In this document: one piece after another, positions 1 through 63,673 of the stretch
Layout: each line of letters opens with the position of its first letter
How positions within the stretch are numbered: position 1 is the stretch's first letter
Source: a virus
Direction: 5' to 3' (one strand)
DNA length: 63,673 nt
Virus record (IMG/VR): IMGVR_UViG_3300045970_000154
Location: 1 to 63,673 of that record
Notes under the pieces: model-generated
Databases searched by the model: none
The model's input: only the letters and a program-made list of their open reading frames with translations
Told to the model about the DNA's origin: nothing
Made by a program: the position numbers and the translations under genes

Positions 1-998
1 ATCCACCTGTAGTTTCTGCTTGTGTTGAAGTCGAACTTGCCGTCAACAAAGCTAGAGATGTTGTATGCGTTGTCCCATGCTTGGCTACCACGAGACGTGT
101 AGTAAATCTGCGGCTTGCAGCAGCAGCCTGTCTCGAAGTAAGTCGTACCGTTCATCGAGTACGTTCCTTCTTTGTGGGTGTGACCCTGGCAGTACATGGT
201 AGCGTTAACGCCCAGCTTCTCGACAATCTTGGAAGCGTTGATGATGGTACGCATAGGAAGGATGGTGAAGCTATCGTGGTGAAGATAGACTGCATCCTTG
301 ATCTGTACCCACCACTTGCAGGGGTAGAGTACGTTCTTGAACTTGTCGCTCATGATCTCAAGAAGGTCGTCTTTAACCAGAAACTTCATGGACTCATATT
401 GGGGGATGACACGATTGCAGAAGGACTTGAGGCGTCTGTCGTGGTTGCCAGAGACAAGCACAACATAGCTGAACTTCTTGGAGAGCCATGCGCAGAGCTG
501 CTCGAACTGACCAAGCTCTTCTTCCGGGGAGATGTGACAGTTCTTCGCAAACTTGCTGAAGGTGTCCTGGTGCATGATGTCGCCGTTGAGCAACACGATT
601 TCGACACCCTCACTCAGGGCATGTTCAACAGCGTGGTTGATCTGCTCGATGTCAGCGTAGGGAAGTTCGATATCCGACAGGCTGAGTATCTTGAAGTCAT
701 GCAGACCTGAGAATATAGCGTCAATGTCAAGCTGGGCCTGCTCTGCCTTGTACATGTCGTAATAGAGAGCGTCATCATCGAGGGAGGTGTTCAGGGTGAG
801 CTTGGTGTTCTTGGATACCTTGTCAGCTTTATAGGCTGACTTGGCTTCTTCCCAGGAGCCGAACTCGCGGGTGAAGGGGGAATCAGAGACGCTGAAGGTG
901 TTACGCATATCTCGTCGGGTGGGCAGTGTTCCGTTGTTATCTTTGGCAAACTGGTCAATCAAATCCAACAACAACTTCCTAGAATAAACTTGAGTCAA
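1..998 (-). CDS. Calcineurin-like metallophosphoesterase, 3' end beyond window
   Basis: Predicted metal-dependent phosphoesterase. The reading frame shows GDIMHQD, GNHDRR and QGHTHKEG, the metal-ligand motifs of the calcineurin-like fold. The first 50 residues (LPTRRDMRNTFSVSD, FGSWEEA) look like a small DNA-binding domain of the kind attached to phage endonucleases. The start is TTG at 998, with AAGGA seven bases upstream; no ATG precedes residue 33. The frame is open to the window edge, so the C-terminus is missing. A sigma70-type promoter lies at 1030-1058. Role in DNA processing is inferred; substrate unknown. Confidence 0.85.
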   Translation of the reverse strand, partial: MTQVYSRKLLLDLIDQFAKDNNGTLPTRRDMRNTFSVSDSPFTREFGSWEEAKSAYKADKVSKNTKLTLNTSLDDDALYYDMYKAEQAQLDIDAIFSGLHDFKILSLSDIELPYADIEQINHAVEHALSEGVEIVLLNGDIMHQDTFSKFAKNCHISPEEELGQFEQLCAWLSKKFSYVVLVSGNHDRRLKSFCNRVIPQYESMKFLVKDDLLEIMSDKFKNVLYPCKWWVQIKDAVYLHHDSFTILPMRTIINASKIVEKLGVNATMYCQGHTHKEGTYSMNGTTYFETGCCCKPQIYYTSRGSQAWDNAYNISSFVDGKFDFNTSRNYRW

Positions 999-1029
999 CG
1001 TAGAGTCCTTTCTTGAATCATTATCAGGC

Positions 1030-1058
1030 ATTATACCATGAAAACCTGAAAGTGTCAA
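1030..1058 (-). promoter_or_regulatory. Sigma70-type promoter for the phosphoesterase gene
   Basis: Minus strand: TTGACA (1053-1058), 17-nt spacer, TATAAT (1030-1035). Just upstream is TCACTACTGCATA, an element shared with the other minus-strand promoters of this window. Confidence 0.85.
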
Positions 1059-1085
1059 GTGCATAATTATGCAGTAGTGATTAGT

Positions 1086-1652
1086 TTACGACAAAGTTTG
1101 TCGGTACTTCCCGATGAAGTATGCGTCGGTTAGGTCGTACAGTGCCTTTTCTTGGTGGTCTTTGTTCTTCCTGAGACTCTCTGGGAATTCCCGAGTGTAC
1201 AAGTATCCTTCAAACTGTTTCCGAACACCGTCAGGAAGTTTAGCTACGCAGGCTTTCTTCAGCCCGTCCTTCTTATCTAGTTTTGCTTCTTTCTGCTCCT
1301 CTTTGGTGAGCAGCCAGGATCGCCAACTGGTTACTGGTATGATTCCGATTGGTACCGAAGGATAAAACCGGAACAGGTCGCAACGTAAATTCCAGAAGTT
1401 ACCTGCTATTACATCTTTAGAGGAGCTGAATGAGTTGAACGACAGCCCCTCGATTACAAACCCTCTAGTGGGTACGAACCCTGTGGTGTGTCTGCATGCA
1501 GAGATAAACTCAAGTATCTCATCTGAAATACCACATAGTAGATCTTCGTGAGTCTCTTCTGGGGTAATAAGGGTGAAGTCTTCTAGGGTCCCATTGGGAC
1601 CTAACGCACATACTCCGGTGCTTCTTAAGCTGAGGTCGATACTAATTATCAT
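1086..1652 (-). CDS. RuvC-like Holliday junction resolvase / RNase H-fold nuclease
   Basis: The N-terminus MIISIDLSLRSTGVCAL has the DLSxxSTG pattern of RuvC-like RNase H-fold nucleases, with Asp6 as the likely first metal ligand. FVIEGLSF supplies the Glu of the second strand, and DLTDAYFIGKY near the C-terminus supplies the closing Asp residues. The 188-residue length fits phage resolvases. I chose the ATG at 1652, which overlaps the preceding stop (ATGA), over a longer frame with no SD. Likely resolves branched DNA in replication or packaging. Confidence 0.75.
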   Translation of the reverse strand: MIISIDLSLRSTGVCALGPNGTLEDFTLITPEETHEDLLCGISDEILEFISACRHTTGFVPTRGFVIEGLSFNSFSSSKDVIAGNFWNLRCDLFRFYPSVPIGIIPVTSWRSWLLTKEEQKEAKLDKKDGLKKACVAKLPDGVRKQFEGYLYTREFPESLRKNKDHQEKALYDLTDAYFIGKYRQTLS

Positions 1653-1837
1653 AACTCTGTGTATCCCCAGTCGGAGCACGCGAACGCTATATCACGCATA
1701 ACGTCATCTTTCTCGTTTTCAGTAAAGGCGTCCCACTCCTCGTCTGAGTACCCTAACTCTTCAAGGGAGTGGCTGATATTGTACCTACTAAATGCGTTCG
1801 CTCCACTGTCTAACCAAATCATAAATCTCTTAGCCAT
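1649..1837 (-). CDS. Small conserved phage protein, acidic (DUF7167-like)
   Basis: 62 residues. The pattern MAKRFMIWLDSGAN, LGYSDEEWDAFTENEKDDVMRDIAF and a final DWGY is one I recognise from many phage genomes as a conserved protein of unknown function. Translationally coupled to both neighbours by overlaps. Confidence 0.7.
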   Translation of the reverse strand: MAKRFMIWLDSGANAFSRYNISHSLEELGYSDEEWDAFTENEKDDVMRDIAFACSDWGYTEL

Positions 1838-3410
1838 TATTTGCTTTCCACTCCAAGTATTTTTCTTTACGTGCTGCGTCTTCTACAAATCTCCAACTGC
1901 CATCCTCTCGTGCTTCCAAGTAGGTTCCTTGGAAGTGAACTCCTGCGGCGTTTAACATCTGCGGTTCCCAGCACTCTCGCCTCCGTTTAATAATCATGCC
2001 ACGGCTGGCTTCTATCCACTCCCCAATCTCATGCCTAGCAAAATGGTAGCGTAGATTGATTTCACAGGGAGCGCACAGTCCTTGCGTAGTGTGGGCGTTG
2101 TCTGCTGAACCACACAGAACACACTTCTCAAAGCGGATAGCAGAGAACCTTCTACGTCTAGGTCGCCACGGTAAGGTGTGCCATAGGATCTCCTTACCTA
2201 TGCCTATCAGATGCTCTCCTACTTTGATGTATACGAACTTCAATGGCTTGTTTCTGGTGTTGTGTATGTTGTTGAGTAGGGCTGAATTCCTACCCGAGAA
2301 GTTGTAGGTACAGTTGAAGAGGTGACCGTTGAACCATACCCTAAATCCAAGAGCTTCTCCACCCGCTATCCAGTAGTCCTCGATGATGCCCTGGGTAGTC
2401 CTAACGTCTACCGCAAAGGCTATGCCGGTCTTTGATGTGTTCTTATCACTGAGCACGACATAGGTTTCTTCGTTGTCCTCTACTACCTTCAGTATCTCTG
2501 GTAGCAACTCGGAACTCTTTTCTGCAAAGCCAACGTACGAAGACTTTATCTGAGTCAGGTAGTTGTCCTTTAAGAACTTTCGTAACTTCCCTACCCGCTC
2601 GGGGAAGGGCGGTACCGGAACTTTAAGGTCTCGGAGGTGGCTGTGATACTGCTTGAGACTGTCAAAGTAATCTACCGGATAGAAGAGCTGTGTCTCTACT
2701 ACCTGCTTGTTTCTACACGCCTGGAGGATGTCTGCGTAGCCTACCAGGGTGTAGATCGGGGTGTTTATGTAGGGTCTATCCTTGAATATTGCGTCGGGAA
2801 CCTTGGTGAACTTTCCCTCTTGTAACTGAAACGATCTGTACCTACTCGCTTCCTTAACCGACACCGACAATGGAGCTACCGGAGTTGCGAGGCTGGTGAT
2901 AGCCACCGGATACTCCAGGTCGGTGAAGTCGGTCTTGAGCAGTTGGATAGGTCCGTAAACATCCCCAACTTCTATGCTGTCCAGGTCGAGCACTTTCTGC
3001 ACCTCAGTTAGAGGCAGCACCTTGATAAAGCTCTTAGACATAAGAGCCATGTAGAAGTCGTAGTGCGACTTGTCGCACCGTAGCAAGAACTCTACTAAAG
3101 GTTTCTCTCTGCGTAATGTAATATTGAGTCGGTTGTAATGCTGAATCACCTTTAGAAAGTCGGTAAAGGCTACCTTATTGACCCCCTGTGGGGGCATGTT
3201 GTAGAACCGAGACTCATCAACTTTGTTAAACCGGAAGTTAAATACACAGAACCAAACCGAAAAGGTCAACAGCCATGTTGCCTCTTCCGATAATCCAGGT
3301 ACAAGAAAGGAGAAACGCTTCCGTTTCTCCTTCCAGTATACTGTTTCGCTGAGTTCTGTGTGAGCTGCTATAACTTCTTGGATGTGCTCCTCGGTTATGT
3401 CAGGAAGCAT
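1830..3410 (-). CDS. Hypothetical protein with zinc-finger-like C-terminal segment
   Basis: 526 residues, not recognised. Around residues 430-450 there is CVLCGSADNAHTTQGLCAPC, a paired CxxC arrangement likely to bind zinc, flanked by an Arg-rich stretch (RPRRRRFSAIRF). The preceding 100 residues are beta-rich. The start at 3410 overlaps the upstream gene by 16 bases and has only a weak SD. A nucleic-acid role is suggested by the zinc site and by the neighbouring nuclease genes. Confidence 0.75.
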   Translation of the reverse strand: MLPDITEEHIQEVIAAHTELSETVYWKEKRKRFSFLVPGLSEEATWLLTFSVWFCVFNFRFNKVDESRFYNMPPQGVNKVAFTDFLKVIQHYNRLNITLRREKPLVEFLLRCDKSHYDFYMALMSKSFIKVLPLTEVQKVLDLDSIEVGDVYGPIQLLKTDFTDLEYPVAITSLATPVAPLSVSVKEASRYRSFQLQEGKFTKVPDAIFKDRPYINTPIYTLVGYADILQACRNKQVVETQLFYPVDYFDSLKQYHSHLRDLKVPVPPFPERVGKLRKFLKDNYLTQIKSSYVGFAEKSSELLPEILKVVEDNEETYVVLSDKNTSKTGIAFAVDVRTTQGIIEDYWIAGGEALGFRVWFNGHLFNCTYNFSGRNSALLNNIHNTRNKPLKFVYIKVGEHLIGIGKEILWHTLPWRPRRRRFSAIRFEKCVLCGSADNAHTTQGLCAPCEINLRYHFARHEIGEWIEASRGMIIKRRRECWEPQMLNAAGVHFQGTYLEAREDGSWRFVEDAARKEKYLEWKANNG

Positions 3411-3826
3411 GGCCAGCCGCCCCTGAGTGTGTCTCGGTATGTGTTGGTTACGGTTAGTTCTGCTAGAGCTAATGCTGCAAACTTATCTGCTTCGGTTTCT
3501 AGCTCGTCTTCTGTCTCGACAGTTATCACCTTACCCTGCGCCATGAATTGATTGCAGTGCCAGTACTCATGGGCCATAGTCCTGAGGATGTGGGCGATAT
3601 GTATCTGGCGGGTAGCCATGTACACCAGAGCCTCGTCCTTCTTTACCGCGCAGTATCCTCCTGCGGTTATGGATACTCCCTTCTTGGTCTGAAAAGGGAA
3701 CCCCGGAAGGGGCATGAAGATGTACTTCAATAGACCCACAACAGGAATAGGGTGGGAGTCTTTAAGGTGCCGGAACATGAGCTGCACTCGTGGATCTTTA
3801 GGCATCGCCTGGGATATTACTCTCAT
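3395..3826 (-). CDS. Putative zinc metallopeptidase-like protein (HExxH)
   Basis: 143 residues. MAHEYWHCNQF contains an HExxH zinc-binding pattern and ETEADKFAALAL follows about 25 residues later, the layout of IrrE/ImmA-like and related small metallopeptidases. AGGAG precedes the ATG at 3826. Substrate unknown; IrrE/ImmA relatives often cleave repressors, but that is only analogy. Confidence 0.6.
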   Translation of the reverse strand: MRVISQAMPKDPRVQLMFRHLKDSHPIPVVGLLKYIFMPLPGFPFQTKKGVSITAGGYCAVKKDEALVYMATRQIHIAHILRTMAHEYWHCNQFMAQGKVITVETEDELETEADKFAALALAELTVTNTYRDTLRGGWPCFLT

Positions 3827-3834
3827 GTGACCTC

Positions 3835-5724
3835 CTATTGGGCTACAGACGCTGTTCCGTCTGGGTGCTTAGTGGCGTATATAACATTGTCATATACTTT
3901 GTCGAGAGCCAGCTTAGTATGCGCTATGGTGTAAATGCACTTGTCACGGTTTCGTAAATAGGACAGGACCCGAAACAGCCCTTCTTTGCCATCGTCATCG
4001 AGGGCAGAGAATACTTCATCCAGAGCAAGAACATTGAAACTGACTGCTCCTGCTATTTCCAACAACTCCAGAACAGAGAACAGACAGGCTAACTTCACCC
4101 TGGCCTTTTCTCCTTCTGACCAGCAGACGTACGGTATGGTCTTGTTAGCATCGGTAACGGTGAAGTCGATCTCTCCATCAGTGGTGAAGAAGGAGCAGGC
4201 AATACGACCGTTACTAATCATATCAGCATACTTACGCATTGTCAAGTTGAGGCGGCGTAGGAAGCTATCCATCTTATGTACTCGGTACCCCTTGGCACCA
4301 AGTATGCCACCCCACAGTTTCAACAGGTCAAGCCTTGCTTCGGCTTCTTCAAGCTGGAGCTTAGCAGCTACGAGCTGGTCAGATATCCTAGCATTAGTTT
4401 CAAGTTTCTGAGCGTTGACAGCTACCCTAGCTCGTTGCAGAGCGTTGAATTCAGTTGCGTCCTTCAGAGCCTTGGTTACAGATGCCAGTTCAGCCTCGAT
4501 GCGTTTTAGTTCTGCTGCCTGCTCGCTATACTCTCGAAGCAGGTTGGTGTGTCTGGTGGTGCATGCCTCGATGTTTACGTTACAGGTTGATTCTCCTTTC
4601 AGTTTAGATAGTTCCCTATTGAGATTTCCGTACTTGACCCACTCTGCTAGGTCTTCTGACAACTGAGCCTTATTATCTATTGCTTCTGATTGTGCTGCTT
4701 CCAAAACCACACGCTGCTGCTCTAGGCTATGCAGCAGCTCCGAGAAGTGACCGTACTGAACACCTTGGGAGCAGGTAGGACAGACCCCTCTTTTCATAGC
4801 TTCGTTAAGCGTCTTCAGTTCACCCTCAACCGACTTTAGTTCGGTCTGTTTCTTTACTACTTCCGACTTCCAAAAGCTCAGCTTGTCTTCTACTTCTTTT
4901 AGCGAAAGAGCTGGGAGAACGAAGCGATTAATTCCTTCGCGCAATGCCTCCCTCTTATCCCTCGCCATCTTGTCTTCGTAGTATTCTTCCATAGAAGACT
5001 CTGCTGACTTGATCTCGTTCTTGATCTGAGCCTGTATCCTAATTGACTCATCTCTTCTAGCACCCTCACCAGAGACCAGACGTTCCAGAAGCACTGTCGG
5101 CTTCTCTTCCTGGGCCTCTTCAATAGTTTCCGAGAAGCTGGCAGACAGGTTGCTGACTTGTTGGTTGAGGGTATCAATCACCCCTCTCTTACCGGTCAAG
5201 GCTTTCTCCTGGGCCTTGAGTCGGTCCAGGTGATAGTCGAGTTCGTCCATTCGCAGTATGCGATTAACGAATGCTTTGCGGCTGTTGTCGGTGGATACTT
5301 CCAACAGGTTGATGGAACTCTTTGGGGACTGGTAGGTTAAGTCTACGAACAGTGCGTAGTCGCAACCTACAATATCCTCGATGAGTTTAAGATTGTCGGT
5401 AATTTTCTTCACATGTATGGGCCTATCGTTGCGAAATATACCGATAGTCCCTGTTTTCCTAGAGTTTAAGATGCGAAACTTGTCGTGTCCTTTAGTGAAC
5501 CAAATCTCAATCTCGTACGGACGCATAGTAATGCTGTTGTTAACTTCCTCCAGCTTGGCACCTTTAGGGTTACGATTATATAATCCTTGGCATAAGGTTA
5601 AGAAGATAGAGGTCTTTGATGCACCGTTTACACCCTCAATGGAGTTGATGCCAGTTACGAAATCGAACTCCTGAACAACATAAGCGAAGCAGTCTCGGGC
5701 TACCAACTTGGTGAAGTTAATCAT
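3835..5724 (-). CDS. SbcC/gp46/D13-like recombination exonuclease ATPase subunit
   Basis: 629 residues with Rad50/SbcC architecture: Walker A near residues 31-39 (GVNGASKTS), coiled coil, zinc-hook motif CPTC near residue 313, second coiled coil, ABC signature WSEGEKARVK near 535 and Walker B VLALDEVFSALD near 566. The P-loop is odd because the Gly before the catalytic Lys is Ser. It should pair with the SbcD-like nuclease at 5942-6925 to process DNA ends. ATGA overlap with the preceding small gene. Confidence 0.93.
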   Translation of the reverse strand: MINFTKLVARDCFAYVVQEFDFVTGINSIEGVNGASKTSIFLTLCQGLYNRNPKGAKLEEVNNSITMRPYEIEIWFTKGHDKFRILNSRKTGTIGIFRNDRPIHVKKITDNLKLIEDIVGCDYALFVDLTYQSPKSSINLLEVSTDNSRKAFVNRILRMDELDYHLDRLKAQEKALTGKRGVIDTLNQQVSNLSASFSETIEEAQEEKPTVLLERLVSGEGARRDESIRIQAQIKNEIKSAESSMEEYYEDKMARDKREALREGINRFVLPALSLKEVEDKLSFWKSEVVKKQTELKSVEGELKTLNEAMKRGVCPTCSQGVQYGHFSELLHSLEQQRVVLEAAQSEAIDNKAQLSEDLAEWVKYGNLNRELSKLKGESTCNVNIEACTTRHTNLLREYSEQAAELKRIEAELASVTKALKDATEFNALQRARVAVNAQKLETNARISDQLVAAKLQLEEAEARLDLLKLWGGILGAKGYRVHKMDSFLRRLNLTMRKYADMISNGRIACSFFTTDGEIDFTVTDANKTIPYVCWSEGEKARVKLACLFSVLELLEIAGAVSFNVLALDEVFSALDDDGKEGLFRVLSYLRNRDKCIYTIAHTKLALDKVYDNVIYATKHPDGTASVAQ

Positions 5725-5945
5725 TCAGACTTTTCCGGCAAGCGACCTACGTGTGCCAGTATAAACCCTACCTGGAGCATAACCCCGTAATTGATAGGTG
5801 CTCTAAGGTCAACGATAACCCAGTCATTAATGTACCCGAACCATCCCAGGGTAAAGTCAATCCCAAACATCCTACAGAATACAGTAACAGTTCGTTGCTG
5901 GGCATCTGCGTTTCCTCCTACGGCAAACCAATCTTTAAACGTCAT
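5721..5945 (-). CDS. Hypothetical protein between SbcC- and SbcD-like genes
   Basis: 74 residues, aromatic- and Val-rich (FGYINDWVIVDLRAPINYG). Coupled by ATGA overlaps to both neighbours, so produced with the SbcCD-like complex. No family recognised. Confidence 0.65.
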   Translation of the reverse strand: MTFKDWFAVGGNADAQQRTVTVFCRMFGIDFTLGWFGYINDWVIVDLRAPINYGVMLQVGFILAHVGRLPEKSE

Positions 5946-6925
5946 TCACTCTCCTTGAATACATCAATCATTTTTGCGATCTTCTCTTCGGTAATTCCCA
6001 TCTCAATCATGTAGGCTATCAGGTCGGACTCTATAGTAAAATCTTCGGTTGGGGCTTCCTCTTCCATATCCGCGTAGCTGTCTTCGATTAACGGGATACG
6101 TTCTACGTTCACATTGGGTGCCGTTGAAGTGATGCTTCTCAGCTCTTCGGGAGTACCCTCAACAGACACCCGATAGAAGTGTTTGGTGTCACACTCTACA
6201 GGCCAGTCAGAAGCTTTTATGGTTAACTGCACTAAGTTGGGTAGGTCGGTGGGGATTCTAAGCACCTGTGTCTTCCCTTTGTTGACGGTCAGCAGTAGGT
6301 ATCCGCAGTCTGGAGCAGCCTCAAAGGAATGATTAAGGGGTGAGTTGGTGTACACCAGTTTGCCAGTAGAGAAGTCACTATGGATGTCTCCTGCTAGGCA
6401 TAAGTCAAACGGCTTGAGTAAGGATGCTACATCAATCTCTTCCTTGATGAATTTTGAAACTGTAGGTCTGAAGTGTGACAGCAGTATGTTGGTATGCCCA
6501 TCTTGTACAGGAAGCTGGTCTGCTTCGTGTAAGCAGCAGTGGCTGAGCATGTGCAGGTTAGTTGCTTCTCCCTGCAAACTGAAAGAGAGTCGGTTGCTGT
6601 AGATGATCTTGCTGAGCAAAGCAGGCTTAAGGTAGTCAAAGGTACACTTACCTTTCTCAGTAGTCTCGTGGTTGCCGCCTATGAGGTAGATTTGGATGCC
6701 TGCGTCATCAATGGTAGTGATGAAGTCCCAAAGTATTTCTTGCTCCAATAGGGACGGTTCCGCTTTTTCAAGTAGGTCTCCAAGAATCAGTAGCGGAGCT
6801 AATTGCTGCTTGCATTTATCTATTAGAACTTCCGCTAAGAGTTTGTAGCGATTTTGCTGCCACTGTAGAGGAATATTCTTCTTTACCTGTAGGTGGATGT
6901 CTGCGGTAACTACGAACTTTTTCAA
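5942..6925 (-). CDS. SbcD/gp47/D12-like exonuclease subunit
   Basis: 327 residues. Mre11/SbcD phosphoesterase motifs in order: TADIHL near the N-terminus, LGDLLEKAEP, GGNHETTEKG, LLSHFRP and LAGDIHSD. The C-terminal region is acidic. The start is TTG, with GAGG five bases upstream (GAGGTCTATTTG). Nuclease partner of the SbcC-like ATPase. Confidence 0.92.
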   Translation of the reverse strand: MKKFVVTADIHLQVKKNIPLQWQQNRYKLLAEVLIDKCKQQLAPLLILGDLLEKAEPSLLEQEILWDFITTIDDAGIQIYLIGGNHETTEKGKCTFDYLKPALLSKIIYSNRLSFSLQGEATNLHMLSHCCLHEADQLPVQDGHTNILLSHFRPTVSKFIKEEIDVASLLKPFDLCLAGDIHSDFSTGKLVYTNSPLNHSFEAAPDCGYLLLTVNKGKTQVLRIPTDLPNLVQLTIKASDWPVECDTKHFYRVSVEGTPEELRSITSTAPNVNVERIPLIEDSYADMEEEAPTEDFTIESDLIAYMIEMGITEEKIAKMIDVFKESE

Positions 6926-6938
6926 ATAGACCTCGATA

Positions 6939-6964
6939 GAGGAGGCAGTGTTACCTGCCTCCTC
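6939..6964 (-). terminator. GC-rich hairpin after the KKKACGD protein gene
   Basis: GAGGAGGCAG, a 6-nt loop, then CTGCCTCCTC: a 10-bp stem starting 10 bases past the preceding stop. Only a short T-poor tail follows, so terminator function is uncertain. Confidence 0.5.
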
Positions 6965-6973
6965 ATCAGTTAA

Positions 6974-7156
6974 TTAGCAGGGTTTTTTCTTATCGCCACA
7001 GGCTTTTTTCTTCGGCGGGAAGGGAGGAGGAGCTGCCGGTGCTGCGGGAGCAGCAGGATCTACCGGCTTCTTCGGTGGAAACGGCGGGGTACCTGTAGTT
7101 GCTTTCTTTTTTGCCGGATCACCACATGCTTTCTTTTTCGGTTCAGCACAAGCCAT
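6974..7156 (-). CDS. Lys/Pro/Ala/Cys-rich small repeat protein
   Basis: 60 residues from the ATG at 7156 with a strong AAGGAG. Low complexity: KKKACGD occurs near both ends, with PPFPPKK twice and an Ala-Pro stretch between. No domain recognised. The basic Cys-spaced repeats could bind nucleic acid or metal; this is inference only. Confidence 0.7.
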   Translation of the reverse strand: MACAEPKKKACGDPAKKKATTGTPPFPPKKPVDPAAPAAPAAPPPFPPKKKACGDKKKPC

Positions 7157-7157
7157 T

Positions 7158-7400
7158 TTAAACTCCTTTTCTTGGTTGCTCTGACGATCTTCTGTCAGGG
7201 ATGGGGATTGATTTTGCGTACCTTCGCCGGTCAATGAACCTACCGGTTCTCTTGTACGCATCCTCTCTCAGAAGTGGTAGATAGAATAATGAGAAGTACA
7301 AGATACCTGCCACTATAACGCTGACACTAAGAACCACGATAAGAGAGATTAATGCCACCGTAGGTAATGAGATACTCGTGTACCCTCCCATAATACTCAC
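7158..7400 (-). CDS. Small single-pass membrane protein
   Basis: 80 residues. GTG start at 7400 with AAAGG six bases upstream. Residues about 12-38 (LPTVALISLIVVLSVSVIV and on) are a clear membrane helix, followed by an Arg-rich cytoplasmic-type tail. Function unknown. Confidence 0.7.
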   Translation of the reverse strand: MSIMGGYTSISLPTVALISLIVVLSVSVIVAGILYFSLFYLPLLREDAYKRTGRFIDRRRYAKSIPIPDRRSSEQPRKGV

Positions 7401-7409
7401 AAGTAACCT

Positions 7410-7616
7410 TTAGCCGAAGATGCCCTTCAGCTTGTTGATTGTTGCGTTGGCTTTTATAACGTCTGCTTCTAACCCAGACTTTACTACCTGTGTCTTGGTA
7501 ATAACCAAGTCGAAGTCGGATATCTTTTTAACTTGGCTTTCTGCATGTTTCTCAAGGTTTCCGATCAGGCTGGTGAAGTCTTTGAGGATAGTATCTGTAG
7601 TCTTTGTAACAAACAT
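7410..7616 (-). CDS. Small coiled-coil phage protein
   Basis: 68 residues of heptad-like sequence (LKDFTSLIGNLEKHAESQV to INKLKGIFG). It matches a type of small coiled-coil protein common in phage early regions. Function unknown. Confidence 0.65.
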   Translation of the reverse strand: MFVTKTTDTILKDFTSLIGNLEKHAESQVKKISDFDLVITKTQVVKSGLEADVIKANATINKLKGIFG

Positions 7617-7652
7617 TAGGTGACCTTTCTGGGGTAGTTGAGAGTTGGAGAA

Positions 7653-7675
7653 AGGGGACTACTAAGTAGTCCCCT
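7653..7675 (-). terminator. Likely intrinsic terminator after the putative SSB gene
   Basis: AGGGGACTA, short loop, TAGTCCCCT, then TTTCT on the minus strand, 12 bases past the SSB stop. Confidence 0.65.
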
Positions 7676-7686
7676 GAGTGTAGCTA

Positions 7687-8547
7687 CTAGAATTTGATAT
7701 CAGAATCGTTATCGAAATCCCTACCACGGTTAGACGTTCCGCCTTCAACTCCCAGCACTTCAATCTCTGGGCTGTAGGCTACCTGCTTCTGAGCTGCTGC
7801 CTGAAGCTTGTAGTCTTCAAGACCTTTAGTGGTCAGTTTAGCCGTAGCGAAGTTCTCCAGACGAGCAGGAAGCGGATAGGGACGAGCCGTATCCAGGAAA
7901 GGGTAGATTTCGTAGTAGTCTACTGCTCCGTGCGTCTTCTCTTTCGTATTCAGCACAGTGGGGAAGAAGAACAGCGGGTTGGCTCCTGCTGCGTCCAGGT
8001 ACTCTTTGAAGGGCATGTAGCTAGCACCCTTAACGTACATGAGGCACTGGTCTTTATCCTTGCCGATCTCCAGGTAGACAATGAACTGACAAGAGCACTT
8101 CTCTTTCTTGTCCAGGTCTTTCTGGCGTCTCGGACACTTTCCACTGTTGCACTCGAATTTGAGGGTGTTGCCGACTGCTTTTTCATTGCGATCAACAATG
8201 ATCTGTGATGAGCAGCGTTTCTCTTTTGAGTCATTGTAGTACGAGTACTGCGTAGCTACCTTCAGGACTGTAATCTCAGGGTTAGCCCCGAAATCCTTAC
8301 CGATAAAGTTACAGGTCTTGACGCTATCCACAATCTTAATGTCCTGCCCCATAACGAAGTTGCCGACATCTACTTTGTTGCCGTCAACGTCCTTCTTCCC
8401 GTAGTAGTTGATCTTGAGGACGGGGGCTTTCTCGTGGCTAGCGTTGTTCGATTGTCCGGTAAGAGCCAGCATTTCTGCGACTTGTTCGGGTGAGAGTCCT
8501 GCGTAGATGTCTTCGATAGCTGCGGTCTTGCTTGTATCTTTTGCCAT
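7687..8547 (-). CDS. Putative single-stranded DNA-binding protein
   Basis: 286 residues. The acidic tail DFDNDSDIKF resembles SSB C-terminal tips that recruit partner proteins. A Cys cluster (CNSGKCPRRQ and CSCQF) could bind zinc, as in several phage SSBs. The gene has its own terminator and a long leader with a 16-bp palindrome, consistent with high-level independent expression. The identification rests on tail, length and context and could be wrong. Confidence 0.6.
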   Translation of the reverse strand: MAKDTSKTAAIEDIYAGLSPEQVAEMLALTGQSNNASHEKAPVLKINYYGKKDVDGNKVDVGNFVMGQDIKIVDSVKTCNFIGKDFGANPEITVLKVATQYSYYNDSKEKRCSSQIIVDRNEKAVGNTLKFECNSGKCPRRQKDLDKKEKCSCQFIVYLEIGKDKDQCLMYVKGASYMPFKEYLDAAGANPLFFFPTVLNTKEKTHGAVDYYEIYPFLDTARPYPLPARLENFATAKLTTKGLEDYKLQAAAQKQVAYSPEIEVLGVEGGTSNRGRDFDNDSDIKF

Positions 8548-8623
8548 GCTTGGTGATGCTCCTTGAAAGTAAGAGTGAAAGAAATTGGTAAGATTGCTGA
8601 AAGGTGTTTCGTTCTCCTCCTTG

Positions 8624-8639
8624 GTGCGACATGTCGCAC
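8624..8639. repeat. 16-bp palindrome GTGCGACATGTCGCAC
   Basis: Perfect copy, in the leader of the putative SSB gene. Unlike most copies it is 76 nt from the start codon. Confidence 0.95.
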
Positions 8640-8725
8640 TTGATAATTTTCCAGTAGACTAGCTACCGGTCTACCAGCGGCTTCTGTATAACTTGCGTTA
8701 AGTATACAGATGTGAATATTTAACA

Positions 8726-8929
8726 TTACGCTACATTTATTGCCCAAACATTTTCTTTGTTGATGTATGCGTCACTGATTGCATACAGCACAGCAGTTCC
8801 GCTCTTGTCCCGAATCGGTGTCTTCTCGAAATCCGGTTCAAACATTCTGAATGTGTCGCCCTTCTTGAGATACTCAAAGTCGCACATTACCCACTCTGTT
8901 CCCTTTAATACTTCAACATGTCGATTCAT
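8726..8929 (-). CDS. Hypothetical small phage protein
   Basis: 67 residues (MNRHVEVLKGTEWVMCDFEYLKKGDTF and on), mixed alpha/beta. AGGTG precedes the ATG, and a promoter sits 17 bases upstream at 8946-8974. No family assigned. Confidence 0.65.
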   Translation of the reverse strand: MNRHVEVLKGTEWVMCDFEYLKKGDTFRMFEPDFEKTPIRDKSGTAVLYAISDAYINKENVWAINVA

Positions 8930-8945
8930 TTATCACCTAAAACCC

Positions 8946-8974
8946 ATTATACCACAGAAACTAGATACTGTCAA
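8946..8974 (-). promoter_or_regulatory. Sigma70-type promoter
   Basis: TTGACA, 17-nt spacer, TATAAT on the minus strand, with upstream element TCACATCTGCATA. It drives the gene starting at 8929. Confidence 0.85.
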
Positions 8975-8996
8975 GTAAATAGTTATGCAGATGTGA

Positions 8997-9968
8997 TTAT
9001 TTCTGAAACGGATAAAGCCACTGATTTATCTTGTCGGCCAGTCCGACCTTACCATCGCGGAACATTAGCTCCTCGATTTCATTTACGTCTACCCTGCCCT
9101 TCGACTCAAAGTCTTGGATAACCTGATCCAGGTACTGCACTCCGTCTTCTCCGATGATCTCTACGTAACCTTCTCGGTCGTGATTGAGGTTGACCAGTTT
9201 GAAATTGAACCAAATCTGGTTGAAGTCTCTCTTGAGTTCTTCGTGGGCGTTTTTAGTAAGCCTGGGAACCTCCAGGTCCTCTACCTGCGCCTCGATGTCA
9301 GCTAACTCGCCGTACTTAACAACCAACTTGAGGGCTGTCTTCTCGCCCAACCCACCAGGAGACTTGATGCTATCTGATGTGTCTCCTGAGAGTGATTTTA
9401 CGTGCGCATAAAGGTAAGGTTCAATCTCCCATATGTCTTTGAACTGCTTGTAGTTCATCCATACTTTGCTAGGTATTCTGTCTGCACTTAATCCCGCTGC
9501 CATTGCCTTGTTGTACCCCGACTGCACAACTCCAGGACGCAGGAGCTGGTGCAGGTCGGAGTCTGTCGAAAGTAGGCAGACGTTCCACTGTTCTAGGTCA
9601 ATATTGTTTATGACGTAGGCAATGCAATCGTCTGCCTCGGTTCCGTCTACCTTAACTACCTCGATCCCGAACAGGTGAGCCGCGTCTATGATGCAGCTCA
9701 CCTCTACCATAAACTTCGCGTAGTCTTTCTTCTCCCCCTCATTCTGGTTAGCCTTACGGGTTCTGCGGTCAATCTTGTAGTCAGGATACATTCCAAATCT
9801 AAACCTGCTTCCTCCCTTTCCCTCCGTAACCATCACTATCTTGTCTATGTTGAACTGCTCTGCCATTGCCCGTAGGTCACCATAGAATCTCCAGAACTTG
9901 TCACGCTCTTTGGTATGGTGTAGGTAGTATACGGTGTTCAGTGTATCTACTAACAGTATGCGCTTAAT
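8997..9968 (-). CDS. 5'-3' exonuclease / flap endonuclease (T5 D15-like), probable ATT start
   Basis: 323 residues as called. The N-terminus KRILLVDTLNTVYYLH carries the first catalytic Asp. TEADDCIAYVI, LLSTDSDLHQLL and SGDTSDSIKSPGGLGEKTAL are the metal-site and helix-hairpin-helix motifs of FEN proteins. The first in-frame ATG (9866) would delete the N-terminal Asp motif. AGGAG followed by seven bases and ATT at 9968 fits initiation there. Removes RNA primers and flaps during replication. Confidence 0.88.
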   Translation of the reverse strand: MKRILLVDTLNTVYYLHHTKERDKFWRFYGDLRAMAEQFNIDKIVMVTEGKGGSRFRFGMYPDYKIDRRTRKANQNEGEKKDYAKFMVEVSCIIDAAHLFGIEVVKVDGTEADDCIAYVINNIDLEQWNVCLLSTDSDLHQLLRPGVVQSGYNKAMAAGLSADRIPSKVWMNYKQFKDIWEIEPYLYAHVKSLSGDTSDSIKSPGGLGEKTALKLVVKYGELADIEAQVEDLEVPRLTKNAHEELKRDFNQIWFNFKLVNLNHDREGYVEIIGEDGVQYLDQVIQDFESKGRVDVNEIEELMFRDGKVGLADKINQWLYPFQK

Positions 9969-9978
9969 GGTTGGTCTC

Positions 9979-10170
9979 CTAAATTACGTTCCAGTTGTCG
10001 TACCCAATCTCGTCCATTAGAGCCTGAGCTGCCAACTCTGCCTCGTTCCGGTTTGTAAACCTTTTATACTGATTTCCTGTACGATCATAGACGGGGAACG
10101 ATCTAGTGTAGTCACACCCGCAAGACGCCTCGCAATACTGTAGAGCGAAAGCTATATAGGTATCCTTCAC
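9979..10170 (-). CDS. Hypothetical protein between FEN and ligase genes
   Basis: 63 residues with a Cys pair motif near residues 13-20 (CEASCGCDY). GTG start overlapping the ligase stop (GTGA), preceded by GGAGG. Function unknown. Confidence 0.65.
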   Translation of the reverse strand: MKDTYIAFALQYCEASCGCDYTRSFPVYDRTGNQYKRFTNRNEAELAAQALMDEIGYDNWNVI

Positions 10171-11546
10171 ATACCCTCCACGTTTATAGTCGTCTTGTCA
10201 TACCGCCTGCTGACCAGAGTAGCAATACGCAGACTGTTATCAGCCGTTTTGTCCTGGTACTTGACCTCAGCAATACCTTTTAGGTTTCCGCAAAGGTACT
10301 CAGCCCACCACTCGATGCGTTCATCGTCATCTATCCCCGATCCGACTCGTGTGGTTATAACTCCATCAGAGCAGATAAGACCTCCCATCTGCCCTACGTA
10401 CTTCGTATCCGGCTCACCTTCGTAAGCTCCGATGATAGCCAAGTCCATTGTGTAGAACTGCTTGAGTTTCAGGATTGCGTTGCTGCGTTTGAACTCGTAC
10501 TTCGCCCAGATACACTTGACCATGACCCCCTCTCCAGCAGGCATGGTGTAGGTCTGAGTCTTGCCTTTAGGGTCGGTGAAGGCGTAGACTCTGCCTCCTT
10601 GAGCGAGAACCTTATCGTAGACTGCCCATACATCTTTGGAGCAGGTAGCTATGACGTTAGGAACTACCGAGACGTTTGGTAAGTTGAACCCGCAATGCTC
10701 AAACAGAGCAGTGAGTTCCATCTTCCTAGTCGCTAAAGACTTTACTTCGCCCTTCTTACCGGCAGACTCGAAGTAGTCAATGTCCAACACATCCCATACG
10801 AAGTAACCAAGGTACTCCAGGACTTCTTCGGGAGTAGTGTGGCCAGACGTAACCATCGACTTGCCACCTTCAAACTGCCACTTGTGGTCTTTATGCTTGA
10901 TGAAGGTCTTGTTGTAGGGGCAGAACTTGGTGGCTAGAATTTCACCATCAAGCACGAAGTCTTTTCCGGGGTAGAGGTTGAGAATCTGCTTACCCAGAAC
11001 GTCTAAGCCCTCGAACTCGAAACCTTCTCGGGAGTAGAAGTTTACTTTGTCATTCTTGCAGACTGCTATGGTGCGCAGACCGTCTAGTTTCTCTTCAACA
11101 ACAACCGGGTACTCCAAATCATCCAGTTCTTTTACGGTGTTGGCTAGTTGAACTTTGAACTCTGGTATCAGTCCTGGGAAAGCTTTGTTGATGGTGCTGT
11201 CTATGCCTACGTTCAGGTCCCTTTGGATGATTCTGACGACCCACTTCGCACCCTCTTCGGTACACTTGGAGAGTAGTCTTTTAATCATTGCTTTGGCTGC
11301 GTTACTGCCTGTTGTGTGCTCTGAAAGAAGCATGAGAATCTGCTGTAGTTCTTTTGAAATGTCAGGCTGGACTAGGTTATAGGTTTCAGGTAGGTCTAGT
11401 TTACTGACTCGGTAGGTAATGAACTTGTTGTAGGTGAGCCAGAGCAGAAGCCTTAAGGTTGGAGTATCGTTACGCTGTAAAATTGCTAGCTTGTCATTCT
11501 TAGACGCGGTTTCTGACAACGCCTGGAACACTTTAAATTCTTGCAT
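10167..11546 (-). CDS. ATP-dependent DNA ligase
   Basis: 459 residues. Nucleotidyltransferase motif I is EEKLDGLRTIAV near residue 150, with the Lys that accepts AMP. FVLDGEIL and VMVKCIWAKYEFKRSN correspond to motifs III/IV and V. The N-terminal 130 residues form a helical DNA-binding region. Joins nicks at the replication fork. An imperfect palindrome (11563-11578) sits 16 nt before the start. Confidence 0.93.
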   Translation of the reverse strand: MQEFKVFQALSETASKNDKLAILQRNDTPTLRLLLWLTYNKFITYRVSKLDLPETYNLVQPDISKELQQILMLLSEHTTGSNAAKAMIKRLLSKCTEEGAKWVVRIIQRDLNVGIDSTINKAFPGLIPEFKVQLANTVKELDDLEYPVVVEEKLDGLRTIAVCKNDKVNFYSREGFEFEGLDVLGKQILNLYPGKDFVLDGEILATKFCPYNKTFIKHKDHKWQFEGGKSMVTSGHTTPEEVLEYLGYFVWDVLDIDYFESAGKKGEVKSLATRKMELTALFEHCGFNLPNVSVVPNVIATCSKDVWAVYDKVLAQGGRVYAFTDPKGKTQTYTMPAGEGVMVKCIWAKYEFKRSNAILKLKQFYTMDLAIIGAYEGEPDTKYVGQMGGLICSDGVITTRVGSGIDDDERIEWWAEYLCGNLKGIAEVKYQDKTADNSLRIATLVSRRYDKTTINVEGM

Positions 11547-11562
11547 GGTTTCTCCTTATTTA

Positions 11563-11578
11563 GTGCGACCTGTCGCAC
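11563..11578. repeat. 16-bp palindrome, variant centre
   Basis: GTGCGACCTGTCGCAC: both arms intact, centre CC/TG. In the leader of the ligase gene; it overlaps the end of the next gene's stop codon. Confidence 0.85.
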
Positions 11579-11853
11579 TAGGTAGCAAGCAGTTCTCTCA
11601 TCCTAAAAAAGCCCCGTAGTTCAGGGTAGTATGTTTCGATCAGTCTTACGTACCTGCTTCGGTAGTTGTTGTTCAACTTAAACTTGCTCCCGTCTGACTC
11701 TATGTTGATATGCCAGCGTATCCTTTCAAATATGCCATTGATGGAGTAGTGCGGGTAGCCGCTAGACTTTGCTTCCAGTGCATACTTAATGATGAGTCTG
11801 TAGATGGTAGGGTTATTTCGGTGATACTCGTCAAAGGACTCTTGGATATTCAA
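11578..11853 (-). CDS. Conserved phage protein of unknown function
   Basis: 91 residues; TTG start at 11853 with AGGAG. Rich in Tyr/Arg (NNNYRSRYVRLIETYYPEL, RMRELLAT). The shape matches small phage proteins of about 90 residues that sit beside replication genes. Function unknown. Confidence 0.65.
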   Translation of the reverse strand: MNIQESFDEYHRNNPTIYRLIIKYALEAKSSGYPHYSINGIFERIRWHINIESDGSKFKLNNNYRSRYVRLIETYYPELRGFFRMRELLAT

Positions 11854-11869
11854 GCTAACTCCTGTGTGG

Positions 11870-12160
11870 TTATACTACGTGAACGATATGGCCCCGACTT
11901 CCCCACCTAGCCAGAATATCTACAATCTGTTGCACATATACATACAAGTCGTTGTCCAACTTTCTATGTTGTGTAGCAAGACTGTCTAGGTCTTTCTGTA
12001 ACTCCCCGGTATAGTATGTGATCTCTTCTGGAGAGACGACCATCCCTACAGGAAGGAAGTAGGGATCTGGTCGTATGCCTAACTTGAGTAGGCTGTGGAA
12101 GAATAGAGAGGAGCTGACCCAGCCCATCTCGTTTTCTAGGAGGTACCCTGAAATTGCCAA
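11870..12160 (-). CDS. Hypothetical protein downstream of DNA polymerase
   Basis: 96 residues with a helical C-terminal half (LQKDLDSLATQHRKLDNDL). The start is TTG immediately after the polymerase stop, using the AAGGAGG embedded in the last polymerase codons. Not recognised. Confidence 0.65.
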   Translation of the reverse strand: MAISGYLLENEMGWVSSSLFFHSLLKLGIRPDPYFLPVGMVVSPEEITYYTGELQKDLDSLATQHRKLDNDLYVYVQQIVDILARWGSRGHIVHVV

Positions 12161-14743
12161 TTACGCTGCCTCCTTATACTCGATCTCATCGTCATCGTCT
12201 TCGTCATCATCTTCTTCAATCATTGCCGACAAGGAATCTGCCGTCCAATCACTAGAGAAGTCGCACCAAGCTTCGCCCCACTCACAGTCGGATAACATAG
12301 GGATTTCAGAAGGTACTGGGAACTGCTCCAGATAAAACGCCACCTTCTCTCTGGCAGTCTGCTTGTAGGAGTCTGCTGCCTGAACGTACAAAGCATCGTG
12401 GATCGGACCTAGCATGATAATTGGAAGGTCGTTCTCTTCGATATCATCTAGTAAGCAACACGCGCTTATGAGCAGTCCGTCTGATGCCACGCTTTGAATT
12501 GTTGAGTTAACTGCCTGTCTAATTGCCTTAGCCTTTTCGTAATCATCCTCAGAATTGACGGCTGGAACTCTTCGCTTCCTACCCAAGAGAGAGAGCGAGT
12601 AGCCTGTCTGTTCAGTGAACCGTGTTGTCTCTTTGATGAAGTTATCAACTCCTGCATATTTACGGAAGTAATCATCTAGGATTTCCTCTGCTCGTGCTAC
12701 TAGGATGTTGGCTTTTGCAGCCAGGGTAGAGGCCCCACCACCATACAAGGATAGGAACTGTACCGTCTTTGCTATGTTACGCTCTGCTCCGTACGTCTCC
12801 TTTATCTCTGCATCCGGCATGTCTACCGGAATGTAAGGGAACAGTTCCTTAGCAATGGCGCAGTGAACGTCAACTCCTGCTAAGAAAATCTCGGTAAGCT
12901 TCTTGTCCCCTGATGCTACACAAGCGTATCTCATCTCGGCTGCTGATAAGTCTGAGCCGATAATGACGCTTCCGTCTGGTGCTCTGAACATCTTCTTTAC
13001 GTACTTTGCTGGGTCGAAACCAAGCAACTTAGCCATGCTCTTAGACACCCTGGCCATGATGTTTTGCAGGTTGGGATCTTTGCTGGACAACCGGCCAGTC
13101 TTGGCTCCACAAGCGTTATAGGTCGGATGAATCCTTCCGTTGACGCTCTTGTTGATAACTGCATCGACATACGTAGACCGTATCTTTGTCAGCATACCAA
13201 CGGTCTTGATCGCCATCAAAAAGTCTTCTTGCTCTGGGAACTTCTCTATCCACTTGTCCATCACTTCTTTGTCGGTGGACGGAGTTACTCTCTTTCCTGC
13301 TGCGTTCTTTGTTTTGGTAAACTTGACAACTGGTAGGCCCATTACATCAAAGAACAGAACCTTCTTCTGAACCGAAGAGCCTATGTTGAATTCAAATGGA
13401 GTCTTAAGTTCAGTAAGTTTGTTCTTTCGTTTGGCGTTATCTGCCGCCAGCTTCTTACGAGAAAGGATCTCTATTGCTGACTTAACATAATCAACAGTTA
13501 GCAACTCCGCTTCGACTTTTTCTATGCCTTCTGTCAGTATTTCCCGATACTTAACCGCCCACGGTACGTCCACAGGCCAGCCGTTAATCTCCATTTTGGT
13601 CAGGAGATAGCTGAATCTCATGACCATTTGGAAGACTTCTTCCTGCTCTTCTTGAACCAGCAACTCCAGGAACTGATGGTACAACCGGATGGTTACATCG
13701 GTGTCGGCCAGGGCATACGGGGCTAGTATCTCGAAGGGGATGAACTTGTAGCTGAACTCCTTCTTCTTTAGCTTATGCTCTTTACAGTACGCGTCTTTAA
13801 AGCGTTCAAGTGGTAGCTCGTAATCTCCCATGTCTGTCATCGTGCAGGCCAGATCTTTCAGGCCATTGGGAGTGTTCTCATTACATAAGAATGAAGCAAT
13901 GAGGGTGTCGAATGTTCTCTTCTTGCGAACAGCCACACCCCAATGATGGTACATGAACTTGTCATCGAACTTCTTGTTGTGCCCGACAATAACTTTGCTC
14001 TCGTCAGCGAACAGTCTTCGCAAACTGCACTTGATGGTTGTCCATTCTTCCGGCGACCACAATGCGTAATAGTCGGTAGGAATAAGGTAGCTGTATCCAG
14101 GTTTATGACTGAACTGGATGGTGAGGATCTCGTCTTTATTGTGCTGAAATCCGGTAGTCTCCAGGTCGTAAGCAAACGCCTTTACGTCACTGGATAGGAA
14201 GTAGTCGTAAAACTTATTGAACTTTTCCAGTGTGTCCAGGATGGTGTAGTTGGTGGGCATCTTCTCTGCTTCCACTACCTCAGGGAACTCCATCTCTGTC
14301 TTGATTAGCTCCAGGGTAGAGGCTATGATGCCGGTGATACTCGGCTCGTACTTGGCTTGAGCTGGGTTGGGACAAGGCACTATTTTCCGACCGATAGTGT
14401 CCGAGTACAGGACTTTTCCGAAATACTTGGCGATACCTTTATAGCCGGATATCTTATCGAACGCGGCAGCTCCGATAGGAACTACCACGTTGTACCCGTA
14501 GGTATCTATCAACTCAGTTACGTATTCCGACTTTTCTTTGTAATCTGATGCCTTAGGTTTTGTAGTTACATCAGCTAGGCAGACTGCGGATACCGCCGAC
14601 AAAGGTATCCCAGCAGCCATGATAGCTTTTATCAGGGGTCCTATCCCCTTCTCCGACACCACCCCGTTTTCTATCCAGGTGGATACAGCACCATCAAACA
14701 CCAGCAGCAACTTCGCTTCTTTACCTACCCTTGCCTTAACCAC
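12161..14743 (-). CDS. DNA polymerase, family A, with 3'-5' exonuclease
   Basis: 860 residues. Residues 1-150 form an extra domain resembling a uracil-DNA-glycosylase-like fold (VVPIGAAAFDKISGY, VPCPNPAQAKYEPS). The 3'-5' exonuclease begins at YDLETTGF near 191. Palm motifs are GSDLSAAEMR near 598 (A), RNIAKTVQFLSLYGGG near 654 (B, finger helix) and GPIHDALYV near 783 (C). It ends in an Asp/Glu-rich tail (EEDDDEDDDDE). GTG start with GGAG. Main replicative polymerase. Confidence 0.95.
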   Translation of the reverse strand: MVKARVGKEAKLLLVFDGAVSTWIENGVVSEKGIGPLIKAIMAAGIPLSAVSAVCLADVTTKPKASDYKEKSEYVTELIDTYGYNVVVPIGAAAFDKISGYKGIAKYFGKVLYSDTIGRKIVPCPNPAQAKYEPSITGIIASTLELIKTEMEFPEVVEAEKMPTNYTILDTLEKFNKFYDYFLSSDVKAFAYDLETTGFQHNKDEILTIQFSHKPGYSYLIPTDYYALWSPEEWTTIKCSLRRLFADESKVIVGHNKKFDDKFMYHHWGVAVRKKRTFDTLIASFLCNENTPNGLKDLACTMTDMGDYELPLERFKDAYCKEHKLKKKEFSYKFIPFEILAPYALADTDVTIRLYHQFLELLVQEEQEEVFQMVMRFSYLLTKMEINGWPVDVPWAVKYREILTEGIEKVEAELLTVDYVKSAIEILSRKKLAADNAKRKNKLTELKTPFEFNIGSSVQKKVLFFDVMGLPVVKFTKTKNAAGKRVTPSTDKEVMDKWIEKFPEQEDFLMAIKTVGMLTKIRSTYVDAVINKSVNGRIHPTYNACGAKTGRLSSKDPNLQNIMARVSKSMAKLLGFDPAKYVKKMFRAPDGSVIIGSDLSAAEMRYACVASGDKKLTEIFLAGVDVHCAIAKELFPYIPVDMPDAEIKETYGAERNIAKTVQFLSLYGGGASTLAAKANILVARAEEILDDYFRKYAGVDNFIKETTRFTEQTGYSLSLLGRKRRVPAVNSEDDYEKAKAIRQAVNSTIQSVASDGLLISACCLLDDIEENDLPIIMLGPIHDALYVQAADSYKQTAREKVAFYLEQFPVPSEIPMLSDCEWGEAWCDFSSDWTADSLSAMIEEDDDEDDDDEIEYKEAA

Positions 14744-14990
14744 TCACATGCTCCAACTCGCACTTCCTGACTTTCCTGTCAGCACTATCCCTCTTATAGT
14801 CCAGGATGTTGTACGCTTGGGTAAGGGCATATACCTGCGCCCACGGAGTCAACTCCTCTGAAGAGAGGAACTTACGGTTCTGGGAATCGTACGTTCCGTG
14901 GTTGATTGTGTAGTCCTCGTAGACCTTCTGGGCTGCTGCTTCAGGAACCTTAACCAGCTCACCATTAGGCAGCTTCACTTTGATTACCAT
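14736..14990 (-). CDS. Hypothetical protein between primase and polymerase
   Basis: 84 residues from the ATG at 14990, which shares its A with the primase stop (TAATG). MVIKVKLPNGELVKVPEAAAQKVYEDY, then a helical C-terminus. Translationally coupled to the primase. Unknown function. Confidence 0.65.
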   Translation of the reverse strand: MVIKVKLPNGELVKVPEAAAQKVYEDYTINHGTYDSQNRKFLSSEELTPWAQVYALTQAYNILDYKRDSADRKVRKCELEHVSG

Positions 14991-16018
14991 TACTCCTCCG
15001 TGTTGGTGCAGGTACATTTCTTGTTGAAGGGACATTTTCGTTCGTAACATCTTAACCCTGCTGTGGCTTTCATGTTGTGCAGGAAGGGATGGTTGACTCG
15101 GCATTGCGGCAATTTAGGCTTAGTCTTATTGGCTATAGCATAGTTAATCTGCTCACTGTATAGGTCGCCCAGGTCTTTACCTTCCGGCACTTGGTCTGTG
15201 CAGGCTGTGTAGACATCGAAGAACGGGTCTAAGGTTGAGCAGATGAACTGTTCTGCCTTTCGTCCGGCTTTATCGTTGTCCTTGAAGTAGATGATCTCGC
15301 TTGCCCCGGTTGCCATCATCATGAGCAGTTTGGTTTCTGACCAGTTATTTGCTCCAAAGTAGCAAAGTCCAGAGAAGCCTTTGTCTATCGCATTTATGCT
15401 GTGGAAAATTCCTTCTCCAAGCAGGATAGTATACGGTTTCTGTGACTTTACTAGGTCGTAAGGGTAGAGCCAGTCTGTCTTGCAACTGCATTTGCTGTTG
15501 CGTAAATACTTGGGCTGCTCATCCCCGAGGGCACGAGCGTCTACGCCTTTAAGCATTCCGTTGATGTAGATAGGGAAGCAGATACGGTTCTGGTACCTGC
15601 CTTGAGTGACGTAGAGTGCGTCAAGGGTTTCGTAGGTTTCGATAGAGATACCCCGGTAGCCGTCGATGTTCCACGGTGTGCCGATCGGTGTGAATACTTC
15701 CAGAGCCACGCTCTCTGTGCTTTCGTCGCTGCCATAGTTTTCCTTTATCCTTCTTAGCTTGGCTCTGATGCTGTGCCCTTGAAGCTCTAGCTCGTCTAAG
15801 TCCTCACCTCCCGCCCAGCGGCGGAAGGTGATCTCTCCCATCTTGTAGTTGCAAGCGAAGCAGTGTCCCACCAGCTTGACAATGTTTATTCGGAAGCTTG
15901 GCTTATCATCCGAACCGTCTTGGTGATTAACTTGGTTAGGACATACTATCGCTACTTCATTATCGCCAGCATGTATGTACTCAATTTTTCGTTCGTCAAG
16001 TAACGCTAGTACGTCCAT
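14990..16018 (-). CDS. DNA primase, zinc-finger and Toprim domains
   Basis: 342 residues. A CHC2-type zinc site is formed by Cys26, His32, Cys53 and Cys56 (CPNQVNH, HCFACNYK). The Toprim core has LLGEGIFHS near 202 and IIYFKDNDKAGRKA near 243, supplying the metal-binding acids. A second Cys cluster closes the protein (CYERKCPFNKKCTC). Synthesises primers for the polymerase encoded downstream. Confidence 0.92.
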   Translation of the reverse strand: MDVLALLDERKIEYIHAGDNEVAIVCPNQVNHQDGSDDKPSFRINIVKLVGHCFACNYKMGEITFRRWAGGEDLDELELQGHSIRAKLRRIKENYGSDESTESVALEVFTPIGTPWNIDGYRGISIETYETLDALYVTQGRYQNRICFPIYINGMLKGVDARALGDEQPKYLRNSKCSCKTDWLYPYDLVKSQKPYTILLGEGIFHSINAIDKGFSGLCYFGANNWSETKLLMMMATGASEIIYFKDNDKAGRKAEQFICSTLDPFFDVYTACTDQVPEGKDLGDLYSEQINYAIANKTKPKLPQCRVNHPFLHNMKATAGLRCYERKCPFNKKCTCTNTEE

Positions 16019-16027
16019 TGGTTTCTC

Positions 16028-17410
16028 CTACAGCAAGTTACTTGCTATCTCAGCCAGTTCGCTGCGCTCACCCTTGGTCAGAGTAATATGCCCCGCAATG
16101 GCTTCCGCTTTCATTCTCTCCACTACATACGTAAGTCCGTTACTTGACGCATCGAGGAACGGGTGGTCAATCTGGTAGGGGTCACCAGTAAGAACAATCT
16201 TGGTGCCCTCCCCTGCCCTTGTGATGATCGTCTTGACTTCGTGCGGGGTCAGGTTCTGCGCTTCGTCAATAATCATGTACTGCTTTGGTATGGAACGACC
16301 ACGAATGTACATCAGAGGCTCAATCTGCATGATGCCCAGAGCTACCAGCTCCTTGTGGCAACCAGAGTAGCGACCTTCTTCTTTCTCTTCCTCCACGGAA
16401 GGTGAGAACCCTTCCCGCTTAACTCTCTTCTTAGGCTTAGGAAGCTTCGGAGTAGGTGAGGAGTAACCACCGAGCAGGAACTCTACGTTGTCGTAGATAG
16501 GCTGCATCCAAGGGTTGAGTTTCTCTTCCAGATCTCCAGGCAGGAACCCAATGTCCTTGCCCATCGGGAAGACTGGTCTGGATACCAACATCTTGCTGTA
16601 CTTGAAGTCCTCAGCTACCTTGTTGAGTCCTGCTGCAATAGCCATCAGTGTCTTGCCTGTGCCAGCCTTTCCGACCAACGTAACGAGCTTGATGTCATCA
16701 TTAAGCAGCAGATCCATTGCCAGCATCTGCTCGGTGTTTCTTGGAGATAACCCCCACGCAACCGGATTAGGGTCGATTCTGACCAGGATGTTATCCTTTT
16801 TGGAGTACCGAGTAGGTATCACCAACTCGGGATGTGAGGGACAAGTGAGCAAAATATACTCGTTGTCTAGGCAACTGATGTCACTAGGAACTGCGTACAG
16901 GCTTTCCACTGGGGTAGTGGTTATGAACCCACTCTCATACGAAACTGTCCTGAACCCTGGGTACAGGTCGTCTACCGCTATCTTGTTGTTCTCAAAGTCT
17001 TCGGCTTCCAGCCCTAAGGCGTCAGCTTTTATTCTGAGGTTGATGTCTCGGGAGACAAGAATTGCATTGTCTTTTCTCGGGAGGTCAAGAGCTACCGCCA
17101 AGATTCGATTGTCAGCTACACTAGGATCGAGGCTTGGGATAGCCATGTCGGAGGTGTATAACGCAATCCTCAGCGTTCCACCCTTAGAGTTAACCTGTAC
17201 TCCCTCGACAAGTGAACCCGCCATACGCAGAGTGTCTAACTGACGCGCTACTTGACGAGCGTTCCTACCCAGCTCGTCCTGGTTCTTTTTAAAGTTATCG
17301 AGTTCCTCAAGTACGGTGATCGGGATAATTACGTTGTGTTCGTCAAACTTGTAGATGCTCTCTGCTGACAGCAGTAGAACATTCGTGTCTAGGACGTAGG
17401 TATAAATCAA
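16028..17410 (-). CDS. phoH: PhoH-like ATPase with N-terminal PIN domain
   Basis: 460 residues. Residues 1-130 are a PIN nuclease domain (YVLDTNVLLL, PITVLEELDNFKKN, LVSRDINLRIKA). The PhoH ATPase follows with LVGKAGTGKTLMA near 248 and MIIDEAQNLTPHEVK near 381. The start is TTG behind AAGGAG, overlapping the RNA ligase stop. PIN-PhoH proteins act as RNA helicase/ribonucleases in bacteria, so a role in RNA turnover is likely. Confidence 0.92.
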   Translation of the reverse strand: MIYTYVLDTNVLLLSAESIYKFDEHNVIIPITVLEELDNFKKNQDELGRNARQVARQLDTLRMAGSLVEGVQVNSKGGTLRIALYTSDMAIPSLDPSVADNRILAVALDLPRKDNAILVSRDINLRIKADALGLEAEDFENNKIAVDDLYPGFRTVSYESGFITTTPVESLYAVPSDISCLDNEYILLTCPSHPELVIPTRYSKKDNILVRIDPNPVAWGLSPRNTEQMLAMDLLLNDDIKLVTLVGKAGTGKTLMAIAAGLNKVAEDFKYSKMLVSRPVFPMGKDIGFLPGDLEEKLNPWMQPIYDNVEFLLGGYSSPTPKLPKPKKRVKREGFSPSVEEEKEEGRYSGCHKELVALGIMQIEPLMYIRGRSIPKQYMIIDEAQNLTPHEVKTIITRAGEGTKIVLTGDPYQIDHPFLDASSNGLTYVVERMKAEAIAGHITLTKGERSELAEIASNLL

Positions 17411-18015
17411 AGGGTCTCCTTTACTTGAAATTTATGCAGTTCATCATGCTCAAGCGTCTTCTTCATTCCAAAGTTACCTGCCGTATGCCAGATTATAATA
17501 CCTTCGGCCTTCATGAACCCTGGCGATGCCACGCTACCTTCTGTGCGTAGCCTATTGACTACCTTGTCAACCTCACGAGTATCAAACGCCCCCGAGTACA
17601 GGACAGGAACCACTGAGCAGCACACAGGCCGGTCGTCGCCATACCACCTGGAAACATTGAACAGGGAGAAGATCTTCTCTTCAACTAGGTAGCGCCTAGC
17701 AATCCCTTTTCCCCACCACTCTCCCGTATGGTGACCTACGCCCAACTTGAGCAGTTCGTCTTTGTTCCTTTGGCACCACCCAGCAAAGCCGTAGTTATCA
17801 GTCTTTATAGTCAACCATCGGTTACGACTACCTGCTAGCATAATCAAACCTAGCTCTCTACTCTGCTCAACAGGGAGTAGGTTGAACTCACTGTTGTAGT
17901 CTCCTTCTTGTGATATACAGACTGAGGAGTTTGTTCCGTCCAGTTTTTCGGTAATTATGATGTCCCTAGAAAACCTAGCCATCTTAGGAAACGGTGTGAA
18001 TTCAGGTGTTGACAT
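17407..18015 (-). CDS. RNA ligase (Rnl2-like nucleotidyltransferase)
   Basis: 202 residues. KLDGTN with Lys24 is the adenylylation site; GEWWGKGI (about 97-104) is motif III/IIIa, MKAEGIII motif IV and MKKTLE motif V. It contains little beyond the catalytic domain. Seals RNA nicks. With RtcB and the CCA-adding enzyme elsewhere in the window, repair of cleaved tRNAs is a reasonable inference. Confidence 0.85.
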   Translation of the reverse strand: MSTPEFTPFPKMARFSRDIIITEKLDGTNSSVCISQEGDYNSEFNLLPVEQSRELGLIMLAGSRNRWLTIKTDNYGFAGWCQRNKDELLKLGVGHHTGEWWGKGIARRYLVEEKIFSLFNVSRWYGDDRPVCCSVVPVLYSGAFDTREVDKVVNRLRTEGSVASPGFMKAEGIIIWHTAGNFGMKKTLEHDELHKFQVKETL

Positions 18016-18017
18016 GG

Positions 18018-18782
18018 TTAACCTCCCAATTCTTTGATGAGTGCTTTAATACTCTTTGCCAGTCCTTCTTCTTCGAACTTCAGTGGTACGCCTCCAGACT
18101 CGAAGCCGTATCTTTCGGTAAACTCAGCCGGAGTTAAATGGCTACTGATGATAGTCACCTTGTTCTGTACTCGCCGCTTCGTTATCAAATTGGTTATGTA
18201 GGACTTGTTGAAGTCTGATGCGTATTCCTTCCCAACAAAGTACAGGCAGCATATGTCTCTTCCTTCTATGTTCTTGATACGGTCGGAGTCTTGCCACGTC
18301 TTTATTTCCGACATGTAGGTTGGCATGTCCAGCATGTAGCCATAGATCCCGCTTCTGATAGCCGCCTTGATGACGTTCGACGCAGCCAACAAGCAGGCTG
18401 TCTCACTGGCAGAATGGAAGTAGAGGATTCGTCCACTGTGTTGCAGTTTCTTTAGGTTGTTGATGATTAAGCTGTAGGCTGACAAGGTTTCTGCTGAGGC
18501 TAGGGGAAGTGAGTCATCCCTGATGAACATAGGAGGAACTCCTGCTAACTTACACAGTATGTCGGTTCGTTCGGTATTGGCCATGCGACTCCATGCTGCG
18601 TGGTGGATGGTTTCAATGATTTTAGGTAACTCGTCTAGGACTCCATATAGAGTCCTTCGGTGGATGCGAAAGATGAACTTTACATAGGATGGAGGTAACC
18701 TAAGGTGGTCTCGGAACTGATAGTAACTCTTCCAATCGTAGCCTAATTTGCTGAGCGGATTCTTCGGGATGTAATCTGACAC
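18018..18782 (-). CDS. Helicase-loader-like protein, degenerate DnaC/IstB fold
   Basis: 254 residues; GTG start with GGAG. The C-terminal half (DICCLYFVGKEYASDFNKS, TNLITKRRVQNKVTIISSHL) mirrors the Walker B, sensor and arginine region of DnaC-type AAA+ loaders, but I see no Walker A motif and the Walker B acids are lost. Located between primase and DnaB genes. Probably a helicase loader or its non-ATPase relative. Confidence 0.5.
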   Translation of the reverse strand: MSDYIPKNPLSKLGYDWKSYYQFRDHLRLPPSYVKFIFRIHRRTLYGVLDELPKIIETIHHAAWSRMANTERTDILCKLAGVPPMFIRDDSLPLASAETLSAYSLIINNLKKLQHSGRILYFHSASETACLLAASNVIKAAIRSGIYGYMLDMPTYMSEIKTWQDSDRIKNIEGRDICCLYFVGKEYASDFNKSYITNLITKRRVQNKVTIISSHLTPAEFTERYGFESGGVPLKFEEEGLAKSIKALIKELGG

Positions 18783-19072
18783 TAGGCTCCACGAGAAAAA
18801 TAAATCTCTCCAGTTGGTGTTGTTGTTCTAACTGTCCTGTTGGTTATTGAGCATTTAACTTTCCCCATCTCTATCAGCAGTCCATCTTGTATCAGTCTGG
18901 TTATCTCTGGCCTAACAAGATTTACATCGGTTGCTTTTAGTCCCACTATGACATCTCTGTCGGTTAACACTCTATCCTTTGAATAAAAGTCAAACACGTT
19001 GCTTCTCCAGGTGTCATGCGACCCTCCGTGTTTATGTTCGGTGTAACTTAAACTGCTGTTATCATGGATCAT
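18782..19072 (-). CDS. Putative winged-helix protein
   Basis: 96 residues. DVNLVRPEITRLIQDGLLIEMG followed by CSITNRTVRTT is the recognition-helix and wing pattern of small phage winged-helix proteins. Likely DNA-binding; coupled to the loader-like gene. Confidence 0.6.
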   Translation of the reverse strand: MIHDNSSLSYTEHKHGGSHDTWRSNVFDFYSKDRVLTDRDVIVGLKATDVNLVRPEITRLIQDGLLIEMGKVKCSITNRTVRTTTPTGEIYFSRGA

Positions 19073-19081
19073 CTAATCTCC

Positions 19082-19552
19082 TTAGGGATATTTGCTCCTA
19101 GCTTCAGCCATTTGCGACTTGGTTCTCCTGGTACGCTTCTTCTTTTCCTCAACGACAACCGGTGCGACATGTCGCACCTTCTTTTTCTTCTTGGCTGCTA
19201 GAGCTTTTGCCTTACGTGCTTTCTCTTTCAGCTTGTCTTCTTTTGCCTTTTCCTTCGCCTCTTTCTTCTGCCTTCGTTCGTTTGCAGCATCATCTTTCAC
19301 CTTCTTTGCTGCATCTATGATGGCCTGTGCTTCAGCTTTGATCTGCCTCTTCTCTCGGTTGATTATGGCAAGGGGTACGTGGTAGATAGGTTGACCGTAC
19401 TTAGTGATGTATTGCTCTTGGATGAGTTCTTCTTTGATCTTGTCGAAGCTGTTTAGGTAGGCTTGGCAGCGCACCTTAGTGTGAGTTGGGCATACATAAA
19501 GGCACACCAGTATATTCTTACGGCAGTCATCTATTGGGCAGTTAAGTAACAC
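19082..19552 (-). CDS. Zinc-binding N-terminus, highly basic C-terminus; palindrome inside gene
   Basis: 156 residues; GTG start with AAGGAG. CPIDDCRKN and CPTHTKVRC form a likely zinc site. Residues 70-150 are Lys/Ala/Glu-rich helix and a KKKKK tract. A perfect 16-bp palindrome (19162-19177) lies in frame and encodes VRHVAP in the basic region. Probably a nucleic-acid-binding protein. Confidence 0.65.
   Translation of the reverse strand: MLLNCPIDDCRKNILVCLYVCPTHTKVRCQAYLNSFDKIKEELIQEQYITKYGQPIYHVPLAIINREKRQIKAEAQAIIDAAKKVKDDAANERRQKKEAKEKAKEDKLKEKARKAKALAAKKKKKVRHVAPVVVEEKKKRTRRTKSQMAEARSKYP
19162..19177. repeat. 16-bp palindrome inside a coding region
   Basis: Perfect GTGCGACATGTCGCAC, in frame in the basic protein at 19082-19552, giving VRHVAP. 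Confidence 0.95.
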
Positions 19553-19571
19553 TGGTGTCTCTCCTTAGTTA

Positions 19572-20417
19572 TTACCCTGAAAGTTCAATACGATTACGCA
19601 ACCCTTTGTTAAGCACTTCAAGGATAGCAGACGCGTATACCTTTGGGCCACCTTTAACATAGAATAGGCAGGCTTTGGTAATGCTAGACTGTATAGTAGC
19701 GTATCCTGCCCCGGCAAGCTTATCGTATAATTTTTGGTCAGTAAGACTGGTACCTTTAGGAAGCCTGGACTCTATGTATACTACCCCTTCAACCACTCTA
19801 GAAGAAAGTATTGACCCCTCACAAATGTCGGTAATTAGGGGCCATACTCTCTGTAGCACTTGGGGAGTTGATTTTGAAAGTTTTACTAAAGTTCCCACAC
19901 ATGATATAGTACCGGGTCCTGTATAGGTGCTGATTGTTCTACCTGTGGAACGTATAAGATTGTTAGCAATAACGGTACTATCTGCCCCTGTTACCACTGC
20001 TGCTTTGAATCTTGCAAGACCTGACAAAGGACCCCTGTTTACGTTAGATGCTAAGAATCCCGCTGCCTCTTCTTTAACCTCGCACGTAGGAAAGACCAAG
20101 CAAGGTAGTACTGTTATGTCACTACGGCGCATAGCTGCCTGCCATCTATGTTGTCCGTCAACAATCTTATAACTTCCGTCCCTATTTGCTACGGTCAACG
20201 CAGCGCAAGCAATCCAGGACCAGTCCCTAGCTATAGCCACACATTTAGGAACCCTTAGTGCTCTTTGATATGTATCATCTACGGATAGGTCGTTCTTATC
20301 TACCCACTCCAGAGAACATGGTGCGTTTTGCATCCTCCATTTATACCTGCTCACCTTAGATACTTCTACTCCATTTCCCATATCCACATACGCTAAACCT
20401 ACCTCCTGCATTGCCAT
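19572..20417 (-). CDS. ParB/sulfiredoxin-like domain protein
   Basis: 281 residues. VDGQHRWQAAMRRSDITVLPCLVF is the core ParB/Srx motif, preceded by DLSVDDTYQRALR as in phage ParB-like nucleases. The helical C-terminal 150 residues are unassigned. ATG behind AAAGGAG. Could act as a DNase or a CTP-dependent DNA binder. Confidence 0.78.
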   Translation of the reverse strand: MAMQEVGLAYVDMGNGVEVSKVSRYKWRMQNAPCSLEWVDKNDLSVDDTYQRALRVPKCVAIARDWSWIACAALTVANRDGSYKIVDGQHRWQAAMRRSDITVLPCLVFPTCEVKEEAAGFLASNVNRGPLSGLARFKAAVVTGADSTVIANNLIRSTGRTISTYTGPGTISCVGTLVKLSKSTPQVLQRVWPLITDICEGSILSSRVVEGVVYIESRLPKGTSLTDQKLYDKLAGAGYATIQSSITKACLFYVKGGPKVYASAILEVLNKGLRNRIELSG

Positions 20418-20432
20418 CTGTAGCTCCTTTAA

Positions 20433-21755
20433 TTAAAATCGTACATAGTGGAACCGGCTCTTGTCGAACTCCTTCATAAGACAGAAATCTTCCAGGACCG
20501 GTTTTCCTGGAACGCTTAGGAAGTTGCGGTAGGCACCGAACGCTATGGTAGCCTGATTCAACTGCTTGTCCTCATCAGAGCAGGACATTTTCAAGTATAG
20601 GTCGCAGTCGTTCACTGCGTTGGATACGAATCTTAAGGTGTCACCTTTAGAATCGTATTGTGCTGGTGTTATGATGCACAACTTGTGCTTGTGAGCGAAC
20701 GACTTTAGCTTCCTATTCTGCAACAGTGCATACTCCCAACTTGCTAGGTTAGGGTCGGAAGCTCCCCGAGGAATCAGATACGGGTAGTCTACTACGAAAG
20801 TCTTTACTCCCTGCGTGCTGCGTAACAACTCCATCTTGACAAACAGGTTGTCCCAATCGAGCCGTTCGTCTATCAAGAAGAACTTGTTGTCCCGTTTTGG
20901 GAACTGGTCAAACAACATAGTAAAGAAGGTTTGGTCGTCTTCTTTGGCAGTAGAGTTACAGAACGCTTCTATGTCGTCAGATGGGGCGCAGTAGAACTTA
21001 GCCTCTGCAATGCGCAGAATAAGCTCGTCTGCCTTGGTGATAGAGCCATCCACTATGGAGCCAAGATCGACTCCACTGTTGGCGCTCAGTATCCTGGCTC
21101 GTAGTTCCTCTTTGGATTGCTCGTAGGAGGTTATTGCTATCGAACCGGGGTAGTTAAGGTATTGGTAGTTGGCGAACTGTGTAGCCAGAATGGTTTTTCC
21201 CGACTTAGATTCACCCCCGATGATAGTCAATCCGCCTTCTATCAACCCACCACGTTCGTCTAAGGGTTCCAGCCCCGTCTTGCGGAAGTTGAACTTTACC
21301 TTCTTTCCTGCCATGTTAGCCATGTCGCATTCGGCTAACTTGTACTCACTCTCTACGAAGATCTGCTCGTAGCCCTTCTTGTACAGAGCCTTGACCTTCG
21401 AGGCATCCTTAGTCTCTACTGCGGTCACCAGCTCTTCTGAAATATCCATGACAGCTCTCAGGCTGCGGAAGTCTTCCAGCTCTGCGGTGAGCAAGTCAGC
21501 CGTTAGTCCGTCTACGTCGCGCTCCCTGATCTGGAGCAGGTACTTGGTCAGGAACTCTGCCCTACCTGGAGATTCACAGGCTCGATTGACAACACCGACC
21601 AGGGTATCCCAGCCGATGAACTCTCCGTTTTCAAGGTAGAATCTTTTTATCAGCAGGAAGAACTTTCCCAGGTCGGTGTTGCCAAACATCTCCGTTCCCA
21701 AACGTACAAGAAGCTCTGGATTTTTATCATCCATGAGCTTCTTGATGGCATTCAT
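20433..21755 (-). CDS. DnaB-like replicative helicase
   Basis: 440 residues with a RecA-type core: LTIIGGESKSGKTILATQF (Walker A near 182), TFVVDYPYLIP (Walker B), IITPAQYDSKGD (sensor region) and SNAVNDCDLYLKM. The N-terminal 130 residues are helical. Unwinds DNA ahead of the polymerase. The start lacks a clear SD. Confidence 0.88.
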   Translation of the reverse strand: MNAIKKLMDDKNPELLVRLGTEMFGNTDLGKFFLLIKRFYLENGEFIGWDTLVGVVNRACESPGRAEFLTKYLLQIRERDVDGLTADLLTAELEDFRSLRAVMDISEELVTAVETKDASKVKALYKKGYEQIFVESEYKLAECDMANMAGKKVKFNFRKTGLEPLDERGGLIEGGLTIIGGESKSGKTILATQFANYQYLNYPGSIAITSYEQSKEELRARILSANSGVDLGSIVDGSITKADELILRIAEAKFYCAPSDDIEAFCNSTAKEDDQTFFTMLFDQFPKRDNKFFLIDERLDWDNLFVKMELLRSTQGVKTFVVDYPYLIPRGASDPNLASWEYALLQNRKLKSFAHKHKLCIITPAQYDSKGDTLRFVSNAVNDCDLYLKMSCSDEDKQLNQATIAFGAYRNFLSVPGKPVLEDFCLMKEFDKSRFHYVRF

Positions 21756-21779
21756 TTCAGTTTGTACGTTATTGATAGT

Positions 21780-22082
21780 TTACTCCTTCTCCATCGTACC
21801 CAGTCTACGGTTCAGATAGAAGACAGCTTTCTCCAGATCTTCCCGTACCTTATTGGGGTCTTTCTTGCCACACCTCCAGATGTACTTGAAGGCATTCAGT
21901 AGATAACCATCCTTGTCTATTCCCAGAGACTCGGCTACATCCAAGCATTCGTACTTTCCGTCAGCATAGTGGGGTGGATGGTTGACCATGTCAGTCACTA
22001 CGTAGTCAGGGCTAACTTTACGAACAGGAGGCGGGTAGTCAGGTACTTTGTAGTAAGGATCGTCTGTAATTCCTGACGCCAT
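21780..22082 (-). CDS. DUF3310 / T7 gp1.7-like nucleotide kinase family protein
   Basis: 100 residues. VNHPPHYADGKYECLDV, LLNAFKYIWRCGKKDP and LEKAVFYLNRR are the family signature. T7 gp1.7 is a nucleotide kinase, but many relatives are untested. Start chosen at the ATG overlapping the upstream stop (TGATG) with GGAGG. Confidence 0.85.
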   Translation of the reverse strand: MASGITDDPYYKVPDYPPPVRKVSPDYVVTDMVNHPPHYADGKYECLDVAESLGIDKDGYLLNAFKYIWRCGKKDPNKVREDLEKAVFYLNRRLGTMEKE

Positions 22083-22294
22083 CAAATAACCTCCACAAGC
22101 TCAATCTCACCAGGAGTCAGGCAGCACTCGTACCCCTCAAGTTCGTAGGGGTAATTCGTATCTATTGACCTGTCCTCGATGTCATCCCAAACCGCAACGA
22201 TCTTTGCCATCGTCCCGATAGGTATATCATGGGGATTATTTGGGTCCAAGTTAGCGATTACCCTTACCAGTTGTCCTTCTTTAAACTCACTCAA
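22082..22294 (-). CDS. Small SH3/KOW-like protein
   Basis: 70 residues; TTG start behind GAGGAG. GQLVRVIANLDPNNPHDIPIG and MAKIVAVWDD resemble a small beta-barrel (KOW/SH3-like) found in phage accessory proteins. Function unknown. Confidence 0.65.
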   Translation of the reverse strand: MSEFKEGQLVRVIANLDPNNPHDIPIGTMAKIVAVWDDIEDRSIDTNYPYELEGYECCLTPGEIELVEVI

Positions 22295-22311
22295 ATTTAA
22301 TCTCCTCTCGA

Positions 22312-22593
22312 CTAGCGGTTAGGGTGGTACTGAAGGTAGGCATGCCACACATAAGAACCCTGCACAAAACTTCCAACATGCTCGGTATTTTCAGGGATTG
22401 GCTGTCCGGTTCCTACCACAAAAATAACAAACAGCTCGTTTATAGGTCCTGGTCTATTTTCCACCCACACACACGGCATACCTGTAGGGTCAAGACCTAC
22501 ATGAACTATCTTGCTACTAACTCCTACCTCTCTACTTACTCGAATAGTCTGCTGGTAGTCTACATGCAACGGATATTTGTATACGGTTCTCAT
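22312..22593 (-). CDS. Conserved phage protein (DUF7352-like)
   Basis: 93 residues. YKYPLHVDYQQTIRV, MPCVWVEN, FVVGTGQPIPE and YVWHAYLQY form a pattern I recognise from a widespread small phage protein family of unknown function. Confidence 0.75.
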   Translation of the reverse strand: MRTVYKYPLHVDYQQTIRVSREVGVSSKIVHVGLDPTGMPCVWVENRPGPINELFVIFVVGTGQPIPENTEHVGSFVQGSYVWHAYLQYHPNR

Positions 22594-22601
22594 ATACCTC
22601 C

Positions 22602-23918
22602 TTAGCGGTTATCTACGAAAAAGTAATCTTCAGCACCTAGTGAATACTTCTGTTTCTTGTACCAACGCATTCGGTTCCTAGCAAACGTCCCAGCCAGCTT
22701 GCCGCTATCAGCCAAGTCGTAGACTACTGGAGTAGGTTTACCCACAACCGGTCGAACAATACGCCCCACTAACTGAATAATAGCCGCTTCATTGTTGCTT
22801 GGTTTAGCCAACACTAGAGTATCCAGCATCGGCAAATCTAGTCCCTTGTCCGCTTTCTTAACGGTCAAGATTACGTCTATCAATCCCGCTGCCAAGTCAC
22901 TCCGAAGCTTCCGGTCTTGAATCATCGAGGTCGTTCCACAGTACAAAACAGATCGGCAAAATTTCGACAATACGACATGTATGTACTTTAGTTGGGCAAT
23001 AGTGATACCAATGACAAGTATACGGCGCTTTAACAATACCGCTTCTCGAACCAGTTCGATGATGATTCCATTCCGTATGTCACTATCAGCTAACCCACTG
23101 CAAATCTTAGTGAACATGTCTGGAGTGTCGTACTCGAACTGCACTCTAGTCGGAACAAAAACCACCGATGGTACCAAGGCATGCTCGTCAATCATCTCGA
23201 CCGAAACATCGGCAATAAGATCGGTAAGAACTTCGTTGGTGAAGCCTTTTCTCATCACGGTAGCTGAGGTTCCTATGCGGTATTTGTTGTTGAGACGGAA
23301 CAGTACGTTCCGGTACGTTCCGGCTGCTGCGGTGTGGAATTCGTCTACTAAGACCATTCCAAATTCTTCTTTGATCTTTCGTACTAAATCAGGATTTCGA
23401 TGCAGGAATTGGAACGTAGCTATTGTGACATCGCCAAACGTATCCGTATCTTTGTCCAGAATATGCACCGTCTTATTCCAGACAATTTGAAACGCCTCTT
23501 GCCATTGCGAAACCAGACTGCCCATGTCCACCAGGACTAAGGTTTTACGTCCCACCATTCCAGCAGCATAGGTAAGTACGACAGTCTTTCCGCAAGAGCA
23601 GGGCGCTCTCAGTACAGCGTATAGGTGTGAATTGCAGAATTCTACAAGGTCTTTCGAGGGATTTGTTTGGTGGGGGCGGAACGTGAACGCAGGGTTGAGA
23701 GTGTACGGCTCAGATACAGGCTTGCCAAAAGAACGGTCATCAATAATCTCCTCATTTAGTAGGTGAGCAACCTTGTTGAGCTTGGTTGCATTCAGGGGAA
23801 GGTATGCGACTCCGTCGCAGTACAGGTAGTTTCGGATTGAGTCTCCGTTGTACGCCTCATGGCAATAGAGTCGAAGCACTTCCGCTGTGTGTTCCGCTGG
23901 AAGGTTGACCTTTGCCAT
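22602..23918 (-). CDS. Superfamily 2 DNA helicase (UvsW / T5 D10-like)
   Basis: 438 residues. APCSCGKTVVLTY (Walker A near 106), LVDEFHTAAAGTYRNVL (DExH box near 190), IGTSATVMRK (motif III) and QLVGRIVRP (motif VI). Architecture fits phage helicases that remodel branched or stalled forks. Confidence 0.92.
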   Translation of the reverse strand: MAKVNLPAEHTAEVLRLYCHEAYNGDSIRNYLYCDGVAYLPLNATKLNKVAHLLNEEIIDDRSFGKPVSEPYTLNPAFTFRPHQTNPSKDLVEFCNSHLYAVLRAPCSCGKTVVLTYAAGMVGRKTLVLVDMGSLVSQWQEAFQIVWNKTVHILDKDTDTFGDVTIATFQFLHRNPDLVRKIKEEFGMVLVDEFHTAAAGTYRNVLFRLNNKYRIGTSATVMRKGFTNEVLTDLIADVSVEMIDEHALVPSVVFVPTRVQFEYDTPDMFTKICSGLADSDIRNGIIIELVREAVLLKRRILVIGITIAQLKYIHVVLSKFCRSVLYCGTTSMIQDRKLRSDLAAGLIDVILTVKKADKGLDLPMLDTLVLAKPSNNEAAIIQLVGRIVRPVVGKPTPVVYDLADSGKLAGTFARNRMRWYKKQKYSLGAEDYFFVDNR

Positions 23919-23939
23919 GTTCTTCAGTTGTATGCTCAG

Positions 23940-24128
23940 TTAGCCTCCTTCGGAAAGAGTATAAACACTTCCGTAGCCTGGGTTACTGACGGTAACTGTC
24001 CCGTCCTTGAGTGCCTTTCCCAGCAACGAGTAGGTGAAGATTCCACCCAATGCCCAATATGTAGCTGAGTTGCCTTTGCTTTTCAGGTAGGTGGTTAGGT
24101 CTTCCATAGTCTTCTTTGGGTCGGGCAT
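23940..24128 (-). CDS. Hypothetical small protein
   Basis: 62 residues (MPDPKKTMEDLTTYLKSKGNSATY, then Gly/Ser/Thr-rich). AGAGG precedes the ATG and a promoter lies 29 bases upstream. No family recognised. Confidence 0.65.
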   Translation of the reverse strand: MPDPKKTMEDLTTYLKSKGNSATYWALGGIFTYSLLGKALKDGTVTVSNPGYGSVYTLSEGG

Positions 24129-24156
24129 TCGTTACCTCTTTCGTTTATGATGGTGC

Positions 24157-24185
24157 ATTCTATCACGACTTTCTATTCTTGTCAA
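24157..24185 (-). promoter_or_regulatory. Sigma70-type promoter
   Basis: TTGACA, 17-nt spacer, TAGAAT on the minus strand, with upstream TCACATCTGCATA. It drives 23940-24128 and possibly the helicase gene beyond. Confidence 0.8.
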
Positions 24186-24208
24186 GCTAAATATGCAGAT
24201 GTGATTAT

Positions 24209-24391
24209 TTAATCTTTTTCTTCGTCCTTGAACTTTACAGGAAACGTATACGTTCCGATAGCCACAAATACTGCTACGAATAGCATGTATGCGTTAAGTG
24301 GATTCCTGTTTAAAAAGTCTGCTCCACCATACCAGAACATAAGTACAATTACTGAGAATGCGGAAATGGAGATCCAGTATCTAGTTTTCAT
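24209..24391 (-). CDS. Small membrane protein, two predicted helices
   Basis: 60 residues from the ATG at 24391 with GAGG. Two hydrophobic stretches (WISISAFSVIVLMFWYGG and YMLFVAVFVAIGTYTF), then a charged tail KFKDEEKD. Function unknown; a role at the cell envelope is inferred. Confidence 0.7.
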   Translation of the reverse strand: MKTRYWISISAFSVIVLMFWYGGADFLNRNPLNAYMLFVAVFVAIGTYTFPVKFKDEEKD

Positions 24392-24428
24392 GTTACACCT
24401 CACCAGTGATGAATGTTAGTTACAATAA

Positions 24429-24587
24429 TTACTTTTCTTCGCCTATGATTTGTTGCATTTTCCGGGTGGTGAAGGTTCCTTCTTCTTCTCCGTCATAGTC
24501 ACCGAGAGTGATTGCGTCCAGGGTCATAGCTACCGGAAGGGTAGCTACGTTGATGGCTGTGCTTATTAATGCGCTAAATAATCCCAT
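24429..24587 (-). CDS. 52-residue protein, hydrophobic N-terminus, acidic centre
   Basis: Starts MGLFSALISTAINVATLPVA, then DYDGEEEGTFTTRKMQQIIGEEK. AAGGAG six bases before the ATG. Small phage proteins with this FSALISTAxNVATLPVA pattern are familiar to me, without known function. Confidence 0.7.
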   Translation of the reverse strand: MGLFSALISTAINVATLPVAMTLDAITLGDYDGEEEGTFTTRKMQQIIGEEK

Positions 24588-24601
24588 TTTAAACTCCTTA
24601 C

Positions 24602-24688
24602 CAATGATGTATGTTAGTTACAATAATTGCTACGTTCGTGACAATGTTGAGAACAGTTACGACTACCATCAACCACTTACTCACTAGA
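24602..24688 (-). CDS. Possible 28-residue membrane microprotein
   Basis: GTG start sharing bases with the SGNH-hydrolase stop, AGGAG nine bases upstream. WLMVVVTVLNIVTNVAIIV is a single membrane helix, ending NIHHW. Its last codons and the spacer after them are duplicated near 24400-24430. Confidence 0.4.
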
Positions 24689-25364
24689 CATAACTCCTAA
24701 GCGAAGCAAATACCATCTCATACCCCTTCGGACTCAGGTGAATTCCGTCGCACCAAAGATCTTTACGTAGCCAGCTATACGAGTCTACCAAATCTGAGTA
24801 GTCCCAGGACATAGCGAGTCCGTTCTTACTAGCTACACTCATGATGAACATGTTGTAGTTTCGTATCCTAGCACGGATGTTCTTATGGTAAGCATCAAAA
24901 GGCTTGCCAATAGGACAGATTGGCAGTAGATACAGCCGTGGCTTATTAGCACTAGGGTTAGTCAGGATAGCATTAACCAACTGCGTGTACGTCTTCTCGT
25001 ACTCACACGGCAGTATTCCTGCTTGGAGATCGTTGATGCCGACCCTCAAGAAGATCTTACTAGGGTTGGAAGCGAGGATAGGTCCTATCCGTTTAAGTAC
25101 ATCTTCGGTGGTGTTACCGCCGACTCCTTGGTTGCTTGTCAGAACCAAAGGAAATGCCTTGGAGAAGTTTCCCAAGTAGGTAATCGAGTCTCCCAAGAAA
25201 ACTACTGCTCCAGGAGCCAAGGTTCTTACGTCTGTGTCGTTCAGCTTGCCATCAGAGAACGGCTTAGGTAGGTTGATTTCAGGTGGAAGATCTCGCTGCC
25301 CTCTGAAGACAAGGGAGATCCAGTAGGCGAGGTGTTTCGGGAAGCATTTAAGGGTCAATTTCAT
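24684..25364 (-). CDS. SGNH/GDSL-type hydrolase
   Basis: 226 residues from the ATG at 25364. GDSIT near residue 57 (nucleophile Ser), VGGNTT (oxyanion Gly), GINDLQ (Asn) and DGIHLSPKGY (catalytic Asp and His) complete the SGNH set. No signal peptide, so likely intracellular or released at lysis. A TTG at 25385 is an alternative start. Substrate unknown (lipid, sugar ester or acetyl group). Confidence 0.88.
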   Translation of the reverse strand: MKLTLKCFPKHLAYWISLVFRGQRDLPPEINLPKPFSDGKLNDTDVRTLAPGAVVFLGDSITYLGNFSKAFPLVLTSNQGVGGNTTEDVLKRIGPILASNPSKIFLRVGINDLQAGILPCEYEKTYTQLVNAILTNPSANKPRLYLLPICPIGKPFDAYHKNIRARIRNYNMFIMSVASKNGLAMSWDYSDLVDSYSWLRKDLWCDGIHLSPKGYEMVFASLRSYV

Positions 25365-25650
25365 TCTCCAGGTTGCGTAGTCCAAATCTGTCGCTAATAC
25401 TTTCCGCTTGGATCTTACAACATATCGTCCAAGACATAGCTGCTACTCCGCTGAATTGTTGTTCAGTATTCGAGGTGTCCGTCAGCATCTTTACAACGGC
25501 CTGAGCAGTTTCTTTGACTCCAAGGTTATACTCTGCTTTGTTCTCGGCAATGGCAGACGCTTGTCCAGCTTCAAACGCTAGGCGCATATCATCAATGTAG
25601 AGAGTCTCCTCAGGTACTTGGTACGTATCCCACCACTCGGCAAAGTTCAT
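25348..25650 (-). CDS. Hypothetical helical protein
   Basis: 100 residues, mostly helical (DDMRLAFEAGQASAIAENKAEY, TAQAVVKML). AAGGAGG precedes the ATG. Its end overlaps the start of the SGNH hydrolase. Function unknown. Confidence 0.65.
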   Translation of the reverse strand: MNFAEWWDTYQVPEETLYIDDMRLAFEAGQASAIAENKAEYNLGVKETAQAVVKMLTDTSNTEQQFSGVAAMSWTICCKIQAESISDRFGLRNLENEIDP

Positions 25651-25659
25651 AAATCCTCC

Positions 25660-25785
25660 TTAGCTTTCATTCTCCAGGTCACAACCACAGTAGGGACAGA
25701 ACATAAAGTCGTCCGTTTCAATAAACTCCAGCATACGTTGGGCGTAGTCCCATTCCAAGCAATCGTTCGTGCATATTTTAGGCAT
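25660..25785 (-). CDS. 41-residue zinc-finger-like microprotein
   Basis: MPKICTNDCLEWDYAQRM, then FMFCPYCGCDLENES. Cys pairs at both ends suggest one zinc site. GGAGGAAGT precedes the ATG; the start overlaps the stop of the upstream HD gene by 8 bases. Confidence 0.65.
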   Translation of the reverse strand: MPKICTNDCLEWDYAQRMLEFIETDDFMFCPYCGCDLENES

Positions 25786-26212
25786 ACTTCCTCCAGATAG
25801 TGTCATAAGCTGCTCGGTATTTAAGGTATCTCTTGTCGTCAGCAGAAGTAGGATTAGGTATCCGTTCCGTATTCATGTTGTCTTCCAAGTCATTCAGTTT
25901 AACAATAGAAGCCAACTCATTCTGAGACACTCGCTGGATGTACTCCGTGTAGTTTTCTCCTTGCACCTTGGTCAGCGCAGCAATGGCTTCGATTACTGTT
26001 GCGGAGAAGCCTTCACTACTCAGCCGTTCCAGCGGCCAGTTCTGCGGGTTATCCTCAACAACATCATGAAGAACAGCTACGATGCGTTCCTCGTCTGTGG
26101 ACATTCCGCACATCACCCTAATGGGATGCAGGATGTAAGGCTCTCCTGCTTTATCTACCTGTCCGTTGTGCGCCATAGTTGCAATGATGATTGCCTGACT
26201 AAGCTGATTCAT
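25778..26212 (-). CDS. HD-domain (p)ppGpp hydrolase-like protein (MESH1/SpoT type)
   Basis: 144 residues, a single HD domain. MAHNGQVDKAGEPYILHPIRV, VAVLHDVVEDNP (HD motif) and VKLNDLEDNMN are the RelA/SpoT hydrolase signature. Without a synthetase domain it resembles small alarmone hydrolases. Likely lowers the host stringent response during infection (inference). Confidence 0.82.
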   Translation of the reverse strand: MNQLSQAIIIATMAHNGQVDKAGEPYILHPIRVMCGMSTDEERIVAVLHDVVEDNPQNWPLERLSSEGFSATVIEAIAALTKVQGENYTEYIQRVSQNELASIVKLNDLEDNMNTERIPNPTSADDKRYLKYRAAYDTIWRKYA

Positions 26213-26232
26213 AATCTTCCTCCTAATTAGAA

Positions 26233-26254
26233 AGGGCGAGGTTTCCCTCGCCCT
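26233..26254 (-). terminator. Terminator-like hairpin after the lipoprotein gene
   Basis: AGGGCGAGG, 4-nt loop, CCTCGCCCT, followed by TTTCTAATT on the minus strand. An identical stem follows the MarR-like gene. Confidence 0.7.
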
Positions 26255-26260
26255 AGTAGC

Positions 26261-26494
26261 TTACTGGTTAGCGCATCGACTCCAGCCCTTGTAGCCCATG
26301 CAGTCGCTGAACGCACCCTGCTCTTCAAACGGATTGTATACGTCACCGAATTGGGCCATCTGTCTCGCCCGAAGGCTGCAATCAAACTTGTCCTTGCTGA
26401 AGTCTTGTGACACAGCCCCAGGCTTGCACAATCTCGTGGGGGCGCATCCTGCCAGAGCAGAAGCAACAATCAAAACACAAAGTATCCTTTTCAT
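26261..26494 (-). CDS. Small lipoprotein
   Basis: 77 residues. MKRILCVLIVASALAGCAP is a type II signal peptide with lipobox LAGC; lipidation expected at Cys17. The mature part has four further Cys. Expressed after a MarR-like gene and bracketed by identical hairpins. Phage outer-membrane lipoproteins often block superinfection or receptors, so that is a plausible role. Confidence 0.8.
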   Translation of the reverse strand: MKRILCVLIVASALAGCAPTRLCKPGAVSQDFSKDKFDCSLRARQMAQFGDVYNPFEEQGAFSDCMGYKGWSRCANQ

Positions 26495-26513
26495 GTGGTT
26501 CTCCTTTAGGTAG

Positions 26514-26529
26514 GTGCGACATGTCGCAC
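26514..26529. repeat. 16-bp palindrome
   Basis: Perfect copy, 19 nt before the lipoprotein start and 8 nt from the hairpin closing the MarR-like gene. Confidence 0.95.
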
Positions 26530-26537
26530 CAAGTAGA

Positions 26538-26561
26538 AAGGGCGAGGTTTCCCTCGCCCTT
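26538..26561 (-). terminator. Terminator-like hairpin after the MarR-like gene
   Basis: AAGGGCGAGG, TTTC loop, CCTCGCCCTT, then TTTCTACTT on the minus strand. Duplicate of the hairpin at 26233-26254. Confidence 0.7.
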
Positions 26562-26565
26562 CGGC

Positions 26566-26937
26566 CTATTCTCCTGCTGCAACTATCTCCATCTCCGACA
26601 AGAGCTTTTTACCTTTTGGGGATAGAAAAACTGCCTTCCTTCGGGGGTTGTCCAGGTCAGGCTCCATGACCACCAGCTCATAGCCTTCTACCTTTCTGTC
26701 AGGACCCGATCCCTTGACGTATCGGTACAGTTTGCGAATGTTACGGCTGACCGTACCTTGAGGCATTGATGTTAAGTTCTGCAACTCTGTGAGGGTTACT
26801 CCCTCTTGCTCCGCTACTTTTAGGAATAGAATGATCTGCTGTACCGGTAGGTCCACAGCATCCAACTTTTTCCTGAAAAACTGCAATACTTCGTACAGAT
26901 TCTTTCCGACTCCGCCAACTGCCGCTGCTGCTGTCAT
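26566..26937 (-). CDS. MarR-like winged-helix transcription regulator
   Basis: 123 residues. VTLTELQNLTSMPQGTVSRNIRKLY is the winged-helix recognition segment, and MEPDLDNPRRKAVFLSPKGKKLL is the MarR wing and C-terminal helix. Own promoter (26976-27003), own terminator. The promoter spacer contains a one-base-deleted version of the 16-bp palindrome, hinting at autoregulation and at control of other palindrome-bearing genes (hypothesis). Confidence 0.85.
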   Translation of the reverse strand: MTAAAAVGGVGKNLYEVLQFFRKKLDAVDLPVQQIILFLKVAEQEGVTLTELQNLTSMPQGTVSRNIRKLYRYVKGSGPDRKVEGYELVVMEPDLDNPRRKAVFLSPKGKKLLSEMEIVAAGE

Positions 26938-26975
26938 TTGTAGTTCCTCCCTTAAAAGTGGTATGTCATGGGCTA

Positions 26976-27003
26976 AGTATACACGGTGCGCATGTCATGT
27001 CAA
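26976..27003 (-). promoter_or_regulatory. Promoter of the MarR-like gene with operator-like spacer
   Basis: TTGACA (26998-27003), 16-nt spacer, TATACT (26976-26981) on the minus strand. The spacer holds, on the plus strand, GGTGCGCATGTC (26985-26996), matching GGTGCGACATGTC of the palindrome with one base missing. Confidence 0.75.
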
Positions 27004-27029
27004 TATGTTTTTTTATGCAGAACTGATTT

Positions 27030-27629
27030 TTAATGTTTGTGAAAAACAACGTCTCGCTGGAACTTTTTGATGTACCAACAAGCACCACATGCTTCGCACT
27101 TACCGGGACACTCCAAAGCATCTACCGGAATCCTTGTCTCCGTTCCGTCCTGCATCCAGGCCACAGGGAAGTTATGAGGATTGTCCATAGGCAACCCAGG
27201 CCAACCAGAGAACATCATAACAAGGTTTTCAGGTAGAGTATTGAACGGCTCGTTGTGTACCTTGTTCACGATAGCGTACTGCTTGGTGAAGCACAAGAAC
27301 TTTACCGTGGGATGCTCAAGAGCAGTCTCACACATATTAATGTAAAAACGAGGCGAAATGATATCGCCGCCAACGAACCAGCGGAAAAATAAACCCCTCT
27401 TGTAACCCTCCAGATACGCCTTAAGTTCATTGAAAAATCCTTCGATGTCTTCGGTAGCCTGCTTGAAGTTGTGGTCCCACGCCGCTCTGGTCTGAGGATA
27501 CTGCTTGTAAGGCTGAATAGCATAGCAATCCTTACCGCAGATACTAGAACACCCATTGCAGGATGCGATGGGTGTCAGTGAGATGTTAACGGTTGCTCCT
27601 AGCTTGGTGTTGCCTTGAGAGATTCTCAA
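27030..27629 (-). CDS. Gp88-like phage protein with Cys clusters
   Basis: 199 residues; TTG start with GGAGG. CNGCSSICGKDCYA near the N-terminus and CPGKCEACGACW near the C-terminus bracket a core like that of the phage Gene-product-88 family. The clusters suggest zinc or an iron-sulfur centre. Function not established. Confidence 0.7.
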   Translation of the reverse strand: MRISQGNTKLGATVNISLTPIASCNGCSSICGKDCYAIQPYKQYPQTRAAWDHNFKQATEDIEGFFNELKAYLEGYKRGLFFRWFVGGDIISPRFYINMCETALEHPTVKFLCFTKQYAIVNKVHNEPFNTLPENLVMMFSGWPGLPMDNPHNFPVAWMQDGTETRIPVDALECPGKCEACGACWYIKKFQRDVVFHKH

Positions 27630-27643
27630 GTGGATTCACCTCC

Positions 27644-27865
27644 TTAACCTCGGTGTTTGTCAGGCCAAAGTAAGAAATCTCCTTCTTCATAGTTGCTCGG
27701 GATAATGCAAGAACTCTTTTCTATGTTGACTATCTGGTAGTCAATTAAGCACGAGCCAGGAGAGAAATCCCTCTGGTGTTCTCTGAGGACCTCGTTAATG
27801 CCGTCCGACGCCTCACAATCATCGTCAACGTCCAACAGAATTTCTAGCGTAAGTATGTAGGCCAT
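27644..27865 (-). CDS. Hypothetical small protein
   Basis: 73 residues (LEILLDVDDDCEASDGINEVL and on), probably alpha/beta. GAGGAG precedes the ATG. Not recognised. Confidence 0.6.
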   Translation of the reverse strand: MAYILTLEILLDVDDDCEASDGINEVLREHQRDFSPGSCLIDYQIVNIEKSSCIIPSNYEEGDFLLWPDKHRG

Positions 27866-27887
27866 GATGTTCTCCTCTACTACTCGG

Positions 27888-28082
27888 TTAGTATACCCTT
27901 CCCTCAGGCATACCGTGAAAGTGCGCTCTCATTGTTGACTCGTCATAGTAGTGACACTTAGGGCATACCTTGATAGCTACCCTACCGATGTCGATCTCGC
28001 TATCGTTCTCGTAGTCGTTGGCCGGTACGTCCTTTCCTGTGATGTGCCAAGTCAGTTCATGTCCATCGTTAGGGCAGACCAT
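27888..28082 (-). CDS. Zinc-ribbon-like small protein
   Basis: 64 residues from the ATG at 28082, which has GGAG six bases upstream and minimises overlap with the upstream gene. MVCPNDGHELTW and CPKCHYYD supply likely zinc ligands. Starts at 28106 or 28121 cannot be excluded. Confidence 0.6.
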   Translation of the reverse strand: MVCPNDGHELTWHITGKDVPANDYENDSEIDIGRVAIKVCPKCHYYDESTMRAHFHGMPEGRVY

Positions 28083-28263
28083 ATCTGTCTCCGTTCCAGG
28101 CTCCATTCTGCCCGTCCTCATACCCTCGGGTATATGCCGTAAGCTCAGCTCCTGGTGTAGTGGTTAGTGTAGCTGCTAGCAACACCCGCAGCGCGGTACG
28201 CATCTGCTGTCGAGTCGCACCGTACTCTTCTTTCGCAATCTCTACTGCTACTCCGAGTGTCAT
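28069..28263 (-). CDS. Hypothetical small protein
   Basis: 64 residues. Helical first half (VEIAKEEYGATRQQMRTALRV), then TRGYEDGQNGAW, a motif frequent near the end of small phage proteins. AAGGAG seven bases before the ATG. Confidence 0.6.
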   Translation of the reverse strand: MTLGVAVEIAKEEYGATRQQMRTALRVLLAATLTTTPGAELTAYTRGYEDGQNGAWNGDRYGLP

Positions 28264-28267
28264 AGCA

Positions 28268-28462
28268 CTACTCCTTTGCCCACCTCAGGGCCTCTTCTAG
28301 TTTCATGTCAAAACTTACGTCATAACCAATGATATAGGAGTCCATATACCTAACTTCCCCAGTCCTTAAGAAGGTAAACCACGCTGAATCAAGCATAAGT
28401 CCTTGCCATATCTCGTCAGAGCGTCCGGCAAACAGTGTACTAGGGAAGTTGGTAGTGGGCAT
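28268..28462 (-). CDS. Hypothetical small protein
   Basis: 64 residues (MPTTNFPSTLFAGRSDEIWQ to LEEALRWAKE). AAAGGAG upstream. Not recognised. Confidence 0.6.
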   Translation of the reverse strand: MPTTNFPSTLFAGRSDEIWQGLMLDSAWFTFLRTGEVRYMDSYIIGYDVSFDMKLEEALRWAKE

Positions 28463-28530
28463 CTCTATCTCCTTTATCTCAAGCGTAGTCGGTTGATTTC
28501 ATCCACCAGCATCAGTTGTATCTGGTCTTT

Positions 28531-28689
28531 CTAGTTGTCCTGAATAAACTTCAGGGCCTTGTAATCCAGCACTCTAATCCTGTCCATCCCTACTTCTGAC
28601 AATACGCCGGTAGCAAACTTCTCGTCTTCGGTCAGTTCGGGAGCATCCTCTTCATCTGCCAGTTCTATCATCTCTTCTAACTCGTCCAT
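28531..28689 (-). CDS. Acidic small protein after thyX
   Basis: 52 residues, strongly acidic (MDELEEMIELADEEDAPEL). ATG at 28689 with GGAG inside the last thyX codons, so coupled to thyX. Acidity might mimic DNA; no direct support. Confidence 0.6.
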   Translation of the reverse strand: MDELEEMIELADEEDAPELTEDEKFATGVLSEVGMDRIRVLDYKALKFIQDN

Positions 28690-28690
28690 G

Positions 28691-29308
28691 TCAGCTCCAG
28701 TCCACTTCGATGTCATCGAACAGGCAACCGTAATCACTCAGTTGCAAATCTTCCAACAGGCACAGCATGAGATCTCTTAGGTCAGGATGAGCAGCTTTGG
28801 CTGTTCTTTGCAATAGTACAGTACGCCAATGGCGTATGTTTCCAGACATTCTGAGAACAGTCTTGGTACACAGGGGAAGAACAGACCTTGCTTCCTGTGC
28901 TGTTGCTCCTGCCCCGACCAAAGCGATGTAGGCTTCCTCTGCTGCTTCTACTGCCTTCCTCCAGGTAGTCAGTATTTCTGGTGTGATGTTACGAAATGTA
29001 GGCATTACTACAGATATGCCGTCAAATTTAGCCTGAGCGTAGCAAACGTACCGAGTTGACTCTTGGCTGAAGCTATTCAAGCGGTGCCTTACCAACTCGT
29101 TAGCTATTGCTCGGTCTGTCACAATATCCACAGTCAGAGAAGCATGTTCGAGCACGCTCTCGTGCTTACTCTTAATCAACCTTCTGATAAACCCCTCAGG
29201 GTCACCTTTAGGTTCCGACAGGTAGCAGATTCGGCCAGCTTCTTCTATCACCTCAAGCATGTTCGGGGTGTATGTAACTATTGTTACGCTAGGTTTTACG
29301 ATTCGCAC
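28691..29308 (-). CDS. thyX: Flavin-dependent thymidylate synthase ThyX
   Basis: 205 residues. LVRHRLNSFSQESTRYV near 73-89 contains the ThyX signature RHRxxSxxxxSxR; HASLTVDI and TVLRMSGNIRHW are further conserved blocks. GTG start with GAGG. Makes dTMP from dUMP using FAD and NADPH, feeding phage DNA synthesis. Confidence 0.95.
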   Translation of the reverse strand: MRIVKPSVTIVTYTPNMLEVIEEAGRICYLSEPKGDPEGFIRRLIKSKHESVLEHASLTVDIVTDRAIANELVRHRLNSFSQESTRYVCYAQAKFDGISVVMPTFRNITPEILTTWRKAVEAAEEAYIALVGAGATAQEARSVLPLCTKTVLRMSGNIRHWRTVLLQRTAKAAHPDLRDLMLCLLEDLQLSDYGCLFDDIEVDWS

Positions 29309-29537
29309 TGCGTTCCTCCATCATTCTATCTGCGGTAGCCAAGGCTACTTTAACAGCCGTGCCCAGATGGTCAGCCTTCTCGTGGTAGTTAAAGTTCTCA
29401 GCCCAATACACGCTGGATGCCATGCCCTGCATAACTACTCCAGCATACCAATCTCTAAGTTCCATATCCTTGGCTCGTAGAGTATGAACAGTTGTCGAAC
29501 CTTCAGGTGGTTTAGGTGGCGGTGGAGACATCCTCAT
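29289..29537 (-). CDS. Conserved small phage protein, Pro-rich start
   Basis: 82 residues. After MRMSPPPPKPPEGS comes MELRDWYAGVVMQGMASSVYW and ATADRMMEER, matching a common phage protein (RDWFAG ... AxxADAML type). Function unknown. Confidence 0.75.
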   Translation of the reverse strand: MRMSPPPPKPPEGSTTVHTLRAKDMELRDWYAGVVMQGMASSVYWAENFNYHEKADHLGTAVKVALATADRMMEERSANRKT

Positions 29538-29881
29538 GCAGCCATCTCCAATTCTGGTTCCAGCTCCAGAAACAGTTCGTGCTCTTCCTGTAGGAAGTAA
29601 ATATCATAAGGCTCGGAAATATCTTCCTTCTCTTCCTCGATGACTTCTCCAGCTACCAGCTCGTCGTTGATAGGGTAGTTGGCCTGCATCCACTTCTTGA
29701 ACTTACAGGCCAGCTCTTCACTAAAACAATGACCAGCTATGAGTTTTCCTAGCTGGTCATTTAGTGCCATCCCTTTCAGGGACTGGCCTACGTACTCTTT
29801 GGCATCTTGAATTTCGATGAACAGTGGTGAGTTAGGGTTTAGCGTCTCGGATAGGAATGAATCAACATTGATATAAAGCAT
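29534..29881 (-). CDS. Hypothetical acidic protein
   Basis: 115 residues; the second half is Glu-rich (VIEEEKEDISEPYD, ELFLELEPELEMAA). AAGGAG upstream, ATGA overlap with the next gene. Not recognised. Confidence 0.65.
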   Translation of the reverse strand: MLYINVDSFLSETLNPNSPLFIEIQDAKEYVGQSLKGMALNDQLGKLIAGHCFSEELACKFKKWMQANYPINDELVAGEVIEEEKEDISEPYDIYFLQEEHELFLELEPELEMAA

Positions 29882-29911
29882 TGAACTCCTTAGAAGAATT
29901 TAGAGTAGTAT

Positions 29912-30514
29912 TCACGGTCGGAAATATTCGTAGTCGGTGGCATTACCCAGGACGGTCGTAACGTATTTGTTATTTCTCTTTCCTTTGCTGAATGCCGTAG
30001 CACCCAGGTTATATATTTGTAGTGAATTACGGACTGAATGTGTCTTGAGGTATCCCGAAAGAAGATACGTACCGCATGCAATGTTGATTCGAGGGTCATA
30101 ACGATCACACTCCTTTCTTACGCCGGGAAAGTCTTCGGCATGGGCTTTAAAGTCCACTTGGGTGCTACCTTTAGCGCCAGTATGACTTACTGCAAATGGG
30201 GAGGCATCTGACTCTCCACTTACGATTCCAACAACCAACTTCAAAGGAACCTTGTACTTGATGCTAGCGTCTATGGTAGCCTCAGCCATGTAGGTAGCCA
30301 GTTGTGGCCACAGTTTCGGGTTGGTTTCCATGTAGTAAGCTGACACTTTACGCACTGAGTAGCTTTGCTTCTCTTGAGTACGTTCTTGCTTCGTCTCTAC
30401 CTCAAGTTTATAGACCTTGTCCGTCTGGTATCCCAGGACTAGCAGGGATATGAACAGTACGGCTCCCATGAAGTAGATGATTCGGAACGGGTTAATCAAA
30501 TTACGCCTCCTCAT
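29912..30514 (-). CDS. Lytic transglycosylase-like protein with membrane anchor
   Basis: 200 residues. Residues 10-30 (IIYFMGAVLFISLLVLGY) form a signal anchor. The SLT-type domain follows: VVGIVSGESDASPFAVS (catalytic Glu), GAKGSTQV and ACGTYLLSGYL. Cleaves peptidoglycan, acting at lysis or on the host envelope. Confidence 0.8.
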   Translation of the reverse strand: MRRRNLINPFRIIYFMGAVLFISLLVLGYQTDKVYKLEVETKQERTQEKQSYSVRKVSAYYMETNPKLWPQLATYMAEATIDASIKYKVPLKLVVGIVSGESDASPFAVSHTGAKGSTQVDFKAHAEDFPGVRKECDRYDPRINIACGTYLLSGYLKTHSVRNSLQIYNLGATAFSKGKRNNKYVTTVLGNATDYEYFRP

Positions 30515-30659
30515 TTTCCGCCTTTCTCAGCTCAGCATAGTTCACTTCGATGAGACGCTCGACAATGTTGGACTTGTTCTTGTTGCTGCGCTTGGCGGTT
30601 ATGTAGTTAAGTTTCTCGATGACTTTTTCGTCAAGGGTGAAGGAACACAGTCGTTTCAC
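30501..30659 (-). CDS. Ribbon-helix-helix protein
   Basis: 52 residues; GTG start with GGAG. KRLCSFTLDEKVIEKLNYI (beta strand then helix A) and NKSNIVERLIEVNYAEL (helix B) match the MetJ/Arc-type fold, a dimeric DNA-binding repressor. A perfect palindrome lies 12 nt upstream. Confidence 0.75.
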   Translation of the reverse strand: MKRLCSFTLDEKVIEKLNYITAKRSNKNKSNIVERLIEVNYAELRKAENEEA

Positions 30660-30671
30660 TTTAGGCTCCTG

Positions 30672-30687
30672 GTGCGACATGTCGCAC
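30672..30687. repeat. 16-bp palindrome
   Basis: Perfect copy, 12 nt before the RHH gene start. Confidence 0.95.
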
Positions 30688-30694
30688 TACGTTC

Positions 30695-30871
30695 TCATTC
30701 GTCAATCTCTTCGCCTTCCCAGATGATCTTCTTGCCACAGTGGTAGCAGTACTTGAAGTTTCTAGCCACAGCGTGACAACAGTTAGGGCAGTGCCAGAAT
30801 CTACACCACCACTCATCCATATCTGAAGAATCTTCCTTGGTGTTGATTACCACTTGTCGCTTAGTGGTCAC
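30695..30871 (-). CDS. Zinc-ribbon protein
   Basis: 58 residues. DEWWCRFWHCPNCCHAVARN and FKYCYHCGKKII give two CxxC pairs. GTG start overlapping the MazG-like stop (GTGA), GAGGA upstream. Confidence 0.7.
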   Translation of the reverse strand: MTTKRQVVINTKEDSSDMDEWWCRFWHCPNCCHAVARNFKYCYHCGKKIIWEGEEIDE

Positions 30872-31194
30872 TTGATGTCCTCCAAAAAGATACCTTCATC
30901 GAACGCTCCACGCTCATGATACTTCTTGTTGCTGGCCATTACGATGTCGGTAAAGGAGATGTCAAATTGAGCAGCGATGGCTTTAACCACCTCGACTACA
31001 TCGACGCATTCGTCCAGAACCTGTGCCGCACCAACACCTACCGCTCCCTCCAGCTCGTCGGACTCTTCCGTCAGTTTGTCGAGCAGGGCATTCATCAGCA
31101 TCCCAGGCTTACCTTTGAGCACCGAGTACACAGGGACTCGACCGTCTTGTCGGATCATTCCAGGAATCTTGTCTCTAACTAATTTGTTGTACAT
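30868..31194 (-). CDS. MazG-like / phosphoribosyl-ATP pyrophosphohydrolase-like protein
   Basis: 108 residues. YNKLVRDKIPGMIRQ is the hallmark of this all-alpha NTP pyrophosphatase group; LTEESDELEGA and DECVDVVEVVKAI carry the metal-binding acids. May hydrolyse nucleotides or alarmones, complementing the HD hydrolase. Confidence 0.8.
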   Translation of the reverse strand: MYNKLVRDKIPGMIRQDGRVPVYSVLKGKPGMLMNALLDKLTEESDELEGAVGVGAAQVLDECVDVVEVVKAIAAQFDISFTDIVMASNKKYHERGAFDEGIFLEDIK

Positions 31195-31409
31195 TCGTCT
31201 CCTTGTGCTCGGTTAGTGGTTTTAAAGGTTCCGTAAGTTAGTATAACCTCTACGTACCCTATGTGTGGTAGCAAGCCATAACCATAAGTAGAGAACGCCT
31301 CGCCAGTGTGTATGTCGCGCACCGTGCCGTGTCGGTCACCGGTACTACCTACCATAACGACCTGCCTACCCTGACATAGGTAAACTCGTGCTACGGTTGT
31401 GATTTCCAT
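31179..31409 (-). CDS. Hypothetical beta-rich protein
   Basis: 76 residues from the ATG at 31409 (GGGAG six bases upstream). MEITTVARVYLCQGRQVVMVG suggests a small beta barrel. A longer frame upstream only reads through the promoter. Confidence 0.6.
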   Translation of the reverse strand: MEITTVARVYLCQGRQVVMVGSTGDRHGTVRDIHTGEAFSTYGYGLLPHIGYVEVILTYGTFKTTNRAQGDECTTN

Positions 31410-31431
31410 ATAGGTCTCCCAGGTTGAAAGG

Positions 31432-31460
31432 ATTATACCACGGTAATCTAATCTTGTCAA
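31432..31460 (-). promoter_or_regulatory. Sigma70-type promoter
   Basis: TTGACA, 17-nt spacer, TATAAT on the minus strand, with upstream TCACATCTGCATA. Confidence 0.85.
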
Positions 31461-31487
31461 GCTAAATATGCAGATGTGAGTAGTTGA

Positions 31488-31751
31488 CTACGGGTCAAGA
31501 TCCTCAGTGAACTGCAAAGAAGTCTGGTACCCTACTACCTCCCACACTCTACCTTTAAGACGTGGCTCAATCTCAAAGGCACGAGTCCAGAATCGGATTC
31601 GTGCTGCGTTTAATCCCAGGTCTTTTGGGACACGGTGAAATACGTCCAGCAGTTCCGCTAACTCCAGACCATCAGCGCCTCCGATCCTGATGAACTCCGG
31701 TTTTTTAGGAGGTTCTGCTTTCTTCCACGGCATAAGTTTTGACATGTTCAT
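31488..31751 (-). CDS. Hypothetical protein after rtcB
   Basis: 87 residues from the ATG at 31751 (AAGGAG). MNMSKLMPWKKAEPPKKPEF, then a helical core. Not recognised. Confidence 0.6.
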   Translation of the reverse strand: MNMSKLMPWKKAEPPKKPEFIRIGGADGLELAELLDVFHRVPKDLGLNAARIRFWTRAFEIEPRLKGRVWEVVGYQTSLQFTEDLDP

Positions 31752-31761
31752 GGTACGCTCC

Positions 31762-32880
31762 TTATCCTTTGACGTTGATGATAGGTCTGACATAATGCTT
31801 TATCTCAATCATATCCGCCTGTTGACGGATGACCTCGAAAATATCCTTATAGGCCAGAGGAGACTCGTCCAGGGTTTCTGCATCCACCTTGGCAACTATG
31901 TCTCCCATAGTCGCCTTGAACTCTTCCAGGTTCAGTAACTGCTGCGCAGCCTTTCGACCCAACACGCGGCCTGCCCCATGTGAACTTGACCACAGAGCCG
32001 GAGCATATCCTTTACCTTCCACGATGAAGGAGCCGTACTTCATGTTACCTGGGATGACACCCATCATTCCTGCTTCGGCATGGGTAGCGCCTTTTCTGTG
32101 AATCCAAAGACCATCCTTGAGTTCAGCATGGTTGTGGTTGCGGTTGATAAGGTCGCGCCAAGTAACCTCTCCCTGGCAGAACCTTATCATCTGTGACGCC
32201 ACCTTTCTAACTAACTTAAGGCGATTCTCAAGGGCAAACTCAAGGCAGAAGTTCATGTCCATGAGGTAGTCTCTACCGTTGTCGGAGTCTACCTCAAATC
32301 CAAAGTGACCTTCTCGGGCCTTTCCATCACCAGACGCAAGCTTCATGTAGTGCGTAGCAACTGCATGCCCAATACCGCGAGAGCCAGAGTGGATGATAAT
32401 CCAAACAACCTCTCGCTCATCGTAGCCAATCTCGATGAAGTGGTTTCCACCACCCAAAGATCCTAGCTGGCGCAGTCCGTTCTTCTGGAATATGTCGGCA
32501 AGGTAGTCAGATCCAGGAAGTGAGCATCCTTTATCCCATACTGAGTCATGCTGGTTGTGGTTGAAGCCGACTGGTATGTTGTCATAGATACCCTTGAAGA
32601 TACTCTGCGCCTTGCACTTTACTGTGTACAGCGGGAAGGTGGTAGGTACGGCGCACATCCCGCAGCCAATATCGTAGCCTACAAAGCTAGGATAAATATA
32701 GTCTTTTACCGCTACTACAGCACCAATCGGCAGTGTGTACCCTACGTGAACATCGGGCATAAGTGCTCCCTGCACAACAGTATCCAGGAGCATAGCCTCA
32801 CGAAATTGTTCGAGAGCCTTGGGGTCTACCGTCTCGGAAAATATCCGGTAGGGCTTATCTATTCCATCGAGTAGTTGCAT
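31762..32880 (-). CDS. rtcB: RtcB-family RNA-splicing ligase
   Basis: 372 residues. DVHVGYTLPIGAV, GYDIGCGMCAV (metal Cys), SLGGGNHFIEIG, IIIHSGSRGIGHAVA, HNHAEL and LWSSSHGAGRVLGRKAA (guanylylated His) are all present. RtcB joins RNA ends bearing 2',3'-cyclic phosphate and 5'-OH, the ends left by many tRNA-cleaving toxins. Confidence 0.95.
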   Translation of the reverse strand: MQLLDGIDKPYRIFSETVDPKALEQFREAMLLDTVVQGALMPDVHVGYTLPIGAVVAVKDYIYPSFVGYDIGCGMCAVPTTFPLYTVKCKAQSIFKGIYDNIPVGFNHNQHDSVWDKGCSLPGSDYLADIFQKNGLRQLGSLGGGNHFIEIGYDEREVVWIIIHSGSRGIGHAVATHYMKLASGDGKAREGHFGFEVDSDNGRDYLMDMNFCLEFALENRLKLVRKVASQMIRFCQGEVTWRDLINRNHNHAELKDGLWIHRKGATHAEAGMMGVIPGNMKYGSFIVEGKGYAPALWSSSHGAGRVLGRKAAQQLLNLEEFKATMGDIVAKVDAETLDESPLAYKDIFEVIRQQADMIEIKHYVRPIINVKG

Positions 32881-33362
32881 CAGTATTCTCCTCTATGAAT
32901 TATAAGGTGGCAGTTTGAGCACACAAGGTCGCACTTAGTAATCTCCGCTACTACAGCATCCCACGCATAGGTCATAAGACCTGAGCCAACACCTATTTCT
33001 TTTTGTTCTGGATCTCTATGGTGAAAACTAAATACTGCCCCATTTAGTCCATCATATAACAAACCACACCGTAGGCACTGTCCTGTAGTATGATTGGATA
33101 TAAGTTTTATTTTTAAGCGTTGACTCCTTGCCGTCCTAGCTTTATTTACACTCTTACGGTTTCTAGCAACCCATGCTTTTTTATGTCCATTCTTGTCGGT
33201 ATATATTCTGTTGTTGTGTCCAGATATGTAACGCCTAGGTCTACCATAGTCATCCATGTTTAGGATCTGTTCTCCACACCCGCAACCACAATCAACCATA
33301 CAAGCAGACTCTTTTTTCTTATCCCAGTTCCGTTGTTTAATCTCTTTCCTAATAAATGCCAC
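32880..33362 (-). CDS. HNH endonuclease
   Basis: 160 residues; GTG start with GAGGAG. CGCGCGEQI with RRYISGHNNR is the domain that often precedes HNH nucleases. The nuclease core is CLRCGLLYDG, FSFHHRDPEQ and CDLVCSNCHLIIHRGEY. More A+T-rich than its neighbours, consistent with recent arrival as a homing-type element. Confidence 0.88.
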   Translation of the reverse strand: MAFIRKEIKQRNWDKKKESACMVDCGCGCGEQILNMDDYGRPRRYISGHNNRIYTDKNGHKKAWVARNRKSVNKARTARSQRLKIKLISNHTTGQCLRCGLLYDGLNGAVFSFHHRDPEQKEIGVGSGLMTYAWDAVVAEITKCDLVCSNCHLIIHRGEY

Positions 33363-33371
33363 TCATACTCC

Positions 33372-33611
33372 TCACACAATTATTAACCACCGCTTCCCTT
33401 TTACGTTCCGATTATTCCAAGAAAAGGTTTCCCAACAAGAAGCTACCAATGATCCACTGAGCGATAGCACACGACCTGCCACAAATTGCAGAGTGCGGGA
33501 GCGTGGTTCAATCTCATTCCTATTGTGGTACGCGAATTCATAGCATACACCTACTGCCAACATGTTACGCAGTTCCGCTGTATCAACGTACGTTCCTACC
33601 AAGCTCTTCAT
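33372..33611 (-). CDS. Family A paralog
   Basis: 79 residues. First member of the repeated family: TAELRNMLAVGVCYEFAY matches the shared N-terminal block, ending KRWLIIV as a weak match to the shared C-terminal W-x-V. ATGA overlap with the serine recombinase stop. Confidence 0.7.
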   Translation of the reverse strand: MKSLVGTYVDTAELRNMLAVGVCYEFAYHNRNEIEPRSRTLQFVAGRVLSLSGSLVASCWETFSWNNRNVKGKRWLIIV

Positions 33612-34285
33612 AAACTCTCCGATCTGTTCAGCACATTGCGGACCTTGGTAGCGTCCCAGACTCCGAGCCTGCCACCAGCAGTCAACACCCTAGCCTTATT
33701 TAGTTCATCAGCAATGCTCTTCAAAGCATAACCTCTCAAGCAGTACTCCGCTATCAAAGGTTTCACCTTCTCGGCAAACTTATCCGCTGACTCTTTCCGT
33801 CGAGTATTGCATAACTCTCTACCTATTGAAGCGGATTCTTTCGACAGGTTCTTCGGATTACCCAGCACCACACCACGCGCTCTGGCAGCTTTCAGAGCAG
33901 CTAAGGTACGCTCAGAGATCATCTCTCGTTCGCGCTCTGCCAGAGCAGCGTAGATGTGGATGGTGAACTTGTCAGCCTGTGGCATGTTGCAGATCGTGAA
34001 CTCAAGTCCAGACTTCATCAGAGAGGTTATGAAGTGGACATCTCTCGATAGCCGGTCTAGCTTGGCTATCAGCAACTTAGCACCAGTCTGTCGGCACATA
34101 ATTATGGCATCATCGAGGAGTGGTCGGTTGTCATTGGTGCCCGACTCTACCTCTTCAAATGCCGTAACAAGCTCACCTGGATTGGATGCTATGTAGTTGG
34201 CGATGTCGTACTGTTGTGCCTCTAGTCCCAGACCTGAAACGCCTTGTCTGTTCGTAGATACCCTGATGTAGCTGACGTACTTCAT
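33608..34285 (-). CDS. Serine recombinase (resolvase/invertase family)
   Basis: 225 residues. YIRVSTNRQ with nucleophile Ser, LLIAKLDRLSRD and AALAEREREMISERTLAAL are the resolvase catalytic core and E helix. A C-terminal helix-turn-helix follows (YALKSIADELNKARV). Cuts and rejoins DNA at specific sites. It sits directly upstream of the first family A gene. Confidence 0.93.
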   Translation of the reverse strand: MKYVSYIRVSTNRQGVSGLGLEAQQYDIANYIASNPGELVTAFEEVESGTNDNRPLLDDAIIMCRQTGAKLLIAKLDRLSRDVHFITSLMKSGLEFTICNMPQADKFTIHIYAALAEREREMISERTLAALKAARARGVVLGNPKNLSKESASIGRELCNTRRKESADKFAEKVKPLIAEYCLRGYALKSIADELNKARVLTAGGRLGVWDATKVRNVLNRSESL

Positions 34286-34294
34286 GACTGCCTC

Positions 34295-34585
34295 CTACTG
34301 GTGGGTACAATCCGTTAGCACTTCACCAAACTTAGCCTCTCCTGTCCAGAATACTAATTCTGCGGAGGAGCAGGAAGTTATCAAAGCTTCCTCTTCTGCT
34401 CTTCTGCCAAGACATTCCAAGTTCCTCATGATCTCTTCCGGGTTGGTTCCGTTGAGGTCTACTCCCACGGTAAGGGTGTAGGTAAACATCTTCGTAGCCA
34501 GACACTTGCACTCAGCAGCCGGAGCTGCTCCTTCGACGGGGTGACCACAGATGGGACAGCCAATTCCTTTACACTCTGCACACAT
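34295..34585 (-). CDS. Zinc-finger protein
   Basis: 96 residues from the ATG at 34585 (AAAAGGAG). MCAECKGIGCPICGHP has two CxxC pairs; CKCLATKMFTYTLTVGVDL begins a beta-rich part. Function unknown. Confidence 0.65.
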   Translation of the reverse strand: MCAECKGIGCPICGHPVEGAAPAAECKCLATKMFTYTLTVGVDLNGTNPEEIMRNLECLGRRAEEEALITSCSSAELVFWTGEAKFGEVLTDCTHQ

Positions 34586-34612
34586 AGCATTCTCCTTTTG
34601 GTTAGGGTTGTG

Positions 34613-34628
34613 GTGCGACATGTCGCAC
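34613..34628. repeat. 16-bp palindrome
   Basis: Perfect copy, 27 nt before the zinc-finger gene start. Confidence 0.95.
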
Positions 34629-34633
34629 CTGGA

Positions 34634-34939
34634 TTAGTATTCCGAGGGATACAACACGGTCGTAGCTGACCTGTCAGATTCCGTGATGATCCATACCTTA
34701 ACATCAGTTCCGGCAACTTTAAGGAACTCTCTAGGCATAGAATAAGCAGACACCATTCTTTCTCCGTTAACCATAGCTTCATCGTTCATTTCTTTGTCGA
34801 AGGCATCAACGTCACCCCAATCGGCTGCAAGGTGGCGCTTAAGGCTCTTAGTAACAAAATCATGGAACCCGAAGATATCTATCATATCACTGCTGATGTT
34901 GAACGTGGTTACTATCTGTCCTGCTGCGAATCTTGACAT
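34634..34939 (-). CDS. Conserved phage/plasmid protein of unknown function
   Basis: 101 residues. FVTKSLKRHLAADWGDVDAFDKEMND and KVWIITESDRSATTVLYPSEY match a small protein family widespread on phages and plasmids (HLxGDWGD ... WIITE.DRS.TT.L.P). Function unknown. Confidence 0.75.
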   Translation of the reverse strand: MSRFAAGQIVTTFNISSDMIDIFGFHDFVTKSLKRHLAADWGDVDAFDKEMNDEAMVNGERMVSAYSMPREFLKVAGTDVKVWIITESDRSATTVLYPSEY

Positions 34940-34963
34940 GGTATCCTCCTGCCTTATGGCCTG

Positions 34964-35200
34964 TTAAGATATTCCCTTCCCTCTTACTACGTTCTGCTTA
35001 GCATGGTTAAGTCTTGCCTTGTAGTGGTGCAGGGTCTGTAGTTGTAGATTAAGTAGCTCCTCCGCATTCCTAATAAGCAATTCCACTCGCGCTATTTCTT
35101 CCCTCGCTCTCCACTTATCCCCAGACTTTTTAAGTAGCACGTACCTACAACTAATAGCACAAGCCCCTATGACTTCACAGTGTAGGTCTTTGCGTTTCAT
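34964..35200 (-). CDS. Hypothetical protein
   Basis: 78 residues, helical second half (REEIARVELLIRNAEELLN). SD weak. Not recognised. Confidence 0.55.
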   Translation of the reverse strand: MKRKDLHCEVIGACAISCRYVLLKKSGDKWRAREEIARVELLIRNAEELLNLQLQTLHHYKARLNHAKQNVVRGKGIS

Positions 35201-35212
35201 GGCTATACCGCC

Positions 35213-35422
35213 TCAAGAAAGTATGTTAAAGTGTGGGTCGTCTTCTCGGTAGTCGTTTGTTTTAATGTACTTAGTTAAGGTAGTTGGTCCTGCGTGGCGT
35301 TCAATTTTTCCACCTGGAAGTACCTCAAAGCCTGGGTATTGTTTCCAACAAAACGTCTTACATAGCCCAATAGCTATCATGTTTCTAAGCTCTCCAGAGG
35401 TTAGTCCTTTAGTTTTTATCAT
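35213..35422 (-). CDS. Family A paralog
   Basis: 69 residues from the ATG at 35422 (GGAGG eight bases upstream). MIKTKGLTSGELRNMIAIGLCKTF carries the shared block. First of an uninterrupted run of coupled paralogs. Confidence 0.75.
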   Translation of the reverse strand: MIKTKGLTSGELRNMIAIGLCKTFCWKQYPGFEVLPGGKIERHAGPTTLTKYIKTNDYREDDPHFNILS

Positions 35423-35634
35423 GACACTACCCTCCAGGTTGACGAATAAACTCCGCAAGTGGATTGCCTATACTCATCTAAGCTGTAAACCCTTGCTATG
35501 TTGCTATTGTAAGTGCGAATACCACCCTTGCAAAACTCCCGAATAGTGCAGCTTTCGAGCCGGAAGGTCTTACACAGACCAACAGCACCAAGATTGTAAA
35601 TCTCGTCTAGGGTAAGTCCATCAGTCTTCATCAT
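35419..35634 (-). CDS. Family A paralog
   Basis: 71 residues: GLTLDEIYNLGAVGLCKTFRLE, ending STWRVVS. Very close to the next copy, suggesting recent duplication. GGAGG upstream. Confidence 0.78.
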   Translation of the reverse strand: MMKTDGLTLDEIYNLGAVGLCKTFRLESCTIREFCKGGIRTYNSNIARVYSLDEYRQSTCGVYSSTWRVVS

Positions 35635-35837
35635 GACACTACCCTCCAGTCCGCCATATCAGCACACCACACAGCAACCTTGTAGTTAGTTAAGGAATCT
35701 GTATACCAATCTCCTACTGCTCTTACTCCTCCGTTGTGAAACTCTCGCAGGGTGCAGTCTTGGAACCTAAACGTCTTACATAGCCCAACTGCTCCGAGGT
35801 TAAAGATTTCGTCTAGGGTGTACCCTGTCTTTCTCAT
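35631..35837 (-). CDS. Family A paralog
   Basis: 68 residues: YTLDEIFNLGAVGLCKTFRFQD, ending DWRVVS. Sister of the gene at 35419-35634 (shared CTIREF/CTLREF and GGxR segments). Confidence 0.78.
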   Translation of the reverse strand: MRKTGYTLDEIFNLGAVGLCKTFRFQDCTLREFHNGGVRAVGDWYTDSLTNYKVAVWCADMADWRVVS

Positions 35838-36064
35838 ACGAACCCCCTACCCTCTAGCTTGTAGAGATGCTTATTTCTTCGTTCAGGATTACTGCGCTCG
35901 TACTCCTCAAAAGTTCTTTTGACACCTTCCCTATAATCAACCTTTATCTTTCCGTTAGGAAGTAAAACCCAGGCGTGTCCCATGTCGTTATACCTGAACT
36001 TTTCTGCAAACCCAACTGCTAGGCAGTTCTTAACTTCGTCCCAACTAAGCCCAACAGTTTTCAT
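35834..36064 (-). CDS. Family A paralog
   Basis: 76 residues from the ATG at 36064 (ATGA overlap). MKTVGLSWDEVKNCLAVGFAEKF, then WVLLPNGKI. The C-terminus lacks the usual W-x-V. Confidence 0.72.
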   Translation of the reverse strand: MKTVGLSWDEVKNCLAVGFAEKFRYNDMGHAWVLLPNGKIKVDYREGVKRTFEEYERSNPERRNKHLYKLEGRGFV

Positions 36065-36348
36065 AGCACACCCCACGATACAAAGTTAGGCTGGTGGGTA
36101 GAATAAGGAAAACATGTCAGGTACTCCTTAATTGTTTTAGGGTCGCAGGCACAACCAACTCCTATAAAGTGGACTACTCCATCCAATATCTCCAGGTGTG
36201 GGTCAGCTCTTCTACTGTTACCAGGAATGTCAGCAAAGGTGGACAACCCAACCGCACTTAAATTTGCCAGTTCTGGGAAAGTAAGATTACTTTTCATGGC
36301 CAGACCCTTGCAGATTTCTCTAGCTTCGATGTATGTGTGTGGTTTCAT
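36061..36348 (-). CDS. Family A-like protein with N-terminal extension
   Basis: 95 residues. MKPHTYIEAREICKGLA is extra sequence, followed by MKSNLTFPELANLSAVGLSTF, a normal family A start. ATG at 36348 behind GGGGG; an internal start at 36297 would give the standard length. The extension resembles the start of the neighbour at 36350-36613. Confidence 0.62.
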   Translation of the reverse strand: MKPHTYIEAREICKGLAMKSNLTFPELANLSAVGLSTFADIPGNSRRADPHLEILDGVVHFIGVGCACDPKTIKEYLTCFPYSTHQPNFVSWGVL

Positions 36349-36349
36349 G

Positions 36350-36613
36350 TTACCCCCAAGAAGACCATCTAGTATATTCACTGTCGTAGCGTATCTGCAC
36401 TACCCTGGCCGGATCAATAACTCTCCTACGCAGAAGGTTGAATGTAACCCCGTCCACATTCTCATACTCAGGAGTGCAGTCTCGTCCAGCAAACCTATCC
36501 GTGCCTGCTAGTATCCGATTAAAAGCCTCGCTAAGAAGTAGGCCGCGCGTCTGGTCTAGTTTATCGGAGCAGATTCTTTTGGCATGTTTAAGGGTAACAG
36601 GTGTGGTCCTCAT
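36350..36613 (-). CDS. Divergent family A-like protein
   Basis: 87 residues from the ATG at 36613 (GGAGA, ATGA overlap). MRTTPVTLKHAKRICSDKLDQ resembles the N-terminal extension of the gene at 36061-36348, and SEAFNRILAGTDRFAG is a distant match to the shared block. Confidence 0.55.
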   Translation of the reverse strand: MRTTPVTLKHAKRICSDKLDQTRGLLLSEAFNRILAGTDRFAGRDCTPEYENVDGVTFNLLRRRVIDPARVVQIRYDSEYTRWSSWG

Positions 36614-36828
36614 AAGGCTCTCCAGACTGGTTGTAATCCAGATATAGGACAACGGTGGAGTAATTCCGAGGAAGAGGCAGAGGAACTTCCTCCATCTGAC
36701 CTGATTAGTGTTCCGTCGCTAAGCATGTGGTAACTGTTATGATTCTCTGCGAACCTAAACTGAGTAACCAGCCCCACAGAAACGAGGTTGAGCATCTCAA
36801 CTAACGTAATGTTCTTTGTCTTTAGCAT
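36610..36828 (-). CDS. Family A paralog
   Basis: 72 residues from the ATG at 36828 (GGAG). MLKTKNITLVEMLNLVSVGL is identical at nearly every position to the next paralog, while the rest differs (Ser-rich centre). Confidence 0.75.
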   Translation of the reverse strand: MLKTKNITLVEMLNLVSVGLVTQFRFAENHNSYHMLSDGTLIRSDGGSSSASSSELLHRCPISGLQPVWRAL

Positions 36829-37043
36829 ACGGCGCTCCATAGAGGTGCTGGCCCTGATGTAGGACGATCGCGTAAAAAGTCATAGGCAGATAGGTGGCGC
36901 TTCTCTCTACAAGAGTCGAGAACGCCACCTTTGGAGTCTATCCAGTAAAAGTTACTGTTCGTTGAGTAGTGGAACTTTTCAACCAATCCCACTGACACAA
37001 GATTCAGCATCTCAACTAACGTAATGTCCTTTGTCTTTAGCAC
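36822..37043 (-). CDS. Family A paralog
   Basis: 73 residues; GTG start behind AGGAGG. MLKTKDITLVEMLNLVSVGL then variable sequence. Shares its 5' coding DNA with 36610-36828 and diverges after about 25 codons. Confidence 0.75.
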   Translation of the reverse strand: MLKTKDITLVEMLNLVSVGLVEKFHYSTNSNFYWIDSKGGVLDSCREKRHLSAYDFLRDRPTSGPAPLWSAVC

Positions 37044-37052
37044 GACAACCTC

Positions 37053-37871
37053 CTATTCATCTTGTAGTATCAGCATCGCCGCATTGACAAAGCCCTTCAA
37101 GTATTGTCCGTCACATGTAGAGCTGTCAGAAGACAAGTCCAGCAGCCTTTTAAGCACCTTCTGCTTTAATGGCAGACCCTTACCCTCTTTCTTTTTAATA
37201 ATCGTTCCTGGGGCATCCTCAGGCTCCTGAGTAGCCAGTACAACAGGTTCCGACGCTACTTCTACAGGTGGTGCGACATGTCGCACTGAACAAGCAGGGC
37301 AGAGCCACTTCTTACTGCCTTCTTTCCTTCGAGTAGCATTGGAATCTGCCGGTATGAAGGACTGCGCACGGCTTATCATGTCGTTCTCGCCAAGTGACAA
37401 CCGCTGGAAACCTTTTACGACACTTTCACACGCCTCTCCTGAGCAGGGAACCTCTCTCTCTATGTAGTAGCCTCGACCGTCTTGCTTGACCGGGAAGCCG
37501 CTCCATTCGGTGACCTGAACTTTACCTATTCTGGATTCTCTGGCACGCTCGATGAGGTGTTTCATCTGCACGCCGAACTCTTCCATTGTCAGATCGGAGC
37601 TTTCAGCGATGAACAGTTTCTTGAAGAAGTTGTACCGCCGAGTAGCGTCAGCAATCTCTTCGTGCTGAACGTCGCGGTACGTGTCGCCTACTAAACGGTA
37701 GGCCAGTAGTTTAGTCACTCCCTGGCCTGCCGTAAGCAGCACGTCTTGGATGTCGTCAGCGTTGACATCCGGTGGAACATCGAACATATACATGTTGCCT
37801 TGCTGGTCAATCAGTTTTCTTCCTAGATAACGTGGCATTTCTGTACCCTCCCATAGATTGAGTTGGTTCAT
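37053..37871 (-). CDS. Hypothetical protein with in-frame palindrome
   Basis: 272 residues; GGAGG upstream. A Cys pair (CSGEAC) and a CPAC segment flank the centre. A perfect 16-bp palindrome (37271-37286) encodes SVRHVAP in what looks like a linker after CPAC. The C-terminus is helical. Function unknown. Confidence 0.65.
   Translation of the reverse strand: MNQLNLWEGTEMPRYLGRKLIDQQGNMYMFDVPPDVNADDIQDVLLTAGQGVTKLLAYRLVGDTYRDVQHEEIADATRRYNFFKKLFIAESSDLTMEEFGVQMKHLIERARESRIGKVQVTEWSGFPVKQDGRGYYIEREVPCSGEACESVVKGFQRLSLGENDMISRAQSFIPADSNATRRKEGSKKWLCPACSVRHVAPPVEVASEPVVLATQEPEDAPGTIIKKKEGKGLPLKQKVLKRLLDLSSDSSTCDGQYLKGFVNAAMLILQDE
37271..37286. repeat. 16-bp palindrome inside a coding region
   Basis: Perfect copy, in frame within 37053-37871. 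Confidence 0.95.
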
Positions 37872-37896
37872 ACTCTACCTCCTACTTAGTGGAAGG

Positions 37897-38091
37897 TCAA
37901 GACTTAACGCATAAATAGTCTGGCTTTACCCGCTCGTAACCAAAAACTATCTGATGTTGAACGTCGAGCAACTCTTCATAGATGCGGTGAATTTCCTCTG
38001 CCTGATCCGGTGTACAGGGCAGGTGCGCTTCGATACTCTTGATAGTCGCAGACATACAACTCAGGGTTAGTTGCTGGCGATAAACAGTCAT
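37897..38091 (-). CDS. Hypothetical small protein
   Basis: 64 residues, helical (EEIHRIYEELLDVQHQIVFG). AGGAGG upstream. Not recognised. Confidence 0.6.
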   Translation of the reverse strand: MTVYRQQLTLSCMSATIKSIEAHLPCTPDQAEEIHRIYEELLDVQHQIVFGYERVKPDYLCVKS

Positions 38092-38102
38092 AATTACTCC
38101 TC

Positions 38103-38447
38103 CTAAAGTCCCGCTAGCGTTCCCTTAGCCTCAGCTATACAGGCTCGGAGCTTGTCGTTGTTGTTAAGAGCTGGATACATCTCACGGATGCGAGAGATCT
38201 TCTCCAGTGACCCGCTCAACTTGTTGTTCTCTTCTTCTTGCAGCATAGCGTCAGCGTTCCTGAACTCATCCAGGTGAGCCATCACTGAGGAGCCGTTGCA
38301 GACAGCCGTTACTGCGTCGAGTGAGTCCTTGAGTTTCTGACACTTGTAGCGACACACAGATAGTTCCGCACGAGTAGCTAATAATTCCTCATAAAGCTGG
38401 TCAAGCATCTGGTAGTTTCCGCTTAGGATGAACTCTCGTCTTTTCAT
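38103..38447 (-). CDS. Hypothetical coiled-coil protein
   Basis: 114 residues from the ATG at 38447 (AAGGAG). YEELLATRAELSVCRYKCQKL and later heptads predict coiled coil. Function unknown. Confidence 0.65.
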   Translation of the reverse strand: MKRREFILSGNYQMLDQLYEELLATRAELSVCRYKCQKLKDSLDAVTAVCNGSSVMAHLDEFRNADAMLQEEENNKLSGSLEKISRIREMYPALNNNDKLRACIAEAKGTLAGL

Positions 38448-38461
38448 GGCGTCTCCTTCGA

Positions 38462-38692
38462 TTAGTTCAAGGCTGTCCGACAATGCTTGCAAATCGTTGC
38501 TTCCAGCGGGACAAACTCTGTACATGCGGGGCATTTCTTACCGGACTGATTGCTTACCAGCAGAACACACGGTAGTGCCACGATGAACAGCATCCACCCG
38601 AAGAACCACCAGCCTACGAAGCTTCTACCTTTACTCTGTGCGATTGCGCCTGTGATGAGTCCAAGAATTGCTGCGAAAAATAGAATTTCCAT
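38462..38692 (-). CDS. Two-helix membrane protein with C-terminal zinc ribbon
   Basis: 76 residues: LFFAAILGLITGAIAQSKG and WWFFGWMLFIVALPCVLLV are membrane helices; KKCPACTEFVPLEATICKHC is a zinc ribbon. Similar small proteins occur in bacteria and phages. A role in envelope modification or superinfection control is possible. Confidence 0.75.
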   Translation of the reverse strand: MEILFFAAILGLITGAIAQSKGRSFVGWWFFGWMLFIVALPCVLLVSNQSGKKCPACTEFVPLEATICKHCRTALN

Positions 38693-38733
38693 TTGTGTTC
38701 TCCTTTTCTAGGTTGAGGGTTAGTATCGTTCCG

Positions 38734-38934
38734 TTAGAATAGTTTACCAAGTGGGTAGTACGCCCAACTCTTTGTCTGTGGTTTTAAAGCTATCAATTCG
38801 TCTGCGGACAGTTCTCTCGGTAGGGGATGTTGGTAGTCGAAGACAACTTGCTGCCCACCCATGCCGTAATAGGTATAACTACCATGCCTACGTCCTCCAT
38901 AAAACTTGCCATAGGGTTCCTTGACTTCAGCCAT
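38734..38934 (-). CDS. Hypothetical protein, Gly/Tyr-rich
   Basis: 66 residues from the ATG at 38934 (AAGGAG). KFYGGRRHGSYTYYGMGGQQ is unusual in composition. Not recognised. Confidence 0.58.
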   Translation of the reverse strand: MAEVKEPYGKFYGGRRHGSYTYYGMGGQQVVFDYQHPLPRELSADELIALKPQTKSWAYYPLGKLF

Positions 38935-38935
38935 C

Positions 38936-39034
38936 TCAGGACTCCTTCTTTGGGCACGAACCGGCACCGTCCAGGCACTTCTTCTTGAGCAGCAGACATT
39001 TCCCGTAAGCGTTCTTGTTGTCACATTTTGGCAT
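38936..39034 (-). CDS. 32-residue Cys/Lys-rich microprotein
   Basis: MPKCDNKNAYGKCLLLKKKC then GAGSCPKKES. Four spaced Cys. GGAG before the ATG. The spacing could bind metal or form disulfides. Confidence 0.55.
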   Translation of the reverse strand: MPKCDNKNAYGKCLLLKKKCLDGAGSCPKKES

Positions 39035-39036
39035 GA

Positions 39037-39255
39037 TTATCTCCTTAGTAGATTGGAATCTTGGATTGTATACATGGTTCTCAGTATCGCTTCGCATTGT
39101 TCAAACCTGAGTCCTGTTGAGTATTGGATAGCCGATGGAGATGATCCGTCGCATACCTGCATGAGGGCATTGGATACCTCGGTGTAGGTTGGTAGTCCGA
39201 GGTTGAACAGTTGATTGTTTATACTACTCATCTTTTGCCAATCAGAAAGTCCCAT
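39037..39255 (-). CDS. Hypothetical small protein
   Basis: 72 residues (MGLSDWQKMSSINNQLFNL and on), AGGAGG upstream. Not recognised. Confidence 0.6.
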   Translation of the reverse strand: MGLSDWQKMSSINNQLFNLGLPTYTEVSNALMQVCDGSSPSAIQYSTGLRFEQCEAILRTMYTIQDSNLLRR

Positions 39256-39308
39256 AATAGCCTCCTAGAGTATTTGTAAATTATAATAACATACATATAA
39301 GATTTGTC

Positions 39309-39337
39309 TTGACAGAACTAGGAATCCGTGGTAAAAT
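39309..39337 (+). promoter_or_regulatory. Plus-strand promoter, antisense to genes
   Basis: TTGACA (39309-39314), 17 bases, TAAAAT (39332-39337) on the plus strand, facing the 3' end of the minus-strand gene at 39372. Spacer end and downstream 35 bases are nearly identical to a second copy at 54325. Confidence 0.75.
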
Positions 39338-39371
39338 AGAACCTGTTCTGCCGGAAAAACCTAATAGGGAA

Positions 39372-39803
39372 TTATGCCCCAACTCGGTTAGGGAATGCAG
39401 CTTCGTATTGCTGTACCCAGCCAGGATGTCCTATCCCATCATCCACAACTCCTCCCCATGCTAGACCTGCGTAGGGGTTAACGTAATCCTGTATCCGTAC
39501 CCTCCTTGCTGGTACTGGTGTTGGTAGCACATAGCCGTAATCCTCCACAATGTTACTACCCCACGTAGGTTCCCTCCTACGCTTCCCAAAGCCAAAGTCC
39601 CTGCTGGCATTCCAGATCATCCTACTGTCTTCTTCCATCCACTTCCACTGTTCCCACATCTCTTTCATATCGCCACGGATACGACCATCAGTAGTCTGCA
39701 CCACTTGACCTTCCTCGTACCGATAGGCGACAGATTCGTTGTTTAGTTTTATCTCTCTTACCATGCCCACTGCCAGCATATTCAGTGCTTCACTAAGTTT
39801 CAT
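39372..39803 (-). CDS. Family A paralog with long C-terminal extension
   Basis: 143 residues, the longest member. MKLSEALNMLAVGMVREIKL is the shared block, followed by an Arg/Pro-rich tail (GFGKRRREPTWG, TPVPARRVRIQDYV) absent from others. ATGA overlap, GGAGG upstream. Confidence 0.7.
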   Translation of the reverse strand: MKLSEALNMLAVGMVREIKLNNESVAYRYEEGQVVQTTDGRIRGDMKEMWEQWKWMEEDSRMIWNASRDFGFGKRRREPTWGSNIVEDYGYVLPTPVPARRVRIQDYVNPYAGLAWGGVVDDGIGHPGWVQQYEAAFPNRVGA

Positions 39804-40045
39804 TTCACTACCCTCCAGCCCAGAGCACATCCCTGTAGCCACTCTTTCAGCATATATTCCGGGCTTCCCCTCCACTCATCAGAGTACTCAATATCTTCCT
39901 CTTTATCGTAGTAGCTCTCCCCAACAATCCTACCGCCTCGGTATATGTAGTTAAAAGATTCCTTCTGGAACTTGATCTTCTCGGCATACCCTACCACCAG
40001 CATATTCAGAGCAGCACCTACATGTAGGTTCTTTGTCTTTATCAC
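39800..40045 (-). CDS. Family A paralog
   Basis: 81 residues; GTG start behind AAGGAG. KTKNLHVGAALNMLVVGYAEKI, ending GWRVVK. Confidence 0.76.
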   Translation of the reverse strand: MIKTKNLHVGAALNMLVVGYAEKIKFQKESFNYIYRGGRIVGESYYDKEEDIEYSDEWRGSPEYMLKEWLQGCALGWRVVK

Positions 40046-40347
40046 TCGTAGCTCCTTACAGTGTTAGAGAATACAACTTGCCACAGTTTTATACTGCTGG
40101 TATAAACCCAATCTTCAATGAATTCTTCCGGTGACCCTTGTGGTTCATCGTCGGTGCTTTCATCTATCCAGTCTCCGTAGTCGTCTTCGTACTGATTTTC
40201 ATCTTCGTGGCCTTGTTTAATTATCTCCTTCGTGTACTTATCATAGTGGTAGTAGTCTCCCTCATACGTATGGTGTATTTCGCAGGTCAGCCCCAAGACC
40301 AGAGCATTTACCGCAGCAGCTACGTCCATGTTCTGTATTCTTGTCAT
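40042..40347 (-). CDS. Family A paralog, acidic insert
   Basis: 101 residues from the ATG at 40347 (GGGAG). MTRIQNMDVAAAVNALVLGL, then an Asp/Glu/Tyr-rich stretch (EDENQYEDDYGDW), then LWQVVF near the end. Confidence 0.72.
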   Translation of the reverse strand: MTRIQNMDVAAAVNALVLGLTCEIHHTYEGDYYHYDKYTKEIIKQGHEDENQYEDDYGDWIDESTDDEPQGSPEEFIEDWVYTSSIKLWQVVFSNTVRSYE

Positions 40348-40357
40348 GACTATCTCC

Positions 40358-40501
40358 CTAGTCGTCGTCAAGTAGCTCTTCCATGCCACACTCTGTGCAT
40401 ACGAGAGTCACCGTAGTTTCGTTTGCCCGAGAGTTGTAGTCACGATTTTCTGTTATCTCAGTACACCCGCACCGGTTACAGGTTAAGCTGAAGTGTGTCA
40501 T
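40358..40501 (-). CDS. 47-residue zinc-ribbon microprotein
   Basis: SLTCNRCGCTEIT and LVCTECGMEEL provide two Cys pairs; ends in DDD. AGGAGGG before the ATG. A perfect palindrome lies 12 nt upstream. Confidence 0.68.
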   Translation of the reverse strand: MTHFSLTCNRCGCTEITENRDYNSRANETTVTLVCTECGMEELLDDD

Positions 40502-40513
40502 GGCACCCTCCTA

Positions 40514-40529
40514 GTGCGACATGTCGCAC
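40514..40529. repeat. 16-bp palindrome
   Basis: Perfect copy, 12 nt before the microprotein start. Confidence 0.95.
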
Positions 40530-40775
40530 CTATTCAATAAGCTCGTAGGTAAACTCCCAGGCGTTTAGGTTGTGTGGCTGGCGCATAGATGCGGCATAAC
40601 TACCCAAAGCCTGCCCGTACACTCCGCACTGAACCCTTAATTCCAGTCCTCCACCTCCTGATACTTCCAGCCAGGGATACCCACTGCCTCGGGAAAACTT
40701 ACGGCATAATCCTACACTAGCAAGATTCATAATCTCGTTGAAGTCCCTGGTTGTACCTACGTTGCCTGACATCAC
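40530..40775 (-). CDS. Family A paralog
   Basis: 81 residues. FNEIMNLASVGLCRKFSRG, then a Gly-rich centre, ending AWEFTYELIE. GTG/ATG start pair overlapping the upstream gene; SD weak. Confidence 0.68.
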   Translation of the reverse strand: MMSGNVGTTRDFNEIMNLASVGLCRKFSRGSGYPWLEVSGGGGLELRVQCGVYGQALGSYAASMRQPHNLNAWEFTYELIE

Positions 40776-41092
40776 AGCACCAGATTGCAGACGGGAGTGG
40801 AGTTGGCAGAGTACATGTCGATGGTTCTGTTTCCACCGTAGCCGAACACCAGCTCACCAGCATGTAAGGACATAAGAGCGTCCCCAATCTGATCCGCCAT
40901 GAAATACGTACCCTTTAGTTCTTTACCGGTCTTTTCCAGTATCTCCAGGCTGCTCAGAAAGTCGATAGCTTTATTTGCAACGTCCTTCTCAGTGATGCCG
41001 GTCACGGCAACCAGAACGTCACCGAGTCGCTTGCCCTTAATCACCACGTAGAAGTCGTCGTCGGTGTCAATCTCAATCATGTAGGTCAGCAT
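40772..41092 (-). CDS. Hypothetical protein
   Basis: 106 residues (YMIEIDTDDDFYVVIKGKRLG and on), alpha/beta. AGGAG upstream. Not recognised. Confidence 0.62.
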   Translation of the reverse strand: MLTYMIEIDTDDDFYVVIKGKRLGDVLVAVTGITEKDVANKAIDFLSSLEILEKTGKELKGTYFMADQIGDALMSLHAGELVFGYGGNRTIDMYSANSTPVCNLVL

Positions 41093-41103
41093 TGGTAGTT
41101 CTC

Positions 41104-41850
41104 CTAAAAAGTCACTTCGAGCATCTTCCTCGTCTCGATATCGTCTTTAAACTCTGGCAACATGAAGTCCTCAAACGTCCCCGTCTTTGTGTTGAAACAG
41201 TACCAGCCGGGAGCATCCACACAGACGTGAACGGTAATATTCTTAAACATCTGCTTACCGACAGGTATGATCTTAGCCTTAGGTCCGTGGTTGTGGCCGA
41301 AGACTTGGTTGAACCTTCGGTCAACCTTCTCCTTCCTATAGTCCAGCCAGAAGATGCCACCAAACTGATGCCACCCTCCCCTACAACTGCCTATGTTAAA
41401 GATAGGTGGAAGTGTCTCAGGTACGGACGGTAAACTAACATACCAGAACAACTCAGAGTTTAGGTACTCATCGACATCATGCAGGGTATCAAAGTCTTTT
41501 ATCAGCCACGGATGCGCCCCAGCGTGGGTCAGAAGATAATCATCACGAACCAGTGAGGCTTGAAGTTTGTACTTGTGTTGCTCCATCAGCCCAACAAACT
41601 TCTCATTGTAGCGCATTCCGCTGCATTTCATTTCCCTGTGTGTATTGTTCAGGTACTGGAGGTCATGGTTGCCCATGAGCAGTTCAGCCCCTGACTCGAA
41701 GGCAAGGGTAGCAGCACGCAGCATCTCAGAATCTGTAGCATGGTAGCTGTCGAAGAAGTCGCCCAAGATGCCGTGCTCAACATCAGGTCGATAGTTGAGG
41801 AAGGCTTCGAGCTTCGGGTAGTTTCCGTGTATGTCGCTTATTACAATCAT
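41104..41850 (-). CDS. Calcineurin-like serine/threonine phosphatase-type protein
   Basis: 248 residues. SDIHGNYPKLEAFL, LGDFFDSYHAT, MGNHDLQYL, LTHAGAHPWL and VFGHNHGP are the PPP-type motifs in order. Lambda phosphatase-like size. May dephosphorylate host proteins or nucleotides. Confidence 0.88.
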   Translation of the reverse strand: MIVISDIHGNYPKLEAFLNYRPDVEHGILGDFFDSYHATDSEMLRAATLAFESGAELLMGNHDLQYLNNTHREMKCSGMRYNEKFVGLMEQHKYKLQASLVRDDYLLTHAGAHPWLIKDFDTLHDVDEYLNSELFWYVSLPSVPETLPPIFNIGSCRGGWHQFGGIFWLDYRKEKVDRRFNQVFGHNHGPKAKIIPVGKQMFKNITVHVCVDAPGWYCFNTKTGTFEDFMLPEFKDDIETRKMLEVTF

Positions 41851-42065
41851 TAAGACTCCAGTATGTAGAAGGTGGTTTCACCGACTTTCCAGCACGAAAA
41901 ATAGTTACTAACGGATTCTCTATTTGAAACTTCGCTTCTAGCCATCAGCGTGGGGTTACGATAATCAATCAACCAGGGGTCGCACGCTGTCGCTTTAAAC
42001 TTCCGGCACAGACCTACTGCGATGAGGTTCTGCATCACTTCAGGATTTCTAGTTGAGGTTATCAT
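41850..42065 (-). CDS. Family A paralog
   Basis: 71 residues: NPEVMQNLIAVGLCRKFKAT, then CDPWLIDYR. Close sister of the gene at 42062-42274 (shared CDPWxID, SVSNYF/SVSHYF). Confidence 0.74.
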   Translation of the reverse strand: MITSTRNPEVMQNLIAVGLCRKFKATACDPWLIDYRNPTLMARSEVSNRESVSNYFSCWKVGETTFYILES

Positions 42066-42274
42066 TCTGTACTCACTATGTGGAAGGTAGTGTCGTCTTC
42101 GCCCCAGGATCTGAAGTAATGACTAACCGAGTTACGTTCAGATTTACGCCTCATGGTTTCTCGGTCTCTCCTGTCAATAATCCAGGGGTCGCAAATGTTA
42201 GCACGGAAAGAAGTGCATAACCCCACTGCAATGAGATTCTTAAGGATTGCCGGACTTCTCGTCTGGGTTATCAT
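42062..42274 (-). CDS. Family A paralog
   Basis: 70 residues from the ATG at 42274 (AGGAGG). SPAILKNLIAVGLCTSF, then CDPWIIDRR. A palindrome is 11 nt upstream. Confidence 0.74.
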   Translation of the reverse strand: MITQTRSPAILKNLIAVGLCTSFRANICDPWIIDRRDRETMRRKSERNSVSHYFRSWGEDDTTFHIVSTE

Positions 42275-42285
42275 ACAGCCTCCTA

Positions 42286-42301
42286 GTGCGACATGTCGCA
42301 C
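42286..42301. repeat. 16-bp palindrome
   Basis: Perfect copy immediately after the stop of 42302-42706 and 11 nt before the next start. Confidence 0.95.
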
Positions 42302-42706
42302 CTACCTCAAGTTTACCACAACATTCTTCTTCGCGGCTTTAGCCACCACGATACCCGCAGTAACCGCCGCCGCTTCTGCCAAGGTAGGCTTGGTCTTCAC
42401 CAGCCCAGGTATGACCTTCATAGGAGCAGCATTTTTCTTCGCCTCAGAGATGCGATACAGCCTGTCCTGTTCCTTCTCGTACGCCTTGACAAAAGCGTCG
42501 AAGTCAGCATCCTTCATCTTGATGTAGAGTTCTCGCTTTCTTACGTGCGAGATGATCTCCAGGAACGAAGAACGATAGAGGTTGATTGCAGGCACCAGAA
42601 CTTCGAAGCCATAGACCTCTTTGTAGACGGCTACTTCAACCCGGAGTGCCCTTTGCAGCATGATGGTGGAGTTGATTTCTGTCTTGATGATAGGCTCAGT
42701 TTTCAT
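42302..42706 (-). CDS. Hypothetical protein, Ala/Lys-rich C-terminus
   Basis: 134 residues from the ATG at 42706 (AAGGAG). Helical centre (VRKRELYIKMKDADFDAFV), ending VAKAAKKNVVVNLR. Function unknown. Confidence 0.62.
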   Translation of the reverse strand: MKTEPIIKTEINSTIMLQRALRVEVAVYKEVYGFEVLVPAINLYRSSFLEIISHVRKRELYIKMKDADFDAFVKAYEKEQDRLYRISEAKKNAAPMKVIPGLVKTKPTLAEAAAVTAGIVVAKAAKKNVVVNLR

Positions 42707-42731
42707 GGCTCTTCTCCTTGGTTGATGTTGG

Positions 42732-42968
42732 CTAGAAAACAATTTTCCAGTTGCGGTCTTCGTCACGTAGTGCCGGTGCTCCACCTTTTACGGCTTCTTC
42801 GTAGGTCTGCGAATAGGTAAGACCTCTTGAGTTGTCATAGTCAATGTACATACGCTCACCTTTAAGAGCAAAATACACGCTACCTTGAGTATGGTAATTG
42901 AACCCCTTAGACCCAAGGACTAGGTGCAGGTTAGCGGCTTCTTTGAAGTTCAGGTCTGTAGTTTTCAT
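42732..42968 (-). CDS. Family A paralog
   Basis: 78 residues: TTDLNFKEAANLHLVLGSKGF, ending NWKIVF. Belongs to a subgroup of four with VLG/VMGGKS after the shared helix. Confidence 0.74.
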   Translation of the reverse strand: MKTTDLNFKEAANLHLVLGSKGFNYHTQGSVYFALKGERMYIDYDNSRGLTYSQTYEEAVKGGAPALRDEDRNWKIVF

Positions 42969-43180
42969 ACTAAGACTCTCCAGCGTCGGTAGCTATCTTT
43001 GGTAATGTCGTGGCACCGCTTGCATATTTCTGCCAAGGTTCCACAGTTTTCACTACCAGAATACAAGCACCCATTGTTTATCTTATACCTGGAGTCATAC
43101 GGTCCGTGCAACATCTTAGAACCGGGTAGGACGCTGTGGATGTTACACGCCTCAGCAAAGGTCAAGTCCGTAAGTTTCAC
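42965..43180 (-). CDS. Family A paralog
   Basis: 71 residues; GTG start (GGAGG). KLTDLTFAEACNIHSVLPGSKM, ending RRWRVLV. Confidence 0.74.
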   Translation of the reverse strand: MKLTDLTFAEACNIHSVLPGSKMLHGPYDSRYKINNGCLYSGSENCGTLAEICKRCHDITKDSYRRWRVLV

Positions 43181-43410
43181 AGCTCTACCTCCCACTCTCT
43201 GTAGGTGTCGTTCATGCAGCCTCTATTGTTCTCGATAACATCAAGCGTATTTCCATGAGTATACCCGACATCACCATACCTAGTTAGGTCACAAAATTTA
43301 CCGTTAGATAATATGTACTTATAGGCGTGTCCCCCAAACCTCAGGCTCTTCCCACCCATAACCAAGAACACATTTACCGCCTCCAAGTAGGTCAGGCCAG
43401 TGGTTTTCAC
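43177..43410 (-). CDS. Family A paralog
   Basis: 77 residues; GTG start. GLTYLEAVNVFLVMGGKSL, ending REWEVEL. Nearly identical at both ends to 43407-43649. Confidence 0.77.
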   Translation of the reverse strand: MKTTGLTYLEAVNVFLVMGGKSLRFGGHAYKYILSNGKFCDLTRYGDVGYTHGNTLDVIENNRGCMNDTYREWEVEL

Positions 43411-43649
43411 AGCTCAACCTCCCACTTACGATAGGTGTCTTTTGTAAGTCCGGGATTGTTGCGAAGGACGGTTAATATGTCACCATGTACGTACCCATCT
43501 GCACTACCGCCATTACTTCCGAAAGAGCAGAAGTTTCCGTCGCGCACCGTAAATCTGGAATACGGGTACTTAGAGTCTACTATGCTCTTCCCTCCCATAA
43601 CCAAGAACACATTTATCGCTTCCAGATAGGTCAAGCCAGATCTCTTCAT
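43407..43649 (-). CDS. Family A paralog, RNA motif in leader
   Basis: 80 residues: SGLTYLEAINVFLVMGGKSI, ending RKWEVEL. The leader holds a copy of the CTAGGCC RNA motif (43661-43722), 12 nt from the start. Confidence 0.77.
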   Translation of the reverse strand: MKRSGLTYLEAINVFLVMGGKSIVDSKYPYSRFTVRDGNFCSFGSNGGSADGYVHGDILTVLRNNPGLTKDTYRKWEVEL

Positions 43650-43660
43650 GCTTCCCCCTT

Positions 43661-43722
43661 AGCTCTACTTAGATTACTTCGGCCTAGCTTTTCGCACCGA
43701 ACCCATAGGGCCTTGTAGTTTG
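43661..43722 (-). ncRNA. CTAGGCC leader RNA motif, copy 1
   Basis: Minus strand: hairpin GGCCC-TAT-GGGTT, then TTCGG - TGCGAAAAGCTAGG - CCGAA closed by a 5-bp stem, then GTAATCTAAGTAGAGC. One of five copies with a covarying stem and fixed loop. Confidence 0.6.
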
Positions 43723-43743
43723 GTGCGGCAGTATTGCCGCACC
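43722..43743. repeat. Variant palindrome GGTGCGGCA/TGCCGCACC
   Basis: Nine-base arms around GTAT. Arms begin GGTGCG like the 16-bp palindrome, but both arms carry a matched C-for-A change that keeps the hairpin. Confidence 0.85.
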
Positions 43744-43748
43744 GGTTG

Positions 43749-44129
43749 TTATGCTACTTCTGCCACCACTACATCAGGAGGAGCTACCTCCAGCTTAGCA
43801 GTAGCGATTTCGTCCAATACATCATCGGCGGCATCTTCCTCGATGAGTTTGGTCTTGTAGCAGGGATTAGGTGTCCCCTTCCGTTCCGCTACACCATCTG
43901 CGGTCAACGAGGGGGAACCTTTTCTGCCCCAGGAAGGGCTGAGCACTTCGCCAGCCACTTCCAGCGAGTCAGGGTTTTCCTCGAACTTGTCCAGGAAAGC
44001 CTGGAGCAGGAACACTACCGCTTTGCCACCAGCCGGGATTACTCCGCCTACTGCGTCCGGGTTGTTAGCGATGAGGTTGGACAGGTCAATCGTCGTGCCT
44101 TTTTCCGCCTTCAATGCGACTTTCTTCAT
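43749..44129 (-). CDS. Hypothetical protein
   Basis: 126 residues from the ATG at 44129 (GGAGG). MKKVALKAEKGTTIDLSNLI, a Gly-rich turn, then an acidic/Val-rich tail (VAPPDVVVAEVA). Not recognised. Confidence 0.62.
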   Translation of the reverse strand: MKKVALKAEKGTTIDLSNLIANNPDAVGGVIPAGGKAVVFLLQAFLDKFEENPDSLEVAGEVLSPSWGRKGSPSLTADGVAERKGTPNPCYKTKLIEEDAADDVLDEIATAKLEVAPPDVVVAEVA

Positions 44130-44160
44130 TTGTACTTCCTCCGTAGTGTGCTGCGTTGTG

Positions 44161-44176
44161 GTGCGACAAGTCGCAC
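44161..44176. repeat. 16-bp palindrome, variant centre AAGT
   Basis: GTGCGACAAGTCGCAC, 31 nt before the start at 44129. Confidence 0.85.
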
Positions 44177-44257
44177 CGGTTAGGATGTAGAAACCCTCGT
44201 AATAACTAGGTACACTGAGCCACATTCGTGATACCACCTCCTCTTAGTTGGTTAGGA

Positions 44258-44506
44258 TCACCGCCACCCTACCGGCAACTTGTTCCTGGCTTTGTAGCCA
44301 CGTTCCATGTCCTCTACTGCGAAGGTAGGAGTGAGCTTCCCGTTGTCAGTAAAGAACCAGAACTCGCAGAACTTTCTGGATACCTCTCTCTCCTTAGTTT
44401 TCTTCCACCACAGGAAGCCTGTAGTAACGTCTACTACGGCAGAGAACTCCCAGTTCAGGGGGCTGGTTCCGGTATGCACCATGCTTCTGAAGTTGGTAAT
44501 TTTCAT
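44258..44506 (-). CDS. Hypothetical beta-rich protein
   Basis: 82 residues. NWEFSAVVDVTTGFLWWKK and FCEFWFFTDNGKLTP suggest a small beta sandwich; similar proteins occur in phages. GAGGTG upstream. Confidence 0.65.
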   Translation of the reverse strand: MKITNFRSMVHTGTSPLNWEFSAVVDVTTGFLWWKKTKEREVSRKFCEFWFFTDNGKLTPTFAVEDMERGYKARNKLPVGWR

Positions 44507-45702
44507 ACGAACACCTCATTCTCAGTATCCATCGTAGGAATCATCAGAGGCGTAACATTTCCCGCCCCGATGATCTCGTCCCAGACCTTAGTGAAGCAAT
44601 CATCAGAGCCAAATCCGTGGTTATAGTAGTAGACATAGGATGTTTCCAAGTCTTCCAGCAGAGCCAACAGGTCGCCGCACTCAGGCTCACCAAAGATTAT
44701 CGGAAGCAGAAGGTCAAGGTTCATAGCCTTGACCAGAGCCGATTCCACTTCCGACTTAAGGCCCCGGAGCTTCATGATGGCGATGCAGTAGCTGCTTATG
44801 TCTTTGACCGGCAACTTGCTTGCTTCCAGCTTGTCCTGATTGATAGTCCCACCAGCATTGACCAAGGGGATTACCTTGGCCGGGAGGTTGGTCGTAGCAG
44901 TTGTCTTCTTGGTGTAACCATCATCAGCCCAATCATCCCACTGATTGCCGTACATTCCGCCGCCCCAATACTTCGAGGAGAAGCCATGACCACGCTTATA
45001 GTTCGGTTTAGCTAGTGGAAAGAGCGCACCGACCGGATCTTGAAGCATGTCGATTACACGGTTGATGGTGAGGTACATCTCGTCAATGTGCAGGACCTCA
45101 GACGCTGAGTGCTGCCGGTAGTAGCCGATGGACAAGTTGACGGACGGAATCAGCAGCTCGTCAGACAGGTCAGATATGTCAGAGTAGGAGCCGTGACTCT
45201 CTTTGAAGCCGAAGCACTCTACGTACTGCTTGCACTCCTTGGGCAATGAGAGGGAGTAGAACACGTAGTCGTTACAGCCCTGTCGGTCGAGTTCCAGGAA
45301 CATGTGGATGTGGTCACTGACCAGTGCCTTATCCGACAACAGTTTGCTGACTCCCCTGCCCCCGCTTTCTTCGTAGTTGGTGAAGATTACTGTCGGAAGT
45401 GGGATGCCATTTTTAACGCAATGCTCGACAACTTCGAGGATACCGAACACTCCGGCCCTATCGTCGGCACCAAGCACGCCGGTAGTGTTCCAAATCAGGT
45501 TTCTGTACTGAACAATGTTGACCGCATCAGTCCTTCTGACGGTATCCATGTGGGCAACCAGGGCCATCGTATTAGGACCAGTGGCCACGATGTAGTTATC
45601 GTGGTCGGTGACGATTTCCGGGTAGTGTTTCAGAAGCTCACCTTTGAGGTACTCGATGAGTGCCTTATCCTCCATCTCCAAGACTGCTAGTAACTTTTCC
45701 AC
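44503..45702 (-). CDS. M20/M28-type metallopeptidase-like protein
   Basis: 399 residues; GTG start at 45702 with AAAGGAG. LVAHMDTVRR, GVLGADDRAGVF and FTNYEESGGRG are the zinc-ligand and catalytic motifs of peptidase-T/M20 proteins. A Gly/Trp/Tyr-rich insert (KYWGGGMYGNQWDDW) interrupts the C-terminal half. Possible role in amino-acid scavenging or host protein cleavage. Confidence 0.82.
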   Translation of the reverse strand: MEKLLAVLEMEDKALIEYLKGELLKHYPEIVTDHDNYIVATGPNTMALVAHMDTVRRTDAVNIVQYRNLIWNTTGVLGADDRAGVFGILEVVEHCVKNGIPLPTVIFTNYEESGGRGVSKLLSDKALVSDHIHMFLELDRQGCNDYVFYSLSLPKECKQYVECFGFKESHGSYSDISDLSDELLIPSVNLSIGYYRQHSASEVLHIDEMYLTINRVIDMLQDPVGALFPLAKPNYKRGHGFSSKYWGGGMYGNQWDDWADDGYTKKTTATTNLPAKVIPLVNAGGTINQDKLEASKLPVKDISSYCIAIMKLRGLKSEVESALVKAMNLDLLLPIIFGEPECGDLLALLEDLETSYVYYYNHGFGSDDCFTKVWDEIIGAGNVTPLMIPTMDTENEVFV

Positions 45703-45726
45703 GATTTCTCCTTTATAGGTGGAGCG

Positions 45727-45742
45727 GTGCGACATGTCGCAC
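45727..45742. repeat. 16-bp palindrome, extended arms
   Basis: Perfect core; flanks extend the inverted repeat to GAGCG...CGCTC (26 bp). 24 nt before the peptidase start. Confidence 0.95.
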
Positions 45743-45773
45743 CGCTCGTTAGCGTAGCAGGTTGGGTTGATGG

Positions 45774-47993
45774 CTAGAGGATACTCGCCGCCAACTGGAT
45801 GCCATACTCGTCAGCTACAACGAGGTCGGCTGAGAACCCCTGCACAGTTGCAGAGATGGTAGGCATCTTCTTACGTGCCACCTTCGGCTTAGCGACAGGA
45901 GCTGCTACCCGCAAGTCCATGTCAGCAATCACCACGAAGCGGGTCTTGCCGCTGCCGGAACAGTGGTAGAAGAACTTCCCGCCCTGAGTAATAACCTCAG
46001 CAACCGTCACCGTGGAGCCGCTATCGAACGTATGGACAGACGAGTCCGCTACGATTCGGACCGTATCGCCCACCTCGAAGTAGGGAATCAGACCAGCTTC
46101 CCTATCCGCGTCCAGTTTGACCCTACGCTTGTGCTCGACAACCTGAACACGAGTCTCGTGGAAGGTCAGGAACTCCTTGTGGTAGGTAGCCTGTTGCTTG
46201 TCAGACACCCGAATAGTGTCAGTCAGGCACCCCGAACAAGTCACCTTTGCTCCGTAGAGCAGCAGATCCTTGATGTGGAAGGTCTCAGAACAGTCACCAC
46301 AAACATCGTAGTTGACCGAGCAAGGCAGGCACATGGAGTGCTTACCAACGGTTTCCAGCTCGGTGCAATACTTGCCACAGTCGGGGCAGTGCTGATAGTT
46401 GGTGATGCAACCATCACAGACCCAACCAGACTTGCCCCGCTCCTTGACGATCTCGTGGATGCCAGAAGCGAAGTGCTTGCGGCAGTCGGCACACTCGTGA
46501 ACGCTCATCAGGTCAGCATGAGCCTTGCACCACGTCGCGTCGATGTTCTCAACCGTGACGAAGGTGGTATCGGTAGAGCGGTGATGAACCCCGCAACCGT
46601 CGCAGTAGGTGTACCGAGAGGTAGAACAGCCGTGGCAAACACACTTGCCATTGTCCACATGAACTCCCTCCTCTCCAGTGTCCCTACGAACCTTGATATG
46701 GCACTCCTGGCACTCCCAGAAGATCTCGTTGAAGCAATCCCGGCAGAAGTATTCGTCTCCTACAGAATGCTCTCTACCACTGGAGATGATTTCCTCGCAC
46801 TCTGAGCAGCAATACTCTCTCGCCTTCTCCGCGCAACAGATGCAGCAGCCAGCAGAGGTGTAGTTGGTCTCGTCACCGCAGCGGAGACAGATAGCCTCAC
46901 CGAACTCCAGAGGGGTAGTAAGACCGTTCGACGCCAGATTGTCTGGAGACGAGTGAAGAGACTTCGGATAGGAGATGTCAAACGCATAGTTGTCGAGGTA
47001 GACTACGCCCCGAGACTTGACGTTATCCAGGCCCCGAGCGTGGTGCATAGAATCATACCCACCAGCCGGGATACCGTGCTTAGCAGCAAGCAGCGGTTCC
47101 ATGTAGCCACGGATGATAGAACGCTCACGGTTCGTGAAGGTTCCGTAGGACTTGGGCTGGATGATGTAGGGGCCGTTGGAATAAATCCAACTGCGCCCCT
47201 CTTTGTAATCAGGACGGGCAATGCTGCTCTTGTAGGCCAGCAGGGTTATGTCGTCCAGCAGGTACGCAATGTTCCCGTTGAAGTGGCAACCCGAAGTCGA
47301 GTAGCAGCTCGTGTAGCTGCTGTACTTGCCGCCAGCCGATGAGGTGAAAAAGTCAAAGAGGGTGGTCGATAAAGTAACCATCGAGTCCTTCTTGAGGCTG
47401 ACCAGCTCCCCGAACTGCGGCACGATAGCAGCCGGATTCTTGACCTTCAGGCGCTTGACAAACTCGTCAATGATGGCCTGATCCATCGTCGGCATCTGCT
47501 TAGCCAGCCAGCGGGTGATCTTGACAGACTGCTTGGCACCTTCCGGCATGAGCATGCCTGAGGTAAACTCAATGCCGGTGGTTTCGACGGTGTACTCGTT
47601 GTGGCAGATGTACCGAGTTTCGCCAGACTCCTTGTTACGAATCTTCCACTCGTAGCCGTCCTGTGGGTAGGCTTGGATGATGTCGCAGCGGGTTCCCTCT
47701 CTCCAGCCGGAACGGTTAATCTTGGCATTGAGTATGATGATAGAACCTACCGCAGCCGGTACAGCCTGCGGAACCCACCCCGGAATCTTATCGAATAGGG
47801 GAGCAACCCACGGATTGAGAGCATGGAACTCATGCTCTTCCTGCGTTACGGGGAGAGAGATCTTGCCCTCATCACCCAAGTTGTACAGCTCACGGAGGCC
47901 AGCTTTAGCCTCCAGCGACTGTTCCATTACCTGCTGAAGATACTGCACCGGGATGCCCTGGCCTGCGAGGAACCTGCGAGTTTTCTTGAACAT
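45774..47993 (-). CDS. Large Cys-rich multi-zinc-finger protein
   Basis: 739 residues. The N-terminal 360 residues include SCYSTSGCHFNGNIAYLLDD. Residues about 370-610 hold more than ten CxxC pairs (CLRCGD, CCICC, CCSECEE, CRDC, CQEC, CHGC, CDGCG, CADC, CPDCG, CGDC and others), a LIM/RING-like string. A beta-rich segment (VGDTVRIVADSSVHTF) follows. Lies amid the family A arrays. Could be a scaffold or a ubiquitin-ligase-like mimic; unknown. Confidence 0.8.
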   Translation of the reverse strand: MFKKTRRFLAGQGIPVQYLQQVMEQSLEAKAGLRELYNLGDEGKISLPVTQEEHEFHALNPWVAPLFDKIPGWVPQAVPAAVGSIIILNAKINRSGWREGTRCDIIQAYPQDGYEWKIRNKESGETRYICHNEYTVETTGIEFTSGMLMPEGAKQSVKITRWLAKQMPTMDQAIIDEFVKRLKVKNPAAIVPQFGELVSLKKDSMVTLSTTLFDFFTSSAGGKYSSYTSCYSTSGCHFNGNIAYLLDDITLLAYKSSIARPDYKEGRSWIYSNGPYIIQPKSYGTFTNRERSIIRGYMEPLLAAKHGIPAGGYDSMHHARGLDNVKSRGVVYLDNYAFDISYPKSLHSSPDNLASNGLTTPLEFGEAICLRCGDETNYTSAGCCICCAEKAREYCCSECEEIISSGREHSVGDEYFCRDCFNEIFWECQECHIKVRRDTGEEGVHVDNGKCVCHGCSTSRYTYCDGCGVHHRSTDTTFVTVENIDATWCKAHADLMSVHECADCRKHFASGIHEIVKERGKSGWVCDGCITNYQHCPDCGKYCTELETVGKHSMCLPCSVNYDVCGDCSETFHIKDLLLYGAKVTCSGCLTDTIRVSDKQQATYHKEFLTFHETRVQVVEHKRRVKLDADREAGLIPYFEVGDTVRIVADSSVHTFDSGSTVTVAEVITQGGKFFYHCSGSGKTRFVVIADMDLRVAAPVAKPKVARKKMPTISATVQGFSADLVVADEYGIQLAASIL

Positions 47994-48017
47994 TTGTTAT
48001 CTCCCTTTTGGTTGTTG

Positions 48018-48033
48018 GTGCGACATGTCGCAC
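48018..48033. repeat. 16-bp palindrome
   Basis: Perfect copy, 24 nt before the zinc-finger gene. Next to it is TCACAACTGCTTA, the promoter-upstream element, without a recognisable -10 box. Confidence 0.95.
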
Positions 48034-48064
48034 TGGTTAAGTAAGCAGTTGTGAGTAGTTGAAG

Positions 48065-48292
48065 TTACAAGTAGGCGTTCCATCTGACATGCCATGTTTT
48101 AATGGCGTATTTAGGCGTCACAGTCTCTGCATCGAATTCCCAAACCTCGTCCCATCCTAAAGGTTTAACAGGCAATAGCTTTCCTCTATGAAATACATAG
48201 TGGTACGCATCATAATTATACTTAATACGCTTCGCTACTCCCGTAACAATCATGTTTACGGCTTCTTCTGTGGACAGGTCGGTTAGTTTCAT
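48065..48292 (-). CDS. Family A paralog
   Basis: 75 residues from the ATG at 48292. MKLTDLSTEEAVNMIVTGVAKRI, then YHYVFHRGKLLP, ending TWHVRWNAYL. Last of a block of ten. Confidence 0.77.
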   Translation of the reverse strand: MKLTDLSTEEAVNMIVTGVAKRIKYNYDAYHYVFHRGKLLPVKPLGWDEVWEFDAETVTPKYAIKTWHVRWNAYL

Positions 48293-48513
48293 AGTAGGTT
48301 CCACCTGTACGAGCTAGATGTCCAGAAGCCAGTGAACGCTGCGTGTAGCTCTTCAACATGTTCCGTAGTAGGATAGTCACCACGCCGGTACCTTATCTGA
48401 CCATTCTGGACCACATAGACTCCGCTAGTGTCACCAACATAGGAAAACTCAGTTGCTACCCCACATACTAGAGCGTTATACAGCTCCTGGTTGGTAAGAT
48501 TTTTAGTATTCAT
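48289..48513 (-). CDS. Family A paralog
   Basis: 74 residues from the ATG at 48513 (GGGAG). MNTKNLTNQELYNALVCGVATEF, ending YRWNLL. Confidence 0.78.
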   Translation of the reverse strand: MNTKNLTNQELYNALVCGVATEFSYVGDTSGVYVVQNGQIRYRRGDYPTTEHVEELHAAFTGFWTSSSYRWNLL

Positions 48514-48758
48514 ATCTTCTCCCAAGGTAGACGGTTAGACACTACCCAGTCTCGGGAACTTATTGAGTAGCTTAGCAGAGACTTCAGGGGCGCATCTCTT
48601 AGAGTATAATCCGGGTCGTGCTTGGAACAACTCTGCGTACCTCCTGTAGCCTCATCATTACAGTACCACCGAGTCCGAGTACCCCACGATAGCCACGGAA
48701 ACATTCCGCACATGACTAAGTTGATCGCTTCAGCTCCAGAGATATTTTCTATCTTCAT
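48510..48758 (-). CDS. Family A paralog
   Basis: 82 residues from the ATG at 48758 (GGGGG). MKIENISGAEAINLVMCGMF, then WLSWGTRTRWY, ending RDWVVSNRLPWEKI. Sister of the next gene. Confidence 0.77.
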   Translation of the reverse strand: MKIENISGAEAINLVMCGMFPWLSWGTRTRWYCNDEATGGTQSCSKHDPDYTLRDAPLKSLLSYSISSRDWVVSNRLPWEKI

Positions 48759-48760
48759 AA

Positions 48761-49006
48761 CTACCCCCACGACAAATCATCTGCGACTTCCCAGTTATGC
48801 CTACCCCCACCTCGCGTTATTAACTCAGCAAAGGGATAGCCCTGTTCCTTGCTGTCAGGGTAGATATACTTATCAGTCTCAACGTGATCGCCGTTCTCCC
48901 TGTCCAGGCCAAACCAGTAATCCTTAGTCCCCCAGCTAGCCCACTTAAACATCCCGCAGGCAACCATGTTTACGGCTTCTTCCGCAGTAAGGTTTTTCGT
49001 CTTCAT
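48761..49006 (-). CDS. Family A paralog
   Basis: 81 residues: MKTKNLTAEEAVNMVACGMFK, then WASWGTKDYWF, ending NWEVADDLSWG. A clear reference member. Confidence 0.8.
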   Translation of the reverse strand: MKTKNLTAEEAVNMVACGMFKWASWGTKDYWFGLDRENGDHVETDKYIYPDSKEQGYPFAELITRGGGRHNWEVADDLSWG

Positions 49007-49275
49007 TCCTTAACCTCCAGCAGGTTCCATCGGTAGTCTGGGTTAGTCAGAGTCCACCTACGGGCGAAAATGAGCGGTAACATCTTGCACTCGTTGCCTC
49101 TATACCCGCCCTCACTAAAAATGTCCTGGTAGTAAATATCCCCGTCGCGGATAAAATATTGAGTGGTATGTTGATCCTGCATGGGTATATCTGGCTGAAA
49201 GAAAGTGCACCTATCAGCTACCCCACACACAAGCGCATTTATCATTTCCGCCGTTGTCAGATTAGTGGTTTTCAT
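49003..49275 (-). CDS. Family A paralog
   Basis: 90 residues: MKTTNLTTAEMINALVCGVAD, then FIRDGDIYY, with RRWTLTN and YRWNLL near the end. Confidence 0.78.
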   Translation of the reverse strand: MKTTNLTTAEMINALVCGVADRCTFFQPDIPMQDQHTTQYFIRDGDIYYQDIFSEGGYRGNECKMLPLIFARRWTLTNPDYRWNLLEVKE

Positions 49276-49277
49276 AG

Positions 49278-49520
49278 CTACCCCTTCTTTTTATAAACCT
49301 TCCATCTGGCAGTAGGATAGTGTCTGTGGTCGTGAGCGTTTTTGGTGGTGATGTTGGCGTACCTCATGCAAAACTTATCATCGCAGGAGGTGTATACCGA
49401 TAAGTTTCCGTCACTACTAGCGAAGTAGTAAGTAGCTATTCCAATCATCTGGACATAATCACAAACCCCAACTTCGAGCATGTTCATGGCTTCTGCTGTT
49501 CCCATCCAACTATCGGTCAT
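49278..49520 (-). CDS. Family A paralog
   Basis: 80 residues; MTDSWMGTAEAMNMLEVGVCDYV, ending RWKVYKKKG. Pairs with the next gene (shared TTKN/TTTK segment and C-terminal W-x-V-Y). Confidence 0.74.
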   Translation of the reverse strand: MTDSWMGTAEAMNMLEVGVCDYVQMIGIATYYFASSDGNLSVYTSCDDKFCMRYANITTKNAHDHRHYPTARWKVYKKKG

Positions 49521-49731
49521 ACACAATCCAATCCCGGTCAGGGTACTTTGAGGGCAAGTTGGCAGTTTTTGTGGTGGTATTGTTGGTGTGTCTGATCTCT
49601 CCAGTTTCCTTCAATCTCCACACCATAGTCTTGCCTTTCCCCTCAAACGAGCAGTACATCCTATTCCCAGGGAAAGTAAGGTGCTTCGCAAGACCAACCT
49701 CGATCATGTTCATCGCTACTTCCGTAGTCAT
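49510..49731 (-). CDS. Family A paralog
   Basis: 73 residues from the ATG at 49731 (AAGGAGG). MTTEVAMNMIEVGLAKHLTF, ending DWIVYDR. Palindrome 13 nt upstream. Confidence 0.76.
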   Translation of the reverse strand: MTTEVAMNMIEVGLAKHLTFPGNRMYCSFEGKGKTMVWRLKETGEIRHTNNTTTKTANLPSKYPDRDWIVYDR

Positions 49732-49744
49732 TATAGCCTCCTTG

Positions 49745-49760
49745 GTGCGACATGTCGCAC
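49745..49760. repeat. 16-bp palindrome
   Basis: Perfect copy, 13 nt before a family A start and directly after the previous family A stop. Confidence 0.95.
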
Positions 49761-49967
49761 TTACCAGCCACTCCACCTTGGGTACATCCCGCTCCAAACA
49801 TCAAAGGCTTTCTCCAGCGTTCCATAACTATTCCCATCTCGGCTTGCACGGAGGTGCTTCCCGTCCCAGGTGTAGTGCTGTTCCTCTGTTCCGTACCGGA
49901 CTGACGTTATCACTCCACACTTGAGGGCATTACACGCCGCCTCTGAGGACATATTTTTGAATTTCAT
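49761..49967 (-). CDS. Family A paralog
   Basis: 68 residues from the ATG at 49967. MKFKNMSSEAACNALKCGVITSV, then HYTWDGKHL. ATGA overlap with the upstream paralog. Confidence 0.75.
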   Translation of the reverse strand: MKFKNMSSEAACNALKCGVITSVRYGTEEQHYTWDGKHLRASRDGNSYGTLEKAFDVWSGMYPRWSGW

Positions 49968-50182
49968 ATGGAGCCGCTCCATTTGTTTCCGTACCTGTCT
50001 GTTAGTTCCGACCACACCTTCAGCATGTACTTAAGGCTTCCTCGATCCTGCGCTCTATCCATATCCCACACGCAGCCGTCTTTTAAGCTGTAGAACCTAT
50101 CCTCCGTGTCCCAACAAATCTCCCTAACTACCCCAGTGGCAAGAGCATTGAGCGCCTCAGCCGTTGACATATGCTTGAACAT
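49964..50182 (-). CDS. Family A paralog
   Basis: 72 residues from the ATG at 50182 (AGAGGTG). MFKHMSTAEALNALATGVVREI, then FYSLKDGCVWD; ends NKWSGSI. Confidence 0.76.
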   Translation of the reverse strand: MFKHMSTAEALNALATGVVREICWDTEDRFYSLKDGCVWDMDRAQDRGSLKYMLKVWSELTDRYGNKWSGSI

Positions 50183-50187
50183 GATAG

Positions 50188-50421
50188 TCACCTCTTATCT
50201 GGATCGTCCGAGACGTGCCACTCGGCACCAGCCCAATCTGAAAAGTCCTTCTTGGTCATGAAATAGGTGCCGGTGCATACTGTAGGGTTACTGTATGGGT
50301 GGAACGTCAGCACTCCCTTTCGCACCTGACAGTAATGTGCCTCATCCCAGTAGGTCAGCTTATCTATCAACCCACAGGCCAGCATGTTGAAACCCTCTTC
50401 GGTTGTTAGAGTTTTGGCCAT
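50188..50421 (-). CDS. Family A paralog
   Basis: 77 residues: MAKTLTTEEGFNMLACGLIDKL, then HYCQVRKGVLTF, ending EWHVSDDPDKR. First gene of the ten-gene block in transcription order. Confidence 0.76.
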   Translation of the reverse strand: MAKTLTTEEGFNMLACGLIDKLTYWDEAHYCQVRKGVLTFHPYSNPTVCTGTYFMTKKDFSDWAGAEWHVSDDPDKR

Positions 50422-50422
50422 A

Positions 50423-50569
50423 CTAGCCCCCGATAACGTAGGTGTAGTGTTCCAATGACAAAGAGTAGGCGGTAACGGCTAAGGTAGCCAGGATGAAGCC
50501 TACCATTATGTTGACCAGGAGTTTAGAGTTGAGGTCGTAATCGTGATTTTCAACCTTCTTGAATGGCAT
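50423..50569 (-). CDS. 48-residue membrane microprotein
   Basis: MPFKKVENHDYDLNSKLLVN, then a membrane helix (IMVGFILATLAVTAYSLSL). Its stop overlaps the SD of the first family A gene, so it may be co-translated with the block. Confidence 0.65.
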   Translation of the reverse strand: MPFKKVENHDYDLNSKLLVNIMVGFILATLAVTAYSLSLEHYTYVIGG

Positions 50570-50571
50570 GG

Positions 50572-50751
50572 CTACATCCCCCAGATGTTGTGAACCTCAA
50601 GAGAAGTGAACGACGCACCTTCCTTGCTGTGGCAGTTATACACATAGAACTCGATGTTGCCGCTTTCCGATTCCTCGGGGCAGAAGTCGAGTATAGCCGC
50701 AGGACAGTGAGCGATTCTGGTTTTCATGGTGGACAGTTTTCTTATGAACAT
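50572..50751 (-). CDS. 59-residue hypothetical protein
   Basis: MFIRKLSTMKTRIAHCPAAI then DFCPEESESGN and EFYVYNCHSKEG. AAAGGGG before the ATG at 50751. A longer frame upstream is in the wrong context. Function unknown. Confidence 0.6.
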   Translation of the reverse strand: MFIRKLSTMKTRIAHCPAAILDFCPEESESGNIEFYVYNCHSKEGASFTSLEVHNIWGM

Positions 50752-50761
50752 GGATTCCCCT

Positions 50762-50983
50762 TTATTGGTTGAGCCATCCCTCTCGGAGCATCTGAGGGCT
50801 TGGCCAGCTCTCTTTTGTGTTGAACATCTGGTCTTGTATGTCGGTAGGGAACTCAGTAAACATACCCTGATACTCCCAGACCTCGACTTCATCTTCTCCT
50901 ACTCGGCATAAGCACTTGTGTGAGACTGCGTACACTTTTTCATCAGTTCCAGGTATTCCTACTACTAATATTAGATGTTTCAT
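50762..50983 (-). CDS. Hypothetical protein
   Basis: 73 residues from the ATG at 50983 (GGAGG). MKHLILVVGIPGTDEKVYAVS suggests a small alpha/beta protein. Palindrome 15 nt upstream. Confidence 0.6.
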   Translation of the reverse strand: MKHLILVVGIPGTDEKVYAVSHKCLCRVGEDEVEVWEYQGMFTEFPTDIQDQMFNTKESWPSPQMLREGWLNQ

Positions 50984-50998
50984 TTTCCTGCCTCCTCG

Positions 50999-51014
50999 GT
51001 GCGACATGTCGCAC
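50999..51014. repeat. 16-bp palindrome
   Basis: Perfect copy; its last base lies in the restored-frame stop of the gene at 51014-51215. Confidence 0.95.
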
Positions 51015-51215
51015 TACAAGTTGAAGGTATGAGCTATGTTAGACCAAAAGCTGTGGCCTTGTGGGGGCATCATCCCAGATGAAACAACTGCTTAAATTAG
51101 AATTAGGTTCAAATTGTGGGAGATGCGGTGCTTCGTACCTCAAGTACCTTCCCGCAGATGGCAGTATCTCTTCCACCTTATTACACAGAGTTTCATATCC
51201 TCGTGGAAATTTCAT
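51014..51215 (-). pseudogene. Frameshifted gene; reads in full if one C of a C5 run is removed
   Basis: MKFPRGYETLCNKVEEILPS continues to CFIWDDAP. The frame then breaks at CCCCC (51063-51067). Unshifted it runs to TAA at 51039 with an implausible end. With one C fewer it gives APQGHSFWSNIAHTFNL and a stop at 51014-51016, matching a familiar phage ending (xPQGHxFW). Sequencing error, mutation or programmed slippage are possible. Confidence 0.65.
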
Positions 51216-51217
51216 AA

Positions 51218-51397
51218 CTACTCCCTGATCGCTACATCGAAGTATCTGCCGCACAACAAGCACACCACATCTTCTTCTATGCTTGTAGGGGAGTGGGCAT
51301 TCTCTGTCGTGACTCCGTTCTCGATGGAGGTGTACGTCAAGATGCGCTGCTGTATCGCTATAGTTCCTTCGCAATCCGGGCACTTGTCTGTTGTCAT
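51218..51397 (-). CDS. 59-residue zinc-ribbon protein
   Basis: MTTDKCPDCEGTIAIQQRIL, later EEDVVCLLCGRYFDV: two CxxC pairs. GGAGG before the ATG. Its SD-like end GGGAG also serves the next gene. Confidence 0.68.
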   Translation of the reverse strand: MTTDKCPDCEGTIAIQQRILTYTSIENGVTTENAHSPTSIEEDVVCLLCGRYFDVAIRE

Positions 51398-51420
51398 TTT
51401 TCTTCCTCCTAGTTGGGTAT

Positions 51421-51615
51421 CTAAGGCTCCACCTTCTCCAGCTTAGCTAGATAGGCTTTTCCTTTAGCGGTGATGGTAGCTTCGTAGTGGTATCTTCCTT
51501 CCGCCAGCCCTCGGTGCATAAGCGCATGAATAGCGTTTGCCATACCGACAGGATAGTCAGCCTGAGTTACTCCTTCGGACAAAGCCAGAAGTCTCATTAT
51601 TAGTCGCGGGTCCAT
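51421..51615 (-). CDS. Small helical protein, RNA motif in leader
   Basis: 64 residues from the ATG at 51615 (GGAGG). MRLLALSEGVTQADYPVGMA and EATITAKGKAYLAKLEKV resemble a winged-helix fold. The leader carries RNA motif copy 2 and a palindrome. Confidence 0.6.
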   Translation of the reverse strand: MDPRLIMRLLALSEGVTQADYPVGMANAIHALMHRGLAEGRYHYEATITAKGKAYLAKLEKVEP

Positions 51616-51630
51616 GTTGCCTCCTATGTG

Positions 51631-51690
51631 GCTCCAGATTACTTGCGTCGGCCTAGCACTTCGCACCGAACCCTGAGGGCTTGCTGGTTT
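51631..51690 (-). ncRNA. CTAGGCC leader RNA motif, copy 2
   Basis: Hairpin AGCCC-TC-AGGGTT, then TCGG - TGCGAAGTGCTAGG - CCGA, then CGCAAGTAATCTGGAGC. 16 nt from the start of the gene at 51615. Confidence 0.6.
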
Positions 51691-51693
51691 GAG

Positions 51694-51709
51694 GTGCGAC
51701 ATGTCGCAC
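51694..51709. repeat. 16-bp palindrome
   Basis: Perfect copy, just 5' of RNA motif copy 2 in the same leader. Confidence 0.95.
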
Positions 51710-51730
51710 CTATTTGTCGTTGCCTTTCGG

Positions 51731-51874
51731 CTAGAACTTTTTCATGGCATTCTCCTTGATCTCTTTACATTTGCAGGATGGGCAGGGCTTCTGGCAGTTG
51801 CAAGCGTTCAAAAACAGTTCGTAAGCGGTAACACCGTTAGTCTCACCTATTGGGGTATAGATTCTCGGTATCAT
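51731..51874 (-). CDS. 47-residue Cys-rich protein
   Basis: IPRIYTPIGETNGVTAYELF, then CNCQKPCPSCKC, a dense Cys cluster. TGATG overlap with the upstream gene. Confidence 0.62.
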   Translation of the reverse strand: MIPRIYTPIGETNGVTAYELFLNACNCQKPCPSCKCKEIKENAMKKF

Positions 51875-52017
51875 CACTTCTTCGCTTTGCAACAGGTGCA
51901 ACGCTTCTCGGTCTTGTCCTTGCGGTCAATGACGTTGAAGACGCGCATGTTCTTGCCATAGAGTGAGTCTTGTCCTGGGTTGGCACAGGTACACGGCATG
52001 ATTACGGGTTCGGCCAT
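51874..52017 (-). CDS. 47-residue Cys-containing protein
   Basis: MAEPVIMPCTCANPGQDSLY, ending KRCTCCKAKK. CTC near one end and CTCC near the other suggest one metal site. GGAG before the ATG. Confidence 0.62.
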   Translation of the reverse strand: MAEPVIMPCTCANPGQDSLYGKNMRVFNVIDRKDKTEKRCTCCKAKK

Positions 52018-52029
52018 TTCGCTCTCCTT

Positions 52030-52200
52030 TCAGATGCGGCGACGGATAACGTCGCCGGTTCGTGACGCCTTCTTCGGGTCAGAGATGGGGTTGGTTGAGA
52101 TGACCAGACGGGGCTTGTCTGCGTTGGCTAGTCCTTTGGTCAGGAAGGATATGCCTTGCCCAGATAAAGTGACGTGTTCGTGACAGCCCCAGATCATCAT
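52030..52200 (-). CDS. 56-residue hypothetical protein
   Basis: MMIWGCHEHVTLSGQGISFL, ending RTGDVIRRRI. AAGGAG upstream. Not recognised. Confidence 0.58.
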   Translation of the reverse strand: MMIWGCHEHVTLSGQGISFLTKGLANADKPRLVISTNPISDPKKASRTGDVIRRRI

Positions 52201-52221
52201 TCCGTAGCTCCTTGTGGTTAG

Positions 52222-52431
52222 TTATGCAGTTATGAATATTTCCGTTTGCAGAAGATACTCAAGGGCATCCATAGCGTCATTGATTCCGCCGATCCTGCCG
52301 TCGCACTCGATCACTTCGCCGTAGTTTTCGAGGAGAAGTGCAGAAGCTCGGTCTGCCTTGGTAGCGTTGATGTCGTTCTTGTACTCCAAAAGAACATTTT
52401 CCAGCAGCTCGATTACTTTCTTCCGTTTCAT
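52222..52431 (-). CDS. Hypothetical helical protein
   Basis: 69 residues from the ATG at 52431 (AAGGGAG). KKVIELLENVLLEYKNDINA and INDAMDALEYLL predict helices. Not recognised. Confidence 0.6.
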   Translation of the reverse strand: MKRKKVIELLENVLLEYKNDINATKADRASALLLENYGEVIECDGRIGGINDAMDALEYLLQTEIFITA

Positions 52432-52448
52432 TTGATCTCCCTTGGTTG

Positions 52449-52464
52449 GTGCGACATGTCGCAC
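52449..52464. repeat. 16-bp palindrome
   Basis: Perfect copy, 17 nt before the start at 52431, directly after the previous stop. Confidence 0.95.
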
Positions 52465-52593
52465 TTACTGCTTCTTTCCCACGAGTGCTTCCAGGTCGTT
52501 GAGAATCTCGTTCACCAAGAAGTTGACGTTAGCGTCGTTTGTGAAGGCCAGGATGGTTGCTACTTTGCTTGCTACTGAATCGAGGCTTGCCAT
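52465..52593 (-). CDS. 42-residue helical protein
   Basis: MASLDSVASKVATILAFTND then helical to GKKQ. GGAG before the ATG. Palindrome variant 14 nt upstream. Confidence 0.6.
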   Translation of the reverse strand: MASLDSVASKVATILAFTNDANVNFLVNEILNDLEALVGKKQ

Positions 52594-52607
52594 GTTGATC
52601 TCCTTTG

Positions 52608-52623
52608 TTGCGACATGCCGCAG
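52608..52623. repeat. 16-bp palindrome, degenerate
   Basis: TTGCGACATGCCGCAG: one mismatched arm position and changed ends. Confidence 0.7.
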
Positions 52624-52626
52624 TTG

Positions 52627-52878
52627 TTATATGGAACGCAACACCACAAAATCGTTACCGGTGATTTCCTTCAGGGTTTCTGCCACAGTTTTTTTACCTG
52701 CTGCCCGTTTCGCCGCAATCATTTCGTCGTACATAGGGATAAACTTCTCAGCGGTACTGGCATACCTGCTGTAGGGAATCTCCTCACGCTTTCTGACCAC
52801 AAGGAGGCATTTGTCCCTAGCCACTATGAGTTCGTCCAAGTTAAACCACTTTTTAGCGTAATACGGTGACTCGATCAT
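52627..52878 (-). CDS. Hypothetical helical protein
   Basis: 83 residues (FNLDELIVARDKCLLVVRKR, MIAAKRAAGKKTVAETL). AAGGAG upstream. Not recognised. Confidence 0.62.
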   Translation of the reverse strand: MIESPYYAKKWFNLDELIVARDKCLLVVRKREEIPYSRYASTAEKFIPMYDEMIAAKRAAGKKTVAETLKEITGNDFVVLRSI

Positions 52879-52992
52879 AGGTTCTCCTTAGTTGTTCCAG
52901 CAATCTATCGAAGACCCGACCCTATGCGAACAGGAAAGGGGGATAACCTGTATACACCAGACCGGATATTCGATACATTTCTGGAATAACTT

Positions 52993-53012
52993 GAGGGGGC
53001 TTGCGCCCCCTC
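52993..53012 (-). terminator. Hairpin after the first family B gene
   Basis: GAGGGGGC-GCAA-GCCCCCTC on the minus strand, 10 bases past the stop at 53023. Weak T tract. Confidence 0.55.
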
Positions 53013-53022
53013 GTTGTTGAGG

Positions 53023-53229
53023 TTATACCAGCGGTACTACCGGCAGCGCCCCGATCAGGCGGTACTCGTTGCCACCTTTGGAGGTAGCAATCCGACCGTT
53101 CAGCTCGGCCAGCGGCTTGGTGCGGAATTTCCGTCCGTCCGGGGTGTTGGCGTGGTTGTACACGCGGCCTTTTGCTACGGTACCGGCGGGGGTTACTTCC
53201 AGAACTGCATTGTTGATGTAAACGCTCAT
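53023..53229 (-). CDS. Family B paralog
   Basis: 68 residues. AGTVAKGRVYNHANTPDGRKFRT and IGALPVVPLV. Shares with the genes at 53318 and 53611 the layout xGKVY..DGT..G.KF.T, a central NG/SGK.xT and a C-terminal Y-x-V. Small beta-rich protein. AAGGAG upstream. Confidence 0.7.
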   Translation of the reverse strand: MSVYINNAVLEVTPAGTVAKGRVYNHANTPDGRKFRTKPLAELNGRIATSKGGNEYRLIGALPVVPLV

Positions 53230-53317
53230 GGCGTCTCCTTTTACCAGCTCGACCTATGGGTCATGGCTTGGCGGTTGATGCTGTCCTTACTACTCAATGT
53301 GAGAGTGGCCGAAGAGG

Positions 53318-53509
53318 TCAGTGCTTCACGCGAGAATCACTCCAAACTACGCGGTACTTCTTGCCGTTGGAGGCTGTGATAAGATTCCCGTTTATATGTT
53401 CTGCTCTGACAGTGCGCAGGCTACGAGTTCCATCGTACGAGACGGTTCCCTTCACAACGACGCTACCAGCGAGGGTTTTAGAAACCCAGGCGTTTTGCAA
53501 ATTAATCAT
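53318..53509 (-). CDS. Family B paralog
   Basis: 63 residues: AGSVVVKGTVSYDGTRSLRTV, HINGNLITASNGKKYRVV. Most diverged of the three. AGGAG upstream. Confidence 0.65.
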   Translation of the reverse strand: MINLQNAWVSKTLAGSVVVKGTVSYDGTRSLRTVRAEHINGNLITASNGKKYRVVWSDSRVKH

Positions 53510-53570
53510 TACGTCGAACTCCTATTACCTGGGTCCCATAAAGGACCTCGCGGCGGTTGAGGTTGGCTTG

Positions 53571-53590
53571 AGGAGGGCTTACGCCCTCCT
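53571..53590 (-). terminator. Hairpin after the third family B gene
   Basis: AGGAGGGC-GTAA-GCCCTCCT on the minus strand, 20 bases past the stop at 53611. No strong T tract. Confidence 0.5.
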
Positions 53591-53610
53591 ACGGTGTGCC
53601 GAAGTTGATG

Positions 53611-53814
53611 TTAGTTGAAGGGGACAGCCGGAACGTCACCGATTACGGTGTAGGACGCTTTTCCGGTGGTGAAGACCTTACCAGAGATGCTCTGGATGGC
53701 GCGGGTCTTGAACTTGGCACCATCAGCGGTGCCGTCTTTGCCGTATACTTTGCCACGAGCGCAAAGCTGGCCATTGTCGTTGCGGAAGAATGAAGCCTGG
53801 AAGAGATAACGCAT
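53611..53814 (-). CDS. Family B paralog
   Basis: 67 residues: LCARGKVYGKDGTADGAKF, then SISGKVFTTGKASYTVIGD and PAVPF. AAAGGAG upstream. Confidence 0.7.
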   Translation of the reverse strand: MRYLFQASFFRNDNGQLCARGKVYGKDGTADGAKFKTRAIQSISGKVFTTGKASYTVIGDVPAVPFN

Positions 53815-53943
53815 TTGAAACTCCTTTTACCTGCTCACCCTATGGGGCGAGTCGAGGCGGGTTGGTTGATTGTGGGAGGGACGGGTTGAAGTGGCCGAAG
53901 ATACTAGAATGGGAGCAATCACCGCCTTTCGATGTAGTAGCTG

Positions 53944-53959
53944 GTGCGACATGTCGCAC
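53944..53959. repeat. 16-bp palindrome
   Basis: Perfect copy at the stop of the membrane-protein gene, far (129 nt) from the next start. Confidence 0.95.
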
Positions 53960-54252
53960 TAAGCGAACAGATGAACTATCCAGCCGATGCCAAGGGCTAC
54001 GGCAGGGGTAAAGACGGCATTGTTGGCGGCTCTCCCTACAAGCTCAGCCGTAATGTCTTTGTTGTCAGATTCTTTGTGCGTTAAGAAGGACACCACAAGC
54101 ATTACGCCGATGGCTCCATTCAGGGACAAGATTGGGGCGTTGAATGAGTAGGCTATGAACCAGCCCCACAATTTACTCAGCACGAACCCTGCCCACGCTA
54201 GCCTGCCTACCGCCAGACACAGCACCGTAACAACCATATACGTGTATCTCAT
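53959..54252 (-). CDS. Membrane protein, three predicted helices
   Basis: 97 residues: YMVVTVLCLAVGRLAWAGFV, LNGAIGVMLVVSFL and VFTPAVALGIGWIVHLF. GAGGAGG upstream, palindrome 13 nt before the start. Function unknown. Confidence 0.7.
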   Translation of the reverse strand: MRYTYMVVTVLCLAVGRLAWAGFVLSKLWGWFIAYSFNAPILSLNGAIGVMLVVSFLTHKESDNKDITAELVGRAANNAVFTPAVALGIGWIVHLFA

Positions 54253-54265
54253 TTCCTCCTCCGTG

Positions 54266-54281
54266 GTGCGACATGTCGCAC
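54266..54281. repeat. 16-bp palindrome
   Basis: Perfect copy, 13 nt before the membrane-protein start. Confidence 0.95.
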
Positions 54282-54324
54282 TATCTGGTTAGTTATTTAT
54301 AATATTCACTACTGCATATTTATG

Positions 54325-54353
54325 TTGACAGATTCAGGAATCCGTGGTAAAAT
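54325..54353 (+). promoter_or_regulatory. Plus-strand promoter, duplicate of the one at 39309
   Basis: TTGACA, 17-nt spacer, TAAAAT on the plus strand, with upstream TCACTACTGCATA. It faces the 3' end of the minus-strand CCA-adding-enzyme gene, so its transcript would be antisense. Confidence 0.78.
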
Positions 54354-54400
54354 AGAACCTGTTCTGCCGGAAAAAACCTAAAGGGGGATTATGCCTGTTC

Positions 54401-55612
54401 CTACTTCCCCCTGACGACCATGTAGACACTCGTGTATCTCTGATTAACCCAGTCCTGGATGTAGCACTTATCCTTTCCCTTGATGTGCTCCGGTATAACT
54501 ATGACTGCCGTAGATAGTGACTGATGGAGATCCTTCACTGTCTTCCAGTGTGCTGTCTCGAACGCATGGTCACAGTTACATGCTGAGAAGAAATCCTCCC
54601 TGATAGGCTCCCTGATACTCCTAAAGAACCTGACCAGTTTCCCTGCCCTAATGTCGAGCATGTTCTGCGCTTTCATGTGGTACTCAGCCACCAGAAGAGA
54701 TAACTGCATAGACCTTGCTGAGAACCTATGATCCTTGAACCAGTTGACAGCCAAGTCCTTAGACCGTGCTTCATGACCGTGGTGTGCAGGCCACTCTTCT
54801 GATGGAGTATGCCCCTTGCCGAAATCATGGCAGAGAACAGCCAGGAACACATCGAAGCTGTACTTGAGAGTCTTACAGCGGTCGATAGCCTTCATGGTAT
54901 GCCCATAGGCAGTATCGTAGCCATGATGCTCAATCGGACCAGCAGGAACCTTCCGCAGCAAGTCAAGGGGTGCGAAGTGATAGTGTAAGCAGTCAGCCGC
55001 AGCGAGTATGTCGAAGAACTTGCTGGGCTTGGCGCACTGCTCGTATACCTTCCGCAGCTCCTTCTCGACCCTCTCAGCGTTCACATGAACGATCTGAGGG
55101 CCGTACTCTTTCATTTTGTCATAGGTCTTTTCTTCTATGACGAAATCCAGCTTAGCTGCGAACCGCGCAGCTCGGAATATACGCAGGGGGTCGTCGGCAA
55201 AGGCAGTCGTGCCTATCGCCCGAATGGTCTTGTTTTCGATATCCTTCACACCTCCTGTAGGGTCGATGATTCTGCCATCGTAAACACTCTCAGCGATGGC
55301 ATTGATGGTGAAGTCACGGCGGTGAAGGTCTTCGATCAGGGTGGCTCCTCTCCACCCGAAGTCCTTATAACCAGGACCTGTTGATTTTTCAGAACGGGTG
55401 AGTGCTACTTCGTTCCCGTCCACCAAGTATACGGGGAAGTCGTTGCCAACTCGTTTAGCGGTAGGAAATACCCGCTTAAACGTGTAGTCGGCGCACTCCA
55501 TTACATAGTCAATGTCCTGAATAGGCAGACCGAGTATTGAGTCTCTGATGCAGCCGCCTACCTTGTAAGCGTAGCAGCTTGCATCTTTGAAATTGACTGG
55601 GGTAGGCGGCAT
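54401..55612 (-). CDS. CCA-adding tRNA nucleotidyltransferase
   Basis: 403 residues from the ATG at 55612 (GGAG). YKVGGCIRDSILGLPIQDIDYV has the GG motif and the DxD metal ligands; RRDFTINAIA and DPLRIFRAARFAAKL follow. HDFGKGH begins a C-terminal HD domain. Class II enzyme that builds or repairs the 3' CCA of tRNAs. The tRNA-Gly-like gene at 59207 lacks an encoded CCA. Confidence 0.93.
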   Translation of the reverse strand: MPPTPVNFKDASCYAYKVGGCIRDSILGLPIQDIDYVMECADYTFKRVFPTAKRVGNDFPVYLVDGNEVALTRSEKSTGPGYKDFGWRGATLIEDLHRRDFTINAIAESVYDGRIIDPTGGVKDIENKTIRAIGTTAFADDPLRIFRAARFAAKLDFVIEEKTYDKMKEYGPQIVHVNAERVEKELRKVYEQCAKPSKFFDILAAADCLHYHFAPLDLLRKVPAGPIEHHGYDTAYGHTMKAIDRCKTLKYSFDVFLAVLCHDFGKGHTPSEEWPAHHGHEARSKDLAVNWFKDHRFSARSMQLSLLVAEYHMKAQNMLDIRAGKLVRFFRSIREPIREDFFSACNCDHAFETAHWKTVKDLHQSLSTAVIVIPEHIKGKDKCYIQDWVNQRYTSVYMVVRGK

Positions 55613-55639
55613 GTTGCTCTCCTTTCTAGTTAGTGATTG

Positions 55640-55655
55640 GTGCGACATGTCGCAC
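55640..55655. repeat. 16-bp palindrome
   Basis: Perfect copy, 27 nt before the CCA-adding-enzyme start. Confidence 0.95.
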
Positions 55656-55658
55656 CGG

Positions 55659-55823
55659 CTACAGAGAAACCACGAAGTCTCCCTGATCGAACACAAGGTC
55701 AACGGTAAGGATTTCTTCGTTACAGTCGTAGTGCTCGTTGTACTTCACAGCCTCAAGCAGCCCATTCTCCTCTGACTCCTCGATTAAGGCGGATAGCTTG
55801 TTCATAAGATCGTTTACTGTCAC
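55659..55823 (-). CDS. Small acidic protein, paralog of the next gene
   Basis: 54 residues; GTG start (AAGGAG). MTVNDLMNKLSALIEESEEN shares the start pattern MTVxxLxxKLxxL with the gene at 55844. Function unknown. Confidence 0.65.
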   Translation of the reverse strand: MTVNDLMNKLSALIEESEENGLLEAVKYNEHYDCNEEILTVDLVFDQGDFVVSL

Positions 55824-55843
55824 TCGGCACTCTCCTTTCTTGG

Positions 55844-56044
55844 TTACACGGCTAAGACCACAATGTCCTTTCCGGCTCGTGTGCTAGACTCGACGTAGGC
55901 ACCGGAATTAGGAAAAGTGTCTATAACAGTAACTACGTCAACGTCTTCCGTATCGAAGAACGTGTCGAGTGTCGCATCATAAACGGCGACCTTCATCTTA
56001 GGGTCGAGTTTTTTGAGTTTAGCTATAAGCTCTTTTACTGTCAC
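55844..56044 (-). CDS. Small conserved phage protein
   Basis: 66 residues; GTG start overlapping the upstream stop. MTVKELIAKLKKLDPKMKVA and DVVTVIDTF match a common small phage protein of unknown function. Confidence 0.7.
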   Translation of the reverse strand: MTVKELIAKLKKLDPKMKVAVYDATLDTFFDTEDVDVVTVIDTFPNSGAYVESSTRAGKDIVVLAV

Positions 56045-56493
56045 GCCACACTCTCCTTCGGTGCGACATGTCGCACCTGCTCTTGGCGGCTGAAGTTGCC
56101 ACAGATATTATCGAAGGCATCAATTCCAGCCTCAACATCGAACTCTTCTGCGTAGCTTTCCAGTAATAGACAGGTTCCTATTCCGTATGACCCAAGTTCG
56201 GAGCAATGCACACAGAAGGCACAGCATTCAGGACGTGATCGGTCTCTGGGCGCAAAGCACAACTTACCTTCACTGTTGCGAAGAGCAAATCCGGTAGGTT
56301 TCGGGTTCCTAGGAGGAAATACATCTTCCGAGTAGTAGCTGACGAACTCCAGTTCTTCTTCCACACAGCCCCACTCTTCTGCCAGAAGGACGATAGCTTC
56401 CTGTGCTGCTTCCTTCCAATTCTCAGCCTGCACAGGGATACTTCTGGTGCGCTTGAAGTTGATGTGGAAGATCATAGTAGCTTCGGCACTCAT
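56041..56493 (-). CDS. Cys-rich protein ending in palindrome-encoded residues
   Basis: 150 residues; AAGGAG upstream. A domain with ENWKEAAQEAIVLLAEEWG, then CCAFCVHCSELG and later Cys. The last 12 residues (QVRHVAPKESVA) are encoded by a palindrome and the SD of the next gene. Confidence 0.68.
   Translation of the reverse strand: MSAEATMIFHINFKRTRSIPVQAENWKEAAQEAIVLLAEEWGCVEEELEFVSYYSEDVFPPRNPKPTGFALRNSEGKLCFAPRDRSRPECCAFCVHCSELGSYGIGTCLLLESYAEEFDVEAGIDAFDNICGNFSRQEQVRHVAPKESVA
56061..56076. repeat. 16-bp palindrome inside a coding region
   Basis: Perfect copy at the 3' end of 56041-56493; also the leader of the gene starting at 56044. Confidence 0.95.
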
Positions 56494-56509
56494 GCTGCGC
56501 TCTCCTTCG

Positions 56510-56525
56510 GTGCGACATGTCGCAC
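56510..56525. repeat. 16-bp palindrome
   Basis: Perfect copy, 16 nt before the start at 56493. Confidence 0.95.
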
Positions 56526-56528
56526 CAG

Positions 56529-56861
56529 TTAAACTGGGTTGATTATCCTTCCGACATAGTGGTCGTAGAAAGCCTGTGGGAGCCGGTCACCAAAGTAATT
56601 TGCGGCAGCTTCCACGTCCGAGAAACGCGTGATGAACAGGTCAGCAAACTGGTTGTCTATCGAGCAGGAATTGCTCTGAGTTGTGGTGTACTCTTTAAGC
56701 TCACCAGTCGTCATGTTCTTGACCGTATGCTCGAAGTTGGTACTAGCCAACACCAGTTCTCCGTTAACCACGTTCGGAAGGTCGGAGTCCAGGAGAGGTA
56801 TCTGATACCGAGGTTGACCCCACCCCATCTCGCCTTTCTGTGCTACTGCCCTATACTTCAT
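56529..56861 (-). CDS. Hypothetical protein
   Basis: 110 residues (MKYRAVAQKGEMGWGQPRYQ and on), probably beta-rich then helical. AAGGAG upstream; ATGA overlap. Not recognised. Confidence 0.62.
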   Translation of the reverse strand: MKYRAVAQKGEMGWGQPRYQIPLLDSDLPNVVNGELVLASTNFEHTVKNMTTGELKEYTTTQSNSCSIDNQFADLFITRFSDVEAAANYFGDRLPQAFYDHYVGRIINPV

Positions 56862-57001
56862 GCTGCACTCTCCTTTGGTGCGACATGTCGCACCATCCGT
56901 TTGACAATCAAGGCGATGGTTTCGAGGCTCACGCCCCGAGTCAATAACCAGCAGGTACGGAAGGTTGCTACTTTGGTATTAGAAACTTCTCGTGCGCTCA
57001 T
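56858..57001 (-). CDS. 47-residue protein ending in palindrome-encoded residues
   Basis: MSAREVSNTKVATFRTCWLL, ending MVRHVAPKESAA, the latter encoded by palindrome plus SD exactly as in 56041-56493. AAGGAGG upstream. Confidence 0.6.
   Translation of the reverse strand: MSAREVSNTKVATFRTCWLLTRGVSLETIALIVKRMVRHVAPKESAA
56878..56893. repeat. 16-bp palindrome inside a coding region
   Basis: Perfect copy; 16 nt before the start at 56861 and within the end of 56858-57001. Confidence 0.95.
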
Positions 57002-57096
57002 GTCCGTGCCTCCTTTTGGCAGTCCTCACAGACTGTCTTGTTGGTCGTGGTGAACCATTTGTCGCAACAGCAGCATTGTCTGCGGTAGCGTTTCAT
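56998..57096 (-). CDS. 32-residue zinc-ribbon microprotein
   Basis: MKRYRRQCCCCDKWFTTTNK, then VCEDCQKEART. GTATGA overlap with the upstream gene. Confidence 0.6.
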   Translation of the reverse strand: MKRYRRQCCCCDKWFTTTNKTVCEDCQKEART

Positions 57097-57200
57097 ACCT
57101 GCTCCGGGTGATTCTTGTGCCAGTGAGCGTCTGCTGCTTCGATAGACACTCCCATTTCGGCGGCGAACAACATCCAGTCGATGTACATAACGTCTTCCAT
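57093..57200 (-). CDS. 35-residue microprotein
   Basis: MEDVMYIDWMLFAAEMGVSI, then AADAHWHKNHPEQV. GGGGG before the ATG. Confidence 0.58.
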   Translation of the reverse strand: MEDVMYIDWMLFAAEMGVSIEAADAHWHKNHPEQV

Positions 57201-57211
57201 AATTAACCCCC

Positions 57212-57388
57212 TTAGGTTGGATGCTCTAAGAGCGCAAAGGCTATCTTGTAGGCTTTACGCTCTTGCAGTTCCCAATCTGATTAGTCACCGAACACGCTCA
57301 TAACGTGTCCAGCATCGCCACCTTTTGAGTATGGCTTAGGTCGTGTGTTGGTGGGCGGTTATCGCCGTATGTGTTGAGGTGGATTCAA
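57212..57388 (-). pseudogene. ORF broken by two in-frame TAA codons
   Basis: TTG start with GGAGG. The frame reads MNPPQHIRR, TAA (57359-57361), PPTNTRPKPYSKGGDAGHVM then SVFGD, TAA (57281-57283), SDWELQERKAYKIAFALLEH then PT, TAA. Segments two and three look like real protein and other frames do not. Likely a decayed gene, or readthrough. A palindrome precedes it. Confidence 0.5.
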
Positions 57389-57401
57389 ACGTCCTCCATT
57401 G

Positions 57402-57417
57402 GTGCGACATGTCGCAC
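57402..57417. repeat. 16-bp palindrome
   Basis: Perfect copy, in the leader of the broken ORF. Next to it TTCACATCTG, the promoter-upstream element. Confidence 0.95.
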
Positions 57418-57766
57418 TAAGTAGACAGATGTGAATTATAATTGCCCAGCACGACAGCCTAGCGGGAACCAGAAGGGCAATAGACCAGCCCCTATGAACC
57501 GTGACCCTAGGATTTTATCGAGCTTTAATATCTGACACATGATCTCTGACGCAAAGAGAGTTGATACTTGAGGTCTGAACTCTGACCTCTGAACTCTGAA
57601 CTTTAACGGGAAGGTCGAGGCATTTTAGGCACCAGCTTCAAAGGGTCTATGCCCTCCACCGATGCCTACCTCACCTGTTCGTTATTGTCTTTCGCGCATG
57701 AGTCCCGGATAACCCTCCGGGAAGGGGAGTCTAGTTCTCCAGTTTTCATCGTGCTGGGCAGCACCG
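57418..57766. other. 349-bp gap without a gene
   Basis: No convincing ORF on either strand. It holds short direct repeats of CTCTGAA/CTCTGAC (57575-57601), a hairpin CCCGGA...TCCGGG near 57703-57720, and paired GGCAT/ATGCC segments around 57620-57690. May be a structured leader or a decayed region; no tRNA fold found. Confidence 0.5.
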
Positions 57767-58003
57767 TTAGTGCGACATGTCGCAGTAGTGAGCGATAATA
57801 CCCTCAGCTACATGTCTCTGCATGTCTCCTGTGATCTCGTGACCGGTATCAGAGATGAATATCCAGTACTGCTTGAACAGATCCAAGGTAATGTAGCCGA
57901 CCTCTCGTCCATTTAGTCGCGCAGCCCTTTCAGCGTACTTCTCTCTATAAGCAGGCTGAAAGGTTACGTAGTTCTTACCCACATCGTACCGGCTGTTAGC
58001 CAT
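57767..58003 (-). CDS. Hypothetical protein ending in the palindrome
   Basis: 78 residues. YITLDLFKQYWIFISDTGHEI, ending HYCDMSH where the last six residues come from a palindrome variant. TAATG overlap with the upstream gene. Confidence 0.62.
   Translation of the reverse strand: MANSRYDVGKNYVTFQPAYREKYAERAARLNGREVGYITLDLFKQYWIFISDTGHEITGDMQRHVAEGIIAHYCDMSH
57770..57785. repeat. 16-bp palindrome, one end changed
   Basis: GTGCGACATGTCGCAG, forming the 3' end of the gene at 57767. Confidence 0.85.
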
Positions 58004-58620
58004 TAGATCTCAACCTCCGTTATGGCATTAGAGGTGGACAGGGCGAGGTCTACATTCGCCTCGAACACATCAATCTCCTCCTCCATGCTGATGATGAACT
58101 CTCTCATCTTGAGCGGGTCGAGAAGAGTGTACTCGTTGTTGGCCAGGAAGCCCTTGCTGAAGGCAGCGTCACCCTCAACGTCAGCCTTGCCGTCCTTGCC
58201 GCGAGAGGCCAGGAGCTGCTGGTCGAGCCTCTGTTTGACTTCGAGGTTCCCCCGATCAACCTGCATGGTAGCCTTGGCGTAGGCACTCTTTGCAGCCTTG
58301 AGGGTCTCTTTCTGGTACTCGATGGAGGATTTCCTCTCGATAGCCTCCGCGACGGTCATTTTGACACCGCCAACTTCAACGGTCGTGGTGGCGTTGCTCA
58401 CCACGATAGCTGATTTGGCAGTCATGCGGTTGGCGATCAGGGCCTTGAGGGAGTCAACGCTGGCCAGAGCGGTCCTGTTGAACTCTTCCGCCGAGTTGAA
58501 ACCGGTAGGGAAACTCGACCCGATCTTTACGCCGCAGAACGTGGCATCCTGCGTGGCAGATTTGATACGCTTGTCGAGCAACTTGAGGTCGTTGAGGAGT
58601 GCTGCAATGGATTTCTTCAT
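58003..58620 (-). CDS. Hypothetical protein, coiled-coil
   Basis: 205 residues: ALLNDLKLLDKRIKSATQDA, VGGVKMTVAEAIERKSSIEY, LKAAKSAYAKATMQVDRGNL. A Thr/Val-rich strand sits between helical regions. Similar proteins of about 200 residues occur in large phages. Function unknown. Confidence 0.7.
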   Translation of the reverse strand: MKKSIAALLNDLKLLDKRIKSATQDATFCGVKIGSSFPTGFNSAEEFNRTALASVDSLKALIANRMTAKSAIVVSNATTTVEVGGVKMTVAEAIERKSSIEYQKETLKAAKSAYAKATMQVDRGNLEVKQRLDQQLLASRGKDGKADVEGDAAFSKGFLANNEYTLLDPLKMREFIISMEEEIDVFEANVDLALSTSNAITEVEI

Positions 58621-58665
58621 CGGTTAATCTCCTTGAGTTTTGAGGGTTGATGTTGGCGGCGGTTA

Positions 58666-58681
58666 GTGCGACATGTCGCAA
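58666..58681. repeat. 16-bp palindrome, one end changed
   Basis: GTGCGACATGTCGCAA, between the tRNA at 58693 and the gene starting at 58620. Confidence 0.85.
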
Positions 58682-58692
58682 TACTGTGAAAT

Positions 58693-58780
58693 TGGCAGAG
58701 AGTAGAGGATTCGAACCTCTGTGAACCTTGCGGTTGTCGGTTTTGGAGACCGATGCTATCGACCACTAAGCGAACTCCCT
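58693..58780 (-). tRNA. Class II tRNA with CCA anticodon (Ser-like body)
   Basis: 88 nt. Acceptor AGGGAGT/ACTCTCT, G73, encoded CCA. D-arm GCT/AGC with GG in the loop. Anticodon stem TCGGT/ACCGA, loop CTCCAAA (anticodon CCA, reads UGG). 16-nt variable region with stem AACC-GCAA-GGTT. T-arm AGAGG-TTCGAAT-CCTCT. A long variable arm plus G73 is serine-type, yet CCA is the tryptophan anticodon. Confidence 0.88.
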
Positions 58781-58786
58781 GTAAAT

Positions 58787-58860
58787 TGGCGTCTGTCCTA
58801 GGAAGTTTCATCCTAGATTTCCCTTCGGGGGTTGGGCGTTCTGGTTTAAACTACACAGAC
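58787..58860 (-). tRNA. tRNA-like element, degenerate
   Basis: Six-bp end stem GTCTGT/ACAGAC, then G and CCA at the 3' end, six bases before the tRNA above. A T-arm-like hairpin CTAGGA/TCCTAG has a non-standard loop; no acceptable anticodon arm. Possibly a decaying tRNA or a tRNA mimic. Confidence 0.3.
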
Positions 58861-58872
58861 GTAACTGGGTAA

Positions 58873-59154
58873 TTAGAAGTAGTGCCGCTGGGCGTCGCTC
58901 AACAGCGTCGGTCCGGGATTGTACGGGAGAACTGAGTCAATCCCGCAAGCGGGGCATATTGCGGTTGCTCCCATATCCTCATAGGTGATGATCTCAGAGG
59001 GAAGGAAGACCCTCAAACAGTGGTAGCAGGTACACTCTTTGGCCTCCATAACCTTCTGATGATTCTTGAAGGAATGCTGAGACATATTTGCTATGTCGGG
59101 AGTAGTCGGTGGTGGGTTGCCCCAAACACGTTGCATAATGCTTCCGAGTGTCAT
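58873..59154 (-). CDS. Zinc-ribbon protein, conserved in phages
   Basis: 93 residues. KECTCYHCLRVFLPSEI and AICPACGIDSVLPY match a phage family (CxYCxxxF ... TAxCPxCGxDSV). AAGGAG upstream. Function unknown. Confidence 0.75.
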   Translation of the reverse strand: MTLGSIMQRVWGNPPPTTPDIANMSQHSFKNHQKVMEAKECTCYHCLRVFLPSEIITYEDMGATAICPACGIDSVLPYNPGPTLLSDAQRHYF

Positions 59155-59178
59155 GGCCTATCTCCTTATCTTGAGTTA

Positions 59179-59194
59179 GTGCGACATGTCGCAA
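59179..59194. repeat. 16-bp palindrome, one end changed
   Basis: GTGCGACATGTCGCAA, 12 bases downstream of the tRNA-Gly-like gene and 24 nt before the start at 59154. Confidence 0.85.
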
Positions 59195-59206
59195 TGATTA
59201 GTTATC

Positions 59207-59280
59207 CATCCGTAGTCAGGCTCGAACTGACATTTCCCGCTGGGAGGCAAGGCGACCGATTCCCGTTAGTCGATACGGAC
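59207..59280 (-). tRNA. tRNA-Gly(CCC)-like, no encoded CCA
   Basis: 74 nt. Acceptor GTCCGTA/TACGGAT (7 pairs, one G-U); D-arm GAC/GTC; perfect T-arm GTCAG-TTCGAGC-CTGAC. Anticodon stem CTTGC/GCGGG is weak and its loop CTCCCA is one base short; if functional the anticodon is CCC. CCA must be added, fitting the phage CCA-adding enzyme. Confidence 0.6.
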
Positions 59281-60100
59281 ATGGGTTGTGGCTCTACTTT
59301 AAATGGCGAGACATACATCTCAGCGTCGCCGCTTTTAACCATCCTGGCCTAGCACTTCGCACCAGACAATTCCCGACTAGTCGGGAAATTGCTTCGTAGT
59401 TGACCGATGTTAAGGACACCGGACGAACCTTTACTATATGTGACTCCTTGCCGTTCCTGTACGTGCGTTCCCACTAAAGAGAAATGTCGCACCTCATTGC
59501 TACTAGGCAGGTTGTCAGAGCTTGCGCTCTAATGTCAGGTGTTACCTGACTCGTTGGCTATCGCCGGTAGTGGGACTGTTAGGGCAACCCACTACTATAT
59601 TCACAGATTTCATCATCTATACCGCGCTGCGTTGAAAGCGTAGCACTTATTTTTAGCTACGTAGTTTGACGTAGCATTCCAAAAAGAGCATGACGTAGGT
59701 CTCTTTTCAACTCCCCCGCTGTTAAGCCCCGGAGCAAGACAAAGGCGGAAAGATTATCCTTCAGGCGGTGGTCAGGCGGCTTTGTAGGCCGACAACCATT
59801 CGACTGTCATAGCTTGCGCTATGAGGATTGGGTACCAAGTAATACCCTTCCGTGTCTAAGGTCGCACATTAATTAGTGTGCTAGTCTGTTTGGTTATGGT
59901 GTGATGTATCACCATGCCTAATCGTTCGGGACTTACGCGAAGATGCCTCACGGCAATGTCGCTTTGCCCTATCTAAGGAACCGCTTAAGTCGGCGGTTAA
60001 ACCAAAGACCTTTTGGCTATTCAGTTGAGAAAGACCATGTTCCTAGTGGCGCGGCAAGTCTCCAGTAGTGACCCCGAAAGGTTCTGTTGACGTTCGTTGT
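59281..60100 (-). ncRNA. Putative large structured non-coding RNA
   Basis: About 0.8 kb without a convincing ORF, preceded by a promoter and followed by tRNAs. Many strong hairpins, including AGAGC-GCAA-GCTCT (59517-59530), CATAGC-GCAA-GCTATG (59808-59823) with GNRA loops, and GTCAGGT...ACCTGAC (59534-59550). RNA motif copy 3 lies near its 3' end. Size, phage context and tRNA neighbours recall ornate large RNAs such as GOLLD or ROOL; I cannot assign it to either. Confidence 0.6.
59342..59403 (-). ncRNA. CTAGGCC RNA motif, copy 3
   Basis: CTACGAAGC, hairpin AATTTCCCGA/TCGGGAATT, then CTGG - TGCGAAGTGCTAGG - CCAG. The flanking GTAGAGC is about 40 nt further away than in other copies, separated by an inserted hairpin. 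Confidence 0.6.
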
Positions 60101-60106
60101 GAGATA

Positions 60107-60135
60107 ACTATACAGAAGCGACTAACTACAGTCAA
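60107..60135 (-). promoter_or_regulatory. Promoter of the putative large ncRNA
   Basis: TTGACT (60130-60135), 17-nt spacer, TATAGT (60107-60112) on the minus strand. Transcription should start near 60100. Confidence 0.78.
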
Positions 60136-60180
60136 GCAATTTATTTAGGGTACACCGTTTTTTATTTCGACCTCCTGTTT

Positions 60181-60200
60181 GGTGCGACATATGTCGCACC
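60181..60200. repeat. Palindrome variant GGTGCGACATATGTCGCACC
   Basis: Centre expanded by AT; arms intact. Upstream of the ncRNA promoter. Confidence 0.9.
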
Positions 60201-60211
60201 GGCAAGCTCTA

Positions 60212-60300
60212 CATTAGTTACCCCGGCCTAGCAAGTTCGCACCGGACATTTGCGTCCGGGACGCAAATGCTTCGTGGCTTACCTGCTTGACGGAGCAGGC
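60212..60300 (-). ncRNA. CTAGGCC RNA motif, copy 4
   Basis: CCACGAAGC, a hairpin formed by the 19-bp palindrome, then TCCGG - TGCGAACTTGCTAGG - CCGG, then GGTAACTAATGTAGAGC. An additional 5' hairpin CCTGCT/AGCAGG. Here the 19-bp palindrome has replaced the P1 hairpin of other copies. Confidence 0.6.
60249..60267. repeat. 19-bp palindrome TTTGCGTCCGGGACGCAAA
   Basis: Perfect copy, serving as the first hairpin of RNA motif copy 4. Confidence 0.95.
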
Positions 60301-60316
60301 ACCGGTAGATAATGGT

Positions 60317-60502
60317 TTAGGCGGGAGTAACGAGAGCCGGTGCGAGACCAGCAGCGGCTTTCTGGACGATAATTTCCAAGCACCGGGAGATAACGTCTTC
60401 GGAGGTGATAAGCCCCTCTTCAAACTCCAGTTCCGCCTCTTCCATCCGGTTGAACATTTCCTGGAACAGGCTGATCTTCTTTTTATAATCTTCGTTGCTC
60501 AT
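60317..60502 (-). CDS. 61-residue helical protein
   Basis: MSNEDYKKKISLFQEMFNRM, then EEGLITSEDVISRCLEIIV. AAGGAG upstream. A 19-bp palindrome lies 14 nt before the start. Not recognised. Confidence 0.65.
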   Translation of the reverse strand: MSNEDYKKKISLFQEMFNRMEEAELEFEEGLITSEDVISRCLEIIVQKAAAGLAPALVTPA

Positions 60503-60516
60503 TTCAGTCTCCTTGG

Positions 60517-60535
60517 TTTGCGTCCGGGACGCAAA
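60517..60535. repeat. 19-bp palindrome
   Basis: Perfect copy, directly before the SD of the gene at 60502. Confidence 0.95.
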
Positions 60536-60538
60536 GAG

Positions 60539-60670
60539 TTACTTGATGATTTTGCCCTTGACGATCACATCGTTCGGGAACTGCCCCACTTCGCATCCTG
60601 CGGCCCAGAGGATCTGACCGATCTTTCCGCGTTTCGTTTCCTTGGCCCAATCTCTCATCGAAGGTTTCAT
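60539..60670 (-). CDS. 43-residue protein
   Basis: MKPSMRDWAKETKRGKIGQI, ending PNDVIVKGKIIK. AAAAGGAG before the ATG. Not recognised. Confidence 0.6.
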   Translation of the reverse strand: MKPSMRDWAKETKRGKIGQILWAAGCEVGQFPNDVIVKGKIIK

Positions 60671-60921
60671 CGCTTGCTCCTTTTGGTGCGACGTGTCGCA
60701 CCTGTGATCTGATACTCCTTAGACCAGCACTGCCCGACCTGAGACGCACCTTTAGTGCAACCAGCAGCAGCGCGACAGGTAGTGCAGAGTTCCGCAACTG
60801 CGGAAGCATAAGATTGCGGGAACGAAGACAACTTTGGTGGATTGAATTTCACCGTAGCCGGTAAGTGTCTGCTCTTCGCAACGTCGAACGTGTTATCGTG
60901 AAACGCAGTTGAAACACTCAT
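60667..60921 (-). CDS. Cys-containing protein reading through a palindrome
   Basis: 84 residues. ELCTTCRAAAGCTKGASQVG carries spaced Cys. The end (ITGATRRTKRSKR) is encoded by a palindrome variant and the SD of the next gene. AAGGAG upstream. Confidence 0.65.
   Translation of the reverse strand: MSVSTAFHDNTFDVAKSRHLPATVKFNPPKLSSFPQSYASAVAELCTTCRAAAGCTKGASQVGQCWSKEYQITGATRRTKRSKR
60686..60701. repeat. 16-bp palindrome, centre ACGTGT
   Basis: GTGCGACGTGTCGCAC; 15 nt before the start at 60670 and within the upstream gene. Confidence 0.9.
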
Positions 60922-60922
60922 G

Positions 60923-61192
60923 TCAGTCTCCTTGGTTTGCGTCCGGGACGCAAAGCTTGTACCGTTTAGCGTAGCGTTTCCACTTCAGTTCCTTCGCGCC
61001 AACCCCAGACAACTCAATAACGCACTTGGCGAGGTCAAGCTGGATGGACTCCACGAGAGCCGACAGTCGCTCGATCTCTTCGGTCAGGTTTTTCCTTTCA
61101 GTTTCGCAAATCCACATACGGTAATCAAACAGCTCTTTCGGTGTCGCTCTCTGGTACTTGCCTCGTCCTTCGTAGCTGCGAACTTCGCTCAT
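60923..61192 (-). CDS. Coiled-coil protein reading through the 19-bp palindrome
   Basis: 89 residues. LTEEIERLSALVESIQLDLA predicts coiled coil. The C-terminus LCVPDANQGD comes from the 19-bp palindrome. The ATG at 61192 follows GGAG with no spacing, so the true start is uncertain. Confidence 0.55.
   Translation of the reverse strand: MSEVRSYEGRGKYQRATPKELFDYRMWICETERKNLTEEIERLSALVESIQLDLAKCVIELSGVGAKELKWKRYAKRYKLCVPDANQGD
60936..60954. repeat. 19-bp palindrome
   Basis: Perfect copy; leader of the gene at 60921 and 3' coding end of the gene at 61192. Confidence 0.95.
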
Positions 61193-61201
61193 CTCATCTC
61201 C

Positions 61202-61220
61202 TTTGCGTCCGGGACGCAAA
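61202..61220. repeat. 19-bp palindrome
   Basis: Perfect copy just before the start at 61192. Confidence 0.95.
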
Positions 61221-61237
61221 CCGTGTTGTTGTCGTTG

Positions 61238-61255
61238 GTGCGACATTTGTCGCAC
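61238..61255. repeat. 16-bp palindrome family, centre ATTTGT
   Basis: GTGCGACATTTGTCGCAC, two extra central bases. Directly after the stop of 61256-61417; the only spot with both palindrome types back to back in one leader besides 62538-62577. Confidence 0.9.
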
Positions 61256-61417
61256 CTACAGGATATCCCGAAGCTCGAACGAGTAGGTGTCAGTCACGGC
61301 GGACGTAGACATACCGGTGAGGCAACTCATCTCGATGATGGCGTCGTCCAGGTCGATGCACTCTCCCCTAAGCACTTCCTTGTCAGTAGCTTTACCGCGA
61401 ACAATTACATACATCAT
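61256..61417 (-). CDS. Small protein, RNA motif in leader
   Basis: 53 residues from the ATG at 61417 (AAAGGGG). MMYVIVRGKATDKEVLRGEC, then DDAIIEMSCLTG. RNA motif copy 5 ends about 30 nt upstream. Confidence 0.62.
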   Translation of the reverse strand: MMYVIVRGKATDKEVLRGECIDLDDAIIEMSCLTGMSTSAVTDTYSFELRDIL

Positions 61418-61445
61418 ACCTACCCCTTTCGTGTCCTCCACATTA

Positions 61446-61505
61446 ATTGCTCCGGCCTAGGATTTCGCACCGGACGTTGCACAAGCGCAACGCTTCGTGG
61501 TTTGA
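61446..61505 (-). ncRNA. CTAGGCC RNA motif, copy 5
   Basis: ACCACGAAGC, hairpin GTTGC-GCTTGT-GCAAC, then TCCGG - TGCGAAATCCTAGG - CCGGA, then GCAATTAATGTGGAG. An upstream hairpin GCGGGAT/ATCCCGC. Confidence 0.6.
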
Positions 61506-61599
61506 GCGGGATGGTTAATCCCGCTATTTGTACCCATCACCAAGGACAGGCACCGTCACATTATAAACATAGGCAGCTCCTTTAGGGTAGAGGCTTGAG

Positions 61600-61617
61600 G
61601 TGCGACATGTGTCGCAC
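61600..61617. repeat. 16-bp palindrome family, centre ATGTGT
   Basis: GTGCGACATGTGTCGCAC, 15 bases past the stop at 61633. Confidence 0.9.
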
Positions 61618-61632
61618 CTCTCAATCAGTGGG

Positions 61633-62184
61633 CTAGGCAGCGGCAACCGTAGCCTGGGCACGCAGGGCGATCTCCGCCTGAACCTGATGCAGCAGGGCGG
61701 TCAGTTCGGCGTCGGTCAGGGACGAGAGGGACTTCGTCTCAGAAGCGGCTTTCTGGAGTTCATTAGCGGCCTCAGCAGCAGCCTTTTCAGCAGCTTTTTT
61801 GGCAACTTCGGCGGCTTTTTCGGCGGCTTTTTCGGCACCCGTCAGCTCAACCGGCTTCGGTTTTTCGATCATGAGTCCGGTGACAGGGTCGGCAACACAG
61901 TTGCGCTCGAACATCTTGGAGAGCGAGCGGTGAGCGGCCCACGCGTCGGGATTCCCTTTGAGGGAATCGACGGAGAAAGCCAGCCGGAAGCGGTCTTTGG
62001 CGAAGTTGAGGAAGTCGACGTGCTTGACTTCATCTTCTTTGGCCATTGCGATGAACAGTGCGTTGCCGTTGGCGATCTTGCCGTGAGCGACGGACAGACC
62101 TTTGGCCAGCTTGCCGTACTCATCGACCCGAAGAGCGTTGATGGTAGTAGCGACGGACAGGACGATCTCGATTTTAACGGACAT
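61633..62184 (-). CDS. Hypothetical protein with Ala/Lys/Glu-rich helical tail
   Basis: 183 residues from the ATG at 62184 (AAGGAG). A folded N-terminal half (MSVKIEIVLSVATTINALRV), then a long EKAAEKAAEVAKKAAEKAA helix and a C-terminal SLTDAELTALLHQVQAEIAL. Its own promoter lies at 62321-62348. Possibly a DNA-binding or scaffold protein. Confidence 0.7.
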   Translation of the reverse strand: MSVKIEIVLSVATTINALRVDEYGKLAKGLSVAHGKIANGNALFIAMAKEDEVKHVDFLNFAKDRFRLAFSVDSLKGNPDAWAAHRSLSKMFERNCVADPVTGLMIEKPKPVELTGAEKAAEKAAEVAKKAAEKAAAEAANELQKAASETKSLSSLTDAELTALLHQVQAEIALRAQATVAAA

Positions 62185-62200
62185 GACATTCTCCTTTTTG

Positions 62201-62218
62201 GTGCGACTTGTGTCGCAC
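62201..62218. repeat. 16-bp palindrome family, centre TTGTGT
   Basis: GTGCGACTTGTGTCGCAC, 16 nt before the start at 62184. Confidence 0.85.
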
Positions 62219-62242
62219 TTGGTTGATGTTGCGTGAACTTGA

Positions 62243-62261
62243 TTTGCGTCCCGGACGCAAA
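62243..62261. repeat. 19-bp palindrome
   Basis: TTTGCGTCCCGGACGCAAA, centre C instead of G, between promoter and leader palindrome. Confidence 0.95.
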
Positions 62262-62320
62262 GGATAACCTCACTTGATGCGTCCCGGTTGCGGTGACTTG
62301 CCTCTCTTGACCGTGAATAC

Positions 62321-62348
62321 ATTATAACACAACTGGATTCTTAGTCAA
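62321..62348 (-). promoter_or_regulatory. Sigma70-type promoter
   Basis: TTGACT, 16-nt spacer, TATAAT on the minus strand, upstream element TCACAACTGCTTA. Confidence 0.78.
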
Positions 62349-62377
62349 GCATTACTTTTTAAGCAGTTGTGATTAGT

Positions 62378-62527
62378 TTAGCAGTAAAAAAATTCAGCGA
62401 ACTTCTCATAATTCTCTTCCGTCATACAGCCAGACTGGTACAGCTCAAAAATGTTGTAGCGGATAGCCTGCTTTCCCTCTTTAGTTTCGCCGTTGTAGTA
62501 CCCTTGAAAAGACGCCGTGATACTCAT
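62378..62527 (-). CDS. 49-residue protein
   Basis: MSITASFQGYYNGETKEGKQ, then EENYEKFAEFFYC. AAGGGGG upstream; both palindromes and a promoter (62620-62647) precede it. Confidence 0.65.
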   Translation of the reverse strand: MSITASFQGYYNGETKEGKQAIRYNIFELYQSGCMTEENYEKFAEFFYC

Positions 62528-62537
62528 CTCATCCCCC

Positions 62538-62556
62538 TTTGCGTCCGGGACGCAAA
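62538..62556. repeat. 19-bp palindrome
   Basis: Perfect copy, 10 nt before the start at 62527. Confidence 0.95.
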
Positions 62557-62559
62557 CCG

Positions 62560-62577
62560 TTGCGACAAGTGTCGCAC
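62560..62577. repeat. 16-bp palindrome family, degenerate
   Basis: TTGCGACAAGTGTCGCAC, next to the 19-bp palindrome. Confidence 0.75.
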
Positions 62578-62619
62578 CGTCCAGCGTCCCTGTTAGTTGC
62601 CTCTCTCCAGCGTGAAAAC

Positions 62620-62647
62620 ATTATACCATAAGTAGATTTTTAGTCAA
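62620..62647 (-). promoter_or_regulatory. Sigma70-type promoter
   Basis: TTGACT, 16-nt spacer, TATAAT on the minus strand; drives 62378-62527. Confidence 0.78.
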
Positions 62648-62677
62648 GCTATTTCTTTTATCATTCCAAGCACTTAC

Positions 62678-62696
62678 TTTGCGTCCGGGACGCAAA
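62678..62696. repeat. 19-bp palindrome
   Basis: Perfect copy; no gene nearby. Confidence 0.95.
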
Positions 62697-62835
62697 TGCT
62701 GACGCATTTGGCGACCAAGGTACGCAAACCACATTTTTTTCCTTTTCGACACCTTGCACATTCTTTTCCTATCAACGCTTGCGCGATATAGTGGTTATCC
62801 TTTAATCATCCTACTGAATACTGAAAAGCTTTTAC

Positions 62836-62854
62836 TTTGCGTCCGGGACGCAAA
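62836..62854. repeat. 19-bp palindrome
   Basis: Perfect copy, downstream of the promoter at 62902-62929. Confidence 0.95.
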
Positions 62855-62901
62855 TGGTTCTGGGCAGTTACTCGTTGCGTGATACTCTCCATCGTGAAGA
62901 C

Positions 62902-62929
62902 ATTATACCACAACTGGATTCTTAGTCAA
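62902..62929 (-). promoter_or_regulatory. Sigma70-type promoter with no clear gene
   Basis: TTGACT, 16-nt spacer, TATAAT on the minus strand, very similar to the promoter at 62321-62348. The first 220 bases downstream carry no convincing gene. Confidence 0.72.
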
Positions 62930-62996
62930 GTTTTATTATCTATCCTATAGCGGATAGTTAAACATTTTATTTTGGTATGCAAAGCGGCCTTTCTTT

Positions 62997-63106
62997 TTCG
63001 GTGACAGTTTCGGTGAACCATCAAAGACATTTTCGGTGAACCATCAAAGACATTTTCGGTGACGGATTCGGTGAACCATCAAAGACATTTTCGGTGACGG
63101 ATTCGG
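62997..63106. repeat. Iteron-like direct repeats
   Basis: Unit of 23 bp containing CGGTGAACCATCAAAGACAT, twice in perfect tandem (63008-63030, 63031-63053) and a third copy ending at 63088; between and after them TTTCGGTGACGGATTCGG occurs twice. Confidence 0.88.
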
Positions 63107-63156
63107 CTTGTCCCGAATTCTCGCCTTTTCTTATTCCTAGTCAATTTCTACATACC

Positions 63157-63175
63157 TTTGCGTCCGGGACGCAAA
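63157..63175. repeat. 19-bp palindrome
   Basis: Perfect copy in the gene-free segment. Confidence 0.95.
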
Positions 63176-63198
63176 CCATACGCGAATAATCCGTACAG

Positions 63199-63216
63199 TG
63201 CGACAAATGTCGCAAC
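63199..63216. repeat. 16-bp palindrome family, degenerate
   Basis: GTGCGACAAATGTCGCAA, in the gene-free segment. Confidence 0.75.
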
Positions 63217-63412
63217 ATATTCCTTAAAAGACACTTATAATACTCCAAGCAAGTCACTTGTAACACAGTCAACGGGTGTTGACTGTTTTACATCTTTACT
63301 GTTCTACAAGTAAATTGGTTGCGCTCTTTAAAATGTGTATCATACACGCGTAGAGAATTATGAAAAATGTCTATTATGCGCGCGCGCCTTATGATGGCTG
63401 GTATAGTTATGT

Positions 63413-63431
63413 TTTGCGTCCAGGACGCAAA
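63413..63431. repeat. 19-bp palindrome
   Basis: TTTGCGTCCAGGACGCAAA, centre A; 9 bases before the tandem array. Confidence 0.95.
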
Positions 63432-63440
63432 TAAGGCATC

Positions 63441-63673
63441 GCCCAGGGCATCGCCTGTGCCTCGCCCAGGGCATCGCCTGTGCCTCGCCCAGGGCATCGC
63501 CTGTGCCTCGCCCAGGGCATCGCCTGTGCCTCGCCCAGGGCATCGCCTGTGCCTCGCCCAGGGCATCGCCTGTGCCTCGCCCAGGGCATCGCCTGTGCCT
63601 CGCCCAGGGCATCGCCTGTGCCTCGCCCAGGGCATCGCCTGTGCCTCGCCCAGGGCATCGCCTGTGCCTCGCC
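63441..63673. repeat. 23-bp tandem repeat array, at least 10 perfect copies
   Basis: Unit starts GCCCAGGGCATCGCCTGTGC and ends CTC. Ten identical units then three bases of an eleventh at the window edge. The unit length is not a multiple of three and no stop occurs on the minus strand, so long false ORFs appear there. Confidence 0.97.

Follow-up and report, generated by a model that had tools for sequence, protein, structure and literature searches.

A 28-copy tandem array of small phage proteins with a predicted Tad2-like fold

To our knowledge, every phage sponge described until now is a single gene acting against one or a few signals. One of these sponges, Tad2, forms a homotetramer that holds gcADPR in two pockets between protomers and cyclic dinucleotides elsewhere; the loops beta1-beta2 and beta3-beta4, together with strand beta4 and helix alpha3, form the walls of the pockets (PMC12043709). 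There is precedent for a change of ligand within this fold: gcADPR or cyclic dinucleotides are the ligands of Tad2 proteins (PMC12043709), and His-ADPR is that of ModTad2, as stated in the title of PDB entry 9eib. The names attached to the sequence family also vary, and a phmmer search started from SPO1 Tad2 finds 8kbi, deposited as 'Inhibitor of Type II CRISPR-Cas system', and 9kzr, AcrIIA7. Here we describe a phage genome carrying 28 paralogs of one small protein family, referred to as family A, for which Tad2 is the nearest solved structure.

An array of 28 paralogs in one phage genome

The window analysed was an entire IMG/VR viral record of 63,673 nucleotides (IMGVR_UViG_3300045970_000154), in which an iterated profile HMM, run over all 766 ORFs of at least 40 aa, identified 28 paralogs, all on the minus strand and with ends between 33372 and 50421. 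Their E-values span 1.3e-24 to 1.6e-8, while no null ORF from 21 shuffled or reversed sets did better than about 0.08-0.2, and the best real ORF outside the family came in at 0.25. When a 27-row profile was used in a translated search, exactly the same 28 loci came back, including the member omitted from that profile (39606-39809), at 6e-10. The members are:

33372..33611, minus strand: member of 79 aa, isolated copy (HMM E 1e-10)
35213..35422, minus strand: member (HMM E 1e-15)
35419..35634, minus strand: member, tandem pair with the next (35631..35837), about 51% identity (iterated HMM, pair analysis)
35631..35837, minus strand: member (iterated HMM)
35834..36076, minus strand: member, domain start near 36067 (iterated HMM)
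36061..36381, minus strand: member with N-terminal extension, domain from about 36303 (HMM E 1.6e-8; translated profile search 7e-16)
36610..36840, minus strand: member, tandem pair with the next (36822..37043) (iterated HMM, pair analysis)
36822..37043, minus strand: member (iterated HMM)
39372..39875, minus strand: member with C-terminal extension of about 75 aa (HMM E 1e-24; out-of-sample 6e-10)
39800..40045, minus strand: member (iterated HMM)
40042..40347, minus strand: member of 101 aa, acidic insertion, pI 4.2 (iterated HMM)
40530..40775, minus strand: member (iterated HMM)
41850..42065, minus strand: member, tandem pair with the next (42062..42274), about 54% identity; F replaces the last W (iterated HMM, pair analysis)
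42062..42274, minus strand: member (iterated HMM)
42732..42968, minus strand: member (iterated HMM)
42965..43180, minus strand: member (iterated HMM)
43177..43410, minus strand: member, tandem pair with the next (43407..43649), about 53% identity (iterated HMM, pair analysis)
43407..43649, minus strand: member, query of AF2 model 2, pLDDT 84.4 (iterated HMM, AF2)
48065..48292, minus strand: member, query of AF2 model 1, pLDDT 90.3 (iterated HMM, AF2)
48289..48513, minus strand: member (iterated HMM)
48510..48758, minus strand: member, tandem pair with the next (48761..49006) (iterated HMM, pair analysis)
48761..49006, minus strand: member (iterated HMM)
49003..49275, minus strand: member (iterated HMM)
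49278..49520, minus strand: member (iterated HMM)
49510..49731, minus strand: member (iterated HMM)
49761..49967, minus strand: member (iterated HMM)
49964..50191, minus strand: member (iterated HMM)
50188..50421, minus strand: member, first of the 48-50 kb block (iterated HMM)

A preliminary description of this DNA had reported a family of small tandem paralogs, about 29 in number, in blocks at 35.2-37.0, 39.4-40.8, 41.9-43.6 and 48.1-50.4 kb. Both the family, far above the null ORFs, and its block layout were borne out, with the single gene at 33.4 kb in addition; 28 of the members stood and the 29th found no support. The earlier count probably included 36350-36652, a candidate with an EAFNRILAG stretch that scored 5.1 bits against up to 9.1 bits for its own shuffled copies, and that we rejected.

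The features given earlier as the family's signature, an N-terminal motif and a C-terminal W, recurred in our alignment as an Asn of helix 1 that is invariant (28/28, in the motif x-x-x-N-x4-G/M/L/P) and a near-invariant C-terminal W/F/Y. Coupling through stop/start overlaps, likewise proposed before, is seen as 4-nt overlaps at 14 of the 27 junctions between consecutive members. Most of these overlaps have a Shine-Dalgarno-like sequence inside the 3' end of the upstream gene, and at several junctions TGG AGG or TGG GAG, which encodes the C-terminal Trp with the residue after it, doubles as the Shine-Dalgarno of the downstream gene. Since this Trp is kept also in members that end a block (e.g. 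48065 and 42732), the Shine-Dalgarno is not the only reason for its conservation.

Gene order along the array mirrors similarity, with a mean neighbour score of 75.8 against 39.9 in random order and a permutation maximum of 61.7 (0/20,000 as high), and an origin by tandem duplication is therefore strongly supported. Five adjacent pairs share 35-54% identity, while the paralogs in general have diverged to 15-30% and differ in length, charge (pI 4.2-9.5) and appended segments, with all 28 reading frames remaining open. In the five recent pairs the first 25 codons have a pN/pS of 0.29 and the codons after them one of 0.63 (0/5,000 permutations). With synonymous sites near saturation (pS 0.7), this contrast represents a difference in constraint and does not prove positive selection; the quicker change may stem from a relaxed constraint instead of selection towards new ligands. 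The recent duplicates have kept the N-terminal helix and altered the remainder, where a Tad2 pocket would lie.

The minus strand of the window also carries SbcC-like, PolA-type polymerase, primase, PhoH and DnaB-like helicase genes, the polymerase being less than 31% identical to any entry of the phage collection, and the isolated family A copy (33372..33611) adjoins a serine recombinase. A 37 kb viral contig, IMGVR_UViG_3300045970_000147, which encodes structural genes and an integrase-like gene, starts with the 23-bp tandem repeat found at the window end (127 identical bases) and also contains the palindrome of the window; the two are very likely parts of one genome of about 101 kb. No family A member was found in the 37 kb contig, and no gene in the neighbourhood of the array was identified as a defence or anti-defence gene that would tie it to a given system.

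Searches of Pfam, PHROGs, NCBIfam, PADLOC and PDB sequences gave no convincing match for any member; those in the first four databases involved one member each, were mutually inconsistent and were treated as chance, and the PDB sequence search returned none. The family consensus had no tblastn match at E<=10 in 50,697 phages. Pattern scans, which require conserved short stretches and a tblastn E<=1e-3, found no confirmed relative in viral contigs, queried with one member singly and with three subgroup alignments, or in genome contigs, queried with one subgroup alignment; very divergent relatives would escape such scans. A 25-residue profile match (E 0.006) inside a 400-aa frame, seen among 48 other records with related polymerases, was also taken as chance. 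The nearest relatives, IMGVR_UViG_3300024999_000057, 3300025012_000046 and 3300039098_000023, have polymerases 47-50% identical to that of the window; scanned in full, these three genomes contained no family A and no paralog cluster bigger than three. As far as could be seen, the expansion is specific to this phage lineage, and its absence from relatives at this distance fits an accessory arsenal that expanded recently.

Predicted fold and sequence distance from Tad2

Two members were modelled with AF2. Model 1 (48065-48292, 27-row alignment) reached a mean pLDDT of 90.3 and a pTM of 0.78, and model 2 (43407-43649) a pLDDT of 84.4 and a pTM of 0.75 from an alignment of only the 17 paralogs of the 33-43.6 kb region; the latter excludes the 48-50 kb block from which the query of model 1 was taken, whereas the alignment of model 1 includes those 17 rows too. 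Both models have the same alpha-beta4-alpha-beta topology (helix, four strands, helix, strand), so that in the two members modelled we did not see the differing folds that the preliminary description had named as speaking against its own reading.

When model 1 was compared with solved structures by VIA-align, the first five rows were all Tad2 (9eib, Z 6.7; 8wje, 6.0; 8v3e, 5.9; 8sme, 5.5; 8smf, 5.5), with 9eib superposing at 2.7 A over 60 of 75 residues and the next unrelated row at Z 3.5. For model 2 the first four rows were again all Tad2 (Z 6.0-5.2), the next row having a Z of 4.3. Over both models the Tad2 rows cover 59-64 residues at Z 5.2-6.7 and an rmsd of 2.7-3.3 A. In the viral structure library the second match of model 2 was a 'Thoeris anti-defense 2-like' protein (probability 0.82, E 0.07). 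The entries 8kbi, 9kzr (AcrIIA7) and 8wjd are absent from the VIA-align lists, an absence that carries no weight either way. These Z values are moderate and the Foldseek scores, taken alone, are weak; judging from the models, family A probably has the Tad2 fold.

By sequence the picture is different, and the likening of layout to Tad2 made in the preliminary description, which claimed no homology, was supported for the predicted fold and not for membership of PF11195. The PF11195 profile matched nothing in the window at E<=10 (SPO1 Tad2, the positive control, scored 6e-25), and hmmscan placed none of the 28 members in this family. A Tad2 HMM run on the window ORFs did rank a family A member first, at E 0.66. 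In our comparison set of 18 Tad2 sequences (17 from phages plus ModTad2), all 18 have the GWNG-type motif of the beta1-beta2 loop and the D-x-x-A-x-D-W motif before the last strand; in family A the former occurs in 1 of 28 members and the latter in none, with W alone kept. The absence of both motifs implies that the known Tad2 ligand contacts are not kept, and the models suggest that family A either forms a Tad2-fold family of its own or is a branch that has diverged past sequence recognition.

A possible repertoire of binding proteins

The elements that line the Tad2 pocket (PMC12043709) correspond mostly to the two thirds of family A that vary in sequence and length, and a constant scaffold with varying binding parts, repeated over 28 co-encoded copies, looks like a diversified binding repertoire. 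With the nearest fold being that of a phage sponge, the best-supported mechanism is one in which different members sequester host signals. We propose that the array goes back to one ancestral small Tad2-fold gene, which underwent about 28 tandem duplications within a single phage lineage. The conserved N-terminal helix with its invariant Asn and the last strand, starting with Trp, would form the scaffold, while the loops, middle strands and second helix, whose counterparts line the ligand pockets of the Tad2 homotetramer, would vary. The paralogs would then be binding proteins of Tad2 design, produced together as translationally coupled small proteins, each binding and sequestering a different host molecule, most likely a nucleotide- or NAD-derived alarm signal of anti-phage defence, and jointly they may disarm many defence systems or signal variants.

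We infer that family A proteins oligomerise, bind ligands that differ from copy to copy, are co-expressed early and act as sponges; their role is probably anti-defence. The idea of anti-defence sponges with differing ligands had been put forward before; as a possible function it fits the anatomy and the pattern of divergence. We would give an even chance to the reading that family A consists of lineage-specific Tad2-fold binding proteins with diversified ligands that sequester host signals. Its strongest form, in which each of the 28 co-encoded proteins has a host immune signal of its own, among them signals yet to be discovered, is tentative and on balance rather unlikely. These readings and the alternatives below overlap in part, and our estimates for them are not meant to sum to one.

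The alternative that survives best, though still an unlikely one, keeps the Tad2 fold and changes the target: the proteins would inhibit host proteins, a different one per copy, in host takeover or as anti-restriction or anti-CRISPR factors. The deposited CRISPR-Cas inhibitors within the Tad2 sequence family (8kbi and 9kzr AcrIIA7) lend it some weight, and varied protein surfaces would agree with both the lost Tad2 ligand motifs and the breadth of pI values among members; against this, no member resembles an anti-CRISPR or other inhibitor by sequence, and none of our results favours protein over small-molecule targets.

Less probable again is an accidental match, in which a small alpha/beta fold with some other function happens to lie closer to Tad2 than to any other small phage structure of the PDB. 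A Z of 5-7 on a 75-residue domain can reflect a common arrangement, the values here stay below 8 for 60-64 residues, and Foldseek alone gave no significant PDB or viral match for the models, E-values around 1 being among those obtained. The profile-profile check was not significant either: the hhalign alignment of family A to Tad2, full-length and in the expected register, scored 13.2, about rank 11 of 200 column shuffles (about the 95th percentile), inside their upper tail. Even so, the same alignment places the helix, the glycine and the final W-x-V in the same order, and for either model, independently, several Tad2 entries head the ranking, with other folds following after a gap.

Least likely, and quite improbable, is an array kept for dosage or backup, with copies doing the same job in phage physiology and a middle that varies through weak constraint, for although the variable-part pN/pS, being below 1, is compatible with relaxed purifying selection, such copies would be expected to stay alike, and the paralogs have become dissimilar in sequence, length, charge and appended segments while all their frames remain open.

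If the proposed sponge repertoire is correct, 28 diverged Tad2-fold proteins in one genome amount to a natural binding library, and a screen of its members with defence signals might uncover new alarm molecules and show how a small fold changes its ligand. The models further suggest that sponge-fold proteins can escape detection by sequence profiles and yet be found by structure.

Family A among known sponges and inhibitors

The Tad2 fold and the sponge idea were already known; what is new, among the collections and open-access papers searched, is a 28-copy sequence-orphan array in one phage. No report of a comparable array was found in that literature, which covered only a minority of the key sponge papers.

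With the sponges Tad1, Acb2 and Acb4, family A shares the proposed action of sequestering nucleotide immune signals (PMC12043709, PMC11722364), while their structures are unrelated according to the published descriptions and we saw no structural or sequence match between them and family A. AcrIIA7 and SptTad2 (8kbi, 9kzr, 8wjd), encoded by phages or prophages, belong to the Tad2 sequence family and illustrate one fold under different names and roles; they retain the Tad2 sequence motifs, which family A lacks. Adjoining Tad2-family genes are also known within single phages, for example SpaA1, where P60 and P61 overlap by 1 base, but such small tandem DUF2829 repeats comprise two or three copies with recognisable DUF2829 sequence, unlike family A.

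The closest comparison is with Tad2/DUF2829 itself (PF11195; SPO1 gp34.65, ModTad2). Both groups consist of phage-encoded proteins of 70-90 aa with a helix-strands-helix-strand order, an N-terminal E-A-x-x-x-L-x-x-G-like helix and a final D/x-W-x-V strand, and Tad2 structures are the nearest solved structures to both family A models. They differ in the Asn of helix 1, invariant in family A and not kept in Tad2, and in copy number: 393 places in 388 phage records match SPO1 Tad2, whereas family A has 28 copies in a single phage.

A terminal repeat shared with a companion contig

The window ends in a tandem repeat:

63439-63673: 23-bp tandem repeat, 10.2 copies

The same 23-bp repeat opens the 37 kb companion contig IMGVR_UViG_3300045970_000147 (L014:1-127), which carries structural genes, and since it ends one sequence and starts the other, window and contig very probably belong to a single genome that was split at this repeat. 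When its sequence was read, the companion contig also yielded the following:

G002:4331-5416, companion contig: tyrosine integrase-like open reading frame

Judged from its sequence, this frame resembles tyrosine integrases; if it is one, the phage may be capable of a temperate life style.

A palindrome repeated across the genome

The perfect palindrome TGCGACATGTCGCA, predominantly in the form GTGCGACATGTCGCAC, occurs 24 times within the window, at sites spanning 8625 to 59180, with four additional copies in the companion contig. Example sites are:

8625, 26515, 42287, 49746: palindrome TGCGACATGTCGCA

A minus-strand Shine-Dalgarno sequence often lies immediately downstream, and some copies are intragenic. 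The palindrome was absent from all three relatives (IMGVR_UViG_3300024999_000057, 3300025012_000046 and 3300039098_000023). Possible roles are that of an operator or of a hairpin in mRNA, serving a phage-wide regulon.

Other genes of the window and their relatives

Beyond family A, three further features stand out:

53023-53814, minus: three more tandem paralogs of 68, 63 and 67 aa
45774-47993, minus: cysteine-rich protein of 739 aa in which CxxC motifs recur
31762-32880, minus: RtcB-type RNA ligase

The three paralogs, starting MSVYINNAVLEV..., MINLQNAWVSK... and MRYLFQASFF..., bear no relation to family A. The cysteine-rich protein has no Pfam match, and its gene is flanked by a family A block on either side.

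Separately, a 92-aa open frame ending in ADDWEVA is conserved in T5-sized phages (L143, at G031:63834-64028, with relatives in five to six other phages of ~100-120 kb); the Tad2 profile scored it weakly, below the cut-off (E 0.003-0.004), and it is possibly a divergent Tad2-like protein.

The nearest known relatives found for any tested gene of the window were the RtcB proteins of enterobacterial phages (Salmonella phage Arash, Cronobacter phage vB_CsaP_009 and others), to which the RNA ligase is ~51% identical.

Follow-up and report, generated by a model that had tools for sequence, protein, structure and literature searches.

A phage tRNA that joins a tryptophan anticodon to a class II scaffold, and its long-arm relatives in viral contigs

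The tRNA gene described here lies on a linear 63.7-kb IMG/VR record, the contig of its source phage, which was analysed over its whole length of 63,673 nucleotides (the window). Its anticodon is CCA and its variable arm is long. It is probably functional, receiving tryptophan from the host tryptophanyl-tRNA synthetase (TrpRS) and delivering it at UGG, on a class II instead of a class I scaffold. Textbook tRNAs with long variable arms are those for serine, leucine, selenocysteine and, in bacteria, tyrosine. An earlier note on this DNA had described a serine-like tRNA which could put serine at UGG, serve as a decoy for anticodon nucleases or carry another amino acid; the last of these options would now seem to be the best one, with tryptophan as the amino acid.

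ARAGORN, run on the window, called one clean tRNA, a minus-strand tRNA-Trp(cca) whose ends are exactly 58693 and 58780, and the sequence scores 55.3 bits against Rfam RF00005, the gathering score of which is 29. The gene is 88 nt long, has G73 and an encoded CCA end, and reads, 5' to 3', AGGGAGT-TC-GCTTAGTGGTCGATAGC-A-TCGGT-CTCCAAA-ACCGA-CAACCGCAAGGTTCAC-AGAGG-TTCGAAT-CCTCT-ACTCTCT-G-CCA. The earlier description as a class II tRNA with a CCA anticodon is thereby confirmed, and all arms fold well, as it had stated, since every stem closes in the parsed cloverleaf: 7 of 7 pairs in the acceptor stem (one of them G.U), 5 of 5 in both the anticodon and the T stem, and 3 bp in the D arm, where T13.T22 is unpaired. 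Class II tRNAs commonly have positions 13 and 22 unpaired. The variable region, also correctly described as long, comprises 16 nt (C-AACC-GCAA-GGTT-CAC) with a 4-bp stem. A chance fold was ruled out, as no tRNA was called by ARAGORN when the window was Markov-shuffled 100 times (6.4 Mb); the free-energy folding of the tRNA gave a z-score of -1.15, fold energy alone not being diagnostic. The positions of the tRNA, its parts and the genes discussed below are given in Table 1.

Table 1. Coordinates of the class II CCA tRNA, its structural parts and selected genes of the window
Feature	Position	Strand	Basis or remark
Whole tRNA, class II architecture, anticodon CCA	58693..58780	-	ARAGORN; Rfam RF00005; shuffles
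Acceptor 5' strand AGGGAGT, A1 at 58780	58774..58780	-	Pairs with 58697-58703; A1-U72 is a Trp-type first pair
D arm GCTTAGTGGTCGATAGC, three pairs, 13-22 unpaired, 20a/20b present	58755..58771	-	Parsed cloverleaf
Anticodon arm TCGGT-CTCCAAA-ACCGA	58737..58753	-	Parsed cloverleaf; GGTCTCCAAAACC occurs in bacterial tRNA-Trp too
Anticodon CCA, reads UGG	58744..58746	-	ARAGORN
Long variable arm, unpaired bases: one 5', three 3'	58721..58736	-	Parsed cloverleaf; geometry compared with phage Ser, Leu, Tyr
T arm AGAGG-TTCGAAT-CCTCT	58704..58720	-	Parsed cloverleaf
Acceptor 3' strand ACTCTCT (U72 58697), G73 (58696), CCA (58693-58695)	58693..58703	-	Sequence; parsed cloverleaf
Tail-fibre-family gene directly downstream of the tRNA	58003..58620	-	phrog_1491, E 3.5e-55
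tRNA nucleotidyltransferase (CCA-adding enzyme)	54401..55702	-	phrog_2244, E 1e-82; PDB CCA-adding enzymes
RtcB-type RNA ligase	31762..32880	-	phrog_1075, E 5e-103; PDB RtcB
RNA ligase (PF09414), possible tRNA-repair context	17407..18015	-	Pfam, E 1.9e-7, above gathering score

The anticodon region had been read in the earlier note as that of a serine tRNA with one base changed. This is true by sequence, as GGTCTCCAAAACC equals the serine CGA arm with a single change, but GGTCTCCAAAACC is also, verbatim, the arm of ordinary bacterial tRNA-Trp (e.g. L465, CCGGTCTCCAAAACCGG), so that no anticodon mutation need be assumed. All 16 bacterial tRNA-Trp checked have A1-U72 and G73, while 12 of 13 bacterial tRNA-Ser checked have G1-C72; the phage tRNA has A1-U72. 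From the bacterial tryptophan identity set (G73, A1-U72, G2-C71, G3-C70, G4-C69, A9 and CCA; PMC9976931), it contains G73, A1-U72, G2-C71, G4-C69 and CCA, and it thus resembles bacterial class I tRNA-Trp(CCA) in these bases as well as in its anticodon arm and in UGG decoding. It lacks G3-C70 and A9, which are replaced by G3.U70 and C9, and differs further by its class II D arm and its 16-nt variable region, the latter being of 4-5 nt (class I) in all 16 bacterial tRNA-Trp parsed, a length typical of tRNA-Trp but not one on which its function depends. The bacterial serine set consists of G73, C72, G2-C71, R4-Y69, C11-G24, G30-C40 and a large variable region (PMC9976931), of which only C72 is missing. 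The D arm is likewise shared with phage and bacterial tRNA-Ser, whereas U72 instead of C72, G3.U70 instead of A3-U70 and the Trp anticodon arm set the phage tRNA apart from them. The anticodon is CCA and not one of the serine anticodons (NGA or GCU); this leaves charging with serine possible, because SerRS does not read the anticodon (PMC9976931). In the identity analysis, which the earlier note had proposed, most elements of both sets are present, while G3-C70, A9 and C72 are absent.

The serine-like body claimed for this tRNA is borne out. Among annotated phage sequences it comes closest, at 76%, to the tRNA-Ser(GCU) genes of Klebsiella and E. coli phages, and the nearest of 1813 phage tRNAs, with the variable arm set aside, are tRNA-Ser (0.77). 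The log-odds of its acceptor stem, -0.4 with phage sets and -2.3 with small bacterial sets, lie between the Ser and Trp distributions, and by this stem it is one of the three that most resemble serine tRNAs among the 62 distinct class II CCA tRNAs of the matches listed (see below). At the 3' base of the variable arm it has three unpaired nucleotides, an arrangement found in 1 of 112 phage tRNA-Ser, in 30 of 55 tRNA-Tyr and in 16 of the 62 class II CCA tRNAs among the matches listed, whereas one or two unpaired nucleotides are found in 94 of the 112 phage tRNA-Ser. Since SerRS relies mainly on the long variable arm, the three unpaired nucleotides speak against efficient serylation. A serine-like body, a Trp anticodon arm and A1-U72 together make this tRNA, by its sequence, a Ser/Trp hybrid.

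Where this could be checked, at two sites of the phage PhoH protein, UGG is tryptophan in this phage. W301 of PhoH aligned with W in 14 of 14 comparisons, and at these two sites none of 28 comparisons aligned a UGG position with serine. Tryptophan makes up 1.2% of residues, and no avoidance was seen.

When IMG/VR was scanned with a motif for CCA tRNAs whose variable region is long, at least 119 stretches were obtained, in which at least 62 distinct class II CCA tRNAs were identified by ARAGORN and a cloverleaf parser. Among the matches listed, 61 of 62 have G73 and 59 of 62 have U72, mostly as A1-U72 or G1.U72; U72 together with G73 occurs in 58 of 62 compared to 4 of 113 phage tRNA-Ser, and U72 alone in 59 of 62 compared to 9 of 113 (Fisher p 6e-33, a nominal value because the sequences are related). 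A classifier using the acceptor stem and N73, for which phage tRNAs of the Ser, Leu, Tyr and class I Trp types served as the training set, was correct in 391 of 427 leave-one-out trials and placed 58 of the 62 among the matches listed with class I tRNA-Trp. The bodies of these matches form 20 clusters at 80% identity, and the nearest bodies are class I tRNA-Trp for 42 of 61 and tRNA-Ser for 10 of 61. This diversity of bodies and the mixed nearest neighbours suggest that class II CCA tRNAs may have more than one origin. In a second scan of IMG/VR, neutral to arm length and parsed strictly (120 stretches), 81 contigs carried only class I CCA tRNAs and 16 carried class II, one of them both, which corresponds to ~16%, or about one in six, of the CCA tRNAs with the scanned motif. 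Class I and class II CCA tRNAs share a contig in 5 loci and are adjacent in 2 of these.

The same long-arm pattern was run on 84,980 bacterial and archaeal genomes and gave at least 118 stretches. Only 5 of the 118 matches listed were class II CCA tRNAs, all on MAG contigs, one being identical to a phage tRNA and another having A73. On these listed matches a host or prophage tRNA was rejected, and it is strongly suggested that the class II CCA tRNA is phage-specific. Within the family, a serine-like acceptor stem seemed to go along with an arm base unlike that of serine tRNAs, but the correlation was not significant. One class II CCA tRNA, at 4186-4272 of L047, has G1-C72, G2-C71, A3-U70 and a single unpaired base at the 3' arm base, and is the survey's best candidate for a genuine tRNA of the serine type that bears a Trp anticodon. 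A frequent sub-family of the class II CCA tRNAs, comprising L002, L006, L012, L024 and their relatives, shares the D arm CGGTGCAGTTGGAGTGGCAC and C8, U8 being near-universal in tRNAs.

Long arms with a stem were also found on His, Asn, Cys, Lys, Ile and Met tRNAs of the same contigs (loci L002-L245). The usual discriminator of the isotype is kept in 54 of 64 non-Trp long-arm phage tRNAs, including C73 in 8 of 9 His and U73 in 6 of 7 Cys tRNAs, and G73 was found in none of the 64 where it was not expected. As they mostly keep their own discriminators, the long-arm His, Asn, Cys and other such tRNAs are not serine tRNAs with altered anticodons. Features of the class II core tend to accompany the long arm, positions 13 and 22 being unpaired in 59% of the long-arm compared to 20% of the short-arm tRNAs. 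A T5-like contig (L126) carries a long-arm tRNA-Cys; another tRNA of this contig, at 3768-3840, has the anticodon UUA and would decode UAA, a stop codon.

In GenBank, the Caulobacter phages CcrColossus and CcrPW have mutually identical class II tRNAs, annotated simply as tRNA-Trp, on which no remark was found in the literature; that of CcrColossus lies at 59240-59325 of JX100810. They share with the tRNA described here the class II scaffold, the CCA anticodon, A1-U72, G73 and the encoded CCA end, but have another body sequence and belong to another phage lineage. Brevundimonas phages have a related tRNA-Trp with a variable region of intermediate length (8 nt). No description of a class II tRNA-Trp in phages was found in open PMC full texts, and such tRNAs are mentioned neither in a review of non-canonical tRNAs (PMC7609411) nor in a paper on anticodon-loop changes in phage tRNAs (PMC10264068). 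A phage tRNA-Trp with class II architecture is not previously described in the literature covered, although the sequences were already public as tRNA-Trp. Two known types of tRNA were considered and rejected. Allo-tRNAs, which are mostly charged with serine, also combine a long variable arm with an unexpected anticodon, but have an 8/4 or 9/3 acceptor branch, whereas that of the phage tRNA is an ordinary 7/5. The Hirsh-type UGA-reading tRNA-Trp, which is marked by A24 in the D stem, was ruled out by C11-G24.

The CCA-adding enzyme, the RtcB ligase and the RNA ligase of the phage (Table 1) belong to types which take part in tRNA repair in other systems, and their combination fits a virus exposed to tRNA damage. 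Relatives of the tail-fibre-family gene were found in T5-like contigs (33-44% identity), a distant link of the phage to T5-like phages. The phage DNA polymerase matches thousands of phages at below 60%. The CCA tRNA described here was found in none of 13 relatives of the source phage.

Several other features were observed around the tRNA. At 59206-59281 (minus strand) lies a tRNA-like sequence to which ARAGORN assigns no anticodon; its anticodon loop has 6 nt, G1.U72 and G73 are present, and a CCA end is not encoded. This is likely the remnant of a decayed tRNA or a mimic of one. The same strand has, directly upstream of the tRNAs, a region of ~1 kb (59295-60290) without convincing genes. The RNA folding z-score of this region is -5.5 (0 of 20 shuffles), and a search of Rfam with a cutoff as lax as E 10 gave nothing beyond chance matches. 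The region may be a large structured phage RNA comparable to GOLLD or ROOL, from an undescribed family. The motif ACGAAGCA-[hairpin]-GUGCGAA-n-UGCUAGGCC is present at 59345-59415 and 60225-60290 (minus strand), where the hairpins differ in sequence while pairing is kept in both copies, and a similar element is located at 10640-10720 (minus strand) of another IMG/VR contig (L382), upstream of a small gene. This repeat is possibly a new small RNA motif. Two families of perfect palindromes lie between the genes of 57398-63433, with ~11 GTGCGACATGTCGCAC-like copies and 10 copies of TTTGCGTCCGGGACGCAAA, and are possible regulatory or protein-binding sites. The extreme contig end (63390-63665) consists of a 23-bp tandem repeat array.

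If both TrpRS and the host SerRS charged the tRNA, a low level of serine would be inserted at UGG, a case of statistical mistranslation, either as a side effect or with a function. The serine-like body with most of the published serine elements, a synthetase that does not read the anticodon (PMC9976931) and an acceptor stem between the two distributions are in favour of such a dual identity, which is nevertheless unlikely in view of U72 in place of C72, the arm base unlike that of tRNA-Ser (1 of 112) and the tryptophan typing of the family (58 of 62 among the matches listed). The same serine-like features would also suit a missense tRNA charged by SerRS, by which UGG would be read as serine late in infection, and one other family member, L047, looks much more like a true serine tRNA with a Trp anticodon. 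However, serine insertion at UGG, the first suggestion of the earlier note, is not the best-supported reading given A1-U72, the three unpaired bases at the arm base, an anticodon arm that is the normal Trp arm and a family with a Trp signature; at the two testable PhoH sites, one of them an invariant Trp, UGG was never aligned with Ser, and tryptophan is not avoided. We therefore consider a missense tRNA very unlikely.

Phage defences that cut tRNA exist, tRNA-Trp included, and VapC52 cleaves the tRNA-Trp of phage D29 in vitro (PMC13273310), so that the tRNA could be imagined as a decoy or sponge which takes no part in translation but soaks up anticodon nucleases. This appears highly improbable, since the features needed for translation are intact (G73, encoded CCA, A37, U33 and the acceptor identity bases) and since, in the closest studied case, a change of the anticodon abolished the rescue by a phage tRNA-Tyr against retron-Eco7, from which the authors presume that a translation function is needed (PMC11555353). 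Evasion of anticodon nucleases would be a plausible role, rather than that of a decoy. A decaying or unexpressed gene without function would be in line with the promoter scan, in which no sigma-70-like promoter was found, and with the degenerate tRNA-like sequence at its side. It is hardly credible for a gene with no stem defect, an encoded CCA end and an Rfam score of 55 bits, the unusual type of which recurs in many unrelated phages with the arms maintained (variable stems of 3.84 bp compared to 2.80 bp in shuffles).

A functional tRNA that delivers tryptophan at UGG, the reading we prefer, would require TrpRS to read the acceptor end and the anticodon and to tolerate the long arm. The scaffold could have begun as the body of a serine-type tRNA, or as a Ser/Trp hybrid, and then have had its 1-72 pair re-tuned. 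Tyrosine tRNAs are normally class II. Host nucleases that cut tRNA-Trp or class I bodies would recognise the class II tRNA poorly, and UGG translation would continue; that its advantage lies in this poor recognition during infection is a tentative proposal, which may or may not hold. It is also possible that the origin was neutral, an available class II body having been re-tuned to tryptophan. The occurrence of class I and class II CCA tRNAs on one contig would fit a backup of different shape. Cleavage of tRNA-Trp(CCA) after position 36 is documented in the Salmonella SOS response (PMC7790460), and in tRNA-Tyr the variable loop is where retron-Eco7 and Septu cleave, the T5 tRNA-Tyr being resistant by means of its distinctive variable loop (PMC13096335). 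Like this tRNA-Tyr of T5-like phages, the tRNA described here has a variable loop unlike that of the host tRNA and, as proposed, would sustain translation in the face of a defence that cuts tRNAs. However, the arm of the T5-like tRNA-Tyr is altered and not newly acquired, and evasion is experimental there and only inferred here.

In a wider perspective, tRNAs for class I amino acids (tryptophan above all, but also histidine, asparagine, cysteine and lysine) on class II bodies could form a widespread and undescribed phage class, selected because they escape cutting by bacterial defences that act through recognition of the class I body or its variable loop, a generalisation which we regard as rather doubtful. 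If about one in six phage tRNA-Trp genes with the scanned motif are class II and carry Trp identity bases, architecture and identity would have been uncoupled repeatedly in viruses. These tRNAs would then allow the features that TrpRS and SerRS actually recognise to be studied by natural experiment, and would supply genetic-code engineering with ready-made Trp tRNAs that have a long arm; if the present member were charged with both amino acids, it would be an instance of UGG ambiguity in nature. They would also offer a testable reason for the retention of tRNAs by phages, namely resistance by shape and not by changes of the anticodon loop.
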